The translations under genes were made by a program, and so were the position numbers. Source: Rheinheimera sp. SA_1 (GTDB taxonomy: Bacteria > Pseudomonadota > Gammaproteobacteria > Enterobacterales > Alteromonadaceae). Taken from it: DNA of 64,000 bases. The stretch is taken from NCBI RefSeq assembly GCF_001669775.1, contig NZ_LXWK01000011.1, forward strand, positions 620,001-684,000, in the 5' to 3' direction. Under the pieces are notes generated by a model that was given only the letters and a program-made list of their open reading frames with translations, did no database searches and had not been told where the DNA came from. Below are positions 1 through 64,000 of the stretch, one piece after another; positions within the stretch are counted from its first letter, which is position 1, and the number at the start of each line of letters is the position of its first letter.

Positions 1-471
1 CTGAGTGGCACGCCATAATTCATCAGTTGTCACTAACTGGTGGGCGGGGAAATCAAACCGGCGACCGAACGTTTCTGAGGTAATCCAGGCGTCCGGTTGA
101 CCATCCACCAGAATTTGCCTGATGCGCGCATCCGGATACTTGGGATCAATCGGGATGTACGCCGCCCCTGCACGCTGAATCGCAAGTAAACTGACTATCA
201 GCTCAATGCCGGGCGCAACACTGAGCGCGACCCGACTGATCGACGGTCCAAACTTCGCTAGCAGCGCCCGGCTTATAGTCGTGACCTGCTCATCGAGCTG
301 CGCATAGCTCAACACGATTTGACCATACTCCAGTGCCGCTGCTGCCGGTGCTGTGGCGGCCCGCATCGCCAACAAGCCCGCCAGCGAAAACGACAATCCG
401 CTCGCCTGTTGCTGCCACTGTTGCGACAGCGCCGCATACTGTTGTTTTAAATCGGACAGATTTATGTTCAT
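1..471 (-). CDS. NRPS beginning with an adenylation domain (5' end only)
   Basis: The reading frame is open from an ATG at 471 to the window edge, giving 157 residues, and its 3' end is missing. The protein starts MNINLSDLKQQY and goes straight into an adenylation (A) domain with no condensation domain in front. The A2-type core motif AIQRAGAAYIPIDPKYP is clear at about residues 97-113. A domains activate an amino acid as the adenylate and load it on a carrier domain; the substrate code lies beyond the edge. The start is 10 bases after the stop of the upstream NRPS (481-3717), so it belongs to the same operon. The upstream protein carries a dead A domain, so this one may load that carrier in trans; that is inference. 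A loading or iterative module is the alternative. Confidence 0.85.
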   Translation of the reverse strand, partial: MNINLSDLKQQYAALSQQWQQQASGLSFSLAGLLAMRAATAPAAAALEYGQIVLSYAQLDEQVTTISRALLAKFGPSISRVALSVAPGIELIVSLLAIQRAGAAYIPIDPKYPDARIRQILVDGQPDAWITSETFGRRFDFPAHQLVTTDELWRATQ

Positions 472-480
472 CGTACACAC

Positions 481-3400
481 TCAATATTCAAAAGTATCGA
501 AAGTTTCAGCGCTGGTAGTGGCGACGGCGTTGTGCTCGCGAATATGCATCATGGTCTCGAGGCAACTGCAAAAATCCTGCAAGGTCAGATTGTTAAACAA
601 ATCCTGCGTGGTGACCGGCAAACCAAAGCGTCGCTTAATCTCGTCAATCAGCTGCATCGCCAGCAACGAGTGCCCGCCAAGGTCAAAGAAATTATGCGTC
701 CGCCCGACCGCATCCACCTTCAGTAACTGCTGCCACAGACGGGCAACTAGCTGCTCGGTATGGCCCTGCGGTGGCTCAAAGTGTTGCCGGGTTAACTCAG
801 CCAAATCCGGCACGGGCAGCCAACGATAGTCGATTTCGCCGTTTGCCGAGCGTGGTAAATCTGGCACAACCAGCAACCAATCCGGGGCAAAATATTCGGC
901 AACCTGCCGTTTTACGGTGGCTTTTAGCCGCTCCGGCTGCAAACCATCGGTTTGCGTCCCCACCACAAAGGCTAGGATCCCGGTATGACCCCGCTCATCG
1001 GCCAGGTAGACTGCCGCCGCGGTTTTCACCCCATTCAGTCGACATAGAGCATTTTCGACCTGATCTAAATTGACCGAGAAGCCACGGATCTGGTGTTGCT
1101 GATGTTTGCGTCCCTGTAGACGCAGAGTGCCATCGGTGCTTGCTTTGGCCAGTACATCGCTGCAGCAGGTTTGATCCACCGCTGGCCAGCCTGTGGTCAG
1201 CACGGCGCCAACCGGGGTGGGTGCCACCCCTCCGGTACTGCAGAGCAAGCCCACTTTTTCCGGCAAACAGAGATTCCGCTGCTCATCCCGGCAAGATAAC
1301 TCGCGACCGGGCAGCGCAGTAAACCGCAATCGCTGCGGTGGTTCGGAAGGGAGTGTCGAGACCGCCTGAGTAAATAACCCGCCATGACTGGTCAACAACG
1401 CAAGAATAGTCGCCTCTGGCAATGCAGCGCGCAGTTTTGTCACCAGCGCATCCACCCAGCGTGAGCCCCGGCAGATCAGCCGGTTTAACCGAGGCCAGTC
1501 TTCATGTAATTCCGGATAGGCGGCGACCAGCTCTTCCAGCAGATGCCCGGAGCTTAGTAACCAATCAAATTGTTGCTGCTGACAGTAATCGACGAGGGCA
1601 AAGATATCACGACAAATACCCAGGGCCACCGGCCGCACCACACTCCCCGAAACAACCCCGAACCAAAGCAGTAACATCCGGTCAAAATCAGCCAGTGACG
1701 CCAGTAACGGAATCACCGGGGAAGCGCCACTGACTGCACTCTGGAGCAAGCTGACTTGGCTAAACACCTCGGTATCATGCACAGCCAGCCCCAACGCACC
1801 GGCCCCGTCGAGACGGACATACATCATCCGCGCCGGATGGCTACGCACTACCGTTACCTGCCGGTTGTTCACACTATGCAACTCTTCAATCTGAATGCGT
1901 CGCCGCGGCCAGGCAAGCCCAGTCTGCGAGATATTGCCCGTCAGCACGGTGAGTTGCTCCTGTACCCCTCTGGCAATCGGTATGGAGGCTGAGTCAAGCA
2001 CCACACAGCATCCCAGTTTGGCGCAGGCTACCAAGGCAATCAGATCCTGGCGTAGATTCGTTTGTTCTATCACAACAAACTCACCCGGCAACACGCCCGT
2101 ATCCGTCATCAATGTCAAAAGCCGGTCGCTGTCCATACTTAACTGGCCTGCGGTGATACCACTTTCCGGGTCGGCCAGAACCTGATGTTCCGGCGGCAGT
2201 GTGCTCAGTTGACCTAATAAGGTCTCAACGCCATGTGATTGAGGCATCGGCACCGGCATCGCGACAGTAGCCGGCGTCAGGAACTGACACAGGGACAACG
2301 CGGGCGCAATTACGACCGACTCCATCAGCTCATAAAAGGTCTGTAAGATTGCGGTCACGGTCTGTTCAGCAAAGATATCGCTGTTGTAAGTCAACCAGCC
2401 GCGTAGTCCATCATCAGTTTCACGAAACGTCAGATATAAATCATATTTCGACGTTGTGGTTTCAGCCCCATATTTGGCGATGTCGATGCCCGCAAGACTC
2501 ACTTCGCTTGACGTCTTGTTCTGCAGCACCATCATGACCTGAAATAACGGGGTAATGCTTAGACTCCGGGTATGATTCAGGTGTTCGGTCACTTGTACGA
2601 ACGGAATATCTTGATGACTGAAAGCCTGAATCGTGTTGGTTTTTACCGACGCCAGCACGTCAGTAAACGACTGATTTAAATCAATCTGATTTCGCACAAC
2701 CAGCGTGTTGAGGAAATAGCCAATGACACTATTTAATTCCGGTTTATTGCGGTTATCCACCGGCGTTCCCACCAGAATGTCCTGCTCTTCGCTGAAATAA
2801 CTCAACACGACACTAAACAAGGCCAATAAGCTGATAAACGGCGTTACGCTGTGCTGGCGACCCAACTGAAGGAAACGCCGCGTCAAATCTTTGGATACCG
2901 CAACGTCTAGCGCGCGGCCACGCCCGCTTGGTAAAGCAGGCCGGATATCATCGACCGGCAGATTGAGCAGTGCAGGAGCATCAGCCAGGGTATGTTGCCA
3001 GTACTGAAGCTGTTCACCTATTGTGCCAGCCAGCGTTTCCCGCTGCCACACAGCATAATCCCGGTATTGTATAGGTAGCGGCGGCAGCTCCACGGCGGTT
3101 CCGCCCTGTTTATAATGGGCATAACCAATGCCTAGTTCTTTTAAAAACAATCCCTTGGAGTACCCATCGAAAATAATGTGGTGGAAATTCAGCAACAAGA
3201 GATGATGCTGCGAATGTAGCCGCACCAATTCGAAACGCACCAACGGCCCTCTGCTCAAATCAAACAAGTGCCGGCTGTTCTCGGTCAGTTTTTGCTTGAC
3301 CTGTGCTTCTGCTGCCTCTGCCGTCAGCGCCGACAAATCAATCTGCTGAAACGGTAACGGCGACTGTTGCACCAGTTGGCGCGGCTCTCCACTCACCTCA

Positions 3401-3717
3401 AAAAACACGGTTCTGAGCGCATTATGCCGCTGATAAATCGCAGCAAGGGCTCGACGTAAGGCTTCACAATCCAATGCCCCTTTCAGATGATAGGCGCTGG
3501 CCATGTTGTATTTATGGCTGGCGCCTTCCATCTGCTCCATAAACCACAATCCTTGCTGCGCAAATGAGACTGCCACTGGTTCTGTTGCATCGTGCTGACA
3601 AGGCTGAATACCCGACATGGCCGACGACAAGCTTCTTTCTTTGAATCGCTGTAACAACAACGCTTGCTCTTTTGGCGACAAAGCCGAAAGTTTTTCCTGT
3701 AGTTCCTTTTTGTCCAC
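481..3717 (-). CDS. NRPS module C-A(degenerate)-PCP
   Basis: The protein has 1078 residues and a GTG start with a purine-rich ribosome site (AGGGGG) just upstream. A condensation (C) domain spans about residues 45-490, with an intact HHIIFDG motif near 180, so peptide-bond formation should work. Residues about 500-960 keep the length and some outline of an adenylation domain but have lost its catalytic signatures. There is no SGTTG-type A3 loop (VRLDGAGALGL in its place), no YGPTE, and no TGD. The GRxDxQ loop reads GRKHQQHQIRG and the A10 NGK lysine is replaced (NGEID). A carrier (PCP) domain with LGGHSL follows near residue 1012. The module therefore probably cannot activate its own amino acid. 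The next gene (1-471) opens with an A domain that could serve it. Frameshift decay is unlikely because the frame is open throughout. Confidence 0.9.
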   Translation of the reverse strand: MDKKELQEKLSALSPKEQALLLQRFKERSLSSAMSGIQPCQHDATEPVAVSFAQQGLWFMEQMEGASHKYNMASAYHLKGALDCEALRRALAAIYQRHNALRTVFFEVSGEPRQLVQQSPLPFQQIDLSALTAEAAEAQVKQKLTENSRHLFDLSRGPLVRFELVRLHSQHHLLLLNFHHIIFDGYSKGLFLKELGIGYAHYKQGGTAVELPPLPIQYRDYAVWQRETLAGTIGEQLQYWQHTLADAPALLNLPVDDIRPALPSGRGRALDVAVSKDLTRRFLQLGRQHSVTPFISLLALFSVVLSYFSEEQDILVGTPVDNRNKPELNSVIGYFLNTLVVRNQIDLNQSFTDVLASVKTNTIQAFSHQDIPFVQVTEHLNHTRSLSITPLFQVMMVLQNKTSSEVSLAGIDIAKYGAETTTSKYDLYLTFRETDDGLRGWLTYNSDIFAEQTVTAILQTFYELMESVVIAPALSLCQFLTPATVAMPVPMPQSHGVETLLGQLSTLPPEHQVLADPESGITAGQLSMDSDRLLTLMTDTGVLPGEFVVIEQTNLRQDLIALVACAKLGCCVVLDSASIPIARGVQEQLTVLTGNISQTGLAWPRRRIQIEELHSVNNRQVTVVRSHPARMMYVRLDGAGALGLAVHDTEVFSQVSLLQSAVSGASPVIPLLASLADFDRMLLLWFGVVSGSVVRPVALGICRDIFALVDYCQQQQFDWLLSSGHLLEELVAAYPELHEDWPRLNRLICRGSRWVDALVTKLRAALPEATILALLTSHGGLFTQAVSTLPSEPPQRLRFTALPGRELSCRDEQRNLCLPEKVGLLCSTGGVAPTPVGAVLTTGWPAVDQTCCSDVLAKASTDGTLRLQGRKHQQHQIRGFSVNLDQVENALCRLNGVKTAAAVYLADERGHTGILAFVVGTQTDGLQPERLKATVKRQVAEYFAPDWLLVVPDLPRSANGEIDYRWLPVPDLAELTRQHFEPPQGHTEQLVARLWQQLLKVDAVGRTHNFFDLGGHSLLAMQLIDEIKRRFGLPVTTQDLFNNLTLQDFCSCLETMMHIREHNAVATTSAETFDTFEY

Positions 3718-3726
3718 AACAACCCC

Positions 3727-6700
3727 CTAATCCTGCGTTATCAATTGTTCTGAATGGTGAAGGTCCAGCTGCTCCAATTCAGCCAGTAGCAACGCCAAAT
3801 CATCGTCCTGTACACTGGCCATACTCTGCGAGAAAATCAGGGTCGCCATCGCCTCGACTGTCAAAGCGTTGTAGAGCTGCGCTATCGTCAGCTCGACCAA
3901 AAACTCAGTGCGCAGCAACATCAGTAACTGGCCAAGTAATAAAGAATTACCGCCAATTTCAAAAAAATTGTCCTGAATTCCTATCTCATCTATACCTAGA
4001 ATTTTCTGCCAGATAGCGATCAAACTCAGCTGCACAGGAGACTCGGCGGCAACATAAGGCGTCGAAAGCGCCGGCCTTGCTCTGACCGCCGCCTGTGTGA
4101 CAGCCGCAGGAGACAGACGGCTTTGCTGGGCAAGCCGATAACGCTGGATCACCTCATCGACGACAAATTTACTCACCACCACCTGTGGCTGCGCCAGTTG
4201 TAAAATCTGCTCCAGTAAGCGGCAACCTTCCTGGTCGGAGATCCCCTCATCAAGCGAACGGTCGTCGCGCGTCCGGCTATTTTTTGTCGCCATCCCGCTC
4301 TCGCTCCAGCGACACCAGTTCACCGAGATGGTTGGAAACGTCATGCTTTTCGCCGCCTGACGAACCAGCACATCCATCATGCCGTTCGCTGCACTGTAGG
4401 CATATTGACCAGCGCCCCCTTTCAACGCACTTTGGGAGGAACACAACAGCACAAAATCCGGTGGAAACTGCTGGCAAAGTGTCAGCAGGTGCTGTGTGCC
4501 ACTGACTTTGGGCGCGGCAGTTTTCGAGAGTAGTTCGTCACTGGCCAGCGCGATAATTTTACTGTCTGCAATCCCCGCAGCATGGATCACACCATCAATC
4601 CGCCGCGTGGCGCTCGTCCCGGCAAACATGCTCTGTAAGACCGTAAACTGGCTGACGTCCCCCGCAACCAGCTGCACCGTTGCCGCCTTCTCTCGGATGC
4701 GTTGCAATGCAGCGTCCACTGTTGGCGTTGCTGATGCTACAGCTGGATCGCGGCTTAACAGTATTAAATGCGCCTGATAATGGCTGGCCAGATACTCGGC
4801 AAATACCAGGCCAATCCCGCCCAGCCCACCGATGATCAAATAATTGCCGCCCGTTTTAAGCCGGTGCTGAGGATCTGCAACCGTTGGTGCAACGTTAAAT
4901 TGTCGCTGAAAGCACTGACCCGCCCGAATCACTGTCGGATACATCAGACCGGCGCTTTGCGCCGTTAATTGAGTCACCACGCGAAGATCAGCCGGATCTG
5001 CTGCCGCGACATCCACATCAATCAACCGGCAGGATAATGCCGGATATTCTTGCTCTGCACACAGCAACAGGGCCTGTAAGCGTGCGGTAAGCACGTCACC
5101 AAAGGACGGATCAAACAAGTCCCACAGCGGGGTCTGCAACAGGTTCAGACTGACAGCTCGCCCGGCTGTTTGCCCAACCGCTTTGATCAGCGTCGTACAT
5201 TGGTCGGCTAGCCCGGAGCTTGGGTGCCAGGCAGACGGCAGCAGTAACACTGCCAACGGCTGCGGTTCGACATTCTGCAGGTTTGACTTAGAGGTAACAC
5301 TTTGCCATTCCTGCGCCAGCTGCAAAGCCGGCCCCGGATAAACATCGACGCAGGCGCCAGCCTGACACAGCAGCCTTTGCAGCGTCTCGGTCAGTTGCGC
5401 ATCATCTCCGACAATCAGAAAACAGTGAGTCGCCGGCGAAGCTGTGAGGCTGATTTGCCGCCATTGTGGCAGATGCAGCCAGCTTTCCGGCAACGCGCCG
5501 TTACCGCCGGTCGATGCCAGCGCAGGCTGTACAGCCGCCGTCGGTGTGACCCAATGATCCCGCATCACAGCCACCGGTCCGGGTAAGGCCACAAAATGAC
5601 CGGCACGACCGTCTAACCAGCTTACAAAATTAAGCGGATAACCACGTTGCCATAGCTGAGCGATCGCATCCAACCAACAAGCCTGTTGCTTTCTGATCAT
5701 TTTCGGATGCGGTTGCGAGGCGACTACCGCGCGCGCCAGACCATCACTTTTCAGCAACTGACTCAGCACCTGGCCAGGGCCGACCTCCAGTGCAATCACC
5801 TCAGACAAGCCATGCAGATGCACTGCGGCCTGGTCAAACCGGACACAACTCAGCAACTGTTGCGACCAATAGGCACCATCAAGCACATGACCGGCGGCCA
5901 TCACTGCACCGCTGAGGTTACTAAGCAGCGGCAACGATAACGGCTTGGGTCCTAGCCTATCGACCAGCGTACTGAGGACGGCAGCACTTTGCGCCATCAG
6001 TCGGCTGTGAAATGCATATCGCCGCGAAATCCAGCGATAGCCAATCCCCCGCAAGTCCAACTGGTGCTGAAGGTCCTCCAGCAAGGCAAGTGGCCCGGCA
6101 ATCACCAGATTACCACTGGCGTTAATCGCAGCGATATCCAGCTCTGCTGACAACATGGGCTGCAACATGACCGGACTGCAATCAACCGACAGCATTGCAC
6201 CAGCCGGCGCTGCAGACATCAGTTTGCCGCGCTCACGCACCAGTATCAGCCCCTGCTCCAGACTGAAACAGCCGGCTACCGTGGCTGCAACAAGCTCGCC
6301 CAAACTATGCCCAAGCACCAGTTTTGGCACCGCACCCAGCTGCTGCCAGCAGCAGTACAGGCTGTATTCGACGGCAAACAGCAATGGTTGAACCACCGCC
6401 GTATCGTCAGGGATTGGTTGCCCGTGCTGCAGATAATCTGTTATATCAAGCCCATCGTGGTCTTTTAGGAACTGCGCGCAGCGGTCAAATGTCTGACGAA
6501 AGCACGGTTCGGTCTGGTACAAGTCATTGAGCATGCCAAGGTGCTGAGCGCCCTGGCCTGGAAACATCATCACTAAGGTTGGTTGACCGGCAACAACGGC
6601 ATGCGGTTCGCTCTGAAGGGCTGCACTTAATTCGCCAACCGAGTTGACCACCAGCGCCTGACGAACAGCATGGCTTGGTCTGCCCTGCGCCAGAGTGAGT

Positions 6701-8154
6701 TCAACATTGGCCAGACTGACGGGGGATTCGGCGAGCCTTCGACCAAGCGACGCGGCGCCGTATGCCAGCCGTTCTGTCGTCAGATCAGATAGCAGAATCA
6801 ACCGGTAATCAGCCGCCCCGGCAACCAGGTCCTGAGGTTTCGGGGCATTATCGAACCCGGACAGAATCATATGAGCATTCGTTCCCCCCATGCCAAAAGA
6901 ACTGACAGCCGCCAACCGTCGCTGCGGTGGTGCTGGCCAGTCCATCGTGTCAGCATTCACAAAAAACGGAGAGTGCTCGAGCTGTAACGCCGGATTCGCT
7001 TGCTTAAAATGCAAGGTGGCCGGGATTTTGCCATCGCGCACCGCCAGCGTGGCTTTGAGCAATCCCAACAGTCCGGACGCAGCCCCAAGGTGGCCAAGGT
7101 TGCTCTTCACGGCGCCGAGCGCGCAGTATTGCTGTTTTTCCGTAAAGGCTCGGTACACCGCAGTTAACGCGGCGACCTCAACCGGATCGCCCATCGGTGT
7201 TGCCGTGCCGTGCGCCTCCACAAAGCCAATCTCCGCCGGATCAATCTGTGCATCAGCCAGGGCCGTTGCAATCACCGACGCCTGCCCCTCAATCCCCGGC
7301 GCTGTATAGCCCACTTTGACGGCGCCATCGTTGTTCAGCGCACTACCCTCCAACACGGCCCAAACATCACGTTTTTGCGCAACCGCGTCCTCAAGACGCA
7401 TCATGACCAGCACAACCGCGCCATTCCCGCTGACAGTGCCGCTGGCATCCGCGTCAAAGGTTCGGCAATAACCATCCTTCGACCGGATTCCGCCGGATTG
7501 ATAAAGGTATCCGTGATTATGCAGCGAGGATATCTTGGCACCGCCGACCAGAGCGACGTCACATTCGTGGTCTAGCAAACTTTTACGGGCATGATGGGCG
7601 GCAACCAGTGAACTGGAGCAGGCTGTACTGAAATTGACCGCCGGTCCTTTTAAATTCAGTTTATATGCGATTTGGGTTGCGACGAAACTGTTGTCATTGC
7701 CAAACTGCACCGTTTTGTGGCCAACACTGGCAACAATGTCTGGCCGGCCAGCCAGATTGTTTGGCATATAATCACTGCCGCCGACCCCGGTAAACACCCC
7801 GATCACCAGATTTGGGTCGTCGCGGCGAATGGCCGCGTTGTGCAGCGCATCACTGGCGCAATGCAGCAGCGAGCGTAACTGCGGACCGGCAATCTCCGCT
7901 TCTTTCGGTGTCATGGCAAAAGCGTCAGCGTCAAATGCAGCAATATCGTCCAGCGGTGCTGCCCATTTGACATAGTTATGCTGCTGCAACAGCGCCTGGC
8001 TCACGCCAGCGTTTTTGAGAGTTTCATCGCTTAATTCGCGTAAAAACAAGGTTTTATCGCATAACAAGCGCCAGAACTCTTCCGGATCACGGGTTTTAGG
8101 TAAATGCACGGCGGCACCTACCACGGCTATTTTTTTAGCTGCCTGCAGGCTCAT
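3727..8154 (-). CDS. Type I PKS module KS-AT-KR-ACP
   Basis: One complete polyketide extension module of 1475 residues. The ketosynthase (about 1-430) has the cysteine motif STACSSSL near 178 and both histidines (EAHGTATPMGDP and KSNLGH). The acyltransferase (about 510-810) has GHSLGE near 618 and YAFHS, which points to malonyl-CoA. The ketoreductase (about 900-1290) has GGLGGIG and the Ser/Tyr/Asn set ending YSAAN. The ACP has IGGNSL near 1404. With no DH or ER the unit should be left as a beta-hydroxy acyl chain. I chose the ATG at 8154, preceded by GGAGGAG, over a GTG two codons upstream; this gives a TGATG one-base overlap with the previous NRPS gene. It sits between NRPS modules, so it inserts a two-carbon unit in the peptide. 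Confidence 0.93.
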   Translation of the reverse strand: MSLQAAKKIAVVGAAVHLPKTRDPEEFWRLLCDKTLFLRELSDETLKNAGVSQALLQQHNYVKWAAPLDDIAAFDADAFAMTPKEAEIAGPQLRSLLHCASDALHNAAIRRDDPNLVIGVFTGVGGSDYMPNNLAGRPDIVASVGHKTVQFGNDNSFVATQIAYKLNLKGPAVNFSTACSSSLVAAHHARKSLLDHECDVALVGGAKISSLHNHGYLYQSGGIRSKDGYCRTFDADASGTVSGNGAVVLVMMRLEDAVAQKRDVWAVLEGSALNNDGAVKVGYTAPGIEGQASVIATALADAQIDPAEIGFVEAHGTATPMGDPVEVAALTAVYRAFTEKQQYCALGAVKSNLGHLGAASGLLGLLKATLAVRDGKIPATLHFKQANPALQLEHSPFFVNADTMDWPAPPQRRLAAVSSFGMGGTNAHMILSGFDNAPKPQDLVAGAADYRLILLSDLTTERLAYGAASLGRRLAESPVSLANVELTLAQGRPSHAVRQALVVNSVGELSAALQSEPHAVVAGQPTLVMMFPGQGAQHLGMLNDLYQTEPCFRQTFDRCAQFLKDHDGLDITDYLQHGQPIPDDTAVVQPLLFAVEYSLYCCWQQLGAVPKLVLGHSLGELVAATVAGCFSLEQGLILVRERGKLMSAAPAGAMLSVDCSPVMLQPMLSAELDIAAINASGNLVIAGPLALLEDLQHQLDLRGIGYRWISRRYAFHSRLMAQSAAVLSTLVDRLGPKPLSLPLLSNLSGAVMAAGHVLDGAYWSQQLLSCVRFDQAAVHLHGLSEVIALEVGPGQVLSQLLKSDGLARAVVASQPHPKMIRKQQACWLDAIAQLWQRGYPLNFVSWLDGRAGHFVALPGPVAVMRDHWVTPTAAVQPALASTGGNGALPESWLHLPQWRQISLTASPATHCFLIVGDDAQLTETLQRLLCQAGACVDVYPGPALQLAQEWQSVTSKSNLQNVEPQPLAVLLLPSAWHPSSGLADQCTTLIKAVGQTAGRAVSLNLLQTPLWDLFDPSFGDVLTARLQALLLCAEQEYPALSCRLIDVDVAAADPADLRVVTQLTAQSAGLMYPTVIRAGQCFQRQFNVAPTVADPQHRLKTGGNYLIIGGLGGIGLVFAEYLASHYQAHLILLSRDPAVASATPTVDAALQRIREKAATVQLVAGDVSQFTVLQSMFAGTSATRRIDGVIHAAGIADSKIIALASDELLSKTAAPKVSGTQHLLTLCQQFPPDFVLLCSSQSALKGGAGQYAYSAANGMMDVLVRQAAKSMTFPTISVNWCRWSESGMATKNSRTRDDRSLDEGISDQEGCRLLEQILQLAQPQVVVSKFVVDEVIQRYRLAQQSRLSPAAVTQAAVRARPALSTPYVAAESPVQLSLIAIWQKILGIDEIGIQDNFFEIGGNSLLLGQLLMLLRTEFLVELTIAQLYNALTVEAMATLIFSQSMASVQDDDLALLLAELEQLDLHHSEQLITQD

Positions 8155-11100
8155 CAACACTCCTCCCGCGCGGGTAACTGCCGTTTGGCCAGTCGCGCCT
8201 GAATTTTTTCAATATCAATCAACTCGCGTTGTTGTCCGGTGACTAACGCGGTCTGAGCTTCTACCGTCGGGTGTTGAAACAGGTCGACAACCTGCAACGG
8301 CTGTAGCGAAATCGCTTTCATCTGACTAAACAACTGGATTAACAACATGGAGTTCCCACCAATGCTGAAAAAGTTATCTGTCACCCCGAAGCTGGTGCTT
8401 TTTAATAACGCCGCCCAAATAGCCCAGATTTGCTGCTCGACCGGATGACGTGGCGCAATAGTGACCGCTGTCCGTACATCGATATCAAGCTGATTTAACC
8501 GCGCTTTGTCCAGCTTGCCATTGAGGGTAACCGGTAAAGCGTCCAGCCGGACGAACCGGGTCGGCCGGGCATAAGCCGGTAACGCTGCCAACACCTGACC
8601 ATACGCTGCTTCCTGCCAATCGCCAGCGACGACCAGATAAGCGACCAAGGTCTGCAGGCCAGCAACAGAACGGGCATGGACGACCGCCGCCTTCACGTCA
8701 GGGACCGTCAATAACAAGGACTCCGCCGCTGCTGTTTCAACCCGATAGCCATTTATTTTAAGCTGACCATCCTGTCGTCCCAGGTAGAACAAAGCGCCGG
8801 CTTCATTCTGGTAGACCAGATCGCCGGTAGCGTAGAGGCGTTGTCCGTGTGCCGAAGGATCGGGTAAGAATACGCAGGCCGTTTGCCCGGGTTGTTGCCA
8901 ATAGCCGGCACCGACCCCGGGACCGCTGACGTAGAGCAACCCCGGCTGTAGTAAACCACATGGCCGCAGATCGTCGTCCAGCACTAACAACCTGTTCTTT
9001 CCCAGTGGAGCGCCCAGACTGACCGCGCCATCCGGCGTAAATTCGCCACAACTGACACCGATGGTACATTCGGTCGGACCATAATGATTCCACAACTTAC
9101 ACTCACCGGCATAGAGCGCCAGCAGTTGCTTTAATCTGGCCGATGTAGCCTCGCCGCCCAGAATGAGTTGTCTGGCCGGTAACAAATCAGTCGGTTGCGT
9201 GCTGGCATCCAGTAACGCCTGTAAATGCGACGGCACAATTTTCAGAACATCGAGCTGATGGCGGCGAAAAAGCGTCGCCAGATAACCAGCATCCAGCACG
9301 TAGGGCTCTTCAACCAACAGCAAAGTCCCACCTGTGCACAACGCACCAAACAAAGCGGTATAGCCCAAATCTGCCGCGATAGTGGACAGATAGGACCAGG
9401 TACTGCGACGATCAAAACCCACGGCAGTCTCAATTGCTGCAACGTAATGCAACAGGTTTTGCTGGGTGACCATCGCCGCTTTGGACTGCCCGGTGGTGCC
9501 GGAAGTAAGGATCAGATAAGCCAGCTGTTGGGGCACTATCGACACTGCTGGCGCCGTATCGCTGAATTGCTGTAGCTCGTCCCAATCGCGATCTAACGAG
9601 ATCACTAGATCCTGATGGCAATGCAGCGCCATATCAAGACAGGATTGTTCGGTAATGATGGCCGCAACATCAATCTGCTGCGCCAACAACGTTAGTTTTT
9701 GCGCAGGCCAGCTGCTGTCAACGGGCACATAAGGGATCCCTGCCAACAAACAGCCAAAAATTGCCACCATCAGCTGTGGCGAGCGCCGCATACAGATAGC
9801 AACCGGGCGATCACCGAGTGACTGGCTCAGTAACAGATTAGCCAACCGGTTACTGCCCGCAACCAACCATTCATAGGAATATGATTGGTCCCGATAGCAA
9901 ATCGCAGTGGTCTGCGGCTGTGTTTGCCGCAATGACTGTAACAACGGACCCACCCCATTGGTCGGCGACTGCCAGTGGCGGGTCTCCACGGCGGAAACGA
10001 CAGCACCAGCGGTTAGTTGCCGGATCGATTGCGCCGGCGCCAGCGCCATCTGCTGTAAAACATCTGACAGTTGGGCTAGCAACACCTGCGCCGCTTGCTG
10101 GCTCACCAGCTGTTGGTCAAACTTTATTTCGAGGCGTAAGGCCTGATCGGGCACAACCATCAGAGTTAGCGGGAAATTGTTATAAGAAAAGCTACTGAGT
10201 TTTTTTAGCTGCAACCGGGTAGCCGTTTCCATCTGTTGCTGATGCTGCTGGATTGGATAGTTGTCAAATACCACAATCGAATCAAACAGATTGGTTTGGC
10301 CCAACTGGGGCAGACATTCTTTGATTTTCGACAGCGGATAATACTCAAAGTCGGCTTTGCGACTGTTTTGTTGTTGCAGAGTCAATAAGGCCGCGCCCAC
10401 CGTGTTCGACGGCTCCAACTGTACCACAACCGGCAAGGTGTTGATGAACGGGCCTACGATCTGTGCTGCGCCTTCCACCACAGCAGGCCGGCCTGCGACT
10501 GTAGCACCAAACATCACCTGCTGCCGGCCACTCAGTTTACTGAGCAACAGGGCCCACGCCAGTTGAAACATGGTATTGACGGTGACCTGACAGTGCGCGG
10601 CAGCATCGCGGATCTGCGCACTGAGGGTTTGAGATAACTGCATCGACACCGAACCAAACGCCGGCGCCAGCGGAGCCCGCTCGTCCAGTGGCTGCAAAAA
10701 GTACAGCGGCGTTTTCTCAGTTACGCCTGACAAATACTGCTGCCAAAACTGCTGCGCCAGTTGTAAATCCTGTTGCTGCAGGTACTGCACATACTCGCGG
10801 AACTGCCGGGGCCGGCTCGTCGTAGGCGTCACACCGGCAGTCAACTGCTGATAAAATTCAAAAACTTCCCGGACCACCAACGGCCCCGACCAACCGTCAA
10901 TAATGACATGGTGATGGGTCCAAATCAGCCGGTACCGTTGCGCATCACAGCGGATCAGCACAAACCGCATTAGAGGCGGCCGGGTAAAATCAAACTTCTT
11001 TTGCCGCTCCTGCAGTAACAGACTGTGAAACAGCTGCGCTTGCTCGCTGTGCGACAGTGTTGTCCAGTCCAGCTCTTTCATCGGTAACATGGCTTTTTTA

Positions 11101-11348
11101 AGGACAACCTGCAGTGGCTTCTCGGTATCCAGCCGCATGAACAATGTCCGAAACACATCATGGCGCTCAATCACCATGGTCCACGCAGACCAAAAAGCTG
11201 CAACATTCAGCGGGCCGGTGATTTCAAGGCCATCCTGGATGGTATAAACATCCGAATCCGGTGACAGCATAGTGTGAAAAATCATCCCATGCTGCATGCC
11301 CGTCAAGGGATAAACCGTATCGATTTGCTGATTAATTTTCGTGGTCAT
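8154..11348 (-). CDS. NRPS module C-A-PCP, aspartate predicted
   Basis: 1064 residues. The condensation domain (about 1-440) has HHVIIDG near 149. It receives the chain from an epimerising module, so it should be a D-donor/L-acceptor type. The adenylation domain (about 460-960) has LTSGTTGQSKA, NHYGPTE, ATGD, GRQDGQ and NGKLDK. I read the specificity positions as D-L-T-K-I-G-H-I-G plus the invariant lysine, almost the same as the known aspartate code DLTKVGHIGK. The PCP has IGGNSM near 997. The gene overlaps the upstream stop by four bases (ATGA) and the downstream PKS start by one. It should add L-Asp after the two Asp modules of the upstream protein. Confidence 0.93.
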   Translation of the reverse strand: MTTKINQQIDTVYPLTGMQHGMIFHTMLSPDSDVYTIQDGLEITGPLNVAAFWSAWTMVIERHDVFRTLFMRLDTEKPLQVVLKKAMLPMKELDWTTLSHSEQAQLFHSLLLQERQKKFDFTRPPLMRFVLIRCDAQRYRLIWTHHHVIIDGWSGPLVVREVFEFYQQLTAGVTPTTSRPRQFREYVQYLQQQDLQLAQQFWQQYLSGVTEKTPLYFLQPLDERAPLAPAFGSVSMQLSQTLSAQIRDAAAHCQVTVNTMFQLAWALLLSKLSGRQQVMFGATVAGRPAVVEGAAQIVGPFINTLPVVVQLEPSNTVGAALLTLQQQNSRKADFEYYPLSKIKECLPQLGQTNLFDSIVVFDNYPIQQHQQQMETATRLQLKKLSSFSYNNFPLTLMVVPDQALRLEIKFDQQLVSQQAAQVLLAQLSDVLQQMALAPAQSIRQLTAGAVVSAVETRHWQSPTNGVGPLLQSLRQTQPQTTAICYRDQSYSYEWLVAGSNRLANLLLSQSLGDRPVAICMRRSPQLMVAIFGCLLAGIPYVPVDSSWPAQKLTLLAQQIDVAAIITEQSCLDMALHCHQDLVISLDRDWDELQQFSDTAPAVSIVPQQLAYLILTSGTTGQSKAAMVTQQNLLHYVAAIETAVGFDRRSTWSYLSTIAADLGYTALFGALCTGGTLLLVEEPYVLDAGYLATLFRRHQLDVLKIVPSHLQALLDASTQPTDLLPARQLILGGEATSARLKQLLALYAGECKLWNHYGPTECTIGVSCGEFTPDGAVSLGAPLGKNRLLVLDDDLRPCGLLQPGLLYVSGPGVGAGYWQQPGQTACVFLPDPSAHGQRLYATGDLVYQNEAGALFYLGRQDGQLKINGYRVETAAAESLLLTVPDVKAAVVHARSVAGLQTLVAYLVVAGDWQEAAYGQVLAALPAYARPTRFVRLDALPVTLNGKLDKARLNQLDIDVRTAVTIAPRHPVEQQIWAIWAALLKSTSFGVTDNFFSIGGNSMLLIQLFSQMKAISLQPLQVVDLFQHPTVEAQTALVTGQQRELIDIEKIQARLAKRQLPAREEC

Positions 11349-14300
11349 ACATCACACTCTTCTTGTTGCAACACGCTTAAATCACTGAGCTCTGCCACCA
11401 GCTCATCCAGTTCTGCCTGCGCTAGATTGGCATGTGGCAGATCCGCTGGCGTAAAGCCGCCATGCTGGCACGTCAGACTACTGTCAATCAGCTGATGCAG
11501 TCGCTGCAAACAGCTGGCTGCCAGTGCTTCAGCAGTGGCGCGCCTGTGTTTATGCCGACTGAAGCCCAGACGCAACTGCAAAGTTGCGTTAATGATGGCA
11601 AAATTAAAATCGAGCAAATAGGCTCTTTCTTGTTCTGGTGCATGCTCGTCGGTACTACGCCAGTCGTCGGCAGTCAGCCCCTGAGCAGTATCAAAGCTAA
11701 ATTGGCCTGCATAGTTAAACCGGATCTCAGACGTCAGATTACAGTGAAGACCGGCGACATATCGCCCCACACCATAATCAAAACCACGGTTCGGGACCTG
11801 ACGATATTGTTCTTTGACGGACTTAAGTTCTGCCAACACATCGTTGCTCGACGCTGGCGACAGCACCATTGGGTACAAACTGGTGAACCAGCCGACACAA
11901 CCAGAGACATCCAACGTATCATCAAGGTGTTCGCGACCATGCCCTTCCATCATCACAACCGTTGGCGATAGGCCACGCCAGTCAGAAATCGCTAACAGCG
12001 TCGCGGTCAGCAGTGTTTCAACGACCGTTGTGTTAAAGGCAAGCTGGGCCTCGTTTTGCAGCAGTTGAGTCTGCTCAGTGGATAACTCACATAACACGAT
12101 ATCAAGGCTTGCCTGGGTATTCGCGCCTTTGTCAAGTTCACAGGGCAAGCGTGGTAAATCGTCCGGTAACTGCTGCCAATAGGCGAATCGCTGCGCCACT
12201 TCGGGCTGGCAGGCATACTGCGCCAGCGCCAAGCTCCATTGTCCGTATGATGTACCCGTCGCCACACCGGCCATGGTGGTACCAGCCAGCCAGCAACGAT
12301 AGCCTTGCAGTAAATCCTGCTGAATTATCCGCCACGATACACCATCAACCAGCAAGTGGTGACAAATGATCACTAACCGGACTCGACCGGCTCCCAAGAC
12401 AAAGCGAATAAACCGGCACAGCGGTGCCCGCTCCAGCGAGAAACTGGCCTGCTGCTGGCTGACAATCCGCGCTTGTTCCCGTTGTTGTGCTGACTCAGCC
12501 AAGCTGCTCAAATCATAGTCTGAGGTGATTTCCGCGACCATGGCTGACTGATAGGCAACTATAGACTGGCACACATCCGGATAACTGCCGGTCAACTGCA
12601 GACGCAACATATCATGCCGCTGTAACAACATTCCGACTAACTGCTGCAACACTGGAAATGTCAGACTATCACTAATGAGCAACGAAGCGGTCTGATTGTA
12701 ATGATGGGGCGCTGTTGTAACCTGCTGGAAAAAGTAGTGCTGGACCGGCGTCAACGGGATCTGAGTCGTCGGTGCCACGACAATCACCGGCACTACAGGT
12801 TCTGTTGCGGCCAAACTGGCAGCCAGCTCGGCAATCGTCGGCGCCTCAAATAACCGCTGTGGACCTATCACCAATCCCTTTTCCCGCGCCGCAGAGACCA
12901 CCTGGATTGCAGTAATCGAATCGCCGCCCAAACTAAAAAAGTTGTCATGAATACCAATGGGGCTCCGGCGCAGCAGTCCCTGCCAAATCTCTGTCAGAAC
13001 CACTTCCGTCTCATTGCGGGCACCCACATACGACGTCCCCGCATCCTCCTTCACCACCGGCAATTGCTGACGTGCCACTTTACCATTGCCCAGCCGCGGC
13101 AAGGCTGCCATCTGCACATAATACTTCGGCTGCATCACCTCCGGTAACTGCTCGCGCGCACGGGCACGCAACTGCTCCTGCGTCACACCGCTGCCAACCA
13201 CGTACGCCACCAGACTGGGTTGCCCTGCGACACCCACTGCCTGCACAAAACAATCCGTCACTCCTGCAACTTGCTGTAACTGGACTGCGATTTCCTGCGG
13301 CTCTATCCGGTGCCCATGGATTTTCAGTTGGTCATCCAGTCGTCCCAGAAAATGTACCCGGCCCTGGCTGTCAACACGCGCTTTATCTCCGGTTTTGTAT
13401 AGCCTCGCACCGGCTCGACCACTAAACGGATCCGGCACAAATGCCGCTGCAGTTTTCCGCGCGTCCTGTTGATAGCCCAAGGCCACCCCAGGACCACCGA
13501 TATACAACTCGCCCGCCAATCCCCAGCCCATCGGCGCCATCTGCTCATCAAGCACGTACCAGCGGCCTTCACCAAACGGACGCCCCAGACAAATGCCATC
13601 CGTCAACCGCTGAACACTCACTCCAACCGTTGTTTCCGTCGGTCCGTAGTGATTCCAAATCTCCAGCGCCGGTGCCAGCGCCCGCAACCGTTGCAACAAC
13701 GTCTCACTGACGGCCTCACCGCCCAGCAATAAATGCCGCTTCGGTAACAATGCCGCCGCCTGACTGTCACTTAATAACGCAGCCAGATGCGAGGGAACTA
13801 TTTTCAGCACATCCACTGGACGACTTAACAGCGCTTCACGTAAACCATAGGCATCCAGATTCAACGATTCCGGCAGCAGCCTTAAGCATTTGCCCTGGCC
13901 TAATGCACCAAATAATGCGGTATAACCCAAATCCGCCGTCAGCGCGGCCAGCGATAATAACTCGTGATAACCGGCGTCCCCTAAGGCCTGCGCAAACCCA
14001 GCCACATAATGCGTGATTGCACCATGGCTCACCTGCACCCCCTTCGGCACGCCCGTCGAGCCCGAGGTGAATATCTGATACGCTACATCCGTTGCCTGCG
14101 GGATAAACGTCGGCGGCTCCGGGCTATAATCCGCGATTTCGTCCCAATCGCGATCCAGAGAAATGATAAGCCCATCAAATAAATCGCTGACCAGCTCCAG
14201 CTCCGTCTGCTCTGTTAACACCACTTTAGGCGACAACTGCCTTGCGAGCAGTGCACGACGCCCAGGCGGCAACCCGGCGTCAAACGGAATAAAATAGCCG

Positions 14301-17300
14301 CCGGCTTTCCAGATAGCCAGCATCGCCACAACCCACTTCGGATCACGGCGATGACACAGCACCACCGCATCACAGCGTTGCACACCGGCCGCTATCAGCG
14401 CATTAGCTAGCTGATTGGCGGCCTGATTGAGCCAGTGATAACTGTAGGTCTGTCCCTCGAAAGCCAGCGCCGTCGCTTCCTGCCAGCTGCTGCAAGCAAT
14501 AGCTTGCAGCAGGTTAGGATGCTCAGGCTCCAGGAACCTGGCAGGACTAGATAACGCCAATAACTGCTCTGTCTGCGCAGATGGCAACGGGACCATCCTG
14601 CAGAAACTGGCTTGTGGTTGCGACACCATCTGCTGCAAGACGGCCGCAAGCAGCGACAACATCTGTTCAACCTGCTGCGTATCGAGCAACAGTTGCTCAT
14701 ATTTGCAGTGGACCGACAGCGAATGCTGCGGATTGATCATCAGCGTCAGCGGAAAGTTGTTATACGACTCGGCAAATAACGGAGTCGCCCGAAGTTGTCG
14801 TTGCTGTGCCTGTCCGGCCACGTGATCCGGGATATTCTCAAACACAAGCACAGTGTCAAACAATGGTTTCTGAGGTTGCGGGGCCAAACGTTGGATCTCG
14901 GCCAGCGGCAACTGACCGTGTACTTCGGCCAGCTGTGTTGAACGGGTCAAATCAGCAACGACAGTCAGATAGTCCTGATCCCGGGCTGGTCGCACGACTA
15001 CTGGCACCGTGTTGAGAAACACGCCGACCATGGCATCAATCCCGGCGACCTCCGCCGGACGTCCGGCAATCGTCAATCCAAAAAGTACGGACTCCGGCTG
15101 TTCCTGCCACAACCATAACACCTTGGCCCAAGCCGCCTGAAACAGAACACTTAACGTCGTGCATTGGGTGCTTGCCAGTTGTCGCAACGCATCGCTGAGC
15201 GGCTGACCGATTTCCAGCGCATGCTCCGCAAAGCGGGCGCCAATATCGCCACGTTGTGGTTTGCCCGCACCCGATAACAAAGTCTGCTGATTCACATCAG
15301 CCAGCATCGCTTGCCAGTATTGCTGGTCAGCGCCAGAGTCGCGTTGCATTTGCCATACCCGGTAGTTTTTATAAGGGACAGCCGCAGGTACAACCGACTC
15401 AGCAAAATAGGTCGCTATCACAAATTGCCAGATTTTCGCCGCAGACCAGCCATCACTGATCGCATGATGACGCTCCCACAGCACGCGATGCTGCTCATCG
15501 GCAAGACGAATACAAAACAACCGCATCAATGGTGCGGCACTGAAATCATATGGCACCCGCAATTGCTGTCGCTGGAGAGTGAGAAAAGCCTGTGCCACTT
15601 CCGGCTCGGATAGGTGTCGCCAATCCAGCAATTGCCAAGGTAATTCCGCCTCAGCGACAACCACCTGATGCGGTTCAGCCGCCAGCCCGACAAAAAGCGT
15701 ACGGAAACAGTCAAAATGCGCGATAGCAGCCTGCCAGGCCTCACGAAAGCGCTCAATATTCAGCGGCCCGGTTAACTCAAAAGCCGACTGGATGCGATAT
15801 GCCACCGAATCCGGATAGACACTGGCATGCGCCAACATGCCATTTACCATACTGGCAGGCGGATAAATATCCTCTACCCGTGAATGACGTTTGGCCATGG
15901 TGTGCACCAAATCTGTCAATGCGGCGTTATCAAGACTGGCATAAGGGAAATCGATAGAGTCCGGCAGCAAATCAGTCTGCTGCTGGCATAACCTGATCAC
16001 AGCTTGCAGATGACTACTAAAACACTCAAGCAAAGTCTGTGCTTTGACTGCAGAAATTTGCTGCGCACTGTAACTAAGGTAACAAATAAACCGCCCATCT
16101 TTTACCAGACAACTGACATCCAATGGGTATTCCCGCAAGCCTTTGGCAAAGCGCAGTGAGCCAATTTGTTCGTCAGCTGGCCTGAAAATCGGAGGTGCCG
16201 AAGATGATTGGCCATGCTGTCCAAGGTAAGTAAAAAACACGGTGGCCTGGTCTAACGCATCGTACTGCGCACCAGCATATCGAGACTGCCCAACCAGGTA
16301 GTTCTGGCCTTTATGAGGTACCACACGGAGTTGGCGCTTGATCCGGTTGATTTCTTCCGCCAACGAACCTGAGCCCAGTGTTAAGGTCAACGGATACACG
16401 TGCGCAAACCAACCAACAGTCCTGCTGTTATCGAGCATCAACTGCCCCTGTTGCCGGCCGTGCCCCTCCTGGACCAACTGTAACGTCGGTTGCTGAAAGA
16501 TATCGTGCCAGGCCAGCATCCAGGCGGTTAACAGTAATTCATTGATTTCAGTCCGAAATGCCTGATTAGTCTGTTCCAGCAATGCTGTGGTGTGCCAAGT
16601 GTCCAGACTAACAGAGCAGTATTGCTCGGTGTCTTCGGTGTAGCGGGTCCGGAATAGTGACCCGACCTGCGATGGTGTGGCCATTTCCCAGTATGCCGAT
16701 TCAGCGGACCAGTCAAAATTGGCAGATGCCAATTCGGTCGCGCACTGCAGAAACGAGCTGGTTTTTCCTGGCAACGCCTTCGACTGACCACTGACAATCT
16801 GTTGATACAGCGTCATAAAATCTTCCAGCAAAATACGCCAGGACACTCCATCTACCGCAAGCGGAGGGATCATGAACGCCAACCGGCCGCTATCGGCACT
16901 GAACTCAAACCAATACACTTTGAGCATCGGGTCATCATTGAGGCTATAACTGTGTTGCAGCTGTTGTAAAGCGGCCTGCACCGCCGTCTGTTTATCAGGC
17001 ACCTGCGTTAAATCAAGCCGCGTCAGGATCTGGCTCGCCAGCGCGGCTGTATTTGGCCGCACATGCTGTTCCCACTGACCGTTATTACATTGGAAAGCCG
17101 CCCGCAGCATATCGTGATGTTGCAGCAGGGTATTTAAAGACAGAGACAAAGCCGACGCATCCACAGCTGTCGAATACGACAATAGCCGCACTCTGAAATA
17201 CTGTGCAGACGCAGTGCCATGCTGTTGCAAAAACCGCTGCTGTCTTGGTGTTAACGGCACTGTGCCGGTGATCTCGCCTTGCTCTGCCGACACTGACAGC

Positions 17301-20200
17301 TGGGTCACCGATGGACTCAGAGTGGCGATGGTCTGACTGCTAAAGAGCTGCTTAGGATCGAGCATCAAGCCATGTTGGCGGGCTTTGGCCGCCACCTGGA
17401 TTGCAATAATCGAATCGCCGCCCAAACTAAAAAAGTTGTCATGAATACCAATGGGGCTCCGGCGCAGCAGTCCCTGCCAAATCTCTGTCAGAACCACTTC
17501 CGTCTCATTGCGGGCACCCACATACGACGTCCCCGCATCCTCCTTCACCACCGGCAATTGCTGACGTGCCACTTTACCATTGCCCAGCCGCGGCAAGGCT
17601 GCCATCTGCACATAATACTTCGGCTGCATCACCTCCGGTAACTGCTCGCGCGCACGGGCACGCAACTGCTCCTGCGTCACACCGCTGCCAACCACGTACG
17701 CCACCAGACTGGGTTGCCCTGCGACACCCACTGCCTGCACAAAACAATCCGTCACTCCTGCAACTTGCTGTAACTGGACTGCGATTTCCTGCGGCTCTAT
17801 CCGGTGCCCATGGATTTTCAGTTGGTCATCCAGTCGTCCCAGAAAATGTACCCGGCCCTGGCTGTCAACACGCGCTTTATCTCCGGTTTTGTATAGCCTC
17901 GCACCGGCTCGACCACTAAACGGATCCGGCACAAATGCCGCTGCAGTTTTCCGCGCGTCCTGTTGATAGCCCAAGGCCACCCCAGGACCACCGATATACA
18001 ACTCGCCCGCCAATCCCCAGCCCATCGGCGCCATCTGCTCATCAAGCACGTACCAGCGGCCTTCACCAAACGGACGCCCCAGACAAATGCCATCCGTCAA
18101 CCGCTGAACACTCACTCCAACCGTTGTTTCCGTCGGTCCGTAGTGATTCCAAATCTCCAGCGCCGGTGCCAGCGCCCGCAACCGTTGCAACAACGTCTCA
18201 CTGACGGCCTCACCGCCCAGCAATAAATGCCGCTTCGGTAACAATGCCGCCGCCTGACTGTCACTTAATAACGCAGCCAGATGCGAGGGAACTATTTTCA
18301 GCACATCCACTGGACGACTTAACAGCGCTTCACGTAAACCATAGGCATCCAGATTCAACGATTCCGGCAGCAGCCTTAAGCATTTGCCCTGGCCTAATGC
18401 ACCAAATAATGCGGTATAACCCAAATCCGCCGTCAGCGCGGCCAGCGATAATAACTCGTGATAACCGGCGTCCCCTAAGGCCTGCGCAAACCCAGCCACA
18501 TAATGCGTGATTGCACCATGGCTCACCTGCACCCCCTTCGGCACGCCCGTCGAGCCCGAGGTGAATATCTGATACGCTACATCCGTTGCCTGCGGGATAA
18601 ACGTCGGCGGCTCCGGGCTATAATCCGCGATTTCGTCCCAATCGCGATCCAGAGAAATGATAAGCCCATCAAATAAATCGCTGACCAGCTCCAGCTCCGT
18701 CTGCTCTGTTAACACCACTTTAGGCGACAACTGCCTTGCGAGCAGTGCACGACGCCCAGGCGGCAACCCGGCGTCAAACGGAATAAAATAGCCGCCGGCT
18801 TTCCAGATAGCCAGCATCGCCACAACCCACTTCGGATCACGGCGATGACACAGCACCACCGCATCACAGCGTTGCACACCGGCCGCTATCAGCGCATTAG
18901 CTAGCTGATTGGCGGCCTGATTGAGCCAGTGATAACTGTAGGTCTGTCCCTCGAAAGCCAGCGCCGTCGCTTCCTGCCAGCTGCTGCAAGCAATAGCTTG
19001 CAGCAGGTTAGGATGCTCAGGCTCCAGGAACCTGTTAACAGTATCAACAGCCTGCGGTATCCCCAGCACCCGGGTCGAAACGATTAGGCTCCCATGATGC
19101 TCATCCAACGCCGTCAATAGGGTACAGTATTGTTGTAATAACAGTTCCGCCCAGCTATCCAGAATCAGCGCTTTGTCATAACGTAAACATAACCGCAGCC
19201 CTGCAGCTGTCCGGCTTACCTCCACCAGCAATTGTTGCCCTGCCGGCAGATACGGGCAAATCATTGCGTTTAGCGTTTGCAGGTTCAGCTGACGCTGATA
19301 CGCAAATCCGAAGTCGGCCACGACTGGCGCTGAATAATAATCCTGCCACTGCTGATGTAGCTGCCACTGCTGGCTGGTTGCAGTCAGTTGTGATGACGTG
19401 ATCGCGTCGTGTTCCTGGCTAAAATGCATCGGTAGTTGCTTTTCAAGCTTACCCGTTAATGGTTGCAACTCGTCATAACTGCGACCGTTACTCAGGCATC
19501 CGACCGCAACCTGTTGCCCCAAATTGTGCGCCGATAACAGTGCGCCCCATACGGTCAAAAGCACGACTTGCTCATCGACCTGATAGGTTTGACATAACTG
19601 GTCGATCTGTTGCTCCACCGCCACTGCAAGTTCCTGATGCACCATGCTGTGGCCCTGCGCAGATATCTCACACGTGAGACCCAGATGTGTAGCGTGACTC
19701 ACCGATTGGAGCGACTGCCAGTACAACGGTCCTGCATCGGTACTGTCTGACGCGACCAGACTGGCCTGCCAATTGATGACGGCGTCCAGGGAATACTCGC
19801 ACGCCAGCGCTGCCGCGCTGCCGGTCTCTGCGACCGTATCAAGCAGCTGTAACCAAAGTTGCAACGAATGAGTATCGACCAACTGTGCGTCGAATTGAAT
19901 GACGGCCAAACCAACCTGCCCGGCGGCTGCAAACATGACAACTTCGGCCGCCAACCCAGGTAGTTCGACTGACAGGCAATCCGGCCACGCGCCGGCATCT
20001 GCCAGCGGCCTGTGCTCAACACGAAAACAACCATTATCCTGCCAGGCAGGCAATTGCAGCGCTGCTAGTGCAGCTTGCATCGCTTCAGACAGCGACGATG
20101 CAGAACAACCTTGTGTGGAGGTGATGAGCACAATACGACGTGAGCTTAAATGCTCGGGGATTGCTACGGAGCCTGAAAACCAGCTTCTTTCAAGTAACAT
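11345..20200 (-). CDS. NRPS, two Asp modules: [C-like]-A-PCP-[E-like]-C-A-PCP-E
   Basis: 2951 residues; ATG preceded by AAGG. Residues 1-390 resemble a condensation domain but lack HHxxxDG, which fits a non-catalytic interface-type domain. A1 (about 390-900) and A2 (about 1887-2400) share a virtually identical DNA block and the same code, D-L-T-K-L-G-H-V-G, which predicts aspartate. PCP1 (GGDSI) lies near 923 and PCP2 near 2425. The domain after PCP1 (about 965-1400) is epimerase-like, with EGHGRQ, TVGWFA and TYLGQ, but its active motif reads IPPLAVDGVSW instead of HHxxxDGVSW, so it is probably dead. A normal C domain follows (HHAISDG near 1580). The final E domain is intact (CHHLLVDGVSW, EGHGRE, VGWFTSLYP, FNYAGQ). 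I predict the first Asp stays L and is the hydroxylase target, and the second becomes D. Condensation at module 1 is probably supplied by the separate protein 21209-22840. Confidence 0.93.
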   Translation of the reverse strand: MLLERSWFSGSVAIPEHLSSRRIVLITSTQGCSASSLSEAMQAALAALQLPAWQDNGCFRVEHRPLADAGAWPDCLSVELPGLAAEVVMFAAAGQVGLAVIQFDAQLVDTHSLQLWLQLLDTVAETGSAAALACEYSLDAVINWQASLVASDSTDAGPLYWQSLQSVSHATHLGLTCEISAQGHSMVHQELAVAVEQQIDQLCQTYQVDEQVVLLTVWGALLSAHNLGQQVAVGCLSNGRSYDELQPLTGKLEKQLPMHFSQEHDAITSSQLTATSQQWQLHQQWQDYYSAPVVADFGFAYQRQLNLQTLNAMICPYLPAGQQLLVEVSRTAAGLRLCLRYDKALILDSWAELLLQQYCTLLTALDEHHGSLIVSTRVLGIPQAVDTVNRFLEPEHPNLLQAIACSSWQEATALAFEGQTYSYHWLNQAANQLANALIAAGVQRCDAVVLCHRRDPKWVVAMLAIWKAGGYFIPFDAGLPPGRRALLARQLSPKVVLTEQTELELVSDLFDGLIISLDRDWDEIADYSPEPPTFIPQATDVAYQIFTSGSTGVPKGVQVSHGAITHYVAGFAQALGDAGYHELLSLAALTADLGYTALFGALGQGKCLRLLPESLNLDAYGLREALLSRPVDVLKIVPSHLAALLSDSQAAALLPKRHLLLGGEAVSETLLQRLRALAPALEIWNHYGPTETTVGVSVQRLTDGICLGRPFGEGRWYVLDEQMAPMGWGLAGELYIGGPGVALGYQQDARKTAAAFVPDPFSGRAGARLYKTGDKARVDSQGRVHFLGRLDDQLKIHGHRIEPQEIAVQLQQVAGVTDCFVQAVGVAGQPSLVAYVVGSGVTQEQLRARAREQLPEVMQPKYYVQMAALPRLGNGKVARQQLPVVKEDAGTSYVGARNETEVVLTEIWQGLLRRSPIGIHDNFFSLGGDSIIAIQVAAKARQHGLMLDPKQLFSSQTIATLSPSVTQLSVSAEQGEITGTVPLTPRQQRFLQQHGTASAQYFRVRLLSYSTAVDASALSLSLNTLLQHHDMLRAAFQCNNGQWEQHVRPNTAALASQILTRLDLTQVPDKQTAVQAALQQLQHSYSLNDDPMLKVYWFEFSADSGRLAFMIPPLAVDGVSWRILLEDFMTLYQQIVSGQSKALPGKTSSFLQCATELASANFDWSAESAYWEMATPSQVGSLFRTRYTEDTEQYCSVSLDTWHTTALLEQTNQAFRTEINELLLTAWMLAWHDIFQQPTLQLVQEGHGRQQGQLMLDNSRTVGWFAHVYPLTLTLGSGSLAEEINRIKRQLRVVPHKGQNYLVGQSRYAGAQYDALDQATVFFTYLGQHGQSSSAPPIFRPADEQIGSLRFAKGLREYPLDVSCLVKDGRFICYLSYSAQQISAVKAQTLLECFSSHLQAVIRLCQQQTDLLPDSIDFPYASLDNAALTDLVHTMAKRHSRVEDIYPPASMVNGMLAHASVYPDSVAYRIQSAFELTGPLNIERFREAWQAAIAHFDCFRTLFVGLAAEPHQVVVAEAELPWQLLDWRHLSEPEVAQAFLTLQRQQLRVPYDFSAAPLMRLFCIRLADEQHRVLWERHHAISDGWSAAKIWQFVIATYFAESVVPAAVPYKNYRVWQMQRDSGADQQYWQAMLADVNQQTLLSGAGKPQRGDIGARFAEHALEIGQPLSDALRQLASTQCTTLSVLFQAAWAKVLWLWQEQPESVLFGLTIAGRPAEVAGIDAMVGVFLNTVPVVVRPARDQDYLTVVADLTRSTQLAEVHGQLPLAEIQRLAPQPQKPLFDTVLVFENIPDHVAGQAQQRQLRATPLFAESYNNFPLTLMINPQHSLSVHCKYEQLLLDTQQVEQMLSLLAAVLQQMVSQPQASFCRMVPLPSAQTEQLLALSSPARFLEPEHPNLLQAIACSSWQEATALAFEGQTYSYHWLNQAANQLANALIAAGVQRCDAVVLCHRRDPKWVVAMLAIWKAGGYFIPFDAGLPPGRRALLARQLSPKVVLTEQTELELVSDLFDGLIISLDRDWDEIADYSPEPPTFIPQATDVAYQIFTSGSTGVPKGVQVSHGAITHYVAGFAQALGDAGYHELLSLAALTADLGYTALFGALGQGKCLRLLPESLNLDAYGLREALLSRPVDVLKIVPSHLAALLSDSQAAALLPKRHLLLGGEAVSETLLQRLRALAPALEIWNHYGPTETTVGVSVQRLTDGICLGRPFGEGRWYVLDEQMAPMGWGLAGELYIGGPGVALGYQQDARKTAAAFVPDPFSGRAGARLYKTGDKARVDSQGRVHFLGRLDDQLKIHGHRIEPQEIAVQLQQVAGVTDCFVQAVGVAGQPSLVAYVVGSGVTQEQLRARAREQLPEVMQPKYYVQMAALPRLGNGKVARQQLPVVKEDAGTSYVGARNETEVVLTEIWQGLLRRSPIGIHDNFFSLGGDSITAIQVVSAAREKGLVIGPQRLFEAPTIAELAASLAATEPVVPVIVVAPTTQIPLTPVQHYFFQQVTTAPHHYNQTASLLISDSLTFPVLQQLVGMLLQRHDMLRLQLTGSYPDVCQSIVAYQSAMVAEITSDYDLSSLAESAQQREQARIVSQQQASFSLERAPLCRFIRFVLGAGRVRLVIICHHLLVDGVSWRIIQQDLLQGYRCWLAGTTMAGVATGTSYGQWSLALAQYACQPEVAQRFAYWQQLPDDLPRLPCELDKGANTQASLDIVLCELSTEQTQLLQNEAQLAFNTTVVETLLTATLLAISDWRGLSPTVVMMEGHGREHLDDTLDVSGCVGWFTSLYPMVLSPASSNDVLAELKSVKEQYRQVPNRGFDYGVGRYVAGLHCNLTSEIRFNYAGQFSFDTAQGLTADDWRSTDEHAPEQERAYLLDFNFAIINATLQLRLGFSRHKHRRATAEALAASCLQRLHQLIDSSLTCQHGGFTPADLPHANLAQAELDELVAELSDLSVLQQEECDV
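12913..14540. repeat. Direct repeat, copy 1 (A domain of Asp module 2)
   Basis: About 1.63 kb that I read as identical to 17407-19034 at a constant offset of 4494 bases. It covers the whole adenylation domain plus the first part of the PCP, up to GGDSI. The match ends sharply: beyond 14540 the two copies differ at once, and at the other end there is a mismatch at 12912 followed by a short match. Flanking C/E and PCP sequence is clearly diverged, so the block was copied recently, by gene conversion or by duplication. Confidence 0.95.
17407..19034. repeat. Direct repeat, copy 2 (A domain of Asp module 1)
   Basis: Partner of 12913-14540, in the same orientation and inside the same gene. It encodes the A1 domain, from the EPEHPNLL segment to the carrier-domain GGDSI. 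Both copies must select the same amino acid because the binding-pocket residues are identical. Confidence 0.95.
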
Positions 20201-20247
20201 GCAGGTAACCTTATAATTCTGCTTTAACGAAAAACCCGACCATCTGC

Positions 20248-21222
20248 TCAGGCGCGAGGGTCAACCATGCCAACCAGCACCTGACGCTCGCCCTCAAACG
20301 GTTCACGCCCATGCGCAAACAGCATATTGTCCAACAACAGCACGTCGCCCATCTGCCAGTTAAACACGCGTTTTTCCTGGACAAAAGCGGCGCGAATATC
20401 TGCCAGAACTGACTCTTCAAACTCTGAACCATCGCCATAAAACGCGTTGCGTGGTAATAAATCACTGGAAAATGCTTGTAACAGTGACTCGCGCACTTCC
20501 GCTTGCAGGGCGCTGACATGAAACAAATGCGCCTGATTAAACCAAACCATCTCACCGGTTTTCGGGTGTGTTTGCACTGCATCACAGATCTGCCAGGTGG
20601 TCAGTTGACCATCAGGTCGCCACTGATAATGAATATCATTGTTACGACAGTATGCTTCCACCTCTGCTGGATCTGTGGTCTGGAAGACTTCATGCCAATG
20701 CAAATCAAAATGGCCGTAATTGCGGGTATAGCGGATTTTTTGCTGTATCAGTTTTTCCCGCGTCGCTGGCGGTATCGCCTGAAATACCCGCCGACTATCA
20801 GCAATCGGCGTCTGCCCGCCAACGGCAGACGGTTTCACACAAAAAAAGAAAATGCGGTTAGCCCATTTGTTGGTATAGGCATTTTCATTATGCAACGGGA
20901 TCGTCTCATTAGCCGGATATTCGGTTGACGTATACACGTTGCCTTTTACCCGGGTACGCGGAGTTGAGCGATTCTCATATTCGGTAAGGCCAACGCCATA
21001 TATTCCTTCGATAATATCCTGAAAATGCCCACTGCCATTGACCTTGAACTTTCGAAACAGGATAGCGCCGTGTTCTTGCAGGACTTGCTCAATCAGCTGC
21101 ACATGATCTGCAGCCCATTGCTTGAGATTCACACCGAAGCGAAGCGGGGTTACCGTAACCGGCGCTTCATCAAAAACAGCGCTTGCGACAATGCTGACAT
21201 TTTCATCTTTATACAACTGCAT
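20248..21222 (-). CDS. SyrP/TauD-like Fe(II)/2-oxoglutarate hydroxylase, probable aspartate beta-hydroxylase
   Basis: 324 residues, the usual size for SyrP-type enzymes. Iron ligands are visible as H111-x-E113 (PLHNENAYT) and H304 (LFAHGRE); R306 or R313 is the likely 2-oxoglutarate contact. The GGQTPIADSRRVF segment near 135-147 is typical of the SyrP group, which hydroxylates the beta carbon of a carrier-bound aspartate. The ATG at 21222 has a strong site (GGAGGATAGGA) immediately before it and overlaps the upstream gene. The gene lies between a freestanding C domain and an NRPS whose first module is Asp-specific with a C-like N-terminus, so Asp-1 of that NRPS is the likely target. Stand-alone enzymes of this kind in siderophore clusters are reported to give the L-erythro isomer. 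Another beta-hydroxylated residue is possible. Confidence 0.88.
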   Translation of the reverse strand: MQLYKDENVSIVASAVFDEAPVTVTPLRFGVNLKQWAADHVQLIEQVLQEHGAILFRKFKVNGSGHFQDIIEGIYGVGLTEYENRSTPRTRVKGNVYTSTEYPANETIPLHNENAYTNKWANRIFFFCVKPSAVGGQTPIADSRRVFQAIPPATREKLIQQKIRYTRNYGHFDLHWHEVFQTTDPAEVEAYCRNNDIHYQWRPDGQLTTWQICDAVQTHPKTGEMVWFNQAHLFHVSALQAEVRESLLQAFSSDLLPRNAFYGDGSEFEESVLADIRAAFVQEKRVFNWQMGDVLLLDNMLFAHGREPFEGERQVLVGMVDPRA

Positions 21223-22840
21223 TCCTATCCTCCAATTGCGCTTTTTTTAGTTTTTCCAGCCCGGATAAGCGTGATTGTTTATTGCTGGCGGCTAGCGCCT
21301 GATCATACTCATGCAACCGGCAGTCAAGCCCGGCAAACATCTCAGCTACGGTAGACTCGTGCGCCCGTGGCATCGTCGCAAGCAAATGTTGATAAGCGCA
21401 GGCAAAGCGTTCAACAGTTGCAGCCAGATACAACGAACGGTTAAAACTAAACTCCGCCTGATAGCTGTTGCCCACCCGCTCCAAAGTTAACATCAATTCA
21501 AATTTTGCCAGTGACCGGTCCTGCTCCAACTGCTTCACCTGCAGCTGCTCAATCTCCTCCAACCTTGTCGCAACATCCAGAAAGACAAATCTGGCCTGAT
21601 AAAGCGGCGAATAGGCCGGGCTTCGTTTGATCTGCAAGGCCTCAAGCACCATTTCAAACGGCACATCGGCATGCTGCATAGCAGCACTGACAACTTGTTG
21701 TCCACTCGTCAACAACTGCGCCAGTGACTTTTTAAGCGACACGTCGTTGCGTAACACGATGGTATTGACAAACAGACCGATTAAAGACTCAAGTTCTGGC
21801 TTGTTCCGCTGATTGACCGGGGTTCCGACCAATATATCGCTACTCGCTGAAAAATACGCCAGCATCAGGTTGTAGGCTGTCAACGCATAGTTAAATGGGG
21901 TTGTCCCCAGGGCATTTGCACTTTGAACCAAACCACTATAACTATCAGCAACAAGATTAAATCGGTGTACGCCGCCATATATGTCAGATTTTTCCGGTCG
22001 TTGCAAATCTGATTTTAAATTTATGCAATCAGGCGCACCTGAAAGCTGTTGGTTCCAGTAGCGGACTTGTTGCTGGCCAACCGTCCCCTGCACCAACTCA
22101 CGCTGCCAGGCAGCAAAATCCTGGTACTGCACGGACAACGGCTCCATCACGACTGTTTGCCCATGCTGCAGCTGCAAATAAGCGCTGATGAGTTCCCGGA
22201 TCAGGATCTCCAGCGATAATCCATCCGAAATGATGTGATGCATGGCAAACGCAATCACAAACTGCGTATCGGCAGTCTGCAGCACGGTCATCCGGACCAG
22301 CGGCCCGCTGGCCAGCACAAATGGCCGGTCCATGGTGCGGCTTATCTCTGCTTGCTGCTGCTGCGATGTCCAGCTTCGAGCATCCGTGAACAGAGTTTCC
22401 GGCTTTGTGTTCGGTTCAATGACCATCTGTGCCTGGCCATCATGGTCAATATAGCGGGACCGCAAAACCGACTGGCGCATCATCACCTGGGACAAGGCGT
22501 CGGGCAATAACACCGCCTGCAATGCGCCGCTAATCGCCAGAATTTTGCCCTCATTGTAACGACTGCTGGGTCCCTCCAACTGGTCAATCGCCCACAAGCG
22601 CTCCTGCGCAAAAGACGGTTTATACGTAGGTTGTGCCGGCAAAGCTCGCAGGGCCGGTACTGATTGCCCCTGCTGCGGACTTAACAGCGTAATTAATTCA
22701 GCCCGGTGTTGCCTCAGTTGCTGCCGGACTGGTTCGGCAAGCGCTGTTGCGGCTGCACTAAAGTGCAACTGACCGTCGTGAACCCACAGCAAAATATCTT
22801 GCGTAGCTAAATCTGCCACGAGTTTCATAGTGGCTTTCAT
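21209..22840 (-). CDS. Freestanding condensation protein with TubC-type docking domain
   Basis: 543 residues. An N-terminal TubC-like docking domain (about 5-55) precedes one complete condensation domain (about 65-520) with HHIISDG near 206, plus PVNQRNKPELE and PLYQARFVF. There is no A or PCP domain. It sits after a PKS and before the hydroxylase and the Asp-module NRPS. It would therefore join the polyketide intermediate to Asp-1 on the next NRPS, whose own N-terminal C-like domain looks inactive. The ATG at 22840 has GGAGGGAG in front and forms an ATGA overlap with the PKS stop; an internal ATG four codons later is less well placed. The C-terminal tail is charged and may dock to the partner protein, which is inference. 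Confidence 0.9.
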   Translation of the reverse strand: MKATMKLVADLATQDILLWVHDGQLHFSAAATALAEPVRQQLRQHRAELITLLSPQQGQSVPALRALPAQPTYKPSFAQERLWAIDQLEGPSSRYNEGKILAISGALQAVLLPDALSQVMMRQSVLRSRYIDHDGQAQMVIEPNTKPETLFTDARSWTSQQQQAEISRTMDRPFVLASGPLVRMTVLQTADTQFVIAFAMHHIISDGLSLEILIRELISAYLQLQHGQTVVMEPLSVQYQDFAAWQRELVQGTVGQQQVRYWNQQLSGAPDCINLKSDLQRPEKSDIYGGVHRFNLVADSYSGLVQSANALGTTPFNYALTAYNLMLAYFSASSDILVGTPVNQRNKPELESLIGLFVNTIVLRNDVSLKKSLAQLLTSGQQVVSAAMQHADVPFEMVLEALQIKRSPAYSPLYQARFVFLDVATRLEEIEQLQVKQLEQDRSLAKFELMLTLERVGNSYQAEFSFNRSLYLAATVERFACAYQHLLATMPRAHESTVAEMFAGLDCRLHEYDQALAASNKQSRLSGLEKLKKAQLEDRNAVV

Positions 22841-25800
22841 ATCACTCCCTCCACATAACCACGCGCAACAGTCCGGGTTGCAGGCAACCTGACAGTCCCG
22901 CGACTCCGTAACATCGCATCCAGTAAGGCAGCTTGTGCGCTAACAGTAGGTAACTCAAACATCATGTCGATCCCGGGAGAGACACCCAGTTGCTGCCGAT
23001 ATTGGCTGAGGATCCGGCTCGCCAGCAGGGAATGTCCGCCCAACTCAAAGAAATCCGCTGAATCACTCAGTGAATCAAGGCCAAGCATGGTTTTCATCAC
23101 ACTGCGGACTAGATCTATGCTGGAATCCTGATCGGCAAGTGCTGGCTCCGCCGAGTCCGTCCGGCCAAACAGCTCGGTGGCCACAGCCTGCCATTGCTGC
23201 TGACGCAGCTCAGGCAACACGCTGTCAACCACCAAATGTCCCCGAAACGACGAACAGAGGATCTGACGAAACAATGCTCGTCCCAGGGCTGGCTGTAACA
23301 CCGGACGGAGCAACGCATGGTCAGGAAGCGCTGTCGGCTGCCGGCTACCGGTATTCTGAGCCACCCGACGGAGCCGGTAGTCGCTGATGCAGACAACCAA
23401 TTCACCCTCAGCGGTATAAAAATTGGCGTTCAGTACCACGAGTGCCGAATCCTCCTGTGTCTCAGGGATCAGCTGCACATGGCAGTAAAGGTGCATCGTC
23501 ATCGGCCTGAACTGCACCATCTTGCCCATGCTAACCGGTATGACAGCATGCTGAGCCAGCAGGCAATCACTGACCGCTACGCCCAATCCGATATCCAACA
23601 GCGCCGGATGCAGCGAATAATATTGCAAATCACCGTTGAACCGCGCATCCAACTGCAACTCTAGTTTGGCTTCGTGTGTATTGACCTGAGCACTCACCAA
23701 ACAATGCCAGCGTGGCCCAAGCGTCATGTTCTGGTCAAGCTGAGGCAATCGTCCCGGGTAACTCAGTTGCCTCGTCCAAGGGCCGGCCGGCATCTCTGGG
23801 CGCGTCACAGATTGTTGGCTGTGCAGGGTCACCGATGCCGTCACTAATACTTTATCATCGTTAGGTTGGAACACACGGATCTGATAACCGTGAACCGCGG
23901 GCTCTACGTGAATGGCCAATTCAATCTGTTGATCCGGACGGCTATACAACAATGTCAAAAACGTGAGATCCGCCAGTTGCCAGCCCGTGTGTTCAGACAG
24001 CCCACCAAACAGCTGTTCACAGCAAGTCGCCAGCAAACTCAGGTAACCAGTGGCCGGAAAAACCGGTACTTGCTTAATCCGGTGTTCCTGCATTAACCAG
24101 TGCGTGCTTGGGTTCACATTCGCCGTCAGCCGCCAACCCTGCAGTGCATTCCCGGTAATGTGCTGCAACAGCGGTACTGTAGTCAACAGTAGCGGCGGTT
24201 GTGCATTGCCACCCCCCGCGCCGCTCCCGATGCCACAGTCTTGCCAACCGGCCCAGCCGATACTCAACAAACGATGCTGTTTATCGCCCACAACCCGCTG
24301 ATCCAGATAGGCATTGGCCGCACTGTAAAAACTTTGTCCGATCGCGCCCGTGGCGGCAATAGCCGATGAAATCAGACAGATAAACTCAAGCTGACGGGCG
24401 GAAAAATATTGCAACAATGCTTCGGTCATATCGACCTTTAGCGCAAACTGCGAACGGGCATCCCGTAATTCACTATGAAGCAACAAACCGGCGTCATTCA
24501 CCCCTGCCGCATGAATCACCCCTGCCACGTTCCCCAACTGCTGCTCCAGCGGCGCCAACCACTCACTGACAGGCACCGACCGGGTCAGGTCAACCACCGG
24601 ACAAAATATCTCGATACCAAGGTCTTCTAACTGCCCGATCCGGCCAATCATCCGGGCTTCTACGCTGTCCACGATCGCCAGCATGGCAGGCCAGCGCAAC
24701 CGGTCCGGCAGCGGACGGCGGATCGGTAAAATCAACCGGCGTACCCCGAGCCCAGCCAGTGTCAACGCCAGTTGAAACCCGACATCCCCCAGGCCGCCTG
24801 TTAACAAATAGGGGCTTGTCGCATCAAGCCTGTCACGGGTTGCGACCAGATTGACCGGCTCAGCATGGCGCAGCCAGCTGGTGCCATCGCGGTGCACCAG
24901 CAGATCGTCTGTTGACTCACGCGTGAGTTGTCCGGCTAAGAAAGAACCATCCAACGCCAGATCGCCGACATCAATCTGCCGCAGTTTCAGGCGTGGCAGC
25001 TCATGTCGGCAACTGCGCAATTGGCCGGTCAGAATGGCCGCGCCGGCCGATGTTGGCGGATAAGCAGACAAGGACAGATAGTTTTCGGTGACCACGCTGC
25101 AAATGACATCGCTGGTCTGCAACGCACAGACCTTGAAGACCAGCATGAGAGGATGACACCAGGCCTCCGGCTGTTGTGTCGCCAGTCTGGCCGCAAAGGC
25201 CGTTGACAGCACGACCACAACATGGCGCCGATAGCGGAGATCGGCGCCAACAGCCTGTGTCAGCAACATCTCTTCGCCGGCCGCCGTCGGCGTAAACTGA
25301 AGGACGGTGGTGGTTACCTGATGCCCCCCGGCGGTCAGCAACCCGGTAAGCGGCGTCACCGTAGCGAGCGTATCGGTCAGCACGACAAACGACTGTTTGG
25401 TATGCAAAGTCCCTTGTTCAGCTGACAACGCCGTCTTCCAGCCTGTAGCAAACAACACCGGGTCGGTCGATGTGACCGGCACCACTGCCGGTAATTGTGC
25501 CGGCACAGCTGGCCTGATCCAATGCCGATGGCGGACAAAATGCCGCCCCGGCAACAGGCTTGGGTATCGAAGTCCGGCAGGCAGCAGCGCTTGTTCTTCA
25601 GGCATTCCACGACACCAGAGCGCCGCGCGCAGTGCCGCAAAATCAGCAGCACCACTGATTGGTTGCCTGATGATCTGCTGTGGTCTGAGCTGGTTCAGCT
25701 GGGCTAATTTTGTCATCGCTCCGGGACCACAAGCCTCCAATATTACGAAATCACTGTCAGCGAGCCGGGCAAAGTTTTCGGCACACAACACCGGTTGACG

Positions 25801-28101
25801 CAGCTGCAGCAGCCAATAGGCCGGATCCGTCGCTTGCGCAGGCGTGATCCAGTCGCCGCTACAGTTCGATAAAAACGGTATTGTCGGCGGCTGCCAACGG
25901 ACCGACTGCAGAACTTGCCGGAATTCCTCCAGCATTGGCTCCATGCTGCGACTGTGAAATGCATGCGACGTCACCAGCATCTTGTTAGCAATTTGCTGCG
26001 ATTCCAGCCGCATTTGTAACTGTTCGATCGCCACAACCGGCCCCGTGAATACGACATGGTCAGGGCTGTTGATCAGTCCGATTTCGAGCTGTTCATTACA
26101 ATACTGCCGGGCTGTCGCTGGTGTCAGCGCCGCCGAGAGCATGCGCCCCTGCGGCATTTTTTGCATCAATCGGCCCCGCTGGCTAACCAACGCAACCCCT
26201 TGCGCAAAGTTGAATACCCCTGCAACACAGGCGGCGGCGTATTCACCGAGACTGTGCCCGAGTAAAGCAGCAGGCCGCATACCTTGTGCTATCAGATACT
26301 GCGCCCACAGCACCTGCAGTGTAAACAACACCGGCTGTTGCACCGCAGTGTCGGCCGGCAGCTGGCGCCTACGCAGAATTTGTCTGAGATCAGCACCACA
26401 GCAATCGGCTAGCAACAAACCAGCCGAATCAACCTGTTGCCGGAACTGCGGGTCATGTTCGGCGAGTTCGCACAGTGCAGGCGCCAGTTCAGTGCCTTGC
26501 CCGGCAAACAGCAAGACCAGCCGCGGCGGTAGCTTACCGGCGACAGCACTGTGACGACCGGCATCAGCCAACAGCGCCTGTAACTGAGCAACCGAATCGG
26601 CGGCAACCGCGAAACGATGAGGCAACTTCAAATCCCGCCGACACAATTGCGCAGCCAGCTGTTGGATAGACTGCGGCCCTGCCCGGGTAAGCCAGCTGTT
26701 CAGCATGTCTATATCGGCTATTAAGGCCGTTGCATTCTGCGAACTGAGCCGGATGATTTGCGTCGAATCGCCGGGTTCAGTCCTGTCATAGATAAACTCT
26801 TCAAACAAGACGTGTGCATTCGTCCCGCCGATGCCAAAGGAGCTGACGCCGGCAATCCGCGGTCGGTTCCCGCTGACAGTCCAGGGCTCACAGCGGGTTT
26901 GGACCTGAAATCTACTTTTGCTGAAGTCAATTTGTGGATTGGGCTGCTGAAAATGTAATGACGGAACGAACGTCTGATGGTGCAACATCAAAATAGTTTT
27001 CAGCGCCCCGGCGATCCCTGCCGCACAGTTCAAATGGCCAATATTGGACTTCACACTGCCAATGCGGCACTCAACGGCAGATTGCCCTAATGCCAGCTCC
27101 AGAGCAGCGATCTCAATCGGATCGCCCAGCGCGGTACCGGTACCATGTGCTTCGATATAGCTGATATCATCCGGCGTTAAGTCAGCAAAACTCAGCGCAC
27201 TGCTGATCACCTCGGCCTGACCGCTGACGCTTGGTGCCGTGAACCCGACTTTACGCTCGCCATCGTTGTTGATAGCTGTGCCCCGGATCACGGCCCAAAT
27301 ACAATCCTGATCGGCCAGTGCATCTTCAAGTCTTTTCAACACCAGCATGCCGGCACCACTGCCAAACACCGTCCCATTCGCTGCGACGTCAAAGGGCCGA
27401 CAGTGTCCGTCGGGAGCCTGCACCCCTCCCTCCTGATATTGATAGCCAGGTAGTTGCGACACATACACATTGGCCGCCCCCGCAAGGGCGCTATCACATT
27501 CGTAACTCAATAAAGCCCGGCAGGCCAGGTGCACCGCGACCAGCGACGAGCTGCATGCGGTATTAACCGTCAGGCTGGGTCCATGCAGATTGAGTTTATG
27601 CGCAATCAGGCTACTGGCATAACATTGGTCAGAACCAATCTCAATTTGTAAACGATCGGCGGCCGAAAAGCGGTCTTTGGCAGCGGCAATGTTGTTAATC
27701 AGGTAATCACTGAGGTTGACTGCACAATAAATGCCGGTTCCCTGGCGCGCCTGCGTCGTCATCAGACCTGCGTGTTCCAGCGCGTGGTAGGCTGTTTCCA
27801 GCATTAACCGGTGCTGGGGAGACATTAACTGTGCTTCTGTAGCCGAAATACCAAAGAAGTCATGATCAAACGCATCGACGTCGTCAATCATACTGGCCAC
27901 AGCAATAGTGGCGGCCCCACTGCTTGCACCGGTCATCGCCTGGTACCGCGCCTGTTCCTCATCCGTTAGCGGACGAATACTTTCATGGCCCGCACACAGG
28001 TTTTGCCAGAACGTTTGCAAGTCGTTGGCACCGGGGAAGCGACTGGCCATCCCAATCACGGCAATCGCAGCGACATCACTGATATGACTATGTTGTTTCA
28101 T
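22837..28101 (-). CDS. Type I PKS module KS-AT-KR-DH-ACP
   Basis: 1754 residues. KS about 1-440 (NTACSSSL near 180, EAHGTGTALGDP, KSNIGH). AT about 520-830 (GHSLGEYAAA near 620, SHAFHS: malonyl type). KR about 880-1270 (GGLGDVG near 1104, active Tyr/Asn in YSAANAYLD near 1258). A dehydratase-like domain comes after the KR at about 1300-1580, with the active histidine in QEHRIKQVPVFP near 1338 (the usual glycine of HxxxGxxxxP is Q) and the aspartate in LHPALLDIG near 1500. The carrier has LGGHSL near 1690. The usual order is DH before KR, so this is an odd layout. The expected result is a double bond next to the thiazole made by the preceding NRPS. The start forms an ATGA overlap with the upstream stop. 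The C-terminus probably docks to the TubC domain of the next protein. Confidence 0.92.
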   Translation of the reverse strand: MKQHSHISDVAAIAVIGMASRFPGANDLQTFWQNLCAGHESIRPLTDEEQARYQAMTGASSGAATIAVASMIDDVDAFDHDFFGISATEAQLMSPQHRLMLETAYHALEHAGLMTTQARQGTGIYCAVNLSDYLINNIAAAKDRFSAADRLQIEIGSDQCYASSLIAHKLNLHGPSLTVNTACSSSLVAVHLACRALLSYECDSALAGAANVYVSQLPGYQYQEGGVQAPDGHCRPFDVAANGTVFGSGAGMLVLKRLEDALADQDCIWAVIRGTAINNDGERKVGFTAPSVSGQAEVISSALSFADLTPDDISYIEAHGTGTALGDPIEIAALELALGQSAVECRIGSVKSNIGHLNCAAGIAGALKTILMLHHQTFVPSLHFQQPNPQIDFSKSRFQVQTRCEPWTVSGNRPRIAGVSSFGIGGTNAHVLFEEFIYDRTEPGDSTQIIRLSSQNATALIADIDMLNSWLTRAGPQSIQQLAAQLCRRDLKLPHRFAVAADSVAQLQALLADAGRHSAVAGKLPPRLVLLFAGQGTELAPALCELAEHDPQFRQQVDSAGLLLADCCGADLRQILRRRQLPADTAVQQPVLFTLQVLWAQYLIAQGMRPAALLGHSLGEYAAACVAGVFNFAQGVALVSQRGRLMQKMPQGRMLSAALTPATARQYCNEQLEIGLINSPDHVVFTGPVVAIEQLQMRLESQQIANKMLVTSHAFHSRSMEPMLEEFRQVLQSVRWQPPTIPFLSNCSGDWITPAQATDPAYWLLQLRQPVLCAENFARLADSDFVILEACGPGAMTKLAQLNQLRPQQIIRQPISGAADFAALRAALWCRGMPEEQALLPAGLRYPSLLPGRHFVRHRHWIRPAVPAQLPAVVPVTSTDPVLFATGWKTALSAEQGTLHTKQSFVVLTDTLATVTPLTGLLTAGGHQVTTTVLQFTPTAAGEEMLLTQAVGADLRYRRHVVVVLSTAFAARLATQQPEAWCHPLMLVFKVCALQTSDVICSVVTENYLSLSAYPPTSAGAAILTGQLRSCRHELPRLKLRQIDVGDLALDGSFLAGQLTRESTDDLLVHRDGTSWLRHAEPVNLVATRDRLDATSPYLLTGGLGDVGFQLALTLAGLGVRRLILPIRRPLPDRLRWPAMLAIVDSVEARMIGRIGQLEDLGIEIFCPVVDLTRSVPVSEWLAPLEQQLGNVAGVIHAAGVNDAGLLLHSELRDARSQFALKVDMTEALLQYFSARQLEFICLISSAIAATGAIGQSFYSAANAYLDQRVVGDKQHRLLSIGWAGWQDCGIGSGAGGGNAQPPLLLTTVPLLQHITGNALQGWRLTANVNPSTHWLMQEHRIKQVPVFPATGYLSLLATCCEQLFGGLSEHTGWQLADLTFLTLLYSRPDQQIELAIHVEPAVHGYQIRVFQPNDDKVLVTASVTLHSQQSVTRPEMPAGPWTRQLSYPGRLPQLDQNMTLGPRWHCLVSAQVNTHEAKLELQLDARFNGDLQYYSLHPALLDIGLGVAVSDCLLAQHAVIPVSMGKMVQFRPMTMHLYCHVQLIPETQEDSALVVLNANFYTAEGELVVCISDYRLRRVAQNTGSRQPTALPDHALLRPVLQPALGRALFRQILCSSFRGHLVVDSVLPELRQQQWQAVATELFGRTDSAEPALADQDSSIDLVRSVMKTMLGLDSLSDSADFFELGGHSLLASRILSQYRQQLGVSPGIDMMFELPTVSAQAALLDAMLRSRGTVRLPATRTVARGYVEGVI

Positions 28102-31100
28102 ACCTGTTCTTCTCTGTTGGACCGGCGTTGCAGCAACGCATCACGCTGCTTCCGGCTTCGCTGGTTGATTGTTTCCTGTTGATTCATAGTCACTTCATCT
28201 AAAAAGGCTGCCAGGCTGGCGATCGTGCTGTACCGGAACAAATCGGCAATGGTCAATGGCTTGCTAAACTGCGCTTTGATCCGGTTAAATACCTGAATCA
28301 TCATGACCGAGTTGCCACCTGCCTCAAAAAAGCTGTCGTCAATACCAATGTCCTGGCTGGACAATACATCTTGCCAAATCTGCTGCAAGCGTTGCTGTGT
28401 CGCCGTCATAACCGCGCCTGGCAGTATGCTGGCGGATCGTTTGACCTCTGTGGCAACCGGTTTCGGCAGCTGTTTCCGGTCTACTTTGCCATTGGCGCTC
28501 AGCGGCAGGGCGGCCAGCTCGAAGACTTGTTCAGGCACCATATAGGCGGGTAACTTTTCCGCCACCAGAGATTTGACCGAGCGCACCGCCGGATATTCGC
28601 GCGCTTCCTGCAACACTGGCCACTGCTGATACTGTTCCGGTGCCACATGTCCGATAAAGACGCCGTAGCTAAAGCGGGCCTCCGCCAATAGATCCTGATA
28701 ACAATCCGGTAACTCCAGATGCCCAAGCGGACAAACACCAAGCTGCTGCTGATGGACAGCCAGTGATAATTGCTGAACATCATAGCCACAACGCTGCAGA
28801 GTCTGCCGCCCTGCAGTAGCCGGCGCGATGTGAAACAACAAGGCAGCTTGTTCGGCTATGACGCGGTTATCCGCCATAAATGCCGATACAGGGATAACAA
28901 ACTCATCAGGTACCGCCAATAAGCTCAGCTGACCTGCCGTCCCGACCACCTGAAAAATCTGCGGCGATCGCGCAGAGTCTGCGCTACGTTGTAACTGTAA
29001 ATACCATTGTCCGCACGCCGGGCTTTGAGTGAAATGCTGATTAAGCAGCCCCAGCAAATCCTGCACCGGCAAGGCTTGCCCGGTGTAGCGGCGAATAGAC
29101 TGTCGTTGCAACAGGTTGATTTGCTGACCGGCTGTCTGGCGCTGCCGCCCGGGTACTAAGCAGTAACTCCCGATCGCGGCGAAATCACCGCACCAGTGCG
29201 GTAATGGCAGCTCCGGTACAGACTGCAACCTAGCAACCAGTCCGGGCAACACCATGCTATGTTCGAGCAAACTGCAGAGGTGTCCGGCTTCAAGTAGCCA
29301 CAATTTCTCTGCCAGCGCACCGTATTTGGCGGTGACTTTCTGCCGATCAACCACCAGATGCAACACAACATCAGCATCGCTTGGCACTGCACCGATAGCA
29401 GTTAGCTGCAATCCATGCGAGATCGGATTATACAAATAGACGCCAGCGGGCAGCTGCTCGGACAGCGCCCGGTTCAGTTGAACCAGGCATTGCACCGCGT
29501 AAAGGCTGGATGCCGACGGATAATAGCATTTAGAGGGTGCTGCTGGCGCCAACCCGACCTGTTGCAACGGTGCCAACAGGTAAGACAGGATCGCCGGCGA
29601 GCTAACCCCGACCGGCTGCCAGTCACTTAGCGTGTCCATATTGAGCGTTAACTGACGGCTAATATCGACCGGTTCCAGCGGCAACAGTGCCGTCTCGGTT
29701 AATGACGGTCCGCTTTGCGTTGCCAGTACGGGATCAGTTCCAGGGGCTGGCAGACTCTTGAACACGACATAGCCGGTCAGTACGTCATGCTGCTGCTCAT
29801 TTTTCATGACCATCACAACCGCCTTGTCGACATAACGATGCTGGCTGATCACTTTTTCAATCTCACCAAGCTCAACCCGGTAACCGCGTAGCTTCACCTG
29901 CGTATCCTCGCGTCCGAGGAACTCAATCAGTCCGTCTTCAATGTACCGGCCCTTATCGCCGGTTTTATAGAGGCGCTCGCCCGATTGCGGGTTAAATATA
30001 AAAGCATCGGCGGTTTTTTTCTCATCTTGCCAGTAACCGCTGGCCAGCCCTTTGCCGCCAATGTACAAATCTCCCTTGACGAAATCCGGGCATGGATTGC
30101 GCTGCTCATCCAGCACATAAAAAGTCTGATTTGCTAACGGCCGGCCATAAGGCACGCTGCGCCAGTGCTCGGCAAGCAGGCCTATCTCATAATATATTGA
30201 CCAAATGGATGCTTCGGTTGCCCCGCCGAGGCTAATCAACCTGCAAGCCGGTGCCATCCATCGCGCTTTATCAGCCAGACTCAGCGGGATCCAGTCACCG
30301 CTGAGCATGACCGTTTTCAGAGCGGCCGGGAACTGCCCGCCGGTCTGCTCCAGGTAGTCCAGATACAACTGATACAACGCAGGCACCGAATTCCACAGAT
30401 CCACGCCAAAACGGACGCTGAGTGTATGCCAGTGTGATGGATCGTTTCGCAAAGCCGCATCCGGCAGTACCAATGTGCCACCCGCCGCCAATACCCCAAA
30501 AATATCATACACCGATAAATCGAAGTTTAACGCCGACAGCCCCAGCACCACCGGTTGGGTCAGTGCAAAACGCTGGTTGATATCAAGCAACGTATTAACG
30601 ACAGCCCTGTGGGTAATTTTAACCCCTTTGGGTACACCAGTGGAACCCGAGGTAAAAATGACATACGCCAAATCATCCAGTCGGGCCACCGCCGGTGGCT
30701 CAGTAAAAGGTGAATCCACTGCAAACACAGTCTCGCTAATCGGCAGGATTTGATACTGCCGGGCAATGCTGTCATCCACAGGGCCGTCTACCATCGCAAT
30801 TTTCACAGCGGCCAATTGCAGGATTTGTAGTTGACGCGATACCGGCTGTGCGCGGTCTACCGGTAGATACGCAGCCCCGGCATAACAGATAGCCAGACAG
30901 GCCACCACTTGCCGCCAGTCTTTGTGCATCACAATCGCGACCAGCTCATTGGGTTTAACGCCTGCCGCCTGAAGCAGTTCAGCCTGCTGCAGCGCATACT
31001 GATGCAATTGCTGATACGTCAGCGCCAGCGACGACGTTTGTACAGCAATGCGCTGCGGTTCAGCCCGGCATTGCCGCAAAAATGGCTCATAAATCAGACT

Positions 31101-34100
31101 ATCGGGCAACGCGAGTGCCGTACTGTTACTGCGCAGGCGACTGCCGAGCTGACTGATCGGTAGCGGGACCGGCGCGGCGACAGGCTCCGTTGCGTTCGCG
31201 ATACAACGAAGTACACTGTCGATATACAAACTGAACATCCCATCCAAAACGCCAGGATAGAACAAGTCGTCGACCGAATCCCAACTCAAATTCAACCGCC
31301 CCTGCTGTTCAGTGACCTGATGGTCTAGCCATACCTGGGATGTCTGTGAGATGTTATACACCAGTTTGCCCAGCCCGCCTGAGCTGTTGCCCGGTTCACC
31401 CTGTCCCGAGCCGATTGCGCTGGTAAACACGACCGGAGCAACCAACGCTGATTGTTGATCAACAGCTTTGTTGGCTAACAAACGAATGACTTCGACGCCG
31501 GAAAAGCTGCGATGCTCCAAATCTTGCCATAGCTGAAACTGCAAACGGTTAGCCAGTTGCGCCGTATCATGACCGACCGTATCGACCGCCAACAAAGTCA
31601 GCGATGTAAAGTCACCCAAGAGATCGGTGATCTCAGGTGCCAGCGGCGGGCGGTTAAACAAGGTCAGGTTGATCAAAAACTGTTTATTTTCGCTCCAGCG
31701 CGCGATCACCTGGCTGAACAAGGTTAACAACAGTACGGAAGGAGTTACCCCGAATGACTGTGCCCTGGCCTGTAACGACTGCCATTGTTCCGCCGTCAGC
31801 GCCTGTTGCCGGCGGGTAAATACCGGCTGACGCAACTGTTCAGGTCGTCTGGCTAACGGTAACCGGGGGCCACCCGGCAGTGACTCAAGACGCTGCAGCC
31901 AATAGTCTTTTGCCTGCAAATAAACCGGTTGCTGCCGTAACTGTACTGTTTGACGGACAAAATCACGGAACTGGTACCGCAGAGCCGGCAAACTGTCGCC
32001 TTGACCAGCCATCAACGCCGACAAATCCCGTTGCATAATCATGGCACTCCAAGCGTCCACAATCAGCGCATCGATACTCAGATGCAGTCGGGTAACACTT
32101 GCCGGCAACAAGGAAGCTCTCAACTCAAACAGCGGCCAGCGGGCCGGATCCAGCATCTGGTGCGATAACGTCGCCCGGGTCTCTGTCAGTCTGGCCTGTC
32201 GCTGATCCTGGGTCTTTTCACGTAAATCATCGCATGCAATAGCATAGGCAGGCACCTCAGGTAACACTCGCTGCTGGGCATTCTCGTCAATCACGACTCT
32301 GAGCATATCATGCCGCTGAATAAGCTGATCCCAGGCCCGGCTGAACTGATCTAACGCTAAATCAACAATATCAAATTCAAAGTAGCTATGGGTGGCGACA
32401 CCGCCCAGCGCATAAACATCCTGGCGACCGATCCAATAAGCCTGCTGCACCTCGGTTAAGGCAAATGGTTCATAACGTCCGGCGGGATCAACGGGCGCAA
32501 TTGCCGACGTTTGCACGGGCGCAGCAACGTTTTTCGTCGCCGCATCAATACGGCACGCCAGCTCCTGTAGCACCGGCGCAGTCAGAATATCGGTCAGGCC
32601 CAGTGACACCTGCCAGTGCTGTTGAACACGGTTCAGCAGACGTGCGGCCAGGATTGAGTGGCCGCCGAGCGTAAAGAAATTGTCATGCTGGCCAACCGCG
32701 GTCACACCCAACAACTCTTGCCACAGCAGGGCCAACCGCTGCTCGGTGTCGCTCTCCGGTCGCGCTGACTGACTGGGCTGCGCAACCGGTTGAGCGGCAA
32801 CAATCAGCGCTGCCCGATCTGTTTTTCCGTTAGTCGTCAGGGGTAACATCACGGTACGGAACCAGCGATTGGGAACCATATACTCCGGTAAATGCTCCGA
32901 CAGCTGCTGACGCAGCGCCGTTACATCACAAGGCGCGGTTGGCGCCATAACCAGGTAGGCACACAAGTTGTCCTGCTGATCAGTCATCACCACGGCTGCT
33001 GCTATGTGCGGGAACCGGCGTAACTGACTGACAATCTCCTGCTCCTCCACCCGGTGCCCCCGCACCTTTAACTGACCATCCTCCCGACCGGTATACAACA
33101 GCTGACCATCTTCCCGCATCACTGCCCGGTCACCGGACTGATACATCCGGGCGCCGGGCTTCGGACTGAACGGATCCGGTAAAAATCGCAGTGCCGTTAA
33201 GGCCGGCTGCTGCCGGTAACCATTGGCGACGCCCTCGCCACCGATGAATAGCTCACCCTCAACGCCCGCCGGCAACGGATTGAACCGCTGATCCAGCAGA
33301 TACAGCCGGGCGTTGGCGGTAGCCGTACCAATCGGCACCTCGCGACCAATCACTTGCGGATGACGACTGACGTAGACAGAACAACCTACGCTGGTTTCTG
33401 TAGGACCGTATTCGTTGACAAAACGGGCGTGCGGCAAGGCCTGTTGCCAGCGAGCCAGCAACGGACTGTCAAGCGCCTCGCCCCCTAATACATAACAACG
33501 GGTCGCTGCGGCAAACCGACTGAGGTCACCCTGTGCCAACAGCTTAAGGTGACTGGGAGTCAGCTTGATAAAGCTATAGCCCTGCGAAGCGGATAATTGT
33601 TTCTCAAGCGTTGCAACTTCGGCCGGATTATCGACAAACTCCACCGTTTTGCCACAAAGCAATGGGGTAAACAGCGGCGTGACCGTTGCGTCAAACGCCA
33701 GCGACGTCAAAACTGGTGCACCACTGCCGTGCTCCACATCATAGGCAGCGACTGCCCAGTTCAGATAACTGAACAAAGCAGCGTGACTGATCTCAACCCC
33801 TTTTGGCATCCCGGTCGAACCGGAAGTAAAAATGCTGTACGCCACCAACGCCGCATCGGCTTGCGGAATTGGCAGGCTGATGTCGCCATCAGGATCACCG
33901 TCCTCATCGAGCCATAATACCAGCGGAGTTAAGGGCTCTTGCCAATGCGCAGTGTGGCTGATACATCCGTAGACCGATGCTGTTGCCAGGATTGTTCTGA
34001 TTTTTGCTAACGGTGTTCTGGTATCCAATGGCAGATACGCAACGCCCGCTTTCCAGCAAGCCAGCATGGCAACCAGCGCATCAGTACCGGGCGGTAACCA

Positions 34101-35807
34101 GAGCGCAACCAGAGCGCCACGGGCAGCGCCCGAGGCCGCCAGACGACCGGCAAGGCGGCTACTTGCGAGATCCAGTTGCTGATAGGTCAAACTGCCGGCA
34201 GGATCCCGTACCGCGGTTGCCAGCGGATAACGGTTCACACTATCTGCAAAAGCTTGTAGCACGTGATGCTGTTCTCTAAACGGTGTCGTGGCTTTGGTTT
34301 CTTCAGGCACTGTGACCGCTGCGTCAGTACAAGGGATATCCGCCAGCAGTTGCCCGCTGTCGCGCACGACTTGCTGTAGTAAATACTCAAACGCTTTGGC
34401 AAAGGATTCAATCCGGGCCCGGCTAAACAACGCCGAGCAATAGTTCCATTGCAGCTGATAGCGGTCTGGCTCACATAACACATTCAAGGACAGGTCGTTA
34501 TTGGCGCCAGATACCCCCGTGCTAGATGCCACCAGCACCCGCTTTAGCAGCTTACCCGGCGGGGTCCCCTGTTTTTGGTTCCAATTAAACACTACCTGAA
34601 ACAACGCGCTGCGACTCAGATCCCGCTGTGGATTTAATTTTTCTACCAGTCGCGCAAAAGGATAATTCTGCTGACTGAGTGCCTGATCCAACATGGCCGC
34701 AATTTGCACAATAGCGCTGGCTGCCGGCTGCTGGGACGCCAGTTGAATCCCAACCGGAATCGCATTTACAAAATGACCAAGCACCGATTCGAAGCCATAG
34801 GTATTACGCACCGTGACATTGGTGCCAAGCACAAAGTGCTCCGTTTGCCCCAGGCGCCCAAGCAGCACTGAAAACAGCGAAAATATCAACTTAAAGGGCG
34901 TAATGGCCAGTTGAGCAGCCAATTGACGCAATTGTGCATGCAACGCCGGATCGATCTCGGTATAGAGGTTTTCGCCCTGAAAACTCTGCAATTTCGGTCT
35001 TGGATACGTGTACTGCAGAACCAGCGGCTGCATGGTCAGATACTGCTGGAAAAACGCCAGATGCCCGGTTTCATGTTGCTGAATATACGCTTGCTCCAGT
35101 GCAACAAAATCCCGGTAGGTCCGTTCGATCTTCGGTAATTCGACAGTGCCTGCCGTGCTGGCTGCAGCGTAGATGTCCAGCAGCTCCCGTAACAGCAACT
35201 CCAGCGACCAATAGTCCAAGGCAACGTGATGGCCCACCACTAGTAACACTTGCTGCAGTCGGTCACCTTGCTGATTTTGCAGCAAATAAAACCGTACCAC
35301 CGGTTCCTTTTCTAACTGAAATGGCATTTCTGAACATGTGCGGATCCAATGCTCGATTTGATCTGACCGCCATTGTGTTGCGACAATGACATTGAGCTTC
35401 GGGTAATCGCTGCGAACCCATTGTACCGGTCCATCCGGTGTCATCCGATAGCACGTCCTTAGCATATCATGCCGCTGACAGCTCAGCTGCACCGCCTGCT
35501 CCAGCGCAGCCGCATCAACCCCATCTGCCAGCTCAGCAGCAAAGGTTACATTATACGCACTACAGTCTGGAGACTGCTGCTGGATATACCATAAGGAGGT
35601 CTGTCCACAGGATAGCGGCGATGCCTTTGCCGTATCCTGCTGATGTAACACTTCCAACACGAGCGCCTTATGTTGCTGCAGGTAACTGATTTCATCGCTG
35701 GTCAGCTCCGCCTCTTGCTGATCCAGACACAGTTGACCATCTTCAACCCAAACCCGAATGCCGCGCGCATTTAACGCGGATAAAAATGATTGTGTTTGTG
35801 CGTGCAT
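28098..35807 (-). CDS. NRPS C-A-PCP-Cy-A(Cys)-Ox-PCP, thiazole-forming
   Basis: 2569 residues. A TubC-type docking domain (about 1-55) leads into a C domain (about 60-490) with HHVALDYWS. A1 (about 515-1000) has the code D-A-T-K-V-G-E-V-G, nearest to Asn (Asp second choice). PCP1 has GGHSI near 1047. The next domain (about 1105-1545) is a heterocyclase: FALTEVQQAYWIGR, the DxxxxDxxS motif (DALIVDAWS near 1252) and QVWLDHQVTEQ. A2 (from about 1560) has the code D-L-Y-N-M-S-L-I-W, matching cysteine (DLYNLSLIW). Between A8 and A10 lies a roughly 360-residue insert with nitroreductase/McbC-type oxidase features (YPSASSLYAVQ, PAGVYLYNPISHGL, LWLLEAGHL, RQSIRRY). NGKVDR resumes near 2440 and PCP2 (GGNSV) near 2499. 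Cy plus Ox predicts cyclisation to thiazoline and oxidation to thiazole, as in EpoB-like modules. A short basic tail follows. Confidence 0.93.
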   Translation of the reverse strand: MHAQTQSFLSALNARGIRVWVEDGQLCLDQQEAELTSDEISYLQQHKALVLEVLHQQDTAKASPLSCGQTSLWYIQQQSPDCSAYNVTFAAELADGVDAAALEQAVQLSCQRHDMLRTCYRMTPDGPVQWVRSDYPKLNVIVATQWRSDQIEHWIRTCSEMPFQLEKEPVVRFYLLQNQQGDRLQQVLLVVGHHVALDYWSLELLLRELLDIYAAASTAGTVELPKIERTYRDFVALEQAYIQQHETGHLAFFQQYLTMQPLVLQYTYPRPKLQSFQGENLYTEIDPALHAQLRQLAAQLAITPFKLIFSLFSVLLGRLGQTEHFVLGTNVTVRNTYGFESVLGHFVNAIPVGIQLASQQPAASAIVQIAAMLDQALSQQNYPFARLVEKLNPQRDLSRSALFQVVFNWNQKQGTPPGKLLKRVLVASSTGVSGANNDLSLNVLCEPDRYQLQWNYCSALFSRARIESFAKAFEYLLQQVVRDSGQLLADIPCTDAAVTVPEETKATTPFREQHHVLQAFADSVNRYPLATAVRDPAGSLTYQQLDLASSRLAGRLAASGAARGALVALWLPPGTDALVAMLACWKAGVAYLPLDTRTPLAKIRTILATASVYGCISHTAHWQEPLTPLVLWLDEDGDPDGDISLPIPQADAALVAYSIFTSGSTGMPKGVEISHAALFSYLNWAVAAYDVEHGSGAPVLTSLAFDATVTPLFTPLLCGKTVEFVDNPAEVATLEKQLSASQGYSFIKLTPSHLKLLAQGDLSRFAAATRCYVLGGEALDSPLLARWQQALPHARFVNEYGPTETSVGCSVYVSRHPQVIGREVPIGTATANARLYLLDQRFNPLPAGVEGELFIGGEGVANGYRQQPALTALRFLPDPFSPKPGARMYQSGDRAVMREDGQLLYTGREDGQLKVRGHRVEEQEIVSQLRRFPHIAAAVVMTDQQDNLCAYLVMAPTAPCDVTALRQQLSEHLPEYMVPNRWFRTVMLPLTTNGKTDRAALIVAAQPVAQPSQSARPESDTEQRLALLWQELLGVTAVGQHDNFFTLGGHSILAARLLNRVQQHWQVSLGLTDILTAPVLQELACRIDAATKNVAAPVQTSAIAPVDPAGRYEPFALTEVQQAYWIGRQDVYALGGVATHSYFEFDIVDLALDQFSRAWDQLIQRHDMLRVVIDENAQQRVLPEVPAYAIACDDLREKTQDQRQARLTETRATLSHQMLDPARWPLFELRASLLPASVTRLHLSIDALIVDAWSAMIMQRDLSALMAGQGDSLPALRYQFRDFVRQTVQLRQQPVYLQAKDYWLQRLESLPGGPRLPLARRPEQLRQPVFTRRQQALTAEQWQSLQARAQSFGVTPSVLLLTLFSQVIARWSENKQFLINLTLFNRPPLAPEITDLLGDFTSLTLLAVDTVGHDTAQLANRLQFQLWQDLEHRSFSGVEVIRLLANKAVDQQSALVAPVVFTSAIGSGQGEPGNSSGGLGKLVYNISQTSQVWLDHQVTEQQGRLNLSWDSVDDLFYPGVLDGMFSLYIDSVLRCIANATEPVAAPVPLPISQLGSRLRSNSTALALPDSLIYEPFLRQCRAEPQRIAVQTSSLALTYQQLHQYALQQAELLQAAGVKPNELVAIVMHKDWRQVVACLAICYAGAAYLPVDRAQPVSRQLQILQLAAVKIAMVDGPVDDSIARQYQILPISETVFAVDSPFTEPPAVARLDDLAYVIFTSGSTGVPKGVKITHRAVVNTLLDINQRFALTQPVVLGLSALNFDLSVYDIFGVLAAGGTLVLPDAALRNDPSHWHTLSVRFGVDLWNSVPALYQLYLDYLEQTGGQFPAALKTVMLSGDWIPLSLADKARWMAPACRLISLGGATEASIWSIYYEIGLLAEHWRSVPYGRPLANQTFYVLDEQRNPCPDFVKGDLYIGGKGLASGYWQDEKKTADAFIFNPQSGERLYKTGDKGRYIEDGLIEFLGREDTQVKLRGYRVELGEIEKVISQHRYVDKAVVMVMKNEQQHDVLTGYVVFKSLPAPGTDPVLATQSGPSLTETALLPLEPVDISRQLTLNMDTLSDWQPVGVSSPAILSYLLAPLQQVGLAPAAPSKCYYPSASSLYAVQCLVQLNRALSEQLPAGVYLYNPISHGLQLTAIGAVPSDADVVLHLVVDRQKVTAKYGALAEKLWLLEAGHLCSLLEHSMVLPGLVARLQSVPELPLPHWCGDFAAIGSYCLVPGRQRQTAGQQINLLQRQSIRRYTGQALPVQDLLGLLNQHFTQSPACGQWYLQLQRSADSARSPQIFQVVGTAGQLSLLAVPDEFVIPVSAFMADNRVIAEQAALLFHIAPATAGRQTLQRCGYDVQQLSLAVHQQQLGVCPLGHLELPDCYQDLLAEARFSYGVFIGHVAPEQYQQWPVLQEAREYPAVRSVKSLVAEKLPAYMVPEQVFELAALPLSANGKVDRKQLPKPVATEVKRSASILPGAVMTATQQRLQQIWQDVLSSQDIGIDDSFFEAGGNSVMMIQVFNRIKAQFSKPLTIADLFRYSTIASLAAFLDEVTMNQQETINQRSRKQRDALLQRRSNREEQV

Positions 35808-35808
35808 A

Positions 35809-38800
35809 TTAAATCTTCATAATGTTTGTTTTTTTGTGGACGAACGTCAGTTTTTCAGTCTGTCCGTTCAGAACTTGCGAAGCCGGTTCTGCCAGCCGCT
35901 CCAACAGATGCTGTGTCAGGCCATTCACCGAATTGACGCTATCGCCGAGCACTTGTTCGATTTTCAGCTCGATCTGAAACAGCTGTTTCACATCGCTACG
36001 CAATTGCAAAGCCACCAATGAATCCACCCCGAGCAACAAAAAACTCTGCTGCGGATCAATCGTCTGCGCCATCAGCTTGTCGGCCAGCCACTGCGTTAGC
36101 CAGTCCGCCAGCATCGTTTGTCTGAGCGAGGGATCAGCCTGTAATACTTGTGCCGCCAGTGAGTTCTGGCTGTCAGTGTTCGCAGCGGTTTGAGCGGGTG
36201 CCACCTCATCATACAAGGACCAGCGGGGGCGTCGTTGGAGCGTGCTAGCAAAAACCGGCCAATCCACATCGGCGATCAGCAAGTTATTCACCCCTTGCTG
36301 CAAGACCATATCCATCAATTGCAACGCTACGCCTGCCTGCAAGAGTCGGATCCCCCGGCTCTGGTAGGTCTGCTGTGCCTGTAAAGCAGAGGCCATCCCG
36401 TCGTGGACATCCCATGGCCCCCAACTGATACTGAGCCGGCGGACTGGGTTCGTGGCTGGCTGTGCCGCCCAGGCGCTCAAATAGGCATTGGCCGCCGCAT
36501 AATTGGCTTGTCCGGGCGCACCAAACATCGCGGCAGCGGACGAGAAACACAGAATAAACGCGGGACGCTGTGTACCCAGTGCCTGCTCCAGATGCAGTAG
36601 ACTAGTCACCTTTGCCTGCGCCACATGGGTAAAGTCGTCATCGGTCATGCGGTACAACGGTTTATCGAGCAAGACACCGGCAGCATGAAACACCCCGATC
36701 AGTGCTTGATGCTGGCCGTTTAGCTGTTGCATCAAACGGCTGACATCCGCCGGTTCACTCAAATCAGCCTGATAAGCCGTCACCCGGACATCCGCAGGCA
36801 ACGGGTCCAGCAACGGCAGCCGACCGGAACGGGACACTAACACGATGTCAGTAGCACCCTGTGACAACAGATGTTGGGTTAGCAGCCGGGCCAGCGCACC
36901 ACTGCCGCCGGTAATGAGGTAGCTCCCGTCAGATCGGTACTGATAGCGCTGAGTGGATTCAGGACGCTGACGGCTTAACCAGGGAAGCTCAGGCTGATTT
37001 ACGGTCAGTCGTAGCTGCCTGGTATGTGCTGTAGCCTGCACCAGGTCCCGTAATACTGCGATGGATGGTAAAGAGGTCTGGGCTAGATCCAGGGTCGCCA
37101 CTTCAATCCCGCTCAGCTCCGCCTGCAGCGTTCGCCCAAGTGCCCAGATACTGGCCTGTGCTGGCTGAACAGACTGATTGACCGCATCGCGGGTCACAAG
37201 GACCAGCCGGGTTTGGCAGCTGGTTTGTTGTTCCAACGCCAGAGCAAGCGTGGTAAGCCGCATCATCAGGGCAACGGGCACCTGCGCGCTTTGCGCAGTG
37301 GCGCTTTCGAACGGCCAAAGACACACAACAGGAACCGGGTCTCCCGTCTTGCCCAGTTTCTGCAGCCTGGCGAGTATCTCATCAATGTCGTCATCGCGAA
37401 TCGTCTCAACAGCGGACTCATCAAAGCTGGTTGTTGCTGACAGCACCAGCAACGGCGACGGCTGTCCCTTCAGCTCGGTGCCTGAAGCCGGTAATGGCCG
37501 CCAATCAAGCTGATAACAGAGCGACTGCTGCGCCATATCTTGCCGAAACACGTGCTCACTGGCAACGGAGACCACCAACTGGTCAAACGTGGCAACAATC
37601 CCTTGTTCGTCCCAGAGCGAAATGTCTGCGGTGAAGCTGCGGGCGACGCCAGTGAAGCGAACCTGCGGCAACTTTTTTACCCCACAAAATAGCGGACTAC
37701 CTGGTACCGGCTTGCGTCTAAAATTCATTTGGCTAAGAGCCAGCGGTATATAAATCTGCCCATGCGCTAAGCCATCAGGACTCTCAGCCACCAGGCTTGC
37801 CAGGGTTTGAAAACAGGCATCAATCAGGCCGGCATACAACGGATGTTGGGCATCTGCGATCAGCTTCCCCTGCTGCTCAATGGCTCTGATGCAATAATCA
37901 GCGCCACTGTAGCCGTCCGCCAACAAGCGGAAATGGCCTTGCAACTGATAACCTCGACGGGCAAATGCCTGATAAAAATCATCACTTTGCACAGTGCTGC
38001 GCTGCAGCTCAGTAGCACCGAGCTGCATCAGCGCCAGTGCACTGTTGTCGGACATCGGCATCACCGACAGCACTAAATCACAACTGGCATGGACTGACCA
38101 GCTGCTACCGCTGGTTTGTTCGCAGCTAAGAAACTGACATTGATAAATCTGCTCGCCCGTCTGTCGTAACAAGGTCTGGAACTGCACCGTCTGATCAGCA
38201 CGCAGCACCAGCGGACGTTGAAACTCAATATTACTCAGCGTGCAGGCCGCGATACCGGCTAATTCCTGTAGCGCGCACAGTGCTGCCGACAAATAAAACG
38301 CACCGGGGACTACTACCTGGCCAAATAACTGATGGTCGGCAAGATAGCGTAATTGCTGCTGACTGAGAGTCGTACTGAATCGAATTTCATTGGACATCGG
38401 CAAAGGTAAACGTTCGCCCAATAACGGATGTAATCCGGTTTTCATGACCGTCTGCTGCGTTGGCAGCCAACAGTCCCGCTGTACAAATGGATAGCCCGGC
38501 AGCGTTAATACCTCGCCCCGAGGTTCACCGTACACTACCTGCCAGTCCACCTGACCGCCAGCCGTCAGCCAGCTCGCCACCAGTGTCAGCAACTGCGACT
38601 CGCTACAGGTGTTAGCCGGATTGTTCAGTAATAGTCCAAGCTGTATTTCCACATCGACGGCAGCCGCCGTCTCCGCATACGTTGGCGTCACTTCAGGTGA
38701 TCCTAACCAGAACTCCCGGCTTGTCAGTTGACTGGAACAATACAATTGCCCCTGGTGACTGATCTCGCGCTGTGGTGGTGCCAACGGAAATGATAATGGC

Positions 38801-41800
38801 TCGTGGTTACCACAATACAAACTCAGCGCATCAGCGAGTTCCAACGATCCGGCAAACCACAGGGCCAACGGTAGCAAACTGACCGGCGAATCGAGGCCGC
38901 TGCTCCGGATGCCAATTTGTTGCATGTAGCGTAATACAGCCGCCTGAGTCATAAACAATGACACCGCTTCGGCCGGCAACGTCGCCAGGAGATCAGCCTG
39001 ACCGGCCATCTCAGTTTCGAGCGCCGTGAACTGCATACGAATCACCGCAGGCAATAGCTGGAGGTCGGGCGGACAGACGTCACAGAGCTGGATTCTGGCA
39101 ACCGGCTCTGTCGGGGACATGGTCCCGATGCAGCTGATGTCCGTACTCAAACGCTGTAACTGTTGCCTGAGCCCGGTTTTTGATGTCGACACGATGATCT
39201 GTCGGTAAGTCAGCAGCGGGCGCTGCCAGTTATGCGCCTTGCAGATGTCTGTCCAGTCGACCTGTTGTGGCTGATCCAGCCATCCCAGATATCGACGGGC
39301 ATAGGCTTGCAACTCCACCGGGGTTTTTGCGCTGAGTGCCAGCATGGCTGGACCGGCTCGGTGCACGTGGCTAGACTCGGTTTTTAGATAAGCGCTGAGG
39401 ATCAGGTGCGCATTCGTCCCGCTAAAGCCAAATGAGCTGACTGCCGCAACCGGTAAAGCTACACCCGCCGGCCAGTTGCTAACTTTCACGGGAAAATCCA
39501 TTTTTACAGCATCAACCACCAGATGCGGATTGCGCTGCTGCAGGTGGAGGGTCGGCGGGATTTTTTGATTCTGTAAACTCAGCACGGTTTTAATCACACC
39601 AGCCACCCCGGCGGCAGCTTCGGTGTGACCAATATTGGACTTCACAGCCCCAACGAGCAGTGGCTGACGTCGCGCAGTGCCCTGACAATAAACCTGATTC
39701 AGCGCATTGATTTCCACAGGATCGCCCAATGCAGTCCCGGTGCCATGCGCTTCGACATAAGACACTTCGTCAGGCGTGACATTCGCCTGACGCAACGCTT
39801 GCCGGATAACCTGTTGCTGTGCATGACCGTTGGGAGCAGTCAATCCCTGACTCTGGCCATCCTGATTCACCGCCGAACCGCGGATCACTGCCAGAATACG
39901 ATCGCCATCGTCACGAGCCTGACTAAGCGGCTTCAGTAGTAATAAACCACAACCTTCGGCCCGAACATAGCCATTCGCCCGCAGGTCGAAGGTCTTACAG
40001 CGACCATCCGGCGCCAGCATACCGGCCTGACTCAGAACTACATTGGTGTCCGCTGACAGCAGCAGGTTAATACCACCCGCCAGCGCCATTTCACACTCGC
40101 CGGCTCTGATACTCTGGCAAGCCTGATGGATTGCGACCAATGATGATGAGCACGCCGTATCAATCGACATGGCAGGCCCCTGCAAGCCAAAAAAGTACGC
40201 CACTCGTCCGGCAATCACACTGAGGGAGTTACCTGTTCCCATGTAGGCATTCAGCGCTTCAGGTGTCAGCTGTTTCGTGCGCAGGTAGTCATTGGGGCCT
40301 ACTCCCAGATAAACGCCCACAGTTCGGCCTTTTAACGTCTCTGGGTCCACGCCTGCATGCTCAAGGGTCCGCCAGGCCGTCTCCAGAATCACCCGCTGTT
40401 GTGGATCAATATTGATCGCCTCTGCATAGGAGATATTAAAAAATTCGTTAGCAAATAGGCCAATATCACTGATAAGCCCGGCCCATTTGCTGGTCATCTT
40501 GCCGACAGCCGGTGTCGCCGAATAGTATTTCGCCATATCCCAGCGCTGATCAGTTAACTCGGTGATGGCATCTCGACCGGATTGCAACAGGTCCCAGAAT
40601 TGCTCTGGACCATCGACCGCGCCTGGAAACCGGCAATCCAGACCGATAATGGCGATAGGTTCCTGCTCAGACCACGGCGTCAGACTTTGCAAAGATGTCA
40701 CGGCTGCCTGATCTAACAGCATTAATTTCAGAATGTACGCAGACAGCGCACTGATACTCGGGTGATCAAACAACAGGTTGCTCGGCAGGGGCTGCTTGAT
40801 CTCGGCTGACAGTTTGTTTCGTAGAGTCAGCGCAAGCACCGAATCCAGCCCCCACTCAATCAGCGGGACGTGCAGTGCAAGTGCTTGCGAGTCGCGTAAT
40901 CCCAGCACGACTCGGGCACAAGCCTCAATCTTGCCCGCCAGTAGGGACGGACGTAAATCAGCAGCGACCTGACTCAACTCACGGAGCCAGTCTGTCGCAG
41001 GTTGTTCGTCCGCCGCCCCAGCAGCCCGCCAGCGCTGGTACAGCGACACATGGGGGCGTAACTTGGTACGTGCGGCCAGACGCTCATCATCAAACACACA
41101 ACAGATATGGCGTTCTGAGGAGCGAAAATGCCGCCGAAATGCCAGCTGCATCTGCTGACTGCTTTGCTGACCGACAAAACTCTGGGCAATACCAGACTGT
41201 GCCGCGACAGCCATACCGGAGCCATGCAGTGGCCCCCAGTTAAAGCATGTTGCCGGTAGGTTCTGCGCGCGTCTGCACTGATACAAACTATCCAAAAATG
41301 CTGCTGCAGCCGCATAACTGCATTGATGAGGCGGAGCTAAAACCGACGACAACGAGGAGTTCAGCACGAAAAATTCCAGCGTTTTGTCCAGACTCCATCT
41401 ATGTAATTGCCAGGCGCCAAACACCTTGACGGCAGAAACCGACAGCAGATTCGCCCAATCTAACTGACTAATGGATTCATCTGCCAACAAACCGGCCGCA
41501 TGGACAATCCCGCCTACCGGCATGGCAGGTTGCACAACCAGATCCAACTGCTGCTGCACATCTGGTTGGCTCAAATCCAGCCGGGCTGTCAAAATATCAA
41601 CGCCGTCGCGGCGCCAGGCTTCTAATTGCTTCTGCTGCGAATCCTTAAAACAGTTGGAACGGGATAACAAAATCAATTGTCGCGCCCCCAGCTCGACCAA
41701 TGATTTGGCCTGAGCAAAACCAATCTCACCGGTGGCACCGGCGATCAGGTAACTGCGATCCGCCCTTAACTGAGCGAGCTCCACCGAAGCAGCCGACGTC

Positions 41801-44800
41801 GCAGCTGGTTGCAGGCAACGATATTCCAGGCCATTCGCGGTCAAGCGTAGTTGATCTTCAGTCAACGGCGCACTGACAAGCTCCAGCAACACCGAAAACG
41901 GGGTATCTGTGCTGCAATCCAGCTGAATAAGCTGTAAATCCGGTCGCTCCGCCGATAACACCGCATACATCACCCGGCTGATAGCCGCCCATAAGGGTTC
42001 ATCCTGCCCATGGGGTTGTCGTCTGATGATGACTAGCCGGGTCAGTCCATTGGCCGTCCATGTGCTGAGCGGTTGCAGGATGTCCATCTGCTGCCTGACA
42101 ACATGATAAAACGTCGCTGCATCGAAACCGGTACCACAGTCAAGATCTAGGACCAACTGCCAGTTGCCGTCAGCCGCCGACAGGGCCGGCAATACAGTGT
42201 TTAAATCCGTTGGCAGGGGCTGCAGCAGAATATCCGGCTGTTCCGCTGTGACTTCAGCCTTGTCCAGTTGCCCCTGATAGAACCAGATGGTTCTCAGCGC
42301 CGGAGCGGACTTTTTCAGCGCAAGCGACAGCGGCTGCCAACTCAGTGTCCAATCAGGCAGAGAATTCGGCACGGAACCTGCGCCCCCTCTCGCAGTGCGG
42401 GCTTGCACCGGCTTATACCAGTAGGGCTGCCGGTCAAAGGTATACAACGCTAAATCGATTGCCGGATCAACGGGGACGTAGGCCAGCGTCTCCGGTCGAA
42501 GCCTGATGCCGGCAAGGAACAGCGTTTCGGCGCTATGTTGCCATGCGCTATTCCCCTGTCCGGCACGGGCCAGACTGGCCAAAAAGTGATCGGGTGCCGC
42601 CTGGACCAGCGGTCTGATCATTGATAACAACGTATTGCCTGGACCCAGCTCCAGCCAGTGACTGATCCCGCTGTGCTGAGCCTGCAAGACCGCATCAGCA
42701 AAATACACCGGCTCGACGATATGACGGGCCCAGTAGCCAGGGTCGCTAAGCTCAGCGGTCACCCGCCGGCCCTCCAGCGTTGAATATACTGGTATATGCG
42801 GTTGGCCGAATGCAATCGTGTTGGCGATAGTCTGAAAATCAGCGGCGGTTTGCTGCATTAAAGCAGAATGAAACGCATGAGATACTTCGAGCCGCTGGGT
42901 GCGGACTTGCTGCGACGCCAACTGCGCCAGTAATTGGGTTAACTGGGTTTTATCACCAGACACAACAGTGTTGTCGTGGTTGTTTACCGCAGCGATCCCA
43001 AGCCCTGGATGATCTGTCAGCCATTGCCGTACCGTCGCAACGCTGGCAAAAATAACCGCCATCGCCCCATTATCTGGCAAACTGGCCATCAGCAACGCCC
43101 GCTTGCTGATCAAAAACAACGCCTGTTCAGCAGTCAATACGCCAGCCAGACAAGCCGCCGCGTATTCGCCGACGCTATGACCAAGCACCGCCTGCGGCTT
43201 GATCCCACTCGCCAGCCAGGCATCCGACAAAGCCAGTTGTAACGACAGCAACGCGGGCTGGGCATAATAGGTATCGGTCAGCGCGGGCGCGTTGTCGTCC
43301 CATAAAAAGGCAATTAAATCCATCCGATGATGGGTCGCCAGCCACTGCTGACAGCTGTCCAGTCGCTGCCTGAAGGCCATCGATTGTTGATAGAGTTCAC
43401 GCCCAACTCCCCGATACAGCGCGCCTTGTCCGGTGAACACAAAAGCCAGCGCCGGCGCACTTACTGCGCAAGTACTGACAATCTCTTGCTGTAACGCGGC
43501 AATCAGCCCAGTAAGGCTCTGCGCCCGCACACTGGCTTTGTGCTGAAAAAACGGCTCTTGGCGCCAGGCTTTCGCGCAATAGGCCTGCGCCGGTGTGTTG
43601 GTCAGCAGACTTAACTGATAGGCATGCGAGCGCGCTAGCGCCTGCAAAGAAGACGCCGATACCGCACTAAGCGGTAACCATAAATCAGCAGCTGCTTCGG
43701 CCATCGCGGGCACCGGCGCAGTGGCTGGCGCTGCGGCCAGCACAATATGGCTATTGGTTCCGCCAAAACCGAATGAACTGACCCCGGCGATTGCCGTGTC
43801 ACCGGAAGGCCAGGCCTTCGTCGCGGTAACCACATTTAATGAAGCTTTGGCATAATGCAAAAATGAATTCGGAGTATTGAAATTTAAAGATGCCGGTATC
43901 GTTCGGTGGTAGAGCGCCAGGGCTACCTTGATCACGGAAGCAATCCCGGCTGCAGCTTCCAGGTGTCCCAGATTTGTCTTGACGGAACCAATATCGACTT
44001 TATCTGCACGATTATGACTGAAAATCTTGTTTAACGCTTTGAACTCAATCGGATCGCCAAGTTTGGTGCCGGTGCCGTGCGTCTCAATATAACTAACCTG
44101 AGCAGCGCTAACCCCTGCATCCAGCAATGCCGACCGGATCACCGCTTCTTGCGCTTTCGGGTTAGGCGCAGTCAGACCATTACTCTGACCGTCTGAATTC
44201 ACCGCTGACCCCAGCAACTTCGCGTAAACTCGGTATTGTTGCTGTGGGCCCGGTGGCAGGGCTCTGATAAAAATACAACCGACCCCTTCGCCGCGAACAT
44301 AGCCGTCCGCACGATCATCAAAGCTGTGACAGCGATAACTAGGGGACATAAAGCCCGCCCGCAAAAAGCCCAATGTGGTCATCGGTGACAGATTCGCCTG
44401 TACGCCACACACCAGCGCCGACTGACACTGCCCCTGCCGGATTGCTTGCATCGCCAGGTGCAGAGCCACCAGCGACGACGAGCAGGCCGTATCAACAGCC
44501 ATACTGGGTCCGGTAAAACCATAGAAGTAGGACAAGCGGTTCGCAGCGATAGCATGAGCATTGCCCGTCCCCGCTTTCGCCTCACCATGACCGGACACTA
44601 ATGTCGCATATTCGTAAGCCGAGACCCCGACAAACACACCGGTGTCAGATCCCCGGATTTCATCCGGACTCAAGCCGGCATCCGTCAGGGCATGCCAGCT
44701 GGCCTCCAGCAATAAACGCTGTTGTGGATCCATGCACTCGGCTTCTTTGGGAGAGATGTCAAAAAACTGCGGATCAAACTGTTCAATGTCATCGATGTAC

Positions 44801-44997
44801 CCCCCCTGCATACCAGCTAAATCCTGCGCTGCATGTTCAATGGCTGTATCGACAGGCCAAAGTGCGAGCCGCGCAGCCGGAATTGGCCGCACAGCCTGTT
44901 GCTGCTGCGTCAGCAACTGCCAGTACTGTTGACGGTTCTGCGCGCCGGGAAAGCGACATGAGATACCAACAATCGCAATTTCACTTTGGTTAAACAT
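35809..44997 (-). CDS. Bimodular type I PKS, KS-AT-KR-ACP-KS-(AT remnant)-DH-KR-ACP
   Basis: 3062 residues; ATG with TAGGAAAA upstream. Module 1: KS1 (TACSSSL near 172), AT1 (GHSVGEYAAA near 606, SHAFHS: malonyl), KR1 (GATGEIG near 1087; catalytic Tyr present but the Asn four residues on is Ala, SYAAAAAF) and ACP1 (GLDSV near 1384). Module 2: KS2 (TACSSSL near 1616), then about 1870-2180 an AT-like remnant in which the GHSxGE serine motif is gone (GLDSPVSLL in its place). Next come DH (HQLFGQVVVP near 2222, LIDACFQ near 2392), KR2 (GGSGALA; YAAANAYL near 2832) and ACP2 (GVDSL near 2990). It should extend the acyl chain from the FAAL by two malonyl units, the second being dehydrated. Module 2 needs malonate from AT1 or from elsewhere in the cell. 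The stop lies one base before the next ATG. Confidence 0.93.
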   Translation of the reverse strand: MFNQSEIAIVGISCRFPGAQNRQQYWQLLTQQQQAVRPIPAARLALWPVDTAIEHAAQDLAGMQGGYIDDIEQFDPQFFDISPKEAECMDPQQRLLLEASWHALTDAGLSPDEIRGSDTGVFVGVSAYEYATLVSGHGEAKAGTGNAHAIAANRLSYFYGFTGPSMAVDTACSSSLVALHLAMQAIRQGQCQSALVCGVQANLSPMTTLGFLRAGFMSPSYRCHSFDDRADGYVRGEGVGCIFIRALPPGPQQQYRVYAKLLGSAVNSDGQSNGLTAPNPKAQEAVIRSALLDAGVSAAQVSYIETHGTGTKLGDPIEFKALNKIFSHNRADKVDIGSVKTNLGHLEAAAGIASVIKVALALYHRTIPASLNFNTPNSFLHYAKASLNVVTATKAWPSGDTAIAGVSSFGFGGTNSHIVLAAAPATAPVPAMAEAAADLWLPLSAVSASSLQALARSHAYQLSLLTNTPAQAYCAKAWRQEPFFQHKASVRAQSLTGLIAALQQEIVSTCAVSAPALAFVFTGQGALYRGVGRELYQQSMAFRQRLDSCQQWLATHHRMDLIAFLWDDNAPALTDTYYAQPALLSLQLALSDAWLASGIKPQAVLGHSVGEYAAACLAGVLTAEQALFLISKRALLMASLPDNGAMAVIFASVATVRQWLTDHPGLGIAAVNNHDNTVVSGDKTQLTQLLAQLASQQVRTQRLEVSHAFHSALMQQTAADFQTIANTIAFGQPHIPVYSTLEGRRVTAELSDPGYWARHIVEPVYFADAVLQAQHSGISHWLELGPGNTLLSMIRPLVQAAPDHFLASLARAGQGNSAWQHSAETLFLAGIRLRPETLAYVPVDPAIDLALYTFDRQPYWYKPVQARTARGGAGSVPNSLPDWTLSWQPLSLALKKSAPALRTIWFYQGQLDKAEVTAEQPDILLQPLPTDLNTVLPALSAADGNWQLVLDLDCGTGFDAATFYHVVRQQMDILQPLSTWTANGLTRLVIIRRQPHGQDEPLWAAISRVMYAVLSAERPDLQLIQLDCSTDTPFSVLLELVSAPLTEDQLRLTANGLEYRCLQPAATSAASVELAQLRADRSYLIAGATGEIGFAQAKSLVELGARQLILLSRSNCFKDSQQKQLEAWRRDGVDILTARLDLSQPDVQQQLDLVVQPAMPVGGIVHAAGLLADESISQLDWANLLSVSAVKVFGAWQLHRWSLDKTLEFFVLNSSLSSVLAPPHQCSYAAAAAFLDSLYQCRRAQNLPATCFNWGPLHGSGMAVAAQSGIAQSFVGQQSSQQMQLAFRRHFRSSERHICCVFDDERLAARTKLRPHVSLYQRWRAAGAADEQPATDWLRELSQVAADLRPSLLAGKIEACARVVLGLRDSQALALHVPLIEWGLDSVLALTLRNKLSAEIKQPLPSNLLFDHPSISALSAYILKLMLLDQAAVTSLQSLTPWSEQEPIAIIGLDCRFPGAVDGPEQFWDLLQSGRDAITELTDQRWDMAKYYSATPAVGKMTSKWAGLISDIGLFANEFFNISYAEAINIDPQQRVILETAWRTLEHAGVDPETLKGRTVGVYLGVGPNDYLRTKQLTPEALNAYMGTGNSLSVIAGRVAYFFGLQGPAMSIDTACSSSLVAIHQACQSIRAGECEMALAGGINLLLSADTNVVLSQAGMLAPDGRCKTFDLRANGYVRAEGCGLLLLKPLSQARDDGDRILAVIRGSAVNQDGQSQGLTAPNGHAQQQVIRQALRQANVTPDEVSYVEAHGTGTALGDPVEINALNQVYCQGTARRQPLLVGAVKSNIGHTEAAAGVAGVIKTVLSLQNQKIPPTLHLQQRNPHLVVDAVKMDFPVKVSNWPAGVALPVAAVSSFGFSGTNAHLILSAYLKTESSHVHRAGPAMLALSAKTPVELQAYARRYLGWLDQPQQVDWTDICKAHNWQRPLLTYRQIIVSTSKTGLRQQLQRLSTDISCIGTMSPTEPVARIQLCDVCPPDLQLLPAVIRMQFTALETEMAGQADLLATLPAEAVSLFMTQAAVLRYMQQIGIRSSGLDSPVSLLPLALWFAGSLELADALSLYCGNHEPLSFPLAPPQREISHQGQLYCSSQLTSREFWLGSPEVTPTYAETAAAVDVEIQLGLLLNNPANTCSESQLLTLVASWLTAGGQVDWQVVYGEPRGEVLTLPGYPFVQRDCWLPTQQTVMKTGLHPLLGERLPLPMSNEIRFSTTLSQQQLRYLADHQLFGQVVVPGAFYLSAALCALQELAGIAACTLSNIEFQRPLVLRADQTVQFQTLLRQTGEQIYQCQFLSCEQTSGSSWSVHASCDLVLSVMPMSDNSALALMQLGATELQRSTVQSDDFYQAFARRGYQLQGHFRLLADGYSGADYCIRAIEQQGKLIADAQHPLYAGLIDACFQTLASLVAESPDGLAHGQIYIPLALSQMNFRRKPVPGSPLFCGVKKLPQVRFTGVARSFTADISLWDEQGIVATFDQLVVSVASEHVFRQDMAQQSLCYQLDWRPLPASGTELKGQPSPLLVLSATTSFDESAVETIRDDDIDEILARLQKLGKTGDPVPVVCLWPFESATAQSAQVPVALMMRLTTLALALEQQTSCQTRLVLVTRDAVNQSVQPAQASIWALGRTLQAELSGIEVATLDLAQTSLPSIAVLRDLVQATAHTRQLRLTVNQPELPWLSRQRPESTQRYQYRSDGSYLITGGSGALARLLTQHLLSQGATDIVLVSRSGRLPLLDPLPADVRVTAYQADLSEPADVSRLMQQLNGQHQALIGVFHAAGVLLDKPLYRMTDDDFTHVAQAKVTSLLHLEQALGTQRPAFILCFSSAAAMFGAPGQANYAAANAYLSAWAAQPATNPVRRLSISWGPWDVHDGMASALQAQQTYQSRGIRLLQAGVALQLMDMVLQQGVNNLLIADVDWPVFASTLQRRPRWSLYDEVAPAQTAANTDSQNSLAAQVLQADPSLRQTMLADWLTQWLADKLMAQTIDPQQSFLLLGVDSLVALQLRSDVKQLFQIELKIEQVLGDSVNSVNGLTQHLLERLAEPASQVLNGQTEKLTFVHKKTNIMKI

Positions 44998-45066
44998 CTG
45001 ATTTTCCTAAGTATTTATAATTATTCATCCAACCCACTGCAGCTACAGGACCAACGCCAGCCTCAT

Positions 45067-46302
45067 TCAGCAACTGGCCGAAAATGTCAGTGGGAATTTG
45101 CGAAAACCCCGGATAATAATGCTACGGCGCCGGACGATGTCGGCGGTTACTGGTCTGAGATTGGGCAACTGGACCAGCGCCTTTATCGCACTTTGCATTT
45201 CCATCCGGGCCAATGCCGCTCCAAGACAAAAGTGCCGCCCAGCCGCAAACGGCAAATTGTTATTCATCACTCTGGCCAAATCCAGTTGGTTGGGCTGTTC
45301 GAATTGCGCCGGATCACGGTTTGCAGCCGCCAGACACAAATAGACACTTGCCCCCTTTGGCAATTCGTATCCAAACAACTGCACGTCTTCCTGCGCTTCA
45401 CGCACAATAAACTGGGTCGGGGTATCAAAACGGATCAATTCTTCGGTTGCACTAGCAATACTCACATCTCCGCTGCGCAGCCGATCCAGCTCCGCCGGGT
45501 TGCAGATTAACGATAAAACACCATTGGCTATCGCGTTACCGGCAGTCTCATGTCCAACGCTGAATAACATCGCACAGATACTGATGATATGCGCTTGCGA
45601 TAACGGCCCCTCCTCGTCTTCGTAGCGCAGCAAATTGCTCAACAGGTCGTCCTGTAGATTCTGCCGTTTCTCCTGCAGGATCTCTTGCATGTAGTGAGAA
45701 AACTCCTCAGACGCGCGGACGATATCTTCGTAGGTGCCAATCGGTTGTGGTCGTTCAAAAATCTTAAATAACATGGTTGCCCACTGAAAGAACTGCGTTT
45801 TGTTTTTGATAGGCATTCCCAACATGGCCGCCATTGTTAGGGTCGGCAAGCGTAACGCAAAATCGTCCATCAGTTCGAGTCGGCCATGTTTTTTCGGTTC
45901 ATGCAACAAGCTGTCAGCAATCGAATCAATCGTTGCCGCCAGTTGTTTAACTGAGTTTGGTAAAAACGCTTTGGTTAAGGCTCTACGTGTTCTGGGGTGC
46001 TCCAGCGCATTTAAGAAAAATAACCAGGATCCAATCACGCCGCTGGCCAACTCAAACTTTTCCGGCTCTTTTGCCAGATAGCCTTTATTTTTTAAATCCT
46101 TCGGTAAGTCTTCCACTTCAAACCGTGAGTCCAGCAAGACTTCCCGCACATCTTCGTAACGAGACAAGACGATCAGATCACCGCGATAGCCGCGGCTTTT
46201 GTAGACCGGAGCCTTGCTCCTGAGTTCATCCAAAATCGGGTAAGGGTCAACATAAAACTCTGGTGTATAAGGATTAAATTGATACATTTTTTCATTATCC
46301 AT
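45067..46302 (-). CDS. Cytochrome P450
   Basis: 411 residues from the ATG at 46302. The signatures are clear: I-helix SVGHETAG around 249-255, ExxR as E288-L-I-R291, and the heme loop FAAGRHFCLGAAL with ligand Cys359. No membrane anchor is visible, so it is a soluble bacterial type needing ferredoxin and reductase partners from elsewhere. It lies between the FAAL and the first PKS, so it probably oxidises the fatty-acyl starter or an early chain; the substrate cannot be told from the sequence. A GTG at 46362 would add 20 residues with no P450 similarity, so I prefer the ATG, which begins just before the usual FNPYTPEFYVDPYP region. Confidence 0.93.
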   Translation of the reverse strand: MDNEKMYQFNPYTPEFYVDPYPILDELRSKAPVYKSRGYRGDLIVLSRYEDVREVLLDSRFEVEDLPKDLKNKGYLAKEPEKFELASGVIGSWLFFLNALEHPRTRRALTKAFLPNSVKQLAATIDSIADSLLHEPKKHGRLELMDDFALRLPTLTMAAMLGMPIKNKTQFFQWATMLFKIFERPQPIGTYEDIVRASEEFSHYMQEILQEKRQNLQDDLLSNLLRYEDEEGPLSQAHIISICAMLFSVGHETAGNAIANGVLSLICNPAELDRLRSGDVSIASATEELIRFDTPTQFIVREAQEDVQLFGYELPKGASVYLCLAAANRDPAQFEQPNQLDLARVMNNNLPFAAGRHFCLGAALARMEMQSAIKALVQLPNLRPVTADIVRRRSIIIRGFRKFPLTFSASC

Positions 46303-46384
46303 GACTGGTGTTCCCAGATGTTGTTCATTCACCACGTACCGCGCAGCCAACAAACAGGCCACGGCGTACGTTCAATCTATCTGT

Positions 46385-48460
46385 TCAAACGACTTCAGAG
46401 GTAGTCTCGGCCAGATGCTCAGCCAGCTCGCCAATGGTTGGGTACTCATAAAACACCGTCGGCGATAACTCACGTTGCAGCAGATGTTGTAATTCCGCGG
46501 TGATCGCAATCGCTGTGGTCGAATTCATTGCAAAGCTGGCAAACGGTTTGTGCGGATTGATATGCAGGACCGGGATCCGGAGCAACTGGGCGATTTTGTC
46601 AGTCAACCACTGCGTCAATTCAGCCTCAGACCAGTGTTTGCCATCCGGCACGGCTGAGTTCTGCGACCAATCCAGAGGGTTCACCTGATCTGCCTCGCGC
46701 TCCAGCGCAATGTCTGTAAGCTCAAAGCAGACCTGCGCCGACCAACTTGCGATCGTGTCAAGTTGTCCACTATGAAAAAGCGTTTTCGCTTGTTCCCGCT
46801 GCACTTTGCCGCTGGTCGTGACCGGCAAACTACCGGTTTTTAACAGCAAAATCTGTGTTGGATACACCCCGTGTACCTGAGCGATGGCATTGTTGATTGC
46901 TGTAAAAATCTGATCGTGATCCGAAGAGCGGGATTGTGTGCGTTCCAACTCATTAACAAGTACCAAACCCTCACCGTTTGCACCATCCACAGCAAAAGTC
47001 GCTCCGCGGAAATCACGCAACGCTACATGACTGTTTTGCGCTGTACGTTCAATATCTTCAGGATAATAATTTTCACCATTGATGATAATTAATCCTTTCA
47101 GACGACCGGTTACATACAACTCACCTTGTTCATCGCAAAACCCAAGGTCGCCGGTACGCATGTAAAAGCCTGGTAAATCGACACATTCCGCTGAAAAGTT
47201 CTGCGTGGTCAGCACTGGGTCGTTGATGTAACCGCGTCCGACACTATCACCCTGCACCCAAATTTCGCCGATTTCAAAAGCCTCACAGCGTCGCTTTTGG
47301 TCTGGGCAGACAATTTCAATGCGAACGCCTGGACGCGCCAACCCGTTACTTACCAGCGATCTGCCCGGCTCATCCGCCGCAGCCAGCTCTGCTTTGCTGG
47401 TTTTCAGGCTTTGCTGACGTACTTTCAGTGTTTTATATGCGCTGGCTTTGTCGCCACCACTGACCATCAGTGTATTTTCCGCTAGGCCATAACACGGATA
47501 AAACGCCTGTTGTTTAAAGCTTGCGTCTTTGAAAAAATCGTAAAACGCCTGCATCGTCTGATGATCAACTGGTTCAGCGCCGTTAAAAGCCAGGTCCCAG
47601 CTAGATAAATCCAGCTCAGCTTTTTGCTCGGGCGTGATCCGGTCCAGACATAACCGGTACGCAAAGCTTGGCCCGCCCGTTGTATTGACCCGACGGGCTG
47701 TAATTTCCTGTAGCCAGCGAAACGGGCTTTTCACAAAATGAGTAGGCGACATTAACGCGACGGTAAATCCGGCGTACATTGGTTGCAAGATACAACCAAT
47801 CAGACCCATGTCGTGGTAGGCTGGCAACCAACCCAACCCCTGTGTTTCCCGGTGATGTCCAAACGCATTTTTGATGACCTCACTGTTATGCAGCAAATTT
47901 TGCTGGGTGACCTGAACGCCTTTTGGGGTACCGGTAGACCCGGAAGAGAACTGCAAAAAGGCTAAATCATCAGCGCGGAAATCCGGTCGTTGCCAGTCGT
48001 TGTGCTGATTCTGTGAAAAGGATTGAACATCAAAAATTTTAGCCTGTGCAATCGCCGCAAAGTCAGGGGCAAATAACGCGAGTTTTTCCGCTACGGCGGC
48101 GGTGGTGAGAATATGGCGAATTCCGCCCTGCTGTAAAATACTGTTGATGCGTTCAAACTGTTCCGGCCGCTTTTGCGGCGGTGCCGCGGGTACCGGTACA
48201 GCGTGACCATAACTGCATCCATAGAAAGCCCGGATAAACAACTCATTATCGGATAACAGCAGTAACACGTTCTGGCCGGCCAGTCCTTCCTGGCGGACTA
48301 CGGTGGCGAAACGCTGCGACGCCTCATCAAGCTCAGCAAAACTCAGCTGGGTATTGTCATGCGCGGATTCTTTAATAAAGACAACATAACTTTTATCAGG
48401 TGTTTCAGCCGCTCGCAGCCGGGCTAGGTCGCACAAACTAACAACCGAATTTTCCCGCAT
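46385..48460 (-). CDS. Fatty-acyl-AMP ligase fused to an acyl carrier domain (assembly-line starter)
   Basis: 691 residues. The FAAL part (about 10-590) has QFSSGSTGTPKGV near 175, the FAAL-typical WLPAYHDMGLIG, YPCYGLAENTL, MRTGDLG and GRLKGLIIINGENYYPEDIE. FAALs activate a free fatty acid as acyl-AMP and pass it directly to a carrier protein rather than to CoA. A carrier domain follows (about 610-685), whose serine sits in FAMNSTTA near 643; the residue before the Ser is Asn rather than the usual Asp. The ATG at 48460 is preceded by GAGGGGAAAATTT, a strong ribosome site, so the longer frame starting at 48514 is rejected. This is the first gene of the operon and supplies the lipid starter to the KS of 35809-44997. 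The fatty-acid length cannot be read from the sequence. Confidence 0.93.
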   Translation of the reverse strand: MRENSVVSLCDLARLRAAETPDKSYVVFIKESAHDNTQLSFAELDEASQRFATVVRQEGLAGQNVLLLLSDNELFIRAFYGCSYGHAVPVPAAPPQKRPEQFERINSILQQGGIRHILTTAAVAEKLALFAPDFAAIAQAKIFDVQSFSQNQHNDWQRPDFRADDLAFLQFSSGSTGTPKGVQVTQQNLLHNSEVIKNAFGHHRETQGLGWLPAYHDMGLIGCILQPMYAGFTVALMSPTHFVKSPFRWLQEITARRVNTTGGPSFAYRLCLDRITPEQKAELDLSSWDLAFNGAEPVDHQTMQAFYDFFKDASFKQQAFYPCYGLAENTLMVSGGDKASAYKTLKVRQQSLKTSKAELAAADEPGRSLVSNGLARPGVRIEIVCPDQKRRCEAFEIGEIWVQGDSVGRGYINDPVLTTQNFSAECVDLPGFYMRTGDLGFCDEQGELYVTGRLKGLIIINGENYYPEDIERTAQNSHVALRDFRGATFAVDGANGEGLVLVNELERTQSRSSDHDQIFTAINNAIAQVHGVYPTQILLLKTGSLPVTTSGKVQREQAKTLFHSGQLDTIASWSAQVCFELTDIALEREADQVNPLDWSQNSAVPDGKHWSEAELTQWLTDKIAQLLRIPVLHINPHKPFASFAMNSTTAIAITAELQHLLQRELSPTVFYEYPTIGELAEHLAETTSEVV

Positions 48461-48593
48461 AAATTTTCCCCTCATCAGTGATTTTGTTCTTGGTCTGCAC
48501 CTGCAATGCCGCACTGGATAGGTTAAACCGCCGATGAAAAATAGCCGACGCCAACCACTCAGGATGCATGAAACCGGACTTTCGCTGCAAGAA

Positions 48594-48607
48594 TCTCACG
48601 CATGAGA
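48594..48607. promoter_or_regulatory. Palindrome upstream of the FAAL gene, possible operator
   Basis: TCTCACGCATGAGA is an inverted repeat (TCTCA/TGAGA around CGCA) 134 bases upstream of the FAAL start codon. Its position suits a regulator site for the biosynthetic operon, but five-base arms can occur by chance. Confidence 0.25.
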
Positions 48608-48921
48608 CATGTTTTGCCGCAATGACTTTTGCCTAACAACCCAACAAATACCGGACAACATGATGGACCCCATCGTTTTGCATAAAACTGGCAAAGTATC
48701 TCTTCAGAGACAGTCTGACTACGGCGGAATATCGTCCGTCAGTGCCATGGCGAATAGCAGTCTACACCCCATGGATCTGCGGCGGCCGGAAACAGCGCTC
48801 AGACAGCCTTAATCAGTGCCAGTTTGATTCTTGTTATCATGCGATTGGTGGTTGAATAAACTAAGTTACTGCATTTTAATCAGCATTTGAAGTTTTATTT
48901 ACCGACAGATGGATGAAGAGT

Positions 48922-48979
48922 CCGGGCTGATATTGTCACATCAGCCCGGTGGAGCGTGATAGCCCGCCGTGACACGGGC
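48922..48979 (-). terminator. Two adjacent hairpins after the serine hydrolase gene
   Basis: A perfect 10-bp stem (CCGGGCTGAT 48922-48931 with ATCAGCCCGG 48940-48949, 8-base loop) and a smaller stem (GCCCG 48962-48966 with CGGGC 48975-48979) follow the stop of the minus-strand gene 49083-50348. Neither has a good T-run, so termination is plausible from position but not textbook. Confidence 0.4.
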
Positions 48980-49082
48980 CTTGTCTGTAACTGTTATGAA
49001 AACATAAACACTGTGGTGCGTTAACGCGCAGAAATCGGCTGGTCATCAAAATCCAGATGCCAGCCATGTCGCAGCAGACTGT

Positions 49083-50348
49083 TTACGGCAGTGCCTGCTC
49101 TGTCTTCGCCGCGGTATCTCTGTTTCTGCTCATCAGTTCAGGCGCAACCTGCCGTAAGAATGGTTTGGTCAACTGGCTGACTTCATGCGCAAATTCACAC
49201 CAATTTTGGGTCTGGGTATTGATATTTACCGCCACCACCAGCTGCCATTTGGGATAAATTACCAGTAAACTCTGGGCACCATCCGAGACACCGCCATGAT
49301 GTACGTAACTTATCTCCTGGTTGAGCGGGTCTTCCCGATCACAGTACAAAAACGGGTCGGAATAATGTCGCCAGCCAAGTGCATAAAACTGTTCATTAAC
49401 CTCGCCATTTGCCAGTTTTTGAACGGTCCAGAACTGCTGCTGAATTTGCGGCGGCACAAAATCGGCAGCAAACCATGCGGCGCCTAATTTGGCTAAATCG
49501 ACAGAAGTTGCAACCAGGCCACCGGATGCCCATTTTTGACTGAGATCTACCGACCGGTGAAGCCGCGCCTGCCCTTCCTCTGTTTCATAAAACTTTGCCT
49601 GCTGCGGGTCATCCTGATCCGCCGCGCCCAGTGAACTTAACCCAAGTGGTGTCGCCACTGCGGACTGCAGGTAACTTAAAAAAGGTTGCCCGGTTGCACT
49701 TTGTAAAACCGCACTGGCCAGATTGACATCAAAAGAGCTGTAATGAAAACGCTCGCCGGGCTCGGATAGTAAATCGCTGTCATCAAATAAGGCCAGCGTG
49801 TCATCTACATCAGTAAAATGGCCCCACTTTAACCAACTGCGGATAGATCCGATGCGGTCCGTGTTGTTCTCGTAACCCGGCAACCCTGCAGTATGCGACA
49901 TTAACTGGCGTAACGTCATCGCTTGCCAGGCCGGGTTTGGTAAATCCGTTTTATAACGGCTGATGGGTGTATCGAGCGCAACCTGTTGCCGGGCGACGGC
50001 GCGTGCCAGCGCAGTCGCCGTCACGGCCTTCGACGTACTGCCAAGGCGAAAGCGGGTTTGAATGCTGACCGGGGTAGCCGTCGCAATATCGGCATAACCC
50101 GCCGCACCGGCCCACACCAGCTCACCCCGCCAGGCGACCGCTGCCGTCATTGCAGGCCAATGGTGCTGCCGCCGACTCTGCACCAGTTGGTGCTGTGCGG
50201 TAGCGGCACTATCGGCAAATGCCGGTAGAAAGACTTCGCTTTGGACCGGCGCATCGTCCGGCACCGGTACACTGCTTTGCACCAGATGACAGCCTGATAA
50301 GCCGGAGCCAGCAAGCAACATCAGGGGCAGTAATCCTGTTCCTTTCAT
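49083..50348 (-). CDS. Lipoprotein serine hydrolase, class C beta-lactamase family
   Basis: 421 residues. The lipoprotein signal MKGTGLLPLMLLAGSGLSGC places the lipidated cysteine at residue 20, so the enzyme is anchored in an envelope membrane. The catalytic motif SxxK is S104-T-S-K107. A YSS triad replaces the YxN of class C enzymes, and HHGG near the C-terminus takes the place of KTG, as in many esterase or peptidase relatives. Activity could be on esters, D-amino-acid peptides or amides; true beta-lactamase function is uncertain. The ATG has GGAGAA upstream. It lies 80 bases after the M56-ankyrin gene and is probably co-transcribed with it and the BlaI-like repressor. That is the classic arrangement for an inducible hydrolase. 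It also borders the biosynthetic operon, so a role toward the cluster product is possible but unproven. Confidence 0.87.
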   Translation of the reverse strand: MKGTGLLPLMLLAGSGLSGCHLVQSSVPVPDDAPVQSEVFLPAFADSAATAQHQLVQSRRQHHWPAMTAAVAWRGELVWAGAAGYADIATATPVSIQTRFRLGSTSKAVTATALARAVARQQVALDTPISRYKTDLPNPAWQAMTLRQLMSHTAGLPGYENNTDRIGSIRSWLKWGHFTDVDDTLALFDDSDLLSEPGERFHYSSFDVNLASAVLQSATGQPFLSYLQSAVATPLGLSSLGAADQDDPQQAKFYETEEGQARLHRSVDLSQKWASGGLVATSVDLAKLGAAWFAADFVPPQIQQQFWTVQKLANGEVNEQFYALGWRHYSDPFLYCDREDPLNQEISYVHHGGVSDGAQSLLVIYPKWQLVVAVNINTQTQNWCEFAHEVSQLTKPFLRQVAPELMSRNRDTAAKTEQALP

Positions 50349-50428
50349 TTGATTCTCCAGTATAGGACAGATAGTTGTTGACAGCGGCTATCAGCTGTCC
50401 ATTTCCGACAGCCGCTACTCGTCTGACT

Positions 50429-52087
50429 TCAGGGGGGCGACTGGCCAGCGATGTGGTCTGTCCGATGTTGCGAACCGCTTACGCCATCGACTCCCCCTGC
50501 GTTGCTGGCAATGATGGATCTGCTGTGCAGGGGCGTCCGGCACGCTATGGCTGCATCGCGTGCTCCCAGTCCAGTCAGATAGTCGCGCATAGCGGGAGTA
50601 GCCGCCTGATTGAGCGCACTACGCCATTGACGACCATCTGAGACAGGACTACGCACCTGCAGGTTGAGCAGCGCCCCCCGGGATAACAACAGGCGGGCCA
50701 TCGCGACATCTCCGCGCATACTGGCATTAACCAAGGGTGTTTCATCGGCGAGCACCGCTGCATTCACATCCGCTCCGGCGTCCAGTAATTGGTTGACCAA
50801 TTGTTGATTCCCCCGCTGTACTGCAATAATGAGCGCATTACCATCGCCCCGGCTACTCACATCAGGATCGGCACCTTGCGCTAATAAAAAAGCCACCATC
50901 TCAGGTAACTGGATCCGCACCGCCAGCATGAGCGCTGTACCATCCCCTGGTATCGGAATGTTTAAGGGCGCACCGGCTGCCAGTAACTGCTTCACTTTTA
51001 ACGAATCATTGGCAGCAACTGCCCGTAATAACTCAGCGACCGGGGCTAACGCGGACAAGCTCACCCGGGCATGACGCGCTGGCAGGTCAGCCAGCTGCCA
51101 GTGTTGTGCCAACCCGACACTGCCAATCAGCAGCAACCCCAGTGTCAGCAACAGCGCCGGTCCCGCACGCTGGCCATCCTGTGGCGAGCGCAGTACCGTA
51201 TCCACCCGCAGAGCCAGCAAAGGCGCCTGCCACCAACGCTGTGCGAATACCGGTGGGACAGCATTCACCGGGCATTGCAAACGGGCACAATCCAATAGTG
51301 TTTGAGCGTACTGATGCGGCGCGGCCAGTTGTTGGCTAACCAGCACATCGCAGCGCAGTTCACGCCAGCGATCGAGTTCGGTGGCAATATAGTGCCAACC
51401 TGGACTCCACCAAAACAGACAGCCCACGAGTTGCTGAATCAGGTAACTACGCAAATCGCCCTGCTGTTGATGGCATTCCTCATGGCGCAGGATCAGAGCC
51501 AGTTGCTCGTTGTTAAAATGCTGCAGATAATATTCAGGCAAAACGATCACCGGGTGACGCAGGCCAAGCAGCATGGCACCGCTGATCGACGGATGACTGT
51601 AGACTGGTAAGCGACAGGCTGGTAACACCACTCGGATCGGCTGTGCCTGCTGACGCAGACCACGGGCTGCCAAATAACTATGAAGCAACCGGCCAAACCG
51701 CAGCAAACTGACTAGAGGCACTAACAACCAGAACCAAGATCCAGGCGTTAGCTGGTAGATCAATTGCGACAACAGTGGCCAGTCGACGTATCGCACAGCC
51801 AAATCGTCTGTGGCAAACGCAGTGCCAGAGCTCATCAGTGCCGGTGCACCGGTTAGCTGTGTGATCCCTTGATGAAACCACGGGAGTAATTGCTTGTCCA
51901 AAGCCCAGGGCTGCAATAACACCAGCGGTAAAATCAACAGCAGAACAGCGTTCAGCTGCCACAGTTTCAGCATCCGGGCTGCCGGCAAGCGGGTCTGCCG
52001 ACTGAGCCAGTATAAAGCAGACAACCAGACAGAACAGAGCAATAAATGCAACAGCAAATAAAAACCCAGCCAGCTGATCTCCAGCAT
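50429..52087 (-). CDS. BlaR1-like M56 membrane peptidase with C-terminal ankyrin repeats
   Basis: 552 residues from the ATG at 52087 (AGGAG upstream). The first 140 residues hold hydrophobic segments at about 5-28, 43-62 and 115-130. The zinc-peptidase motif HEECH is at 202-206 with the downstream E-L-R-C-D near 243-247, as in BlaR1/MecR1. A fourth membrane segment lies near 310-328. In BlaR1 a penicillin-binding sensor domain would follow. Here instead, residues about 350-508 form four ankyrin-type repeats (GDGTALMLAV, GDGNALIIAV, ADETPLVNAS and a weaker fourth). Signal perception would thus be by protein contact rather than beta-lactam acylation. The peptidase presumably inactivates the BlaI-like repressor encoded two bases upstream. 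Upstream in-frame starts before 52087 lie inside the blaI-like gene and are rejected. Confidence 0.88.
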   Translation of the reverse strand: MLEISWLGFYLLLHLLLCSVWLSALYWLSRQTRLPAARMLKLWQLNAVLLLILPLVLLQPWALDKQLLPWFHQGITQLTGAPALMSSGTAFATDDLAVRYVDWPLLSQLIYQLTPGSWFWLLVPLVSLLRFGRLLHSYLAARGLRQQAQPIRVVLPACRLPVYSHPSISGAMLLGLRHPVIVLPEYYLQHFNNEQLALILRHEECHQQQGDLRSYLIQQLVGCLFWWSPGWHYIATELDRWRELRCDVLVSQQLAAPHQYAQTLLDCARLQCPVNAVPPVFAQRWWQAPLLALRVDTVLRSPQDGQRAGPALLLTLGLLLIGSVGLAQHWQLADLPARHARVSLSALAPVAELLRAVAANDSLKVKQLLAAGAPLNIPIPGDGTALMLAVRIQLPEMVAFLLAQGADPDVSSRGDGNALIIAVQRGNQQLVNQLLDAGADVNAAVLADETPLVNASMRGDVAMARLLLSRGALLNLQVRSPVSDGRQWRSALNQAATPAMRDYLTGLGARDAAIACRTPLHSRSIIASNAGGVDGVSGSQHRTDHIAGQSPP

Positions 52088-52088
52088 T

Positions 52089-52520
52089 TTATTTCTCCTG
52101 CCCGCCGACGATTCGCTCATTCTCCGCGTCCTGCATTTGCTGTGCAGCTGCTTCATCAATCTTGGCCTGCAGCTGGTTCGCCGTCTCAGCGGACAACGCC
52201 TGTTCGCGGATCAGATGTTGCGCAAGCAAATCAGGGGAGCCGCCAAAAAATTTCTTCAGCAAACTCAATAGCGCCTGACTGCGCGCTTCCTGCTGGACAG
52301 TTTGAGCCTGATAAACGAAAGCTTTCCCTTGCTTCTCAATGCTGACGTGACCTTTGTCATGCAAAATCCGGCACAGCGTCTGCACAGTGGTATAGGCGAC
52401 CGCCTGCTGCAAACACAATTGAGCGGTGATTTCCCTGACTGTTAACGAGCCTTGCTGCCAAAGTACCTGCATGATCCGTTGCTCAGCAGGCGTCAATTCT
52501 GTCGATTTTTGTCTGGCCAT
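52089..52520 (-). CDS. BlaI/MecI/CopY-family repressor
   Basis: 143 residues. A winged helix-turn-helix (LTPAEQRIMQVLWQQGSLTVREI ... YTTVQTLCRILHDKG) occupies about residues 9-58, followed by the KGKAFVYQA wing and a C-terminal dimerisation region, as usual for BlaI. It binds paired palindromes as a dimer and is released when the partner M56 protease signals. Two palindromes and a promoter just upstream (52530-52591) indicate autorepression of the repressor, peptidase and hydrolase unit. Its stop is one base before the start of the M56 gene, so the two are translationally linked. Confidence 0.93.
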   Translation of the reverse strand: MARQKSTELTPAEQRIMQVLWQQGSLTVREITAQLCLQQAVAYTTVQTLCRILHDKGHVSIEKQGKAFVYQAQTVQQEARSQALLSLLKKFFGGSPDLLAQHLIREQALSAETANQLQAKIDEAAAQQMQDAENERIVGGQEK

Positions 52521-52529
52521 TGGGATGCC

Positions 52530-52547
52530 CTACTAATTCATTAGTAG
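52530..52547. promoter_or_regulatory. BlaI-type operator, start-site proximal
   Basis: CTACTAATTCATTAGTAG is a perfect 18-base palindrome ten bases upstream of the repressor start codon. It lies just downstream of the predicted -10 element, over the expected transcription start. ACTAAT/ATTAGT arms resemble sites of BlaI/CopY-type repressors. Confidence 0.75.
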
Positions 52548-52548
52548 A

Positions 52549-52577
52549 ACGATAAATCAACCAGTTGCTTCGATCAA
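52549..52577 (-). promoter_or_regulatory. Sigma-70-type promoter of the BlaI-like operon
   Basis: On the minus strand, TTGATC (52577-52572) and TATCGT (52554-52549) are separated by 17 bases. Both match the consensus at four of six positions. The promoter is bracketed by the two palindromes, which supports it beyond the weak hexamers. Confidence 0.55.
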
Positions 52578-52591
52578 CTAATTATTTAGTT
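52576..52591. promoter_or_regulatory. BlaI-type operator, upstream
   Basis: AACTAATTATTTAGTT is a perfect inverted repeat (AACTAA/TTAGTT around TTAT) that touches the -35 element. It shares the CTAAT core with the proximal site, as expected for a second dimer site. Confidence 0.65.
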
Positions 52592-52683
52592 TTTATTCAT
52601 CTTGCAGAAAAATGGCCCGATGACCTAATACCGTTCAGCTAAGCACTTTTCAGATCGGTTGACCGATCCACTTGCTGATGTGT

Positions 52684-52718
52684 AAAGGCCTGCAACAGAG
52701 ATGTCGCAGGCCTTTTTC
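52684..52718. terminator. Rho-independent terminator hairpin
   Basis: A perfect 10-bp stem (AAAGGCCTGC 52684-52693 with GCAGGCCTTT 52706-52715) is followed by T's on the plus strand and by TTT then mixed sequence on the minus strand. It lies after the stop of the minus-strand gene 52853-53356 and may insulate the BlaI-like operon from it. Confidence 0.65.
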
Positions 52719-52852
52719 TATGCACCTAAAAACTCAGCAGGCACTTTAATCTCTTAACTATTTACCTTCAACTTTCAATATGCACCTTATCAAAATCACA
52801 CCAGTAAACTCCGAATATGCGCTTATATAAATTTATACATTTAGAAGGTTTA

Positions 52853-53356
52853 TTAAAATTTACGGCCATCATTGATAGGCACAGAATAGTATCCCGTTCC
52901 ATTATATATTCTGTAGTTAATTGCATGACCGATAAGTGATGTATTTACAACTTCAGTCGTAGATTCCTTCCTCCATTCAATAACAGCATAACCGAGAATT
53001 TCTGCTGTAGATGGATTCATTAATGAAACCCTGGTCGAATGCTTGGGTGCGATAGTAAACTTTACGGAATAACTTGAATTAACATCGGAATAATTTGATA
53101 TATTCGAAGCTCTGAGCAATCCAGTATTATTATCATTATCCACATCCGAGACTACATTTCCACTTTGATTGTATATTTTTATTGTAACTTCGGTATCTGT
53201 TTCGGATGTATTTGTTAAATGAATAAAAGACTCCATTCTGCTTGAAGAATTATGAAAGCTTGATTGTAAATGACTAACTGTAGCGCTACCTGACTGCGCG
53301 AAAGCTGCACCAGATGTTAACGATCCAATCACAAAAAACAATATAGACTTTTTCAT
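52853..53356 (-). CDS. Small exported protein of unknown function, AT-rich
   Basis: 167 residues with a standard Sec signal peptide (MKKSILFFVIGSLTSGAAFA, cleavage before QSGS). The mature part is rich in Ser, Asn and Thr with alternating strand-like stretches (TDTEVTIKIYNQSG, SSYSVKFTIAPKHSTRVSL), suggesting a small beta-sandwich. There are no cysteines and no catalytic motif that I recognise. The gene and its flanks are visibly richer in A and T than all neighbours, which suggests horizontal acquisition. I do not recognise the family. It is preceded by AAGGGAA and appears monocistronic. Confidence 0.75.
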   Translation of the reverse strand: MKKSILFFVIGSLTSGAAFAQSGSATVSHLQSSFHNSSSRMESFIHLTNTSETDTEVTIKIYNQSGNVVSDVDNDNNTGLLRASNISNYSDVNSSYSVKFTIAPKHSTRVSLMNPSTAEILGYAVIEWRKESTTEVVNTSLIGHAINYRIYNGTGYYSVPINDGRKF

Positions 53357-53447
53357 TACAGTTCCCTTATGGTGAAATTTTAAATTTAAAGCACTAAAAA
53401 ACCAAATAAAAATATCACCAAAACTACATACTCACAATAACAGCTAA

Positions 53448-54020
53448 TCACCGACTCGCCAGTTGTTGCACTTTATCCAGCCAGCGCTGACGTTTCGCGG
53501 CATCAGCACTTAACACCGGGCTAAAATAATGGCTGGCCTGGTTTTTAATGCCGACAAAACCAAGAATGGTCCGGGTCAGCTGAAAATACAGCGGATTGCC
53601 TTGCCACCATTTGTACCAGAACACTGGGGTGTCGAGCGTCAACAACAACTCAGAAGTGCGGCCTTTGAGAAGCTGATCAGGAATGGCTTTACCTTGCTGA
53701 TAGGAAAAGGCAAACCCCGGCAGCAGCACCCGGTCGAATAAGCCTTTCAGTTTGGCCGGCATGCCGCCCCACCACACCGGGCAAATCAGCACAATATGCT
53801 CCGCCCACTGCAGCTGTTGCTGAAATAGCACTAAATCCGGTTCCAGCTGTTGTTTTTCATCGTAACCCTGGCTCAAATCAGCCTGAAACTGCAACTCGCT
53901 CAAATGCACCAAAGTAACCTGGCGCCTGGCACTGGCGGTTGCAGCGTAATGTTCTGCCATCAATTTGCAAAAACTACGCGATTTGGGGTTGGCATTGATC
54001 ACTAACACTTTTTTCATCAT
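53448..54020 (-). CDS. Flavodoxin-fold NAD(P)H:quinone oxidoreductase-like protein
   Basis: 190 residues. The N-terminus KKVLVINANPKSRSFCKLMAEHYA matches the phosphate-binding start of the NQO1/MdaB/KefF family. ADHIVLICPVWWGG is represented here by AEHIVLICPVWWGGMPAKLKGLFDRVLLPGFAF at about 83-115, the flavin-contact region. These enzymes use FMN or FAD to reduce quinones and other electrophiles by two electrons in the cytoplasm. The gene has a MerR-type promoter directly in front and the MerR gene upstream, which fits inducible electrophile or quinone defence. An ATG one codon in (54017) is an equal start candidate. Confidence 0.88.
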   Translation of the reverse strand: MMKKVLVINANPKSRSFCKLMAEHYAATASARRQVTLVHLSELQFQADLSQGYDEKQQLEPDLVLFQQQLQWAEHIVLICPVWWGGMPAKLKGLFDRVLLPGFAFSYQQGKAIPDQLLKGRTSELLLTLDTPVFWYKWWQGNPLYFQLTRTILGFVGIKNQASHYFSPVLSADAAKRQRWLDKVQQLASR

Positions 54021-54045
54021 ATGGCTCCATCATCAGATGGCAGCC

Positions 54046-54077
54046 ATGCTAAACCTTGCCCCTAAGGTCAGAGTCAA
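54046..54077 (-). promoter_or_regulatory. MerR-type promoter/operator of the quinone reductase-like gene
   Basis: On the minus strand TTGACT (54077-54072) and TAGCAT (54051-54046) are spaced by 20 bases, longer than the normal 17. The spacer contains the dyad ACCTT-AGGGGC-AAGGT (54053-54068). An overlong spacer filled by a dyad is the hallmark of MerR-activated promoters. The expected transcription start leaves about 20 bases of leader before the ATG at 54020. Confidence 0.8.
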
Positions 54078-54137
54078 GTGTCAATGTGCAGCGGGCGTTA
54101 AATCGTCAGTATAAAAAAGGAAGAGTGGGTTCATTTG

Positions 54138-54509
54138 TCAGTTATTAGGCTCACATTGCCGCAGCCCTTTGGCCACACAAGCCGCTATCAAATGCTGATA
54201 GTGCTTAATACGCTCTAATTCAGCCTGTTGCTGAATAATTTGCTGTGCAATTGCCGCCTGTTTTTGTGCTAGCAGTTGATTGAGCGCGACCCAGTCTAAA
54301 TCCTGCACCCCAAGTTTAAGTTGTTGCAATTCAGCAAGCGACAGGCCCAGGCTCTGCGCTTCTTTAATCAACTGCACAAATTCAACATGCGACTTGTCAT
54401 ACACCCGGTATTTGCCGTGCCGGTTTACCTGCAGTAATTTCAGTGTTTCGTACAACCGGATCGCCCTTGGCGTAGCACCGGTTAATTTCGACAGTTCACC
54501 AATTAACAC
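54138..54509 (-). CDS. MerR-family transcriptional regulator
   Basis: About 123 residues with a GTG start at 54509, preceded by GGAG eight bases upstream. The N-terminus (LIGELSKLTGATPRAIRLYETLKLL) is the MerR helix-turn-helix; RVYDKSHVEFVQLIKEAQSLGLSLAEL is the second half. A long helix (LLAQKQAAIAQQIIQQQAELERIKHYQHLI) forms the dimerisation coiled coil. Only one cysteine pair lies near the end (AACVAKGLRQCEPNN), which could sense electrophiles or metal; this is inference. An ATG at 54536 would add nine residues but has a poor ribosome site. A still longer frame from 54776 overlaps the next gene and is rejected. It lies just upstream of its probable target (53448-54020). Confidence 0.87.
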   Translation of the reverse strand: MLIGELSKLTGATPRAIRLYETLKLLQVNRHGKYRVYDKSHVEFVQLIKEAQSLGLSLAELQQLKLGVQDLDWVALNQLLAQKQAAIAQQIIQQQAELERIKHYQHLIAACVAKGLRQCEPNN

Positions 54510-54630
54510 AATCAATGCTCCAGAAGTTGCCGGCATTCGGCGCTGAGTTGCAGATTTAACGGTCGAACAACAGCTGTAAGCCACATGGTATACCCGAGCT
54601 GAGCTATTTAGTGCTGCCGAAAAATCTATG

Positions 54631-55086
54631 CTAACGGCGCAATCTGTGGTGGTCTGCCTGTTCTGGATTATCCCGATGCAGGCCGTGGCGATCTTGTCTT
54701 CGGTACATTGGCCTATTGTCTTTGAGGTATAACCAGCCTTTTGCCACCCGGTAGATAAACCAGACGGTGTTGGCAACTACCAGCAAAACGCCAGCAACAA
54801 ACAGTGGCAAACCCTTAACACCGGCGGCCATTAAAAAGCATGCCATACCAAGCAAGAACCAGAGTACGCTAAACAAGAAAGTTCTGATTTGCCAGCGGAA
54901 ATGGCTTGCCAGAAAAGTACCTTCTACATCGGCTTTTTTGATAATGTTAATAATAATTGCAACCACACCACTGAAGCCTGACAAAAAAGACAGCGCATAC
55001 AAAGCATAAAGTACTGAGGTCAGCGTTTTAGCGGATTCCTCCTTTACTGCGTCAATTTTTTTCTTATCAACATCAATAACTTCCAT
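54631..55086 (-). CDS. DUF4870-like small membrane protein
   Basis: 151 residues. Three hydrophobic helices (about 22-50, 66-90 and 93-116) and the polar link TFLASHFRWQIRTFLFS match the general look of DUF4870-type proteins, whose function is unknown. The typical end of such proteins, RVAKGWLYLKDNRPM, is reached near residue 128. The last 20-odd residues (RRQDRHGLHRDNPEQ and on) are unusually rich in Arg and His and may be a read-through extension. The ATG has AAGGAG upstream. It is probably an inner-membrane protein. Confidence 0.75.
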   Translation of the reverse strand: MEVIDVDKKKIDAVKEESAKTLTSVLYALYALSFLSGFSGVVAIIINIIKKADVEGTFLASHFRWQIRTFLFSVLWFLLGMACFLMAAGVKGLPLFVAGVLLVVANTVWFIYRVAKGWLYLKDNRPMYRRQDRHGLHRDNPEQADHHRLRR

Positions 55087-55180
55087 TCAATAATCTCCTT
55101 ATTTTCCTGATTCAGGGTTGTTCATCATGCCATATCATTGCATTCGCACAGCACGAAATACACAGCCGACTGCGCAAAAA

Positions 55181-55209
55181 ATGTTAAACGTTTCTAAATC
55201 GTGAATCAA
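55181..55209 (-). promoter_or_regulatory. Candidate promoter of the DUF4870-like gene
   Basis: On the minus strand TTGATT (55209-55204) and TAACAT (55186-55181) are 17 bases apart, each matching four of six consensus positions. It is about 95 bases upstream of the start codon. Confidence 0.3.
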
Positions 55210-55255
55210 TTAGTTAACATAAAGTACCGGACTACATCCGATCCCCTGCCTCTCG

Positions 55256-55271
55256 GCACAAAATGTTGTGC
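55256..55271. promoter_or_regulatory. Palindrome between divergent genes
   Basis: GCACAAAATGTTGTGC has six-base arms (GCACAA/TTGTGC) around AATG. Its place between divergent genes suits a repressor site, but no regulator is identified. Confidence 0.25.
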
Positions 55272-55490
55272 GCTCTTAAGTTTTGCGGCAATTTTTTTTC
55301 TGTTCAAAGTTGTTAAAAATCAATGTAATGCCTGGCATTTCGTGCCTGATTTCGCCAAATATTGGTAACTTTCACCATCCCCCAATGCGACTGGCTGAAT
55401 TAAATCTATATACATCATAATGTTAACCAAAATACCGATATGGACTACAACTTGCTTCATCCCCAACTTTTAACCAAAAGGACGGGCACA

Positions 55491-56732
55491 ATGAAAAAAA
55501 TAATTGGGATTGTAGTGGCACTTATCGCGGTTATCGGGGTGTTTTGGTGGTTGCTGCCAACCCAGCAGCCGGTTAGTCAGAACTTCAGCACGCTGGAAAA
55601 CTTTATTCCAGCGCTGATGAAAGAAGCTGCCATCCCCGGCCTTGCGATAGCAAGAATTAAAAATGGTCAGACCGTGCTTATGCAAACGTACGGCAAGGCC
55701 AATGTTGAAACCGCGGCGCCTGTGACCCAAGACACCTTGTTTAATCTAGCGTCGATCAGTAAACCCATCATGGGGCTGGTGCTGCTGCAACTGGTCGATC
55801 AGGGTAAACTCGATTTAGATCAGGATATTAATCACTACCTACCCTTTATAGTGGATAATCCACATACCGAAAACGAAAAAATCACCTTACGCCATTTAGC
55901 CAGTCATTCATCCGGTATTGCTGATTATTACGATATCCAGAGTTACAGCGAAAATCGCGATTCCGATGTTTCACTGCAACAACATCTGAAAAGTTTGTTG
56001 TTGGCTGATGGTAACCACTATCAGCAAGGCGCGCATTTTCTGGCGCAGCAACCGGCGACTAAACGCCAATACAGCAATCTGGCGGCAGGGCTTGCCGGTT
56101 ATCTGGTTGAAGCCACGACCGGCATGTCGCTGGCGCAATATAGCAAACAGCAGTTATTTCCTGCTCTAGGCATGACGCACAGCAGCTGGTTGCTACATGA
56201 CTTAAATCTCATCGACATCGCCGTTCCCTATGAAGTTGAACAATGTGTACCTTATTTACCACAAATCGCCGGGCTCAGCTGTGCCGACACCGAATCGCCG
56301 GTATTCAATGAGCTGATTAGCCGTTATATCAACCCACCTGCAGCTTACAAAAATTTCAAAGCTTACCCGCATTTTGGCAACCCACAATATCCGGATGGCG
56401 GTGTGCGCAGCAGCATTTTGGAGTTAAGCCAGTTTCTGGTCGGTCTGCTGAATAACCAGGACAGCAACGGCCGGCCGTTATTATCAGATGCGATGTATCA
56501 GGAAATGTTTAAATTGCAGCTTGATCCGGCAGTCTCCGATAACCAGCGGTTTTTCTGGCGTGATAACAGCATGGGCCTCACCGGCCATATGGGTTCAGAT
56601 TTAGGCGTATTTACTGCTTTGTATTTTGATCCGGCCAGCAAAGATGGCTTTATTATTCTTATGAACCGCGGCATGGACGCCAAAGCAGTGGCGGCGATGC
56701 AGCAGATTGCAAAAAAAATGGCTGAAATTTGA
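55491..56732 (+). CDS. Membrane-anchored serine hydrolase, beta-lactamase/PBP-like family
   Basis: 413 residues. An uncleaved-looking N-terminal helix (MKKIIGIVVALIAVIGVFWWLL) points to a periplasmic domain tethered to the inner membrane. Catalytic motifs are S88-I-S-K91 (SxxK) and Y194-S-N196 (YxN); the third box appears as GHMG (TGHMGSDLG) near the C-terminus. The length and motifs fit the class C beta-lactamase/D-alanyl-D-alanine carboxypeptidase/esterase superfamily. Its substrate is unknown. The ATG at 55491 with AAAGGACGG upstream is preferred over one at 55440, which would place 17 polar residues before the signal helix. It is only distantly like the hydrolase at 49083-50348, lacks a lipobox, and is on the other strand, so they are not tandem copies. 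Confidence 0.85.
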   Translation: MKKIIGIVVALIAVIGVFWWLLPTQQPVSQNFSTLENFIPALMKEAAIPGLAIARIKNGQTVLMQTYGKANVETAAPVTQDTLFNLASISKPIMGLVLLQLVDQGKLDLDQDINHYLPFIVDNPHTENEKITLRHLASHSSGIADYYDIQSYSENRDSDVSLQQHLKSLLLADGNHYQQGAHFLAQQPATKRQYSNLAAGLAGYLVEATTGMSLAQYSKQQLFPALGMTHSSWLLHDLNLIDIAVPYEVEQCVPYLPQIAGLSCADTESPVFNELISRYINPPAAYKNFKAYPHFGNPQYPDGGVRSSILELSQFLVGLLNNQDSNGRPLLSDAMYQEMFKLQLDPAVSDNQRFFWRDNSMGLTGHMGSDLGVFTALYFDPASKDGFIILMNRGMDAKAVAAMQQIAKKMAEI

Positions 56733-56888
56733 ACGACTAACGACCACAACAAATCGCGGACATCCACTGTCCACATTGTCACATCAGGTAACAAACTGTT
56801 GATTGTCTTCAAGTTTGACGACGTGTTAGTTTTTTCTGCTGCAGGTTGTTCCATTTTTAACTTTTCACTTTGATGAAGGATTATGCCC

Positions 56889-59800
56889 ATGTTTAAATTC
56901 CGTTCTCTGGCTTTGCGCTGCGGCCTTGCTCTGATGGCAGGTCTTGTTGCCGGACAAGCGGCTGCGGCTGCACAAGGTACTGGTTTGTTGCGCCAACCTG
57001 ATATCACTGCCGCACAGCTGGTGTTTGTCTACGGCGGTGATTTATGGCTGAGTGACCGCAATGGCCAAAACCCACGCCAACTGACCTCGCATCCGGCGGC
57101 GGAATTTGCACCGAAGTTTTCACCTGATGGCAAATGGATAGCTTTTTCAGCTAGTTATGACAACAACACCGATGTTTATGTGATGCCGGTGACCGGTGGT
57201 GCCGCCAAGCGACTGACCTGGCATCCGGGCACCGATACCGTCAATGGCTGGAGTGCGGACGGCAAAAAAGTATTGTTTGCTTCGAACCGCGAAATTGCTA
57301 ATAGCCGCAGCAATCAGTTATTTGAAGTGGCGGTGAGCGGTGGTTACGAACAAAAAGTCATGCAGGCGGTGGCGTTTGAAGGTCGCTGGTCAAGTGACGG
57401 CAGCAAACTGGCGTATCGGCCGAATAATCAGGCATACAGTGGCACCAGCGGCTGGCGGTTACATCGTGGTGGCAGCACGCCGCCGGTGTGGATTTTGGAC
57501 GTCAAAAACCAGCAACTGGAAAAAATCCCCCACCCAAATGCCAATGACACCAGCCCGTTCTGGCTGAACAACGAGGTGTATTTCCTGTCGGATCGCGACA
57601 ATACCGCGGTCAATTTATTCAAATATCACAATAAAGAAGTCACCCAACTAACCAAAAATACCGACTGGGATCTGCGCAGCGCCGCCGGTTTTGGCGACAC
57701 CGTAGTGTATGAAGCCGGTGGTTATTTATACCAGTTCAATGCTGAAACTGGCCAAAGCCAGCAAGTAGCCATTGAACTACAAACAATGTCCGCGCAAAAA
57801 CGGCCACAGTGGAAAGATGCCAGTAATACCTTAACGTCGGCGCAATTGTCGGCCACCGGCAAAAGAGTCGTGGTCAGCGCACGCGGTGAAATTTTCACTG
57901 TTCCGCTTAAAGACGGCACGGTGCGCAATCTGTCGCAAAGCAGCGGTGTGCGTGAATTTGATGGGATCTGGAGCGCGGACGGCCAACAACTGGCGTACAT
58001 TTCGGATCAAGGTAATCAGCATCAGTTAGTGATCACGGCTCAGGACGGTCAGTCCAAAACGGGCTCCGCTAAATCCACCACCTATCCGCTTGGCAAAACC
58101 GGTTATTTTAACCTACTGGCCTGGTCGCCGGATGGTCAGAAATTGGTGTATCAGGACAATCACCTGAATCTTTATAGCTTTGATTTAAAAACTAAAAAAC
58201 AGCAAAAAATCGCCACAAGTAAACGCCGTGATCAGTTCCAACTGTCGTTTTCGGCCGATAGTCGTTACCTCGCTTACACGCTAGCCGAAGCCAATTATTT
58301 TTCGCAGCTGTATCTGCATGATTTTAACGCCGGTAAAAGTAGTCGGATCACCGATGGTTTAAGCCATGCGTCGGATCCGGCCTTTGGTGATGGTTATTTG
58401 TATTTCACCGCCTCGGTCAACACTGGGCCATCGCAGGTTGGCCTGGATTTATCCACGCAGGAACGGCCACTGCGTTATGGCATTTATGCGGCAGTGCTGA
58501 GTGCCACCGGCAAATCGCCGTTGCTGACGGAAACCGGGGATGAATCGGTGGCCGGTAAAAAAGACGACGAGAAAGCTGGCGACGACAAAGATAAAGCTGA
58601 TGGCAAAGACGACAAAAAGGCTGTGGTAAAACCAGTGCAGATAGATGTGGCTGGCCTGCAGCATCGCATCGTACCGCTGCCACTGCCGGAGAAAAATTAT
58701 GGCCAGCTGAAAGTGGCAGCCGACGGCGCGTTATGGTTTTTAGAACGCACGCAGCCTGGCGCCAGCAATGAAGGCCCAGCCGCGGACGAGGCGAATAACG
58801 CGCAGCTGCATCGCTTTGATTTTAAAGAACGCAAAGCGGCGATGATCAAAGATGGTCTGGCCGATTACAAATTCAGTGCGGATGGTAAAAAGCTGCTGAC
58901 CATGGCCGCACCCGCTTCGTTATCGCACGGTGCGGCTGAAGCGAAAACCGAACTCAAAGCCATTGATTTATCGGGCTTAAAAACTTACGTCGACCCAGCA
59001 CAGGAATGGCAGCAAATTTTTAATGATGCCTGGCGGATGCAACGGGATTATTTTTATGATGCCAACTTACATGGCATCGACTGGCAGGCGGTTTATGATA
59101 AGTACCAGCCACTGCTGAAGTTTGTGCAGCGCCGCGAAGATTTAAACGAAGTGCTGGTAGAGATGATTGCCGAGTTGCAGGTCGGTCATAACCGGATTGG
59201 CGGCGGTGATGTGCATCAGGAAACGCCCAGTAAAGTGGGTTTACTCGGTGCCGATTTTGTCATCCGCGATGGCAAATATCAGCTAAAAACCGTCTTGGCC
59301 GGCGATCGTTGGAACCCATTTTTAAAAGCGCCACTGGCGACCCCTGGCAACAGCGCCAAAGCCGGTGATTTTGTGCTGGCGATTAACGGCGAGCCGCTGG
59401 ATGCATCGCAGAACATCTATCAACTGCTCGATAACACCCAGGGCAAACAGCTGCAATTGACCATCGCTGACAATGCAGCCGGTACCAATTCGCGGCAGAT
59501 CCGGGTTGAACCTATCGCCAATGAAAACGAGCTGCGGCTCTGGCATTGGGTCGAAAACAACCGGCAGCAGGTGGAGAAAGCCAGCAACGGCAAAATTGCC
59601 TATGTCTTTTTACCCAATACCGGCGGCGGTGGTTTTTACTTCTTTAACCGGATGTTTTTCGCGCAAGTGGATAAACAGGCGTTAATCATCGATGAGCGGA
59701 AAAATGGCGGTGGCCAGGCGGCAAACTACATCACTGACATTCTGTCACGACCGTTTTTATCTGGCTGGAAAGACCGCGATGGCATGATCTTCACTACGCC

Positions 59801-60200
59801 GGGCGGCGCTATTTACGGCCCGAAAACCATGTTGATTGATCAGGATGCCGGCTCTGGCGGTGATTTCCTACCCTGGGCCTTCAAGCGGTTACAGCTGGGC
59901 AAAACCATCGGCACCCGCACCTGGGGTGGTTTGATTGGGATTTCCGCCAATCCAAATATGATTGACGGTGGGTTCCACGTGGTGCCGTTCTTCCGCTTCT
60001 ACACCCCGGATGGTGAATGGCGGGTAGAAAACGAAGGCGTGGCACCGGATATCGAATTAGAACTGGATCCAATTGCTGTCAATCAGGGGCGCGATGTGCA
60101 GTTGGAGCGGGCTATTGCCGAGACCTTGCAACAGCTGCAAAGCAAGCCGGTACAGGTTCCCAATCAGGCACCGTCAATGCCGGTTGAGCTTGGGAAATAA
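56889..60200 (+). CDS. Tricorn-like S41 family protease, exported
   Basis: About 1103 residues. A signal peptide (MFKFRSLALRCGLALMAGLVAG... to QAAAAA) is followed by WD40-like beta-propeller repeats (FSPDGKWIAFSAS, WSADGKKVLFASN, WSPDGQKLVYQDN and others) over about residues 30-520. A lysine/aspartate-rich linker lies at about 555-580. Next come a tricorn C1-like region (WRMQRDYFYDANLHGIDW), a PDZ domain (about 780-860) and the S41 protease part with DERKNGGGQAANY and the nucleophile in AGSGGDFLPWAF. The conserved ENEGVAPDIELE lies near the end. This is the standard tricorn layout; tricorn proteases cut peptides into short fragments. The second ATG (56889) is eight bases after AAGGA; the first (56883) is only two, so I chose the second. 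A hairpin follows the stop. Confidence 0.9.
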   Translation: MFKFRSLALRCGLALMAGLVAGQAAAAAQGTGLLRQPDITAAQLVFVYGGDLWLSDRNGQNPRQLTSHPAAEFAPKFSPDGKWIAFSASYDNNTDVYVMPVTGGAAKRLTWHPGTDTVNGWSADGKKVLFASNREIANSRSNQLFEVAVSGGYEQKVMQAVAFEGRWSSDGSKLAYRPNNQAYSGTSGWRLHRGGSTPPVWILDVKNQQLEKIPHPNANDTSPFWLNNEVYFLSDRDNTAVNLFKYHNKEVTQLTKNTDWDLRSAAGFGDTVVYEAGGYLYQFNAETGQSQQVAIELQTMSAQKRPQWKDASNTLTSAQLSATGKRVVVSARGEIFTVPLKDGTVRNLSQSSGVREFDGIWSADGQQLAYISDQGNQHQLVITAQDGQSKTGSAKSTTYPLGKTGYFNLLAWSPDGQKLVYQDNHLNLYSFDLKTKKQQKIATSKRRDQFQLSFSADSRYLAYTLAEANYFSQLYLHDFNAGKSSRITDGLSHASDPAFGDGYLYFTASVNTGPSQVGLDLSTQERPLRYGIYAAVLSATGKSPLLTETGDESVAGKKDDEKAGDDKDKADGKDDKKAVVKPVQIDVAGLQHRIVPLPLPEKNYGQLKVAADGALWFLERTQPGASNEGPAADEANNAQLHRFDFKERKAAMIKDGLADYKFSADGKKLLTMAAPASLSHGAAEAKTELKAIDLSGLKTYVDPAQEWQQIFNDAWRMQRDYFYDANLHGIDWQAVYDKYQPLLKFVQRREDLNEVLVEMIAELQVGHNRIGGGDVHQETPSKVGLLGADFVIRDGKYQLKTVLAGDRWNPFLKAPLATPGNSAKAGDFVLAINGEPLDASQNIYQLLDNTQGKQLQLTIADNAAGTNSRQIRVEPIANENELRLWHWVENNRQQVEKASNGKIAYVFLPNTGGGGFYFFNRMFFAQVDKQALIIDERKNGGGQAANYITDILSRPFLSGWKDRDGMIFTTPGGAIYGPKTMLIDQDAGSGGDFLPWAFKRLQLGKTIGTRTWGGLIGISANPNMIDGGFHVVPFFRFYTPDGEWRVENEGVAPDIELELDPIAVNQGRDVQLERAIAETLQQLQSKPVQVPNQAPSMPVELGK

Positions 60201-60214
60201 GCCGAAAATGGTGT

Positions 60215-60248
60215 GCCAGGCTGCAGTACGATGCAGTCTGGCTCTTTA
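60215..60248 (+). terminator. Terminator hairpin after the tricorn gene
   Basis: GCCAGGCTGCA (60215-60225) pairs with TGCAGTCTGGC (60232-60242) over 11 positions including one G-T, with loop GTACGA and a short TCTTTA tail. The stem is strong and the T-run weak. Confidence 0.6.
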
Positions 60249-60365
60249 GCCCCCGCAACTAAACTGTCATCAAAACATCACGTTCTGGTCATGCCACGCC
60301 CATAAGGTCTAGCGAACGAAGCGCAATTTTCGACCAAGCACACGCATCACAAACAAGGACAACCT

Positions 60366-60554
60366 ATGCTGCCACAGAAAAAATCACTGTTACGCCGTAA
60401 TGCCTGGTTCCGGCAACAATATCTGCCGCAACCGCTAACGAGCACCACAGCAGAAACGACCGCTGCCAATGAAGAATGTAACCTTACGAACAGACGCCAG
60501 CCTTTGCACTTTGATAGCACTATTTACCACCATGGTGCGTCGCAAACAGAATAG
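60366..60554 (+). CDS. Doubtful 62-residue hypothetical protein
   Basis: The frame MLPQKKSLLRRNAWFRQQYLPQPL is preceded by AAGGACAACCT, a reasonable ribosome site, and lies in an otherwise empty stretch. It is basic at the start, has no signal peptide, membrane segment or motif, and is compositionally unremarkable. It may be chance. Confidence 0.25.
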   Translation: MLPQKKSLLRRNAWFRQQYLPQPLTSTTAETTAANEECNLTNRRQPLHFDSTIYHHGASQTE

Positions 60555-60756
60555 TCCGTCAGATTTGGATAGAACGAACAACAGGAAAACTTCGAGGATG
60601 ACGGAACAACTAAAGAACTAGTAAAAAACTTCTTATGCGGCTTAAATTTAAATACAACGTTAACTTTTGCAACATAAAAGTGCGTTAAAACAACTATTCA
60701 GGCATAATGGCGCCCTGCCAATTCCGGTTATCCAGCTGTTGACGAGTCCCCCCCTG

Positions 60757-62082
60757 ATGAAGTTTTTTGCACCTTTGCTCTGCTTACTTTTATTAACCGC
60801 ATGTGGCGGTGGTTCTGACACCACGCCTGTTGAACAAACCAAACCAGACATTCCAAAACCAGTGATCCCCCCCCTGAAAATCAAAGTACAACAGGCGCGC
60901 AGTTGCGGTGGCATCCTGCCATCAGCCAACGCTGAACTGCTGATCTACAACAACGACTGGCAAATCATCAGTCGGCATCAAGCCAATAGCGATGGCAGTT
61001 TTCAACTGGTACCTACCACTTCACTGATTAATTTTTCAGTCATTAACAAAGGTGATCAGAACGGTGCACAGGACGTGAATGTGCATGCCTTTGCTCAAGT
61101 GGAAAGCGGCGATTTTGGCACTCTGATATTGGGGACTACCGCCAATGGCTGCCAGTGTGAAACGCTTTCAGTGATCTTCAGTAAAGTAAGTAGTAGTCCA
61201 ATCGAAAAAATCGTCTTGAACTACGACGCTTCGCGGGGAAATATAAATTCACCGGTCATCAACAATCAAGCATCTGTTGAAATCTGTCGCGAGAGCGGCA
61301 GTGCCTGGCCAGTGTTGACCTTTTCCGCTTTGGATCAACAAGGTGAGTGGTTTTATCAGCAAATCGAACAGTATTCAGCTGGTCAGCCTTTGCAGGTGAA
61401 TTTAAACCAAGGCGTGAGTTACCCAATCAATTTTCAGAGCAATATCCGTGCTGACTTTTTAACCAGCACCTATTACACCAAGCATGGAGCCATAGTCCCG
61501 CTGAGCAATAGCCGCGATAAATTACTCGCTGTTACAGGGCTAAAAGAGATGAAATTTGCCGCACTACGAGCCGCCAACAATCTTACTTTAGAATACGGCG
61601 AGAACTATCAAACCTATACTTATGCAAGGCATCAATTTAATCGCCGTAGCGATTTTTTTGCGCCTATTAATTTCAAATTACCAACTCCTGACCAAGCACA
61701 ATCACTTGGGAAACTATTCCAGACCGAATGGATGAGTAATACACAGCCCAGCCGTTATGACTTTACGGCATTCAGCGGTTACCGTATGGCAACTATCTAT
61801 CAAGTAGAACCATTGACTAATGGTGGTTACATTTATCAGAGCATCATGAGTCCGTTACAAGGCTCAATGCCTGCAGATTTATTACCTGCAGGATATTTGA
61901 ATAGCGTACTTCGGGCTGCAGTGCCCAAGTTAGAATTGGAAATTCAACTCGACACCATCCACACCGACCTGAACATGACTGAACACGCTAAACAGCTCAT
62001 GAATTATTACGCAACATTACCGAGCAAGGTGGAGCGTCCAGCTGAGTTAACTTCTGTAGGGGTCGCAGTTACCCGTTGGTAA
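60757..62082 (+). CDS. Lipoprotein of unknown function
   Basis: 441 residues from the ATG at 60757. The lipoprotein signal MKFFAPLLCLLLLTACGGGSD has a canonical LTAC lipobox and a flexible GGGSD linker, so the protein is probably lipidated and in the outer membrane or periplasm. Pairs of cysteines follow (RSCGGI, NGCQCETL, VEICRE). An early stretch of about 50 residues (AELLIYNNDWQIISRHQANSDGSF) resembles carboxypeptidase-regulatory-like beta folds. I do not recognise the rest. A longer in-frame start at 60667 would bury the signal peptide and is rejected. The ribosome site is weak. A long perfect hairpin follows the stop. Confidence 0.78.
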   Translation: MKFFAPLLCLLLLTACGGGSDTTPVEQTKPDIPKPVIPPLKIKVQQARSCGGILPSANAELLIYNNDWQIISRHQANSDGSFQLVPTTSLINFSVINKGDQNGAQDVNVHAFAQVESGDFGTLILGTTANGCQCETLSVIFSKVSSSPIEKIVLNYDASRGNINSPVINNQASVEICRESGSAWPVLTFSALDQQGEWFYQQIEQYSAGQPLQVNLNQGVSYPINFQSNIRADFLTSTYYTKHGAIVPLSNSRDKLLAVTGLKEMKFAALRAANNLTLEYGENYQTYTYARHQFNRRSDFFAPINFKLPTPDQAQSLGKLFQTEWMSNTQPSRYDFTAFSGYRMATIYQVEPLTNGGYIYQSIMSPLQGSMPADLLPAGYLNSVLRAAVPKLELEIQLDTIHTDLNMTEHAKQLMNYYATLPSKVERPAELTSVGVAVTRW

Positions 62083-62088
62083 CATTAG

Positions 62089-62134
62089 GTCTGAGTCATT
62101 TGTTAACAGAGATCTGGTAACAAATGACTCAGAC
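62089..62134. repeat. Perfect 17-bp inverted repeat after the lipoprotein gene
   Basis: GTCTGAGTCATTTGTTA (62089-62105) and its exact reverse complement (62118-62134) flank a 12-base loop, seven bases after the stop codon. It would form a very stable RNA hairpin. There is no T-run after it, so it may act as an mRNA-end stabiliser or weak terminator rather than a standard terminator. Confidence 0.8.
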
Positions 62135-62170
62135 ACCATAATTAACATTTGTCACTGCCCTAATCAATCA

Positions 62171-62198
62171 TTGATGCCGGATAAATATTTGCTATCAT
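62171..62198 (+). promoter_or_regulatory. Predicted promoter of the nhaC-like gene
   Basis: TTGATG (62171-62176) and TATCAT (62193-62198) are 16 bases apart; the -10 matches five of six positions. Transcription would start near 62205 and give a leader of about 160 bases before the ATG. Confidence 0.5.
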
Positions 62199-62244
62199 AT
62201 CCGGCCGCAATTCCTGTCAGATTGCCGGAAATAACCTAAAAATA

Positions 62245-62350
62245 ACTACAGAGGCCCGCAGGCCAAAATCTGCCTAAGCCCGAGTGAAAGCAGACGATCG
62301 CTGCAGGCACCTAAGCCGCGCGCCCGTGCTGTAACCAAGCAGTCGAGTTT
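62245..62350 (+). promoter_or_regulatory. Structured leader RNA, candidate riboswitch of the antiporter gene
   Basis: The leader contains a GGCC-CGCA-GGCC hairpin (62253-62264) and a hairpin TCTGC/GCAGA (62269-62273 with 62290-62294). Another hairpin, GCAC/GTGC (62307-62310 with 62326-62329), follows. The last two both carry CCTAAGCC at the 5' side of the stem-loop (62273-62280 and 62310-62317, 37 bases apart). The strand GCAG at 62290-62293 can pair instead with CTGC at 62301-62304, giving two exclusive folds. Cation-responsive leader classes (Na+ and Li+ riboswitches) are known upstream of such transporters. I cannot assign it to a class from memory. Confidence 0.4.
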
Positions 62351-62367
62351 TTTGTAAGGAACCCCTG

Positions 62368-63825
62368 ATGGATTCACCCAGTGCGTTAAGTTTAATTCCT
62401 CCGGTCGTTGTGATGGCCGTGGCCATTTGGCTGAAACGTCCCATTCTGGCGCTGATCGTTGGTGCTGTGGTCGGCCTGTTAATGTTAAGTCCTACCAATT
62501 CACTGAGTAATTTCAGTGAAATTTCGGTCAAAGTGATGCAAGACGAAACCATTGGCTGGTTAATTCTGGTTTGTGGTGGTTTTGGTGCTTTGATTGGATT
62601 GTTAATTCACACCGGTGGAGCGTTGGCTTTTGGCCGTTTAGGCTCCCAATTAGCCACCGGACCTCGTTCTTCGATGTTTATGACCTTTATGCTTGGCGTC
62701 ATTATCTTTGTTGATGATTACCTGAATGCGCTGACGGTCGGCGAAGCGATGAAACGGGTCACTGACAAGTATAAAATTTCCAGACAAAAACTGGCCTACA
62801 TCGTCGATTCCACGGCGGCGCCAATTTGTGTGATTATTCCCATCTCAACCTGGGCGGTGTTTTTCGGTGGATTGCTGGAAGACAACGATATCGCTGACAA
62901 AGGTCAGGGGATTTCGGTGTATATCCAGGCCATCCCTTATATGTTTTACCCTTGGCTTGCGGTATTGATGGTGATGCTGGTTGCCCTGAAACTGATGCCG
63001 GATTTAGGCCCGATGAAAAAAGCCGAACTGGCCACGCAGCAAGGGAATCCTTACGAGTGTGAACTGGCTGAAGGTCAGCCTAAAATGACCAGCACCAGCA
63101 CCAGCCCGAGTCACCAGGCGTCGCAGCAGATGCCGCATCACACCAGTGATGAATTTGCCATGCATTCGATTGAAGAAGAATTTGAAGGCAGCAATCGCCA
63201 GGGTAAGGTGCATAACTTCGCCGTGCCGATGTTGTCATTAATTTTCTTCACCATTGTACTGGGTAATTCATTCAGCGAACCTGATGTGCTCAAAGGTATT
63301 ATTGCCACCTTATTGCTGACCATTGTCTATTACGGTGTACAACGCCTGATGAGCATCAGCGAAATGATGGACGTGATGATGAATGGTTTTAAAACCATGT
63401 TGCCTGCCATCAGCACCGTGATTGCGGCTTTTATCTTCAAAGATGTCTGCGATAAATTATTGTTGCCGCAGTATGTCATCGATAACCTGAGCCCTTACAT
63501 GACGGCGCAAATGCTACCGGCGCTGGTCTTTGTGGCGATGGCGGTATTGTCGTTTGCGACCGGTTCATCCTGGGGTATTTTTGCTGTGTCCATCCCGATT
63601 GTGATGCCATTGGCACATGCGGTGAACGCGGATATTCCGCTGGTGATCGGTGCCTTGTTGTCAGCAGCCTCCTTTGGTTCACAAGCTTGTTTCTATAGCG
63701 ATTCGACGGTGCTGGCGGCGCAAGGCTCGGGGTGTAATCTGATATCCCATGCCGTCACACAGCTGCCTTACTGTTTAATTGCTGCAGCACTGGCCTTTGG
63801 TGGTTTTGTGTTATTGGCTTTATAA
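62368..63825 (+). CDS. NhaC-family Na+/H+ antiporter-like membrane protein
   Basis: 485 residues with about ten or more hydrophobic helices. The conserved region GVIIFVDDYLNALTVGEAMKRVTDKYKISR, with its paired acidic residues in a membrane helix, is shown at about residues 110-140. STAAPICVIIPISTWAVFFGG and SFATGSSWGIFAVSIPIVMPLA are also typical of the NhaC/ArsB-like ion-transporter fold. A long hydrophilic loop rich in Ser, Thr and His (about 225-275) is unusual and may be regulatory. Family members exchange sodium for protons, but some carry amino acids such as lysine, so the substrate is not certain. The ATG has AAGGA eight bases upstream. The leader has its own structure and promoter, and a clean terminator follows, so the gene is monocistronic. 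Confidence 0.9.
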   Translation: MDSPSALSLIPPVVVMAVAIWLKRPILALIVGAVVGLLMLSPTNSLSNFSEISVKVMQDETIGWLILVCGGFGALIGLLIHTGGALAFGRLGSQLATGPRSSMFMTFMLGVIIFVDDYLNALTVGEAMKRVTDKYKISRQKLAYIVDSTAAPICVIIPISTWAVFFGGLLEDNDIADKGQGISVYIQAIPYMFYPWLAVLMVMLVALKLMPDLGPMKKAELATQQGNPYECELAEGQPKMTSTSTSPSHQASQQMPHHTSDEFAMHSIEEEFEGSNRQGKVHNFAVPMLSLIFFTIVLGNSFSEPDVLKGIIATLLLTIVYYGVQRLMSISEMMDVMMNGFKTMLPAISTVIAAFIFKDVCDKLLLPQYVIDNLSPYMTAQMLPALVFVAMAVLSFATGSSWGIFAVSIPIVMPLAHAVNADIPLVIGALLSAASFGSQACFYSDSTVLAAQGSGCNLISHAVTQLPYCLIAAALAFGGFVLLAL

Positions 63826-63856
63826 ACGACAACTGGCAGCAGGTTGTTGAACAAGG

Positions 63857-63885
63857 AAGCCAGCGGATCTATCGCTGGCTTTTTT
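63857..63885 (+). terminator. Rho-independent terminator after the nhaC-like gene
   Basis: AGCCAGCG (63858-63865) pairs perfectly with CGCTGGCT (63873-63880), with a seven-base loop and six T's at the end. It is a textbook terminator. Confidence 0.9.
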
Positions 63886-63907
63886 ACATGAAAAACAGGG
63901 AATTTCC

Positions 63908-64000
63908 GTGCGCAGACTGCAATTGATTTCAGCGCTATTGTTGTTAAACCTGGCGCTGCCTGCTTCGGCCAGCCTCAGCAGATTACATCTGAAGAATGGC
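63908..64000 (+). CDS. Exported protein, 5' end only
   Basis: A GTG start at 63908, preceded by AGGGA seven bases upstream, opens a frame that runs off the window. The 31 residues are a signal peptide (MRRLQLISALLLLNLALPASA) and about ten residues of the mature protein (SLSRLHLKNG). The function cannot be told. Confidence 0.65.
   Translation, partial: MRRLQLISALLLLNLALPASASLSRLHLKNG

Follow-up and report, generated by a model that had tools for sequence, protein, structure and literature searches.

A FAAL-headed PKS/NRPS gene cluster of Rheinheimera sp. SA_1 predicted to make an acidic, thiazole-bearing lipopeptide

Introduction

In syringomycin-type trans loading, a free A-T protein with a working carrier, helped by an aminoacyl shuttle, charges a C-T-TE module. 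The calcium-dependent lipopeptides carry a DXDG motif, in which Gly comes next after the last Asp. The closest published relative that we found for the locus described here is the cyanochelin B cluster of Leptolyngbya sp. NIES-3755 (AP017310.1), with 26-51% protein identity over the shared parts. Its report describes a FAAL-primed PKS/NRPS line with a Cys-derived ring and two beta-hydroxy-Asp residues, in the order methyl-thiazoline, Phe, Gly, OH-Asp, Ser, OH-Asp and ethanolamine (PMC12628792). For NRP metallophores, a published rule set gives a hydroxylase rule (an enzyme of the IBH_Asp, TBH_Asp or CyanoBH_Asp group) and a transporter rule (a PF00593, PF01032 or PF01497 gene near the NRPS) (PMC12971057).

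Here we analyse a cluster that lies largely in a window of 64,000 nt, the whole stretch of DNA analysed, from Rheinheimera sp. SA_1 (contig NZ_LXWK01000011.1, here C1, positions 620,001 to 684,000). We consider it probable that an acidic lipopeptide with a thiazole is both made and exported by a single modular PKS/NRPS line primed by a FAAL. The preliminary description had predicted such a line, with a thiazole-bearing, Asp-rich lipid as its product; the line is present and its domains and pockets agree, but that picture was incomplete and needs the corrections given below.

Results

Extended leftward, as had been suggested, the biosynthetic cluster ends at C1:599484 and spans 69 kb (C1:599484-668514). 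About two thirds (C1:620001-668514) lie in the window, and another 20.5 kb, with a thioesterase, two exporters and a GMC oxidoreductase, lie beyond its left edge. The window holds 12 cluster genes rather than the 11 first counted, all on the single (minus) strand already reported, in the order FAAL-T, P450, PKS1, NRPS1, PKS2, lone C, TauD, NRPS2, NRPS3, PKS3, NRPS4 and NRPS5, with intergenic gaps of -14 to +69 nt. The Pfam E-values behind the domain calls reach 1e-200, far beyond chance. Beginning with a FAAL and its carrier, continuing through PKS and NRPS modules and closing with a TE, the cluster has the make-up of a FAAL-primed hybrid lipopeptide line. We considered whether a serine beta-lactamase-family gene at 49083-50348 belongs to the cluster or confers self-resistance, and rejected this, a strong homologue (53-61%) being found in 12 of 21 other genomes of the genus. 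PKS2 has a weak match in only 2 of the 15 other genus genomes of the family sample (E 1.5e-9 and 8e-5). Since the beta-lactamase-family gene is common in the genus and PKS2 matches are rare and weak there, it is probably a mere neighbour.

The first gene (46385..48514) encodes a fatty acyl-AMP ligase with its own carrier, identified by Pfam AMP-binding, DIP2-like AMP and PP-binding domains; the NCBIfam fatty acyl-AMP ligase models rank high for it, every one below its cut-off. Its start codon is GTG, and the ATG at 48460 that was called earlier lies within the frame. The cytochrome P450 (45067..46362; PF00067, E 1e-31) bears the haem motif FAAGRHFCLG, and its best NCBIfam match, TIGR04538, is below cut-off. 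PKS1 (35809..44997) comprises KS-AT-KR-ACP and then KS-AT0-DH-KR-ACP, judged from Pfam domains and motifs. Of the two opening ketide extensions first proposed, one is sure and the other unsure, because the AT region of the second module (AT0) has neither GHSxG nor HAFH; a Pfam search of this stretch gave zero matches. Searching the whole genome for PF00698, we found five places, three of them in the cluster and the others in a 2,152-aa frame (C1:136537) and a 329-aa frame (C12:183120) taken for FabD. As no free AT to serve the second module was among them, that module may not extend the chain. The KR of the first module reads YAAAA in place of the usual Asn and so may not reduce.

NRPS1 (28098..35807) reads TubC dock-C-A(Asn)-T-Cy-A(Cys)-Ox-T from its domains and pocket codes. 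Across the line, the A-domain pocket codes are in order Asn, Cys, Asp, Asp and Asp, in agreement with the monomers named earlier. The thiazole previously assigned to Cys is likewise supported, by the Cy motif and Cys pocket code of this module and by a divergent Ox-like insert of SagB/BmdC type inside its A domain (stretch 28698..29810). Positions 28698-29900 score 33.5 bits with TIGR03605 (E 2.7e-8; cut-off 78.4); the sole PDB matches of the insert are BmdC oxidase (E 0.07-0.25), and it matched no Pfam family. A thiazole-forming NRPS module combines a Cy domain and a Cys A domain with a flavin Ox domain. The likeness to Ox is significant here, but because the score is far under the NCBIfam cut-off and Pfam gave no match, a thiazoline is possible. 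PKS2 (22837..28101; Pfam domains, KS and AT motifs) is KS-AT-KR-DH-ACP, with DH after KR. Its KR-DH part was compared with samples of 294 other family genomes and 368 other class genomes, scoring at most three and at most two candidates per genome, respectively, and no match exceeded 37% identity: 51 family genomes had a match (best-scoring 30%, highest listed identity 37%, over short stretches) and 55 class genomes (29% and 36%, again over short stretches). A plasmid search for relatives of the cluster returned 44 records, all under 60%, the best 10 of the 44 at 23-28%.

There follow a free-standing TubC dock with a condensation domain (21209..22840; Pfam, motif HHIISDG, LCL class by class HMM), a TauD-type Fe(II)/2-oxoglutarate dioxygenase predicted to be an Asp beta-hydroxylase (20248..21222; PF02668, E 1e-42) and NRPS2 (11345..20200), which by Pfam, pocket codes and class HMMs reads interface domain-A(Asp)-T-E0-C(DCL)-A(Asp)-T-E. 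The interface domain (19031..20200) is C-like, with DAQLVDT in place of HHxxxDG. With C, E and interface class HMMs made without our own sequences, the interface domains being chosen by motif, the NRPS2 N-terminus scores 78.7 bits on the interface HMM versus 27.6 on the LCL HMM. Its best foreign BLAST matches, in a small set of about 30 proteins to which the E-values refer, are both interface domains, those of cyanochelin B CcsL (26%) and BAU16012 (25%). We rely on the class HMMs and BLAST here since a phylogenetic tree of C-domain segments of at least 250 aa placed the domain with weak support (0.23). Among the cyanobacterial loci fetched, an interface-class domain comes directly after TauD in 11 of 11, and TauD has a C domain immediately before it in 10 of 11. 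A TauD enzyme beside an Asp module with a C-like interface domain lacking HHxxxDG is the arrangement of a beta-hydroxy-Asp NRP module, and it supports the one beta-hydroxy-Asp of the preliminary description; the C and E domain classes do the same for its one D-Asp. In NRPS2, the HH motif is gone from the first E domain, which is probably dead. The C domain that follows is nevertheless of DCL type and would normally require a D residue, and this counts against our model.

The two Asp A-T units of NRPS2 (17407..19034 and 12913..14540) are identical over 1,628 nt, with the copied block ending in the C-A linker and just beyond the carrier GGDSI motif. The block was apparently copied very recently; if so, such natural A-T copying is informative about the points at which NRPS modules can be divided and fused.

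NRPS3 (8154..11348; Pfam, pocket code, class HMM) adds C(DCL)-A(Asp)-T. Three Asp modules in succession, one probably hydroxylated, and exporters instead of uptake genes would suit a calcium-dependent acidic lipopeptide antibiotic whose run of beta-hydroxy-Asp, D-Asp and Asp binds calcium. Where the DXDG motif has Gly, however, this line has a PKS module after the last Asp, namely PKS3 (3727..8160; KS-AT-KR-ACP by Pfam domains and motifs), and we regard a calcium antibiotic as very improbable.

NRPS4 (481..3717; Pfam, motifs) is C-A0-T with a decayed adenylation core: the A3 motif is gone and the A10 Lys is replaced by Glu. It retains the C motif HHIIFDG and the carrier Ser, and its AMP-binding C-terminal subdomain is still above cut-off (36.6 bits), which counts against our model. 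NRPS5 (A-T0; Pfam, motifs), cut by the window edge at 1..480 and running on to C1:618594, has an intact A domain including A3 and the A10 Lys, and its carrier has lost the Ser (GGTV). It is the sole exception among 15 cluster carriers, and all 191 control carriers have Ser. The control model was trained on Ser-bearing carriers, yet it still gives the NRPS5 carrier 34 bits and could therefore have picked up others in a similar state of decay. In an A-domain control of 133 C..T modules, the A3 pattern failed in 6 and the A10 pattern in 5; both failed in NRPS4 and in two others, at loci L100 and L103, of which the L100 module retains a Lys in an altered motif and the L103 module has Arg.

With adenylation decayed in the first protein and the carrier in the second, NRPS4 and NRPS5 should act as one split module. 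We tentatively propose, at somewhat less than an even chance, that complementary decay has kept this module, such that the NRPS4 carrier depends on NRPS5 for its charging in trans. NRPS5 would perhaps serve, too, the carrier of the last NRPS7 module, which is C-T-TE without an A domain, so that one residue is used a second time. By likeness, the NRPS5 pocket is perhaps that of a basic residue. The tally of A domains counts against the model, as the two A-less modules (NRPS4 and the last of NRPS7) have one spare A domain between them. A literature search, with most subscription papers beyond its reach, found no report of complementary A and T loss; if the proposal is right, a natural A domain and carrier cooperate across two proteins, each missing what the other kept.

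Alternatively, NRPS4 and NRPS5 could be dead and skipped, the chain moving from PKS3 directly to NRPS6 in a decaying or mosaic cluster. The adjacent decayed domains of the two proteins would fit this, as would the motif-less AT, the E domain without HH and a C-like fragment ahead of the NRPS6 A domain that fits no class HMM or Pfam family. Yet none of the 20 cluster frames contains an internal stop, and exactly complementary parts survive. Skipping thus appears unlikely, and the split module is the reading we carry forward.

The cyclic-peptide exporter scores 351 bits on TIGR01194 (cut-off 286) and the ADOP permease 639 bits on TIGR03434 (cut-off 622). In 4 of 11 same-family loci (L096, L097, L101 and L102), an unbroken HlyD-ATPase-MacB set is found no more than about 6 kb from TauD. 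The set is missing from 4 others and incomplete or dispersed in the remaining 3, some of the loci being short, which counts against the export link.

Of the gene types proposed for a wider search, the thioesterase and two exporters lie left of the window, whereas the nearest TonB receptor barrel (C1:533617-535077 in a genome-wide PF00593 search) is 64 kb from the cluster end. A siderophore of the cyanochelin kind, binding Fe(III) through beta-hydroxy-Asp, additional Asp carboxylates and the thiazole, would then need uptake genes elsewhere in the genome, which does have 54 TonB receptor barrels. The hydroxylase-interface-Asp module is common to cyanochelin B and this cluster, and cyanochelin B is likewise FAAL-primed and thiazoline-bearing. 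Against this, genome-wide searches for PF01032 (FecCD) and PF01497 found one gene each, together on another contig (C16) and not near the cluster, which thus has no gene of the metallophore transporter rule. A Fur-box scan of the window and of L013 and L014 found none at gene starts; the sole match in the window (3 mismatches) sits inside the TauD gene, and L013 and L014 have none. In our TauD tree, built from pieces of at least 200 aa and hits above 120 bits with L065 (our own) left out, the enzyme falls on a long branch, not firmly with the cyanobacterial enzymes and outside a mostly proteobacterial group of 33 rows that includes the FAAL-linked Delftia, Herbaspirillum and Cupriavidus enzymes. 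The single hydroxylase gene leads us to expect one beta-hydroxy-Asp, which we also count against a siderophore. Pfam searches of 20 proteins, two being the cluster exporters and one the cluster TE, gave the role no support either. The siderophore role, which the preliminary description had offered as inference, is weakened by the distant receptor, the gene starts free of Fur boxes and the presence of exporters, and we now think it rather unlikely.

Discussion

We favour a single line in which the FAAL would load a fatty acid and PKS1 would contribute at least one malonate unit, after which NRPS1 would add Asn and then Cys, ring-closed to a thiazole, and PKS2 an unsaturated C2 unit. The lone C domain may couple the PKS2-extended chain to Asp on NRPS2, and the TauD enzyme, docked via the interface domain, would beta-hydroxylate this bound Asp. 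D-Asp from NRPS2 and Asp from NRPS3 are predicted to follow, then a beta-hydroxy C2 unit from PKS3. One split module, with C and carrier from NRPS4 and adenylation from NRPS5, would add perhaps a basic residue, and NRPS6 and NRPS7 would supply two more. The last C-T-TE module of NRPS7 may be loaded in trans or by-passed, its TE releasing or closing the chain, and export could proceed through the cyclic-peptide ABC exporter and the HlyD/ATPase/MacB-like set. An antibiotic or surfactant role seems to us likelier than iron uptake. If the reading is right, the product is a new acidic thiazole lipopeptide scaffold, and a siderophore-type beta-hydroxy-Asp module is used, probably, in a non-siderophore setting.

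The preliminary description pointed to no described product of this order, and a literature search, again with most subscription papers out of reach, found no published one either, though the kind is known from cyanochelin B. Both clusters are FAAL-primed PKS/NRPS lines with a KS and motif-less AT ahead of a Cy-A(Cys) module and, directly after a free-standing hydroxylase, an Asp module of interface-A-E layout; identities are 41% for the FAAL, 44% for PKS1, 45% for Cy-A, 51% for the hydroxylase (CcsK) and 26% for the interface domain. In contrast, the product order and A codes differ, and the cyanochelin locus has a methyltransferase in its Cys module, a second, NRPS-fused hydroxylase and adjoining genes annotated as ferric receptor and iron ABC transporter. 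Its KS before the Cys module is without the Cys motif that the Rheinheimera KS retains. The module order and two hydroxylase genes that mark a cyanochelin B-type cluster are thus not those of the present one, which has one hydroxylase gene. Lusichelins and fatuamide A are also PKS/NRPS products with a thiazol(in)e, and fatuamide A has a TauD/TfdA enzyme as its predicted Asp hydroxylase, but their start unit is salicylate, not a FAAL-loaded one (PMC12210259, PMC11877528).

The Rheinheimera cluster resembles the syringomycin type in combining an A-less last C-T-TE module with a free A-T-like protein and a separately encoded Asp hydroxylase. It departs from that type of trans loading in that the carrier of its free A protein, NRPS5, is without Ser, and in that NRPS4, adjoining NRPS5, is a second possible acceptor.

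Extent and gene order of the cluster

In the 5.16-Mb genome of Rheinheimera sp. SA_1 (22 contigs), the assembly line claimed in the preliminary description proved real, and its same-strand genes extend leftward to C1:599484 (C1, the contig holding the window at bases 620001-684000; coordinates without a prefix are window positions), adding a TE-bearing NRPS, a free TE and exporter genes. In assembly order on the minus strand, FAAL-T (46385-48514) is followed by a P450 (45067-46362), PKS1 (35809-44997), NRPS1 (28098-35807), PKS2 (22837-28101), a lone C domain (21209-22840), TauD (20248-21222), NRPS2 (11345-20200), NRPS3 (8154-11348), PKS3 (3727-8160), NRPS4 (481-3717), NRPS5 (C1:618594-620480), NRPS6 (C1:614204-618619), an HlyD-like adaptor, an ABC ATPase, a MacB/ADOP permease, the free TE (C1:608686-609420), NRPS7 (C-A-T-C-T-TE; C1:602754-608633), a cyclic-peptide ABC exporter (C1:601010-602719) and finally a GMC oxidoreductase (C1:599484-600947). 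None of the 20 cluster frames contains an internal stop, and intergenic gaps range from -26 to +109 nt, except for 251 nt preceding the free TE.

Beyond the cluster, the left flank carries a 386-aa gene matching no Pfam family, followed by genes encoding domains of valyl-tRNA synthetase, HolC, M17 peptidase and LptF/LptG. Just upstream of FAAL (49083-52159), a lipoprotein-like serine beta-lactamase-family hydrolase adjoins a fusion of a BlaR1-type M56 peptidase with ankyrin repeats. Elsewhere in the genome (G000), C19:14671-157007 (L106, L107, L109-L115) holds another NRPS region, far larger at about 140 kb, with frames up to 7,350 aa and its own TauD gene (C19:66490-67512). The FAAL query also matched a further series of frames with A domains, the longest of 3,690 aa (C1:975827-1012560).

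Predicted building blocks

For A-domain specificity, nine pocket positions were aligned to the GrsA A-domain ruler, and the residues named are those we take each code to denote. NRPS1 yields an Asn-like code in A1 (DATKVGEVG) and Cys in A2 (DLYNMSLIW); Asp is read from DLTKLGHVG, identical in NRPS2 A1 and A2, and from DLTKIGHIG in NRPS3. These agree with the Asn/Asp-like, Cys and three Asp residues proposed earlier. The NRPS5 code, DTESIGSVV, bears a weak likeness to Lys codes; no residue was matched to those of NRPS6 (DLERAANIT, taken by eye from the alignment) and NRPS7 (DVTDLAAVY).

PKS1 module 1, PKS2 and PKS3 each keep the KS Cys, GHSxG, and either HAFH or YAFH. PKS1 module 2 keeps the KS Cys and lacks GHSxG and HAFH, whereas its counterpart in cyanochelin B, the closest published relative found, lacks all three (BAU16014). 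Since a genome search found no free AT for this module, two extensions before Asn would require a borrowed AT; otherwise there would be one, so that only the first of the two extensions originally described stands unaided. In addition, the KR of PKS1 module 1 has YAAAA at the site usually occupied by Asn. PKS2 places DH after KR, an order that is not unique, as collinear matches (25-30% identity over both domains) occur in G042:C18, from a genome of the same family (query 120-733), and a Chroococcidiopsis plasmid (query 88-749). An acyltransferase domain lies inside a 2,152-aa frame distant from the cluster (G000:C1:136537-137466).

Predicted stereochemistry and a probable recent duplication in NRPS2

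We built class HMMs from 27 E, 27 DCL, 17 interface, up to 68 LCL and 13 other domains, own sequences excluded. The first 390 residues of NRPS2 score 78.7 bits as interface, ahead of the mixed 'other' class (50.4) and LCL (27.6); E1 and E2 are classed as E (319 and 393 bits), and NRPS2 C2 and NRPS3 C as DCL (336 and 446 bits). To judge from the motif, PPLAVDG in E1 versus HHLLVDG in E2, only E2 looks active, and the single D-Asp of the preliminary description is thus expected.

NRPS2 also contains an exact 1,628-base repeat (12913-14540 and 17407-19034; spacing 4,494), running from the C-A linker to just beyond the carrier GGDSI motif. Within 139 kb around the cluster no other exact repeat reaches 200 nt, and searches of 170 kb of C19 and of 50 loci around TauD relatives (L015-L064) yielded none. 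The repeat probably reflects a very recent copying event; an assembly error is less likely because the flanks differ. A-domain exchange within a genome is known, as PMC9205934 reports.

A proposed split module in NRPS4 and NRPS5

The A region of NRPS4 gives a below-cut-off AMP-binding match (22.9 bits over 66 residues), although its C-terminal subdomain still passes its cut-off at 36.6 bits; the A3 motif is missing and the A10 Lys is Glu, while the carrier Ser and the HHIIFDG motif of the C domain are preserved. In NRPS5 the A domain is intact and keeps its A10 Lys, but the carrier reads GGTV, where the other 14 of the 15 cluster carriers have Ser. Ser is also present in 191 of 191 carriers from the C19 region and from related loci, under a control model trained on Ser-bearing carriers. 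Both A-domain patterns were failed by three of the 133 C..T modules checked, NRPS4 among them. The simplest reading is that NRPS4 and NRPS5 form a single working module split across two proteins. The other two modules that fail both patterns belong to relatives (L100:548-10072 and L103:10284-20000), and their A domains may likewise be altered or degraded.

The N-terminus of NRPS6 carries one docking domain and perhaps another (13.7 bits, E 0.07). Between its C and A domains lie about 260 aa (L014:11010-11792; C1:616010-616792) resembling, by eye, the latter part of a C domain, about half of it; they match a cyanochelin C domain weakly by BLAST (E 8e-4) and no Pfam family or class HMM. The final NRPS7 module is without an A domain.

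Transport and the likely role of the product

Iron chelation had been suggested for the product, and next to the cyanochelin B cluster lie genes whose annotations are those of a ferric receptor and an iron ABC transporter. Here, the search for a TonB receptor came back empty near the cluster, the closest of the genome's 54 barrels being 64 kb away, and the only FecCD gene and the only PF01497 gene both lie on another contig, C16. The window's sole Fur-like match (20625-20643; three mismatches, none expected by chance) falls inside the TauD coding sequence, and loci L013 and L014, left of the window, have none. Additionally, the ABC exporter scores above the TIGR01194 cyclic-peptide cut-off (NF007813 scores higher yet below its own cut-off), the permease exceeds the ADOP family cut-off, and the HlyD-like adaptor reaches 80 bits against the darobactin adaptor DarC (cut-off 450). 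We therefore lean towards an exported antibiotic or surfactant-like lipopeptide and consider a metallophore unlikely.

Among 11 loci from the same bacterial family, a contiguous HlyD-ATPase-MacB set lies within about 6 kb of TauD in four; L098 has all three genes separated, the short loci L099 and L105 hold a MacB piece, and L100, L103, L104 and L108 have none of them.

Relation to known systems

TauD, predicted to beta-hydroxylate Asp, is 51% identical to CcsK, the cyanochelin B hydroxylase, and cyanobacterial enzymes rank highest among the 50 named relatives found, at up to 57% identity. As here, TauD is directly followed by an interface-class domain and an A domain in all 11 cyanobacterial loci examined, and a C domain lies just upstream in 10 of them. 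In the 70-row TauD tree, our enzyme groups with nine same-family bacterial enzymes and one from Flexibacter (94/80), outside a 33-row group (100/100) in which FAAL-linked loci from Delftia, Herbaspirillum and Cupriavidus sit together with one family member (L076); this placement is not firm because its own branch is long. The literature and sequence searches made gave no counterpart for the gene order, the Asn-thiazole-ketide-Asp3 core or the NRPS4/NRPS5 pair; the module kinds and the pathway class are already known.
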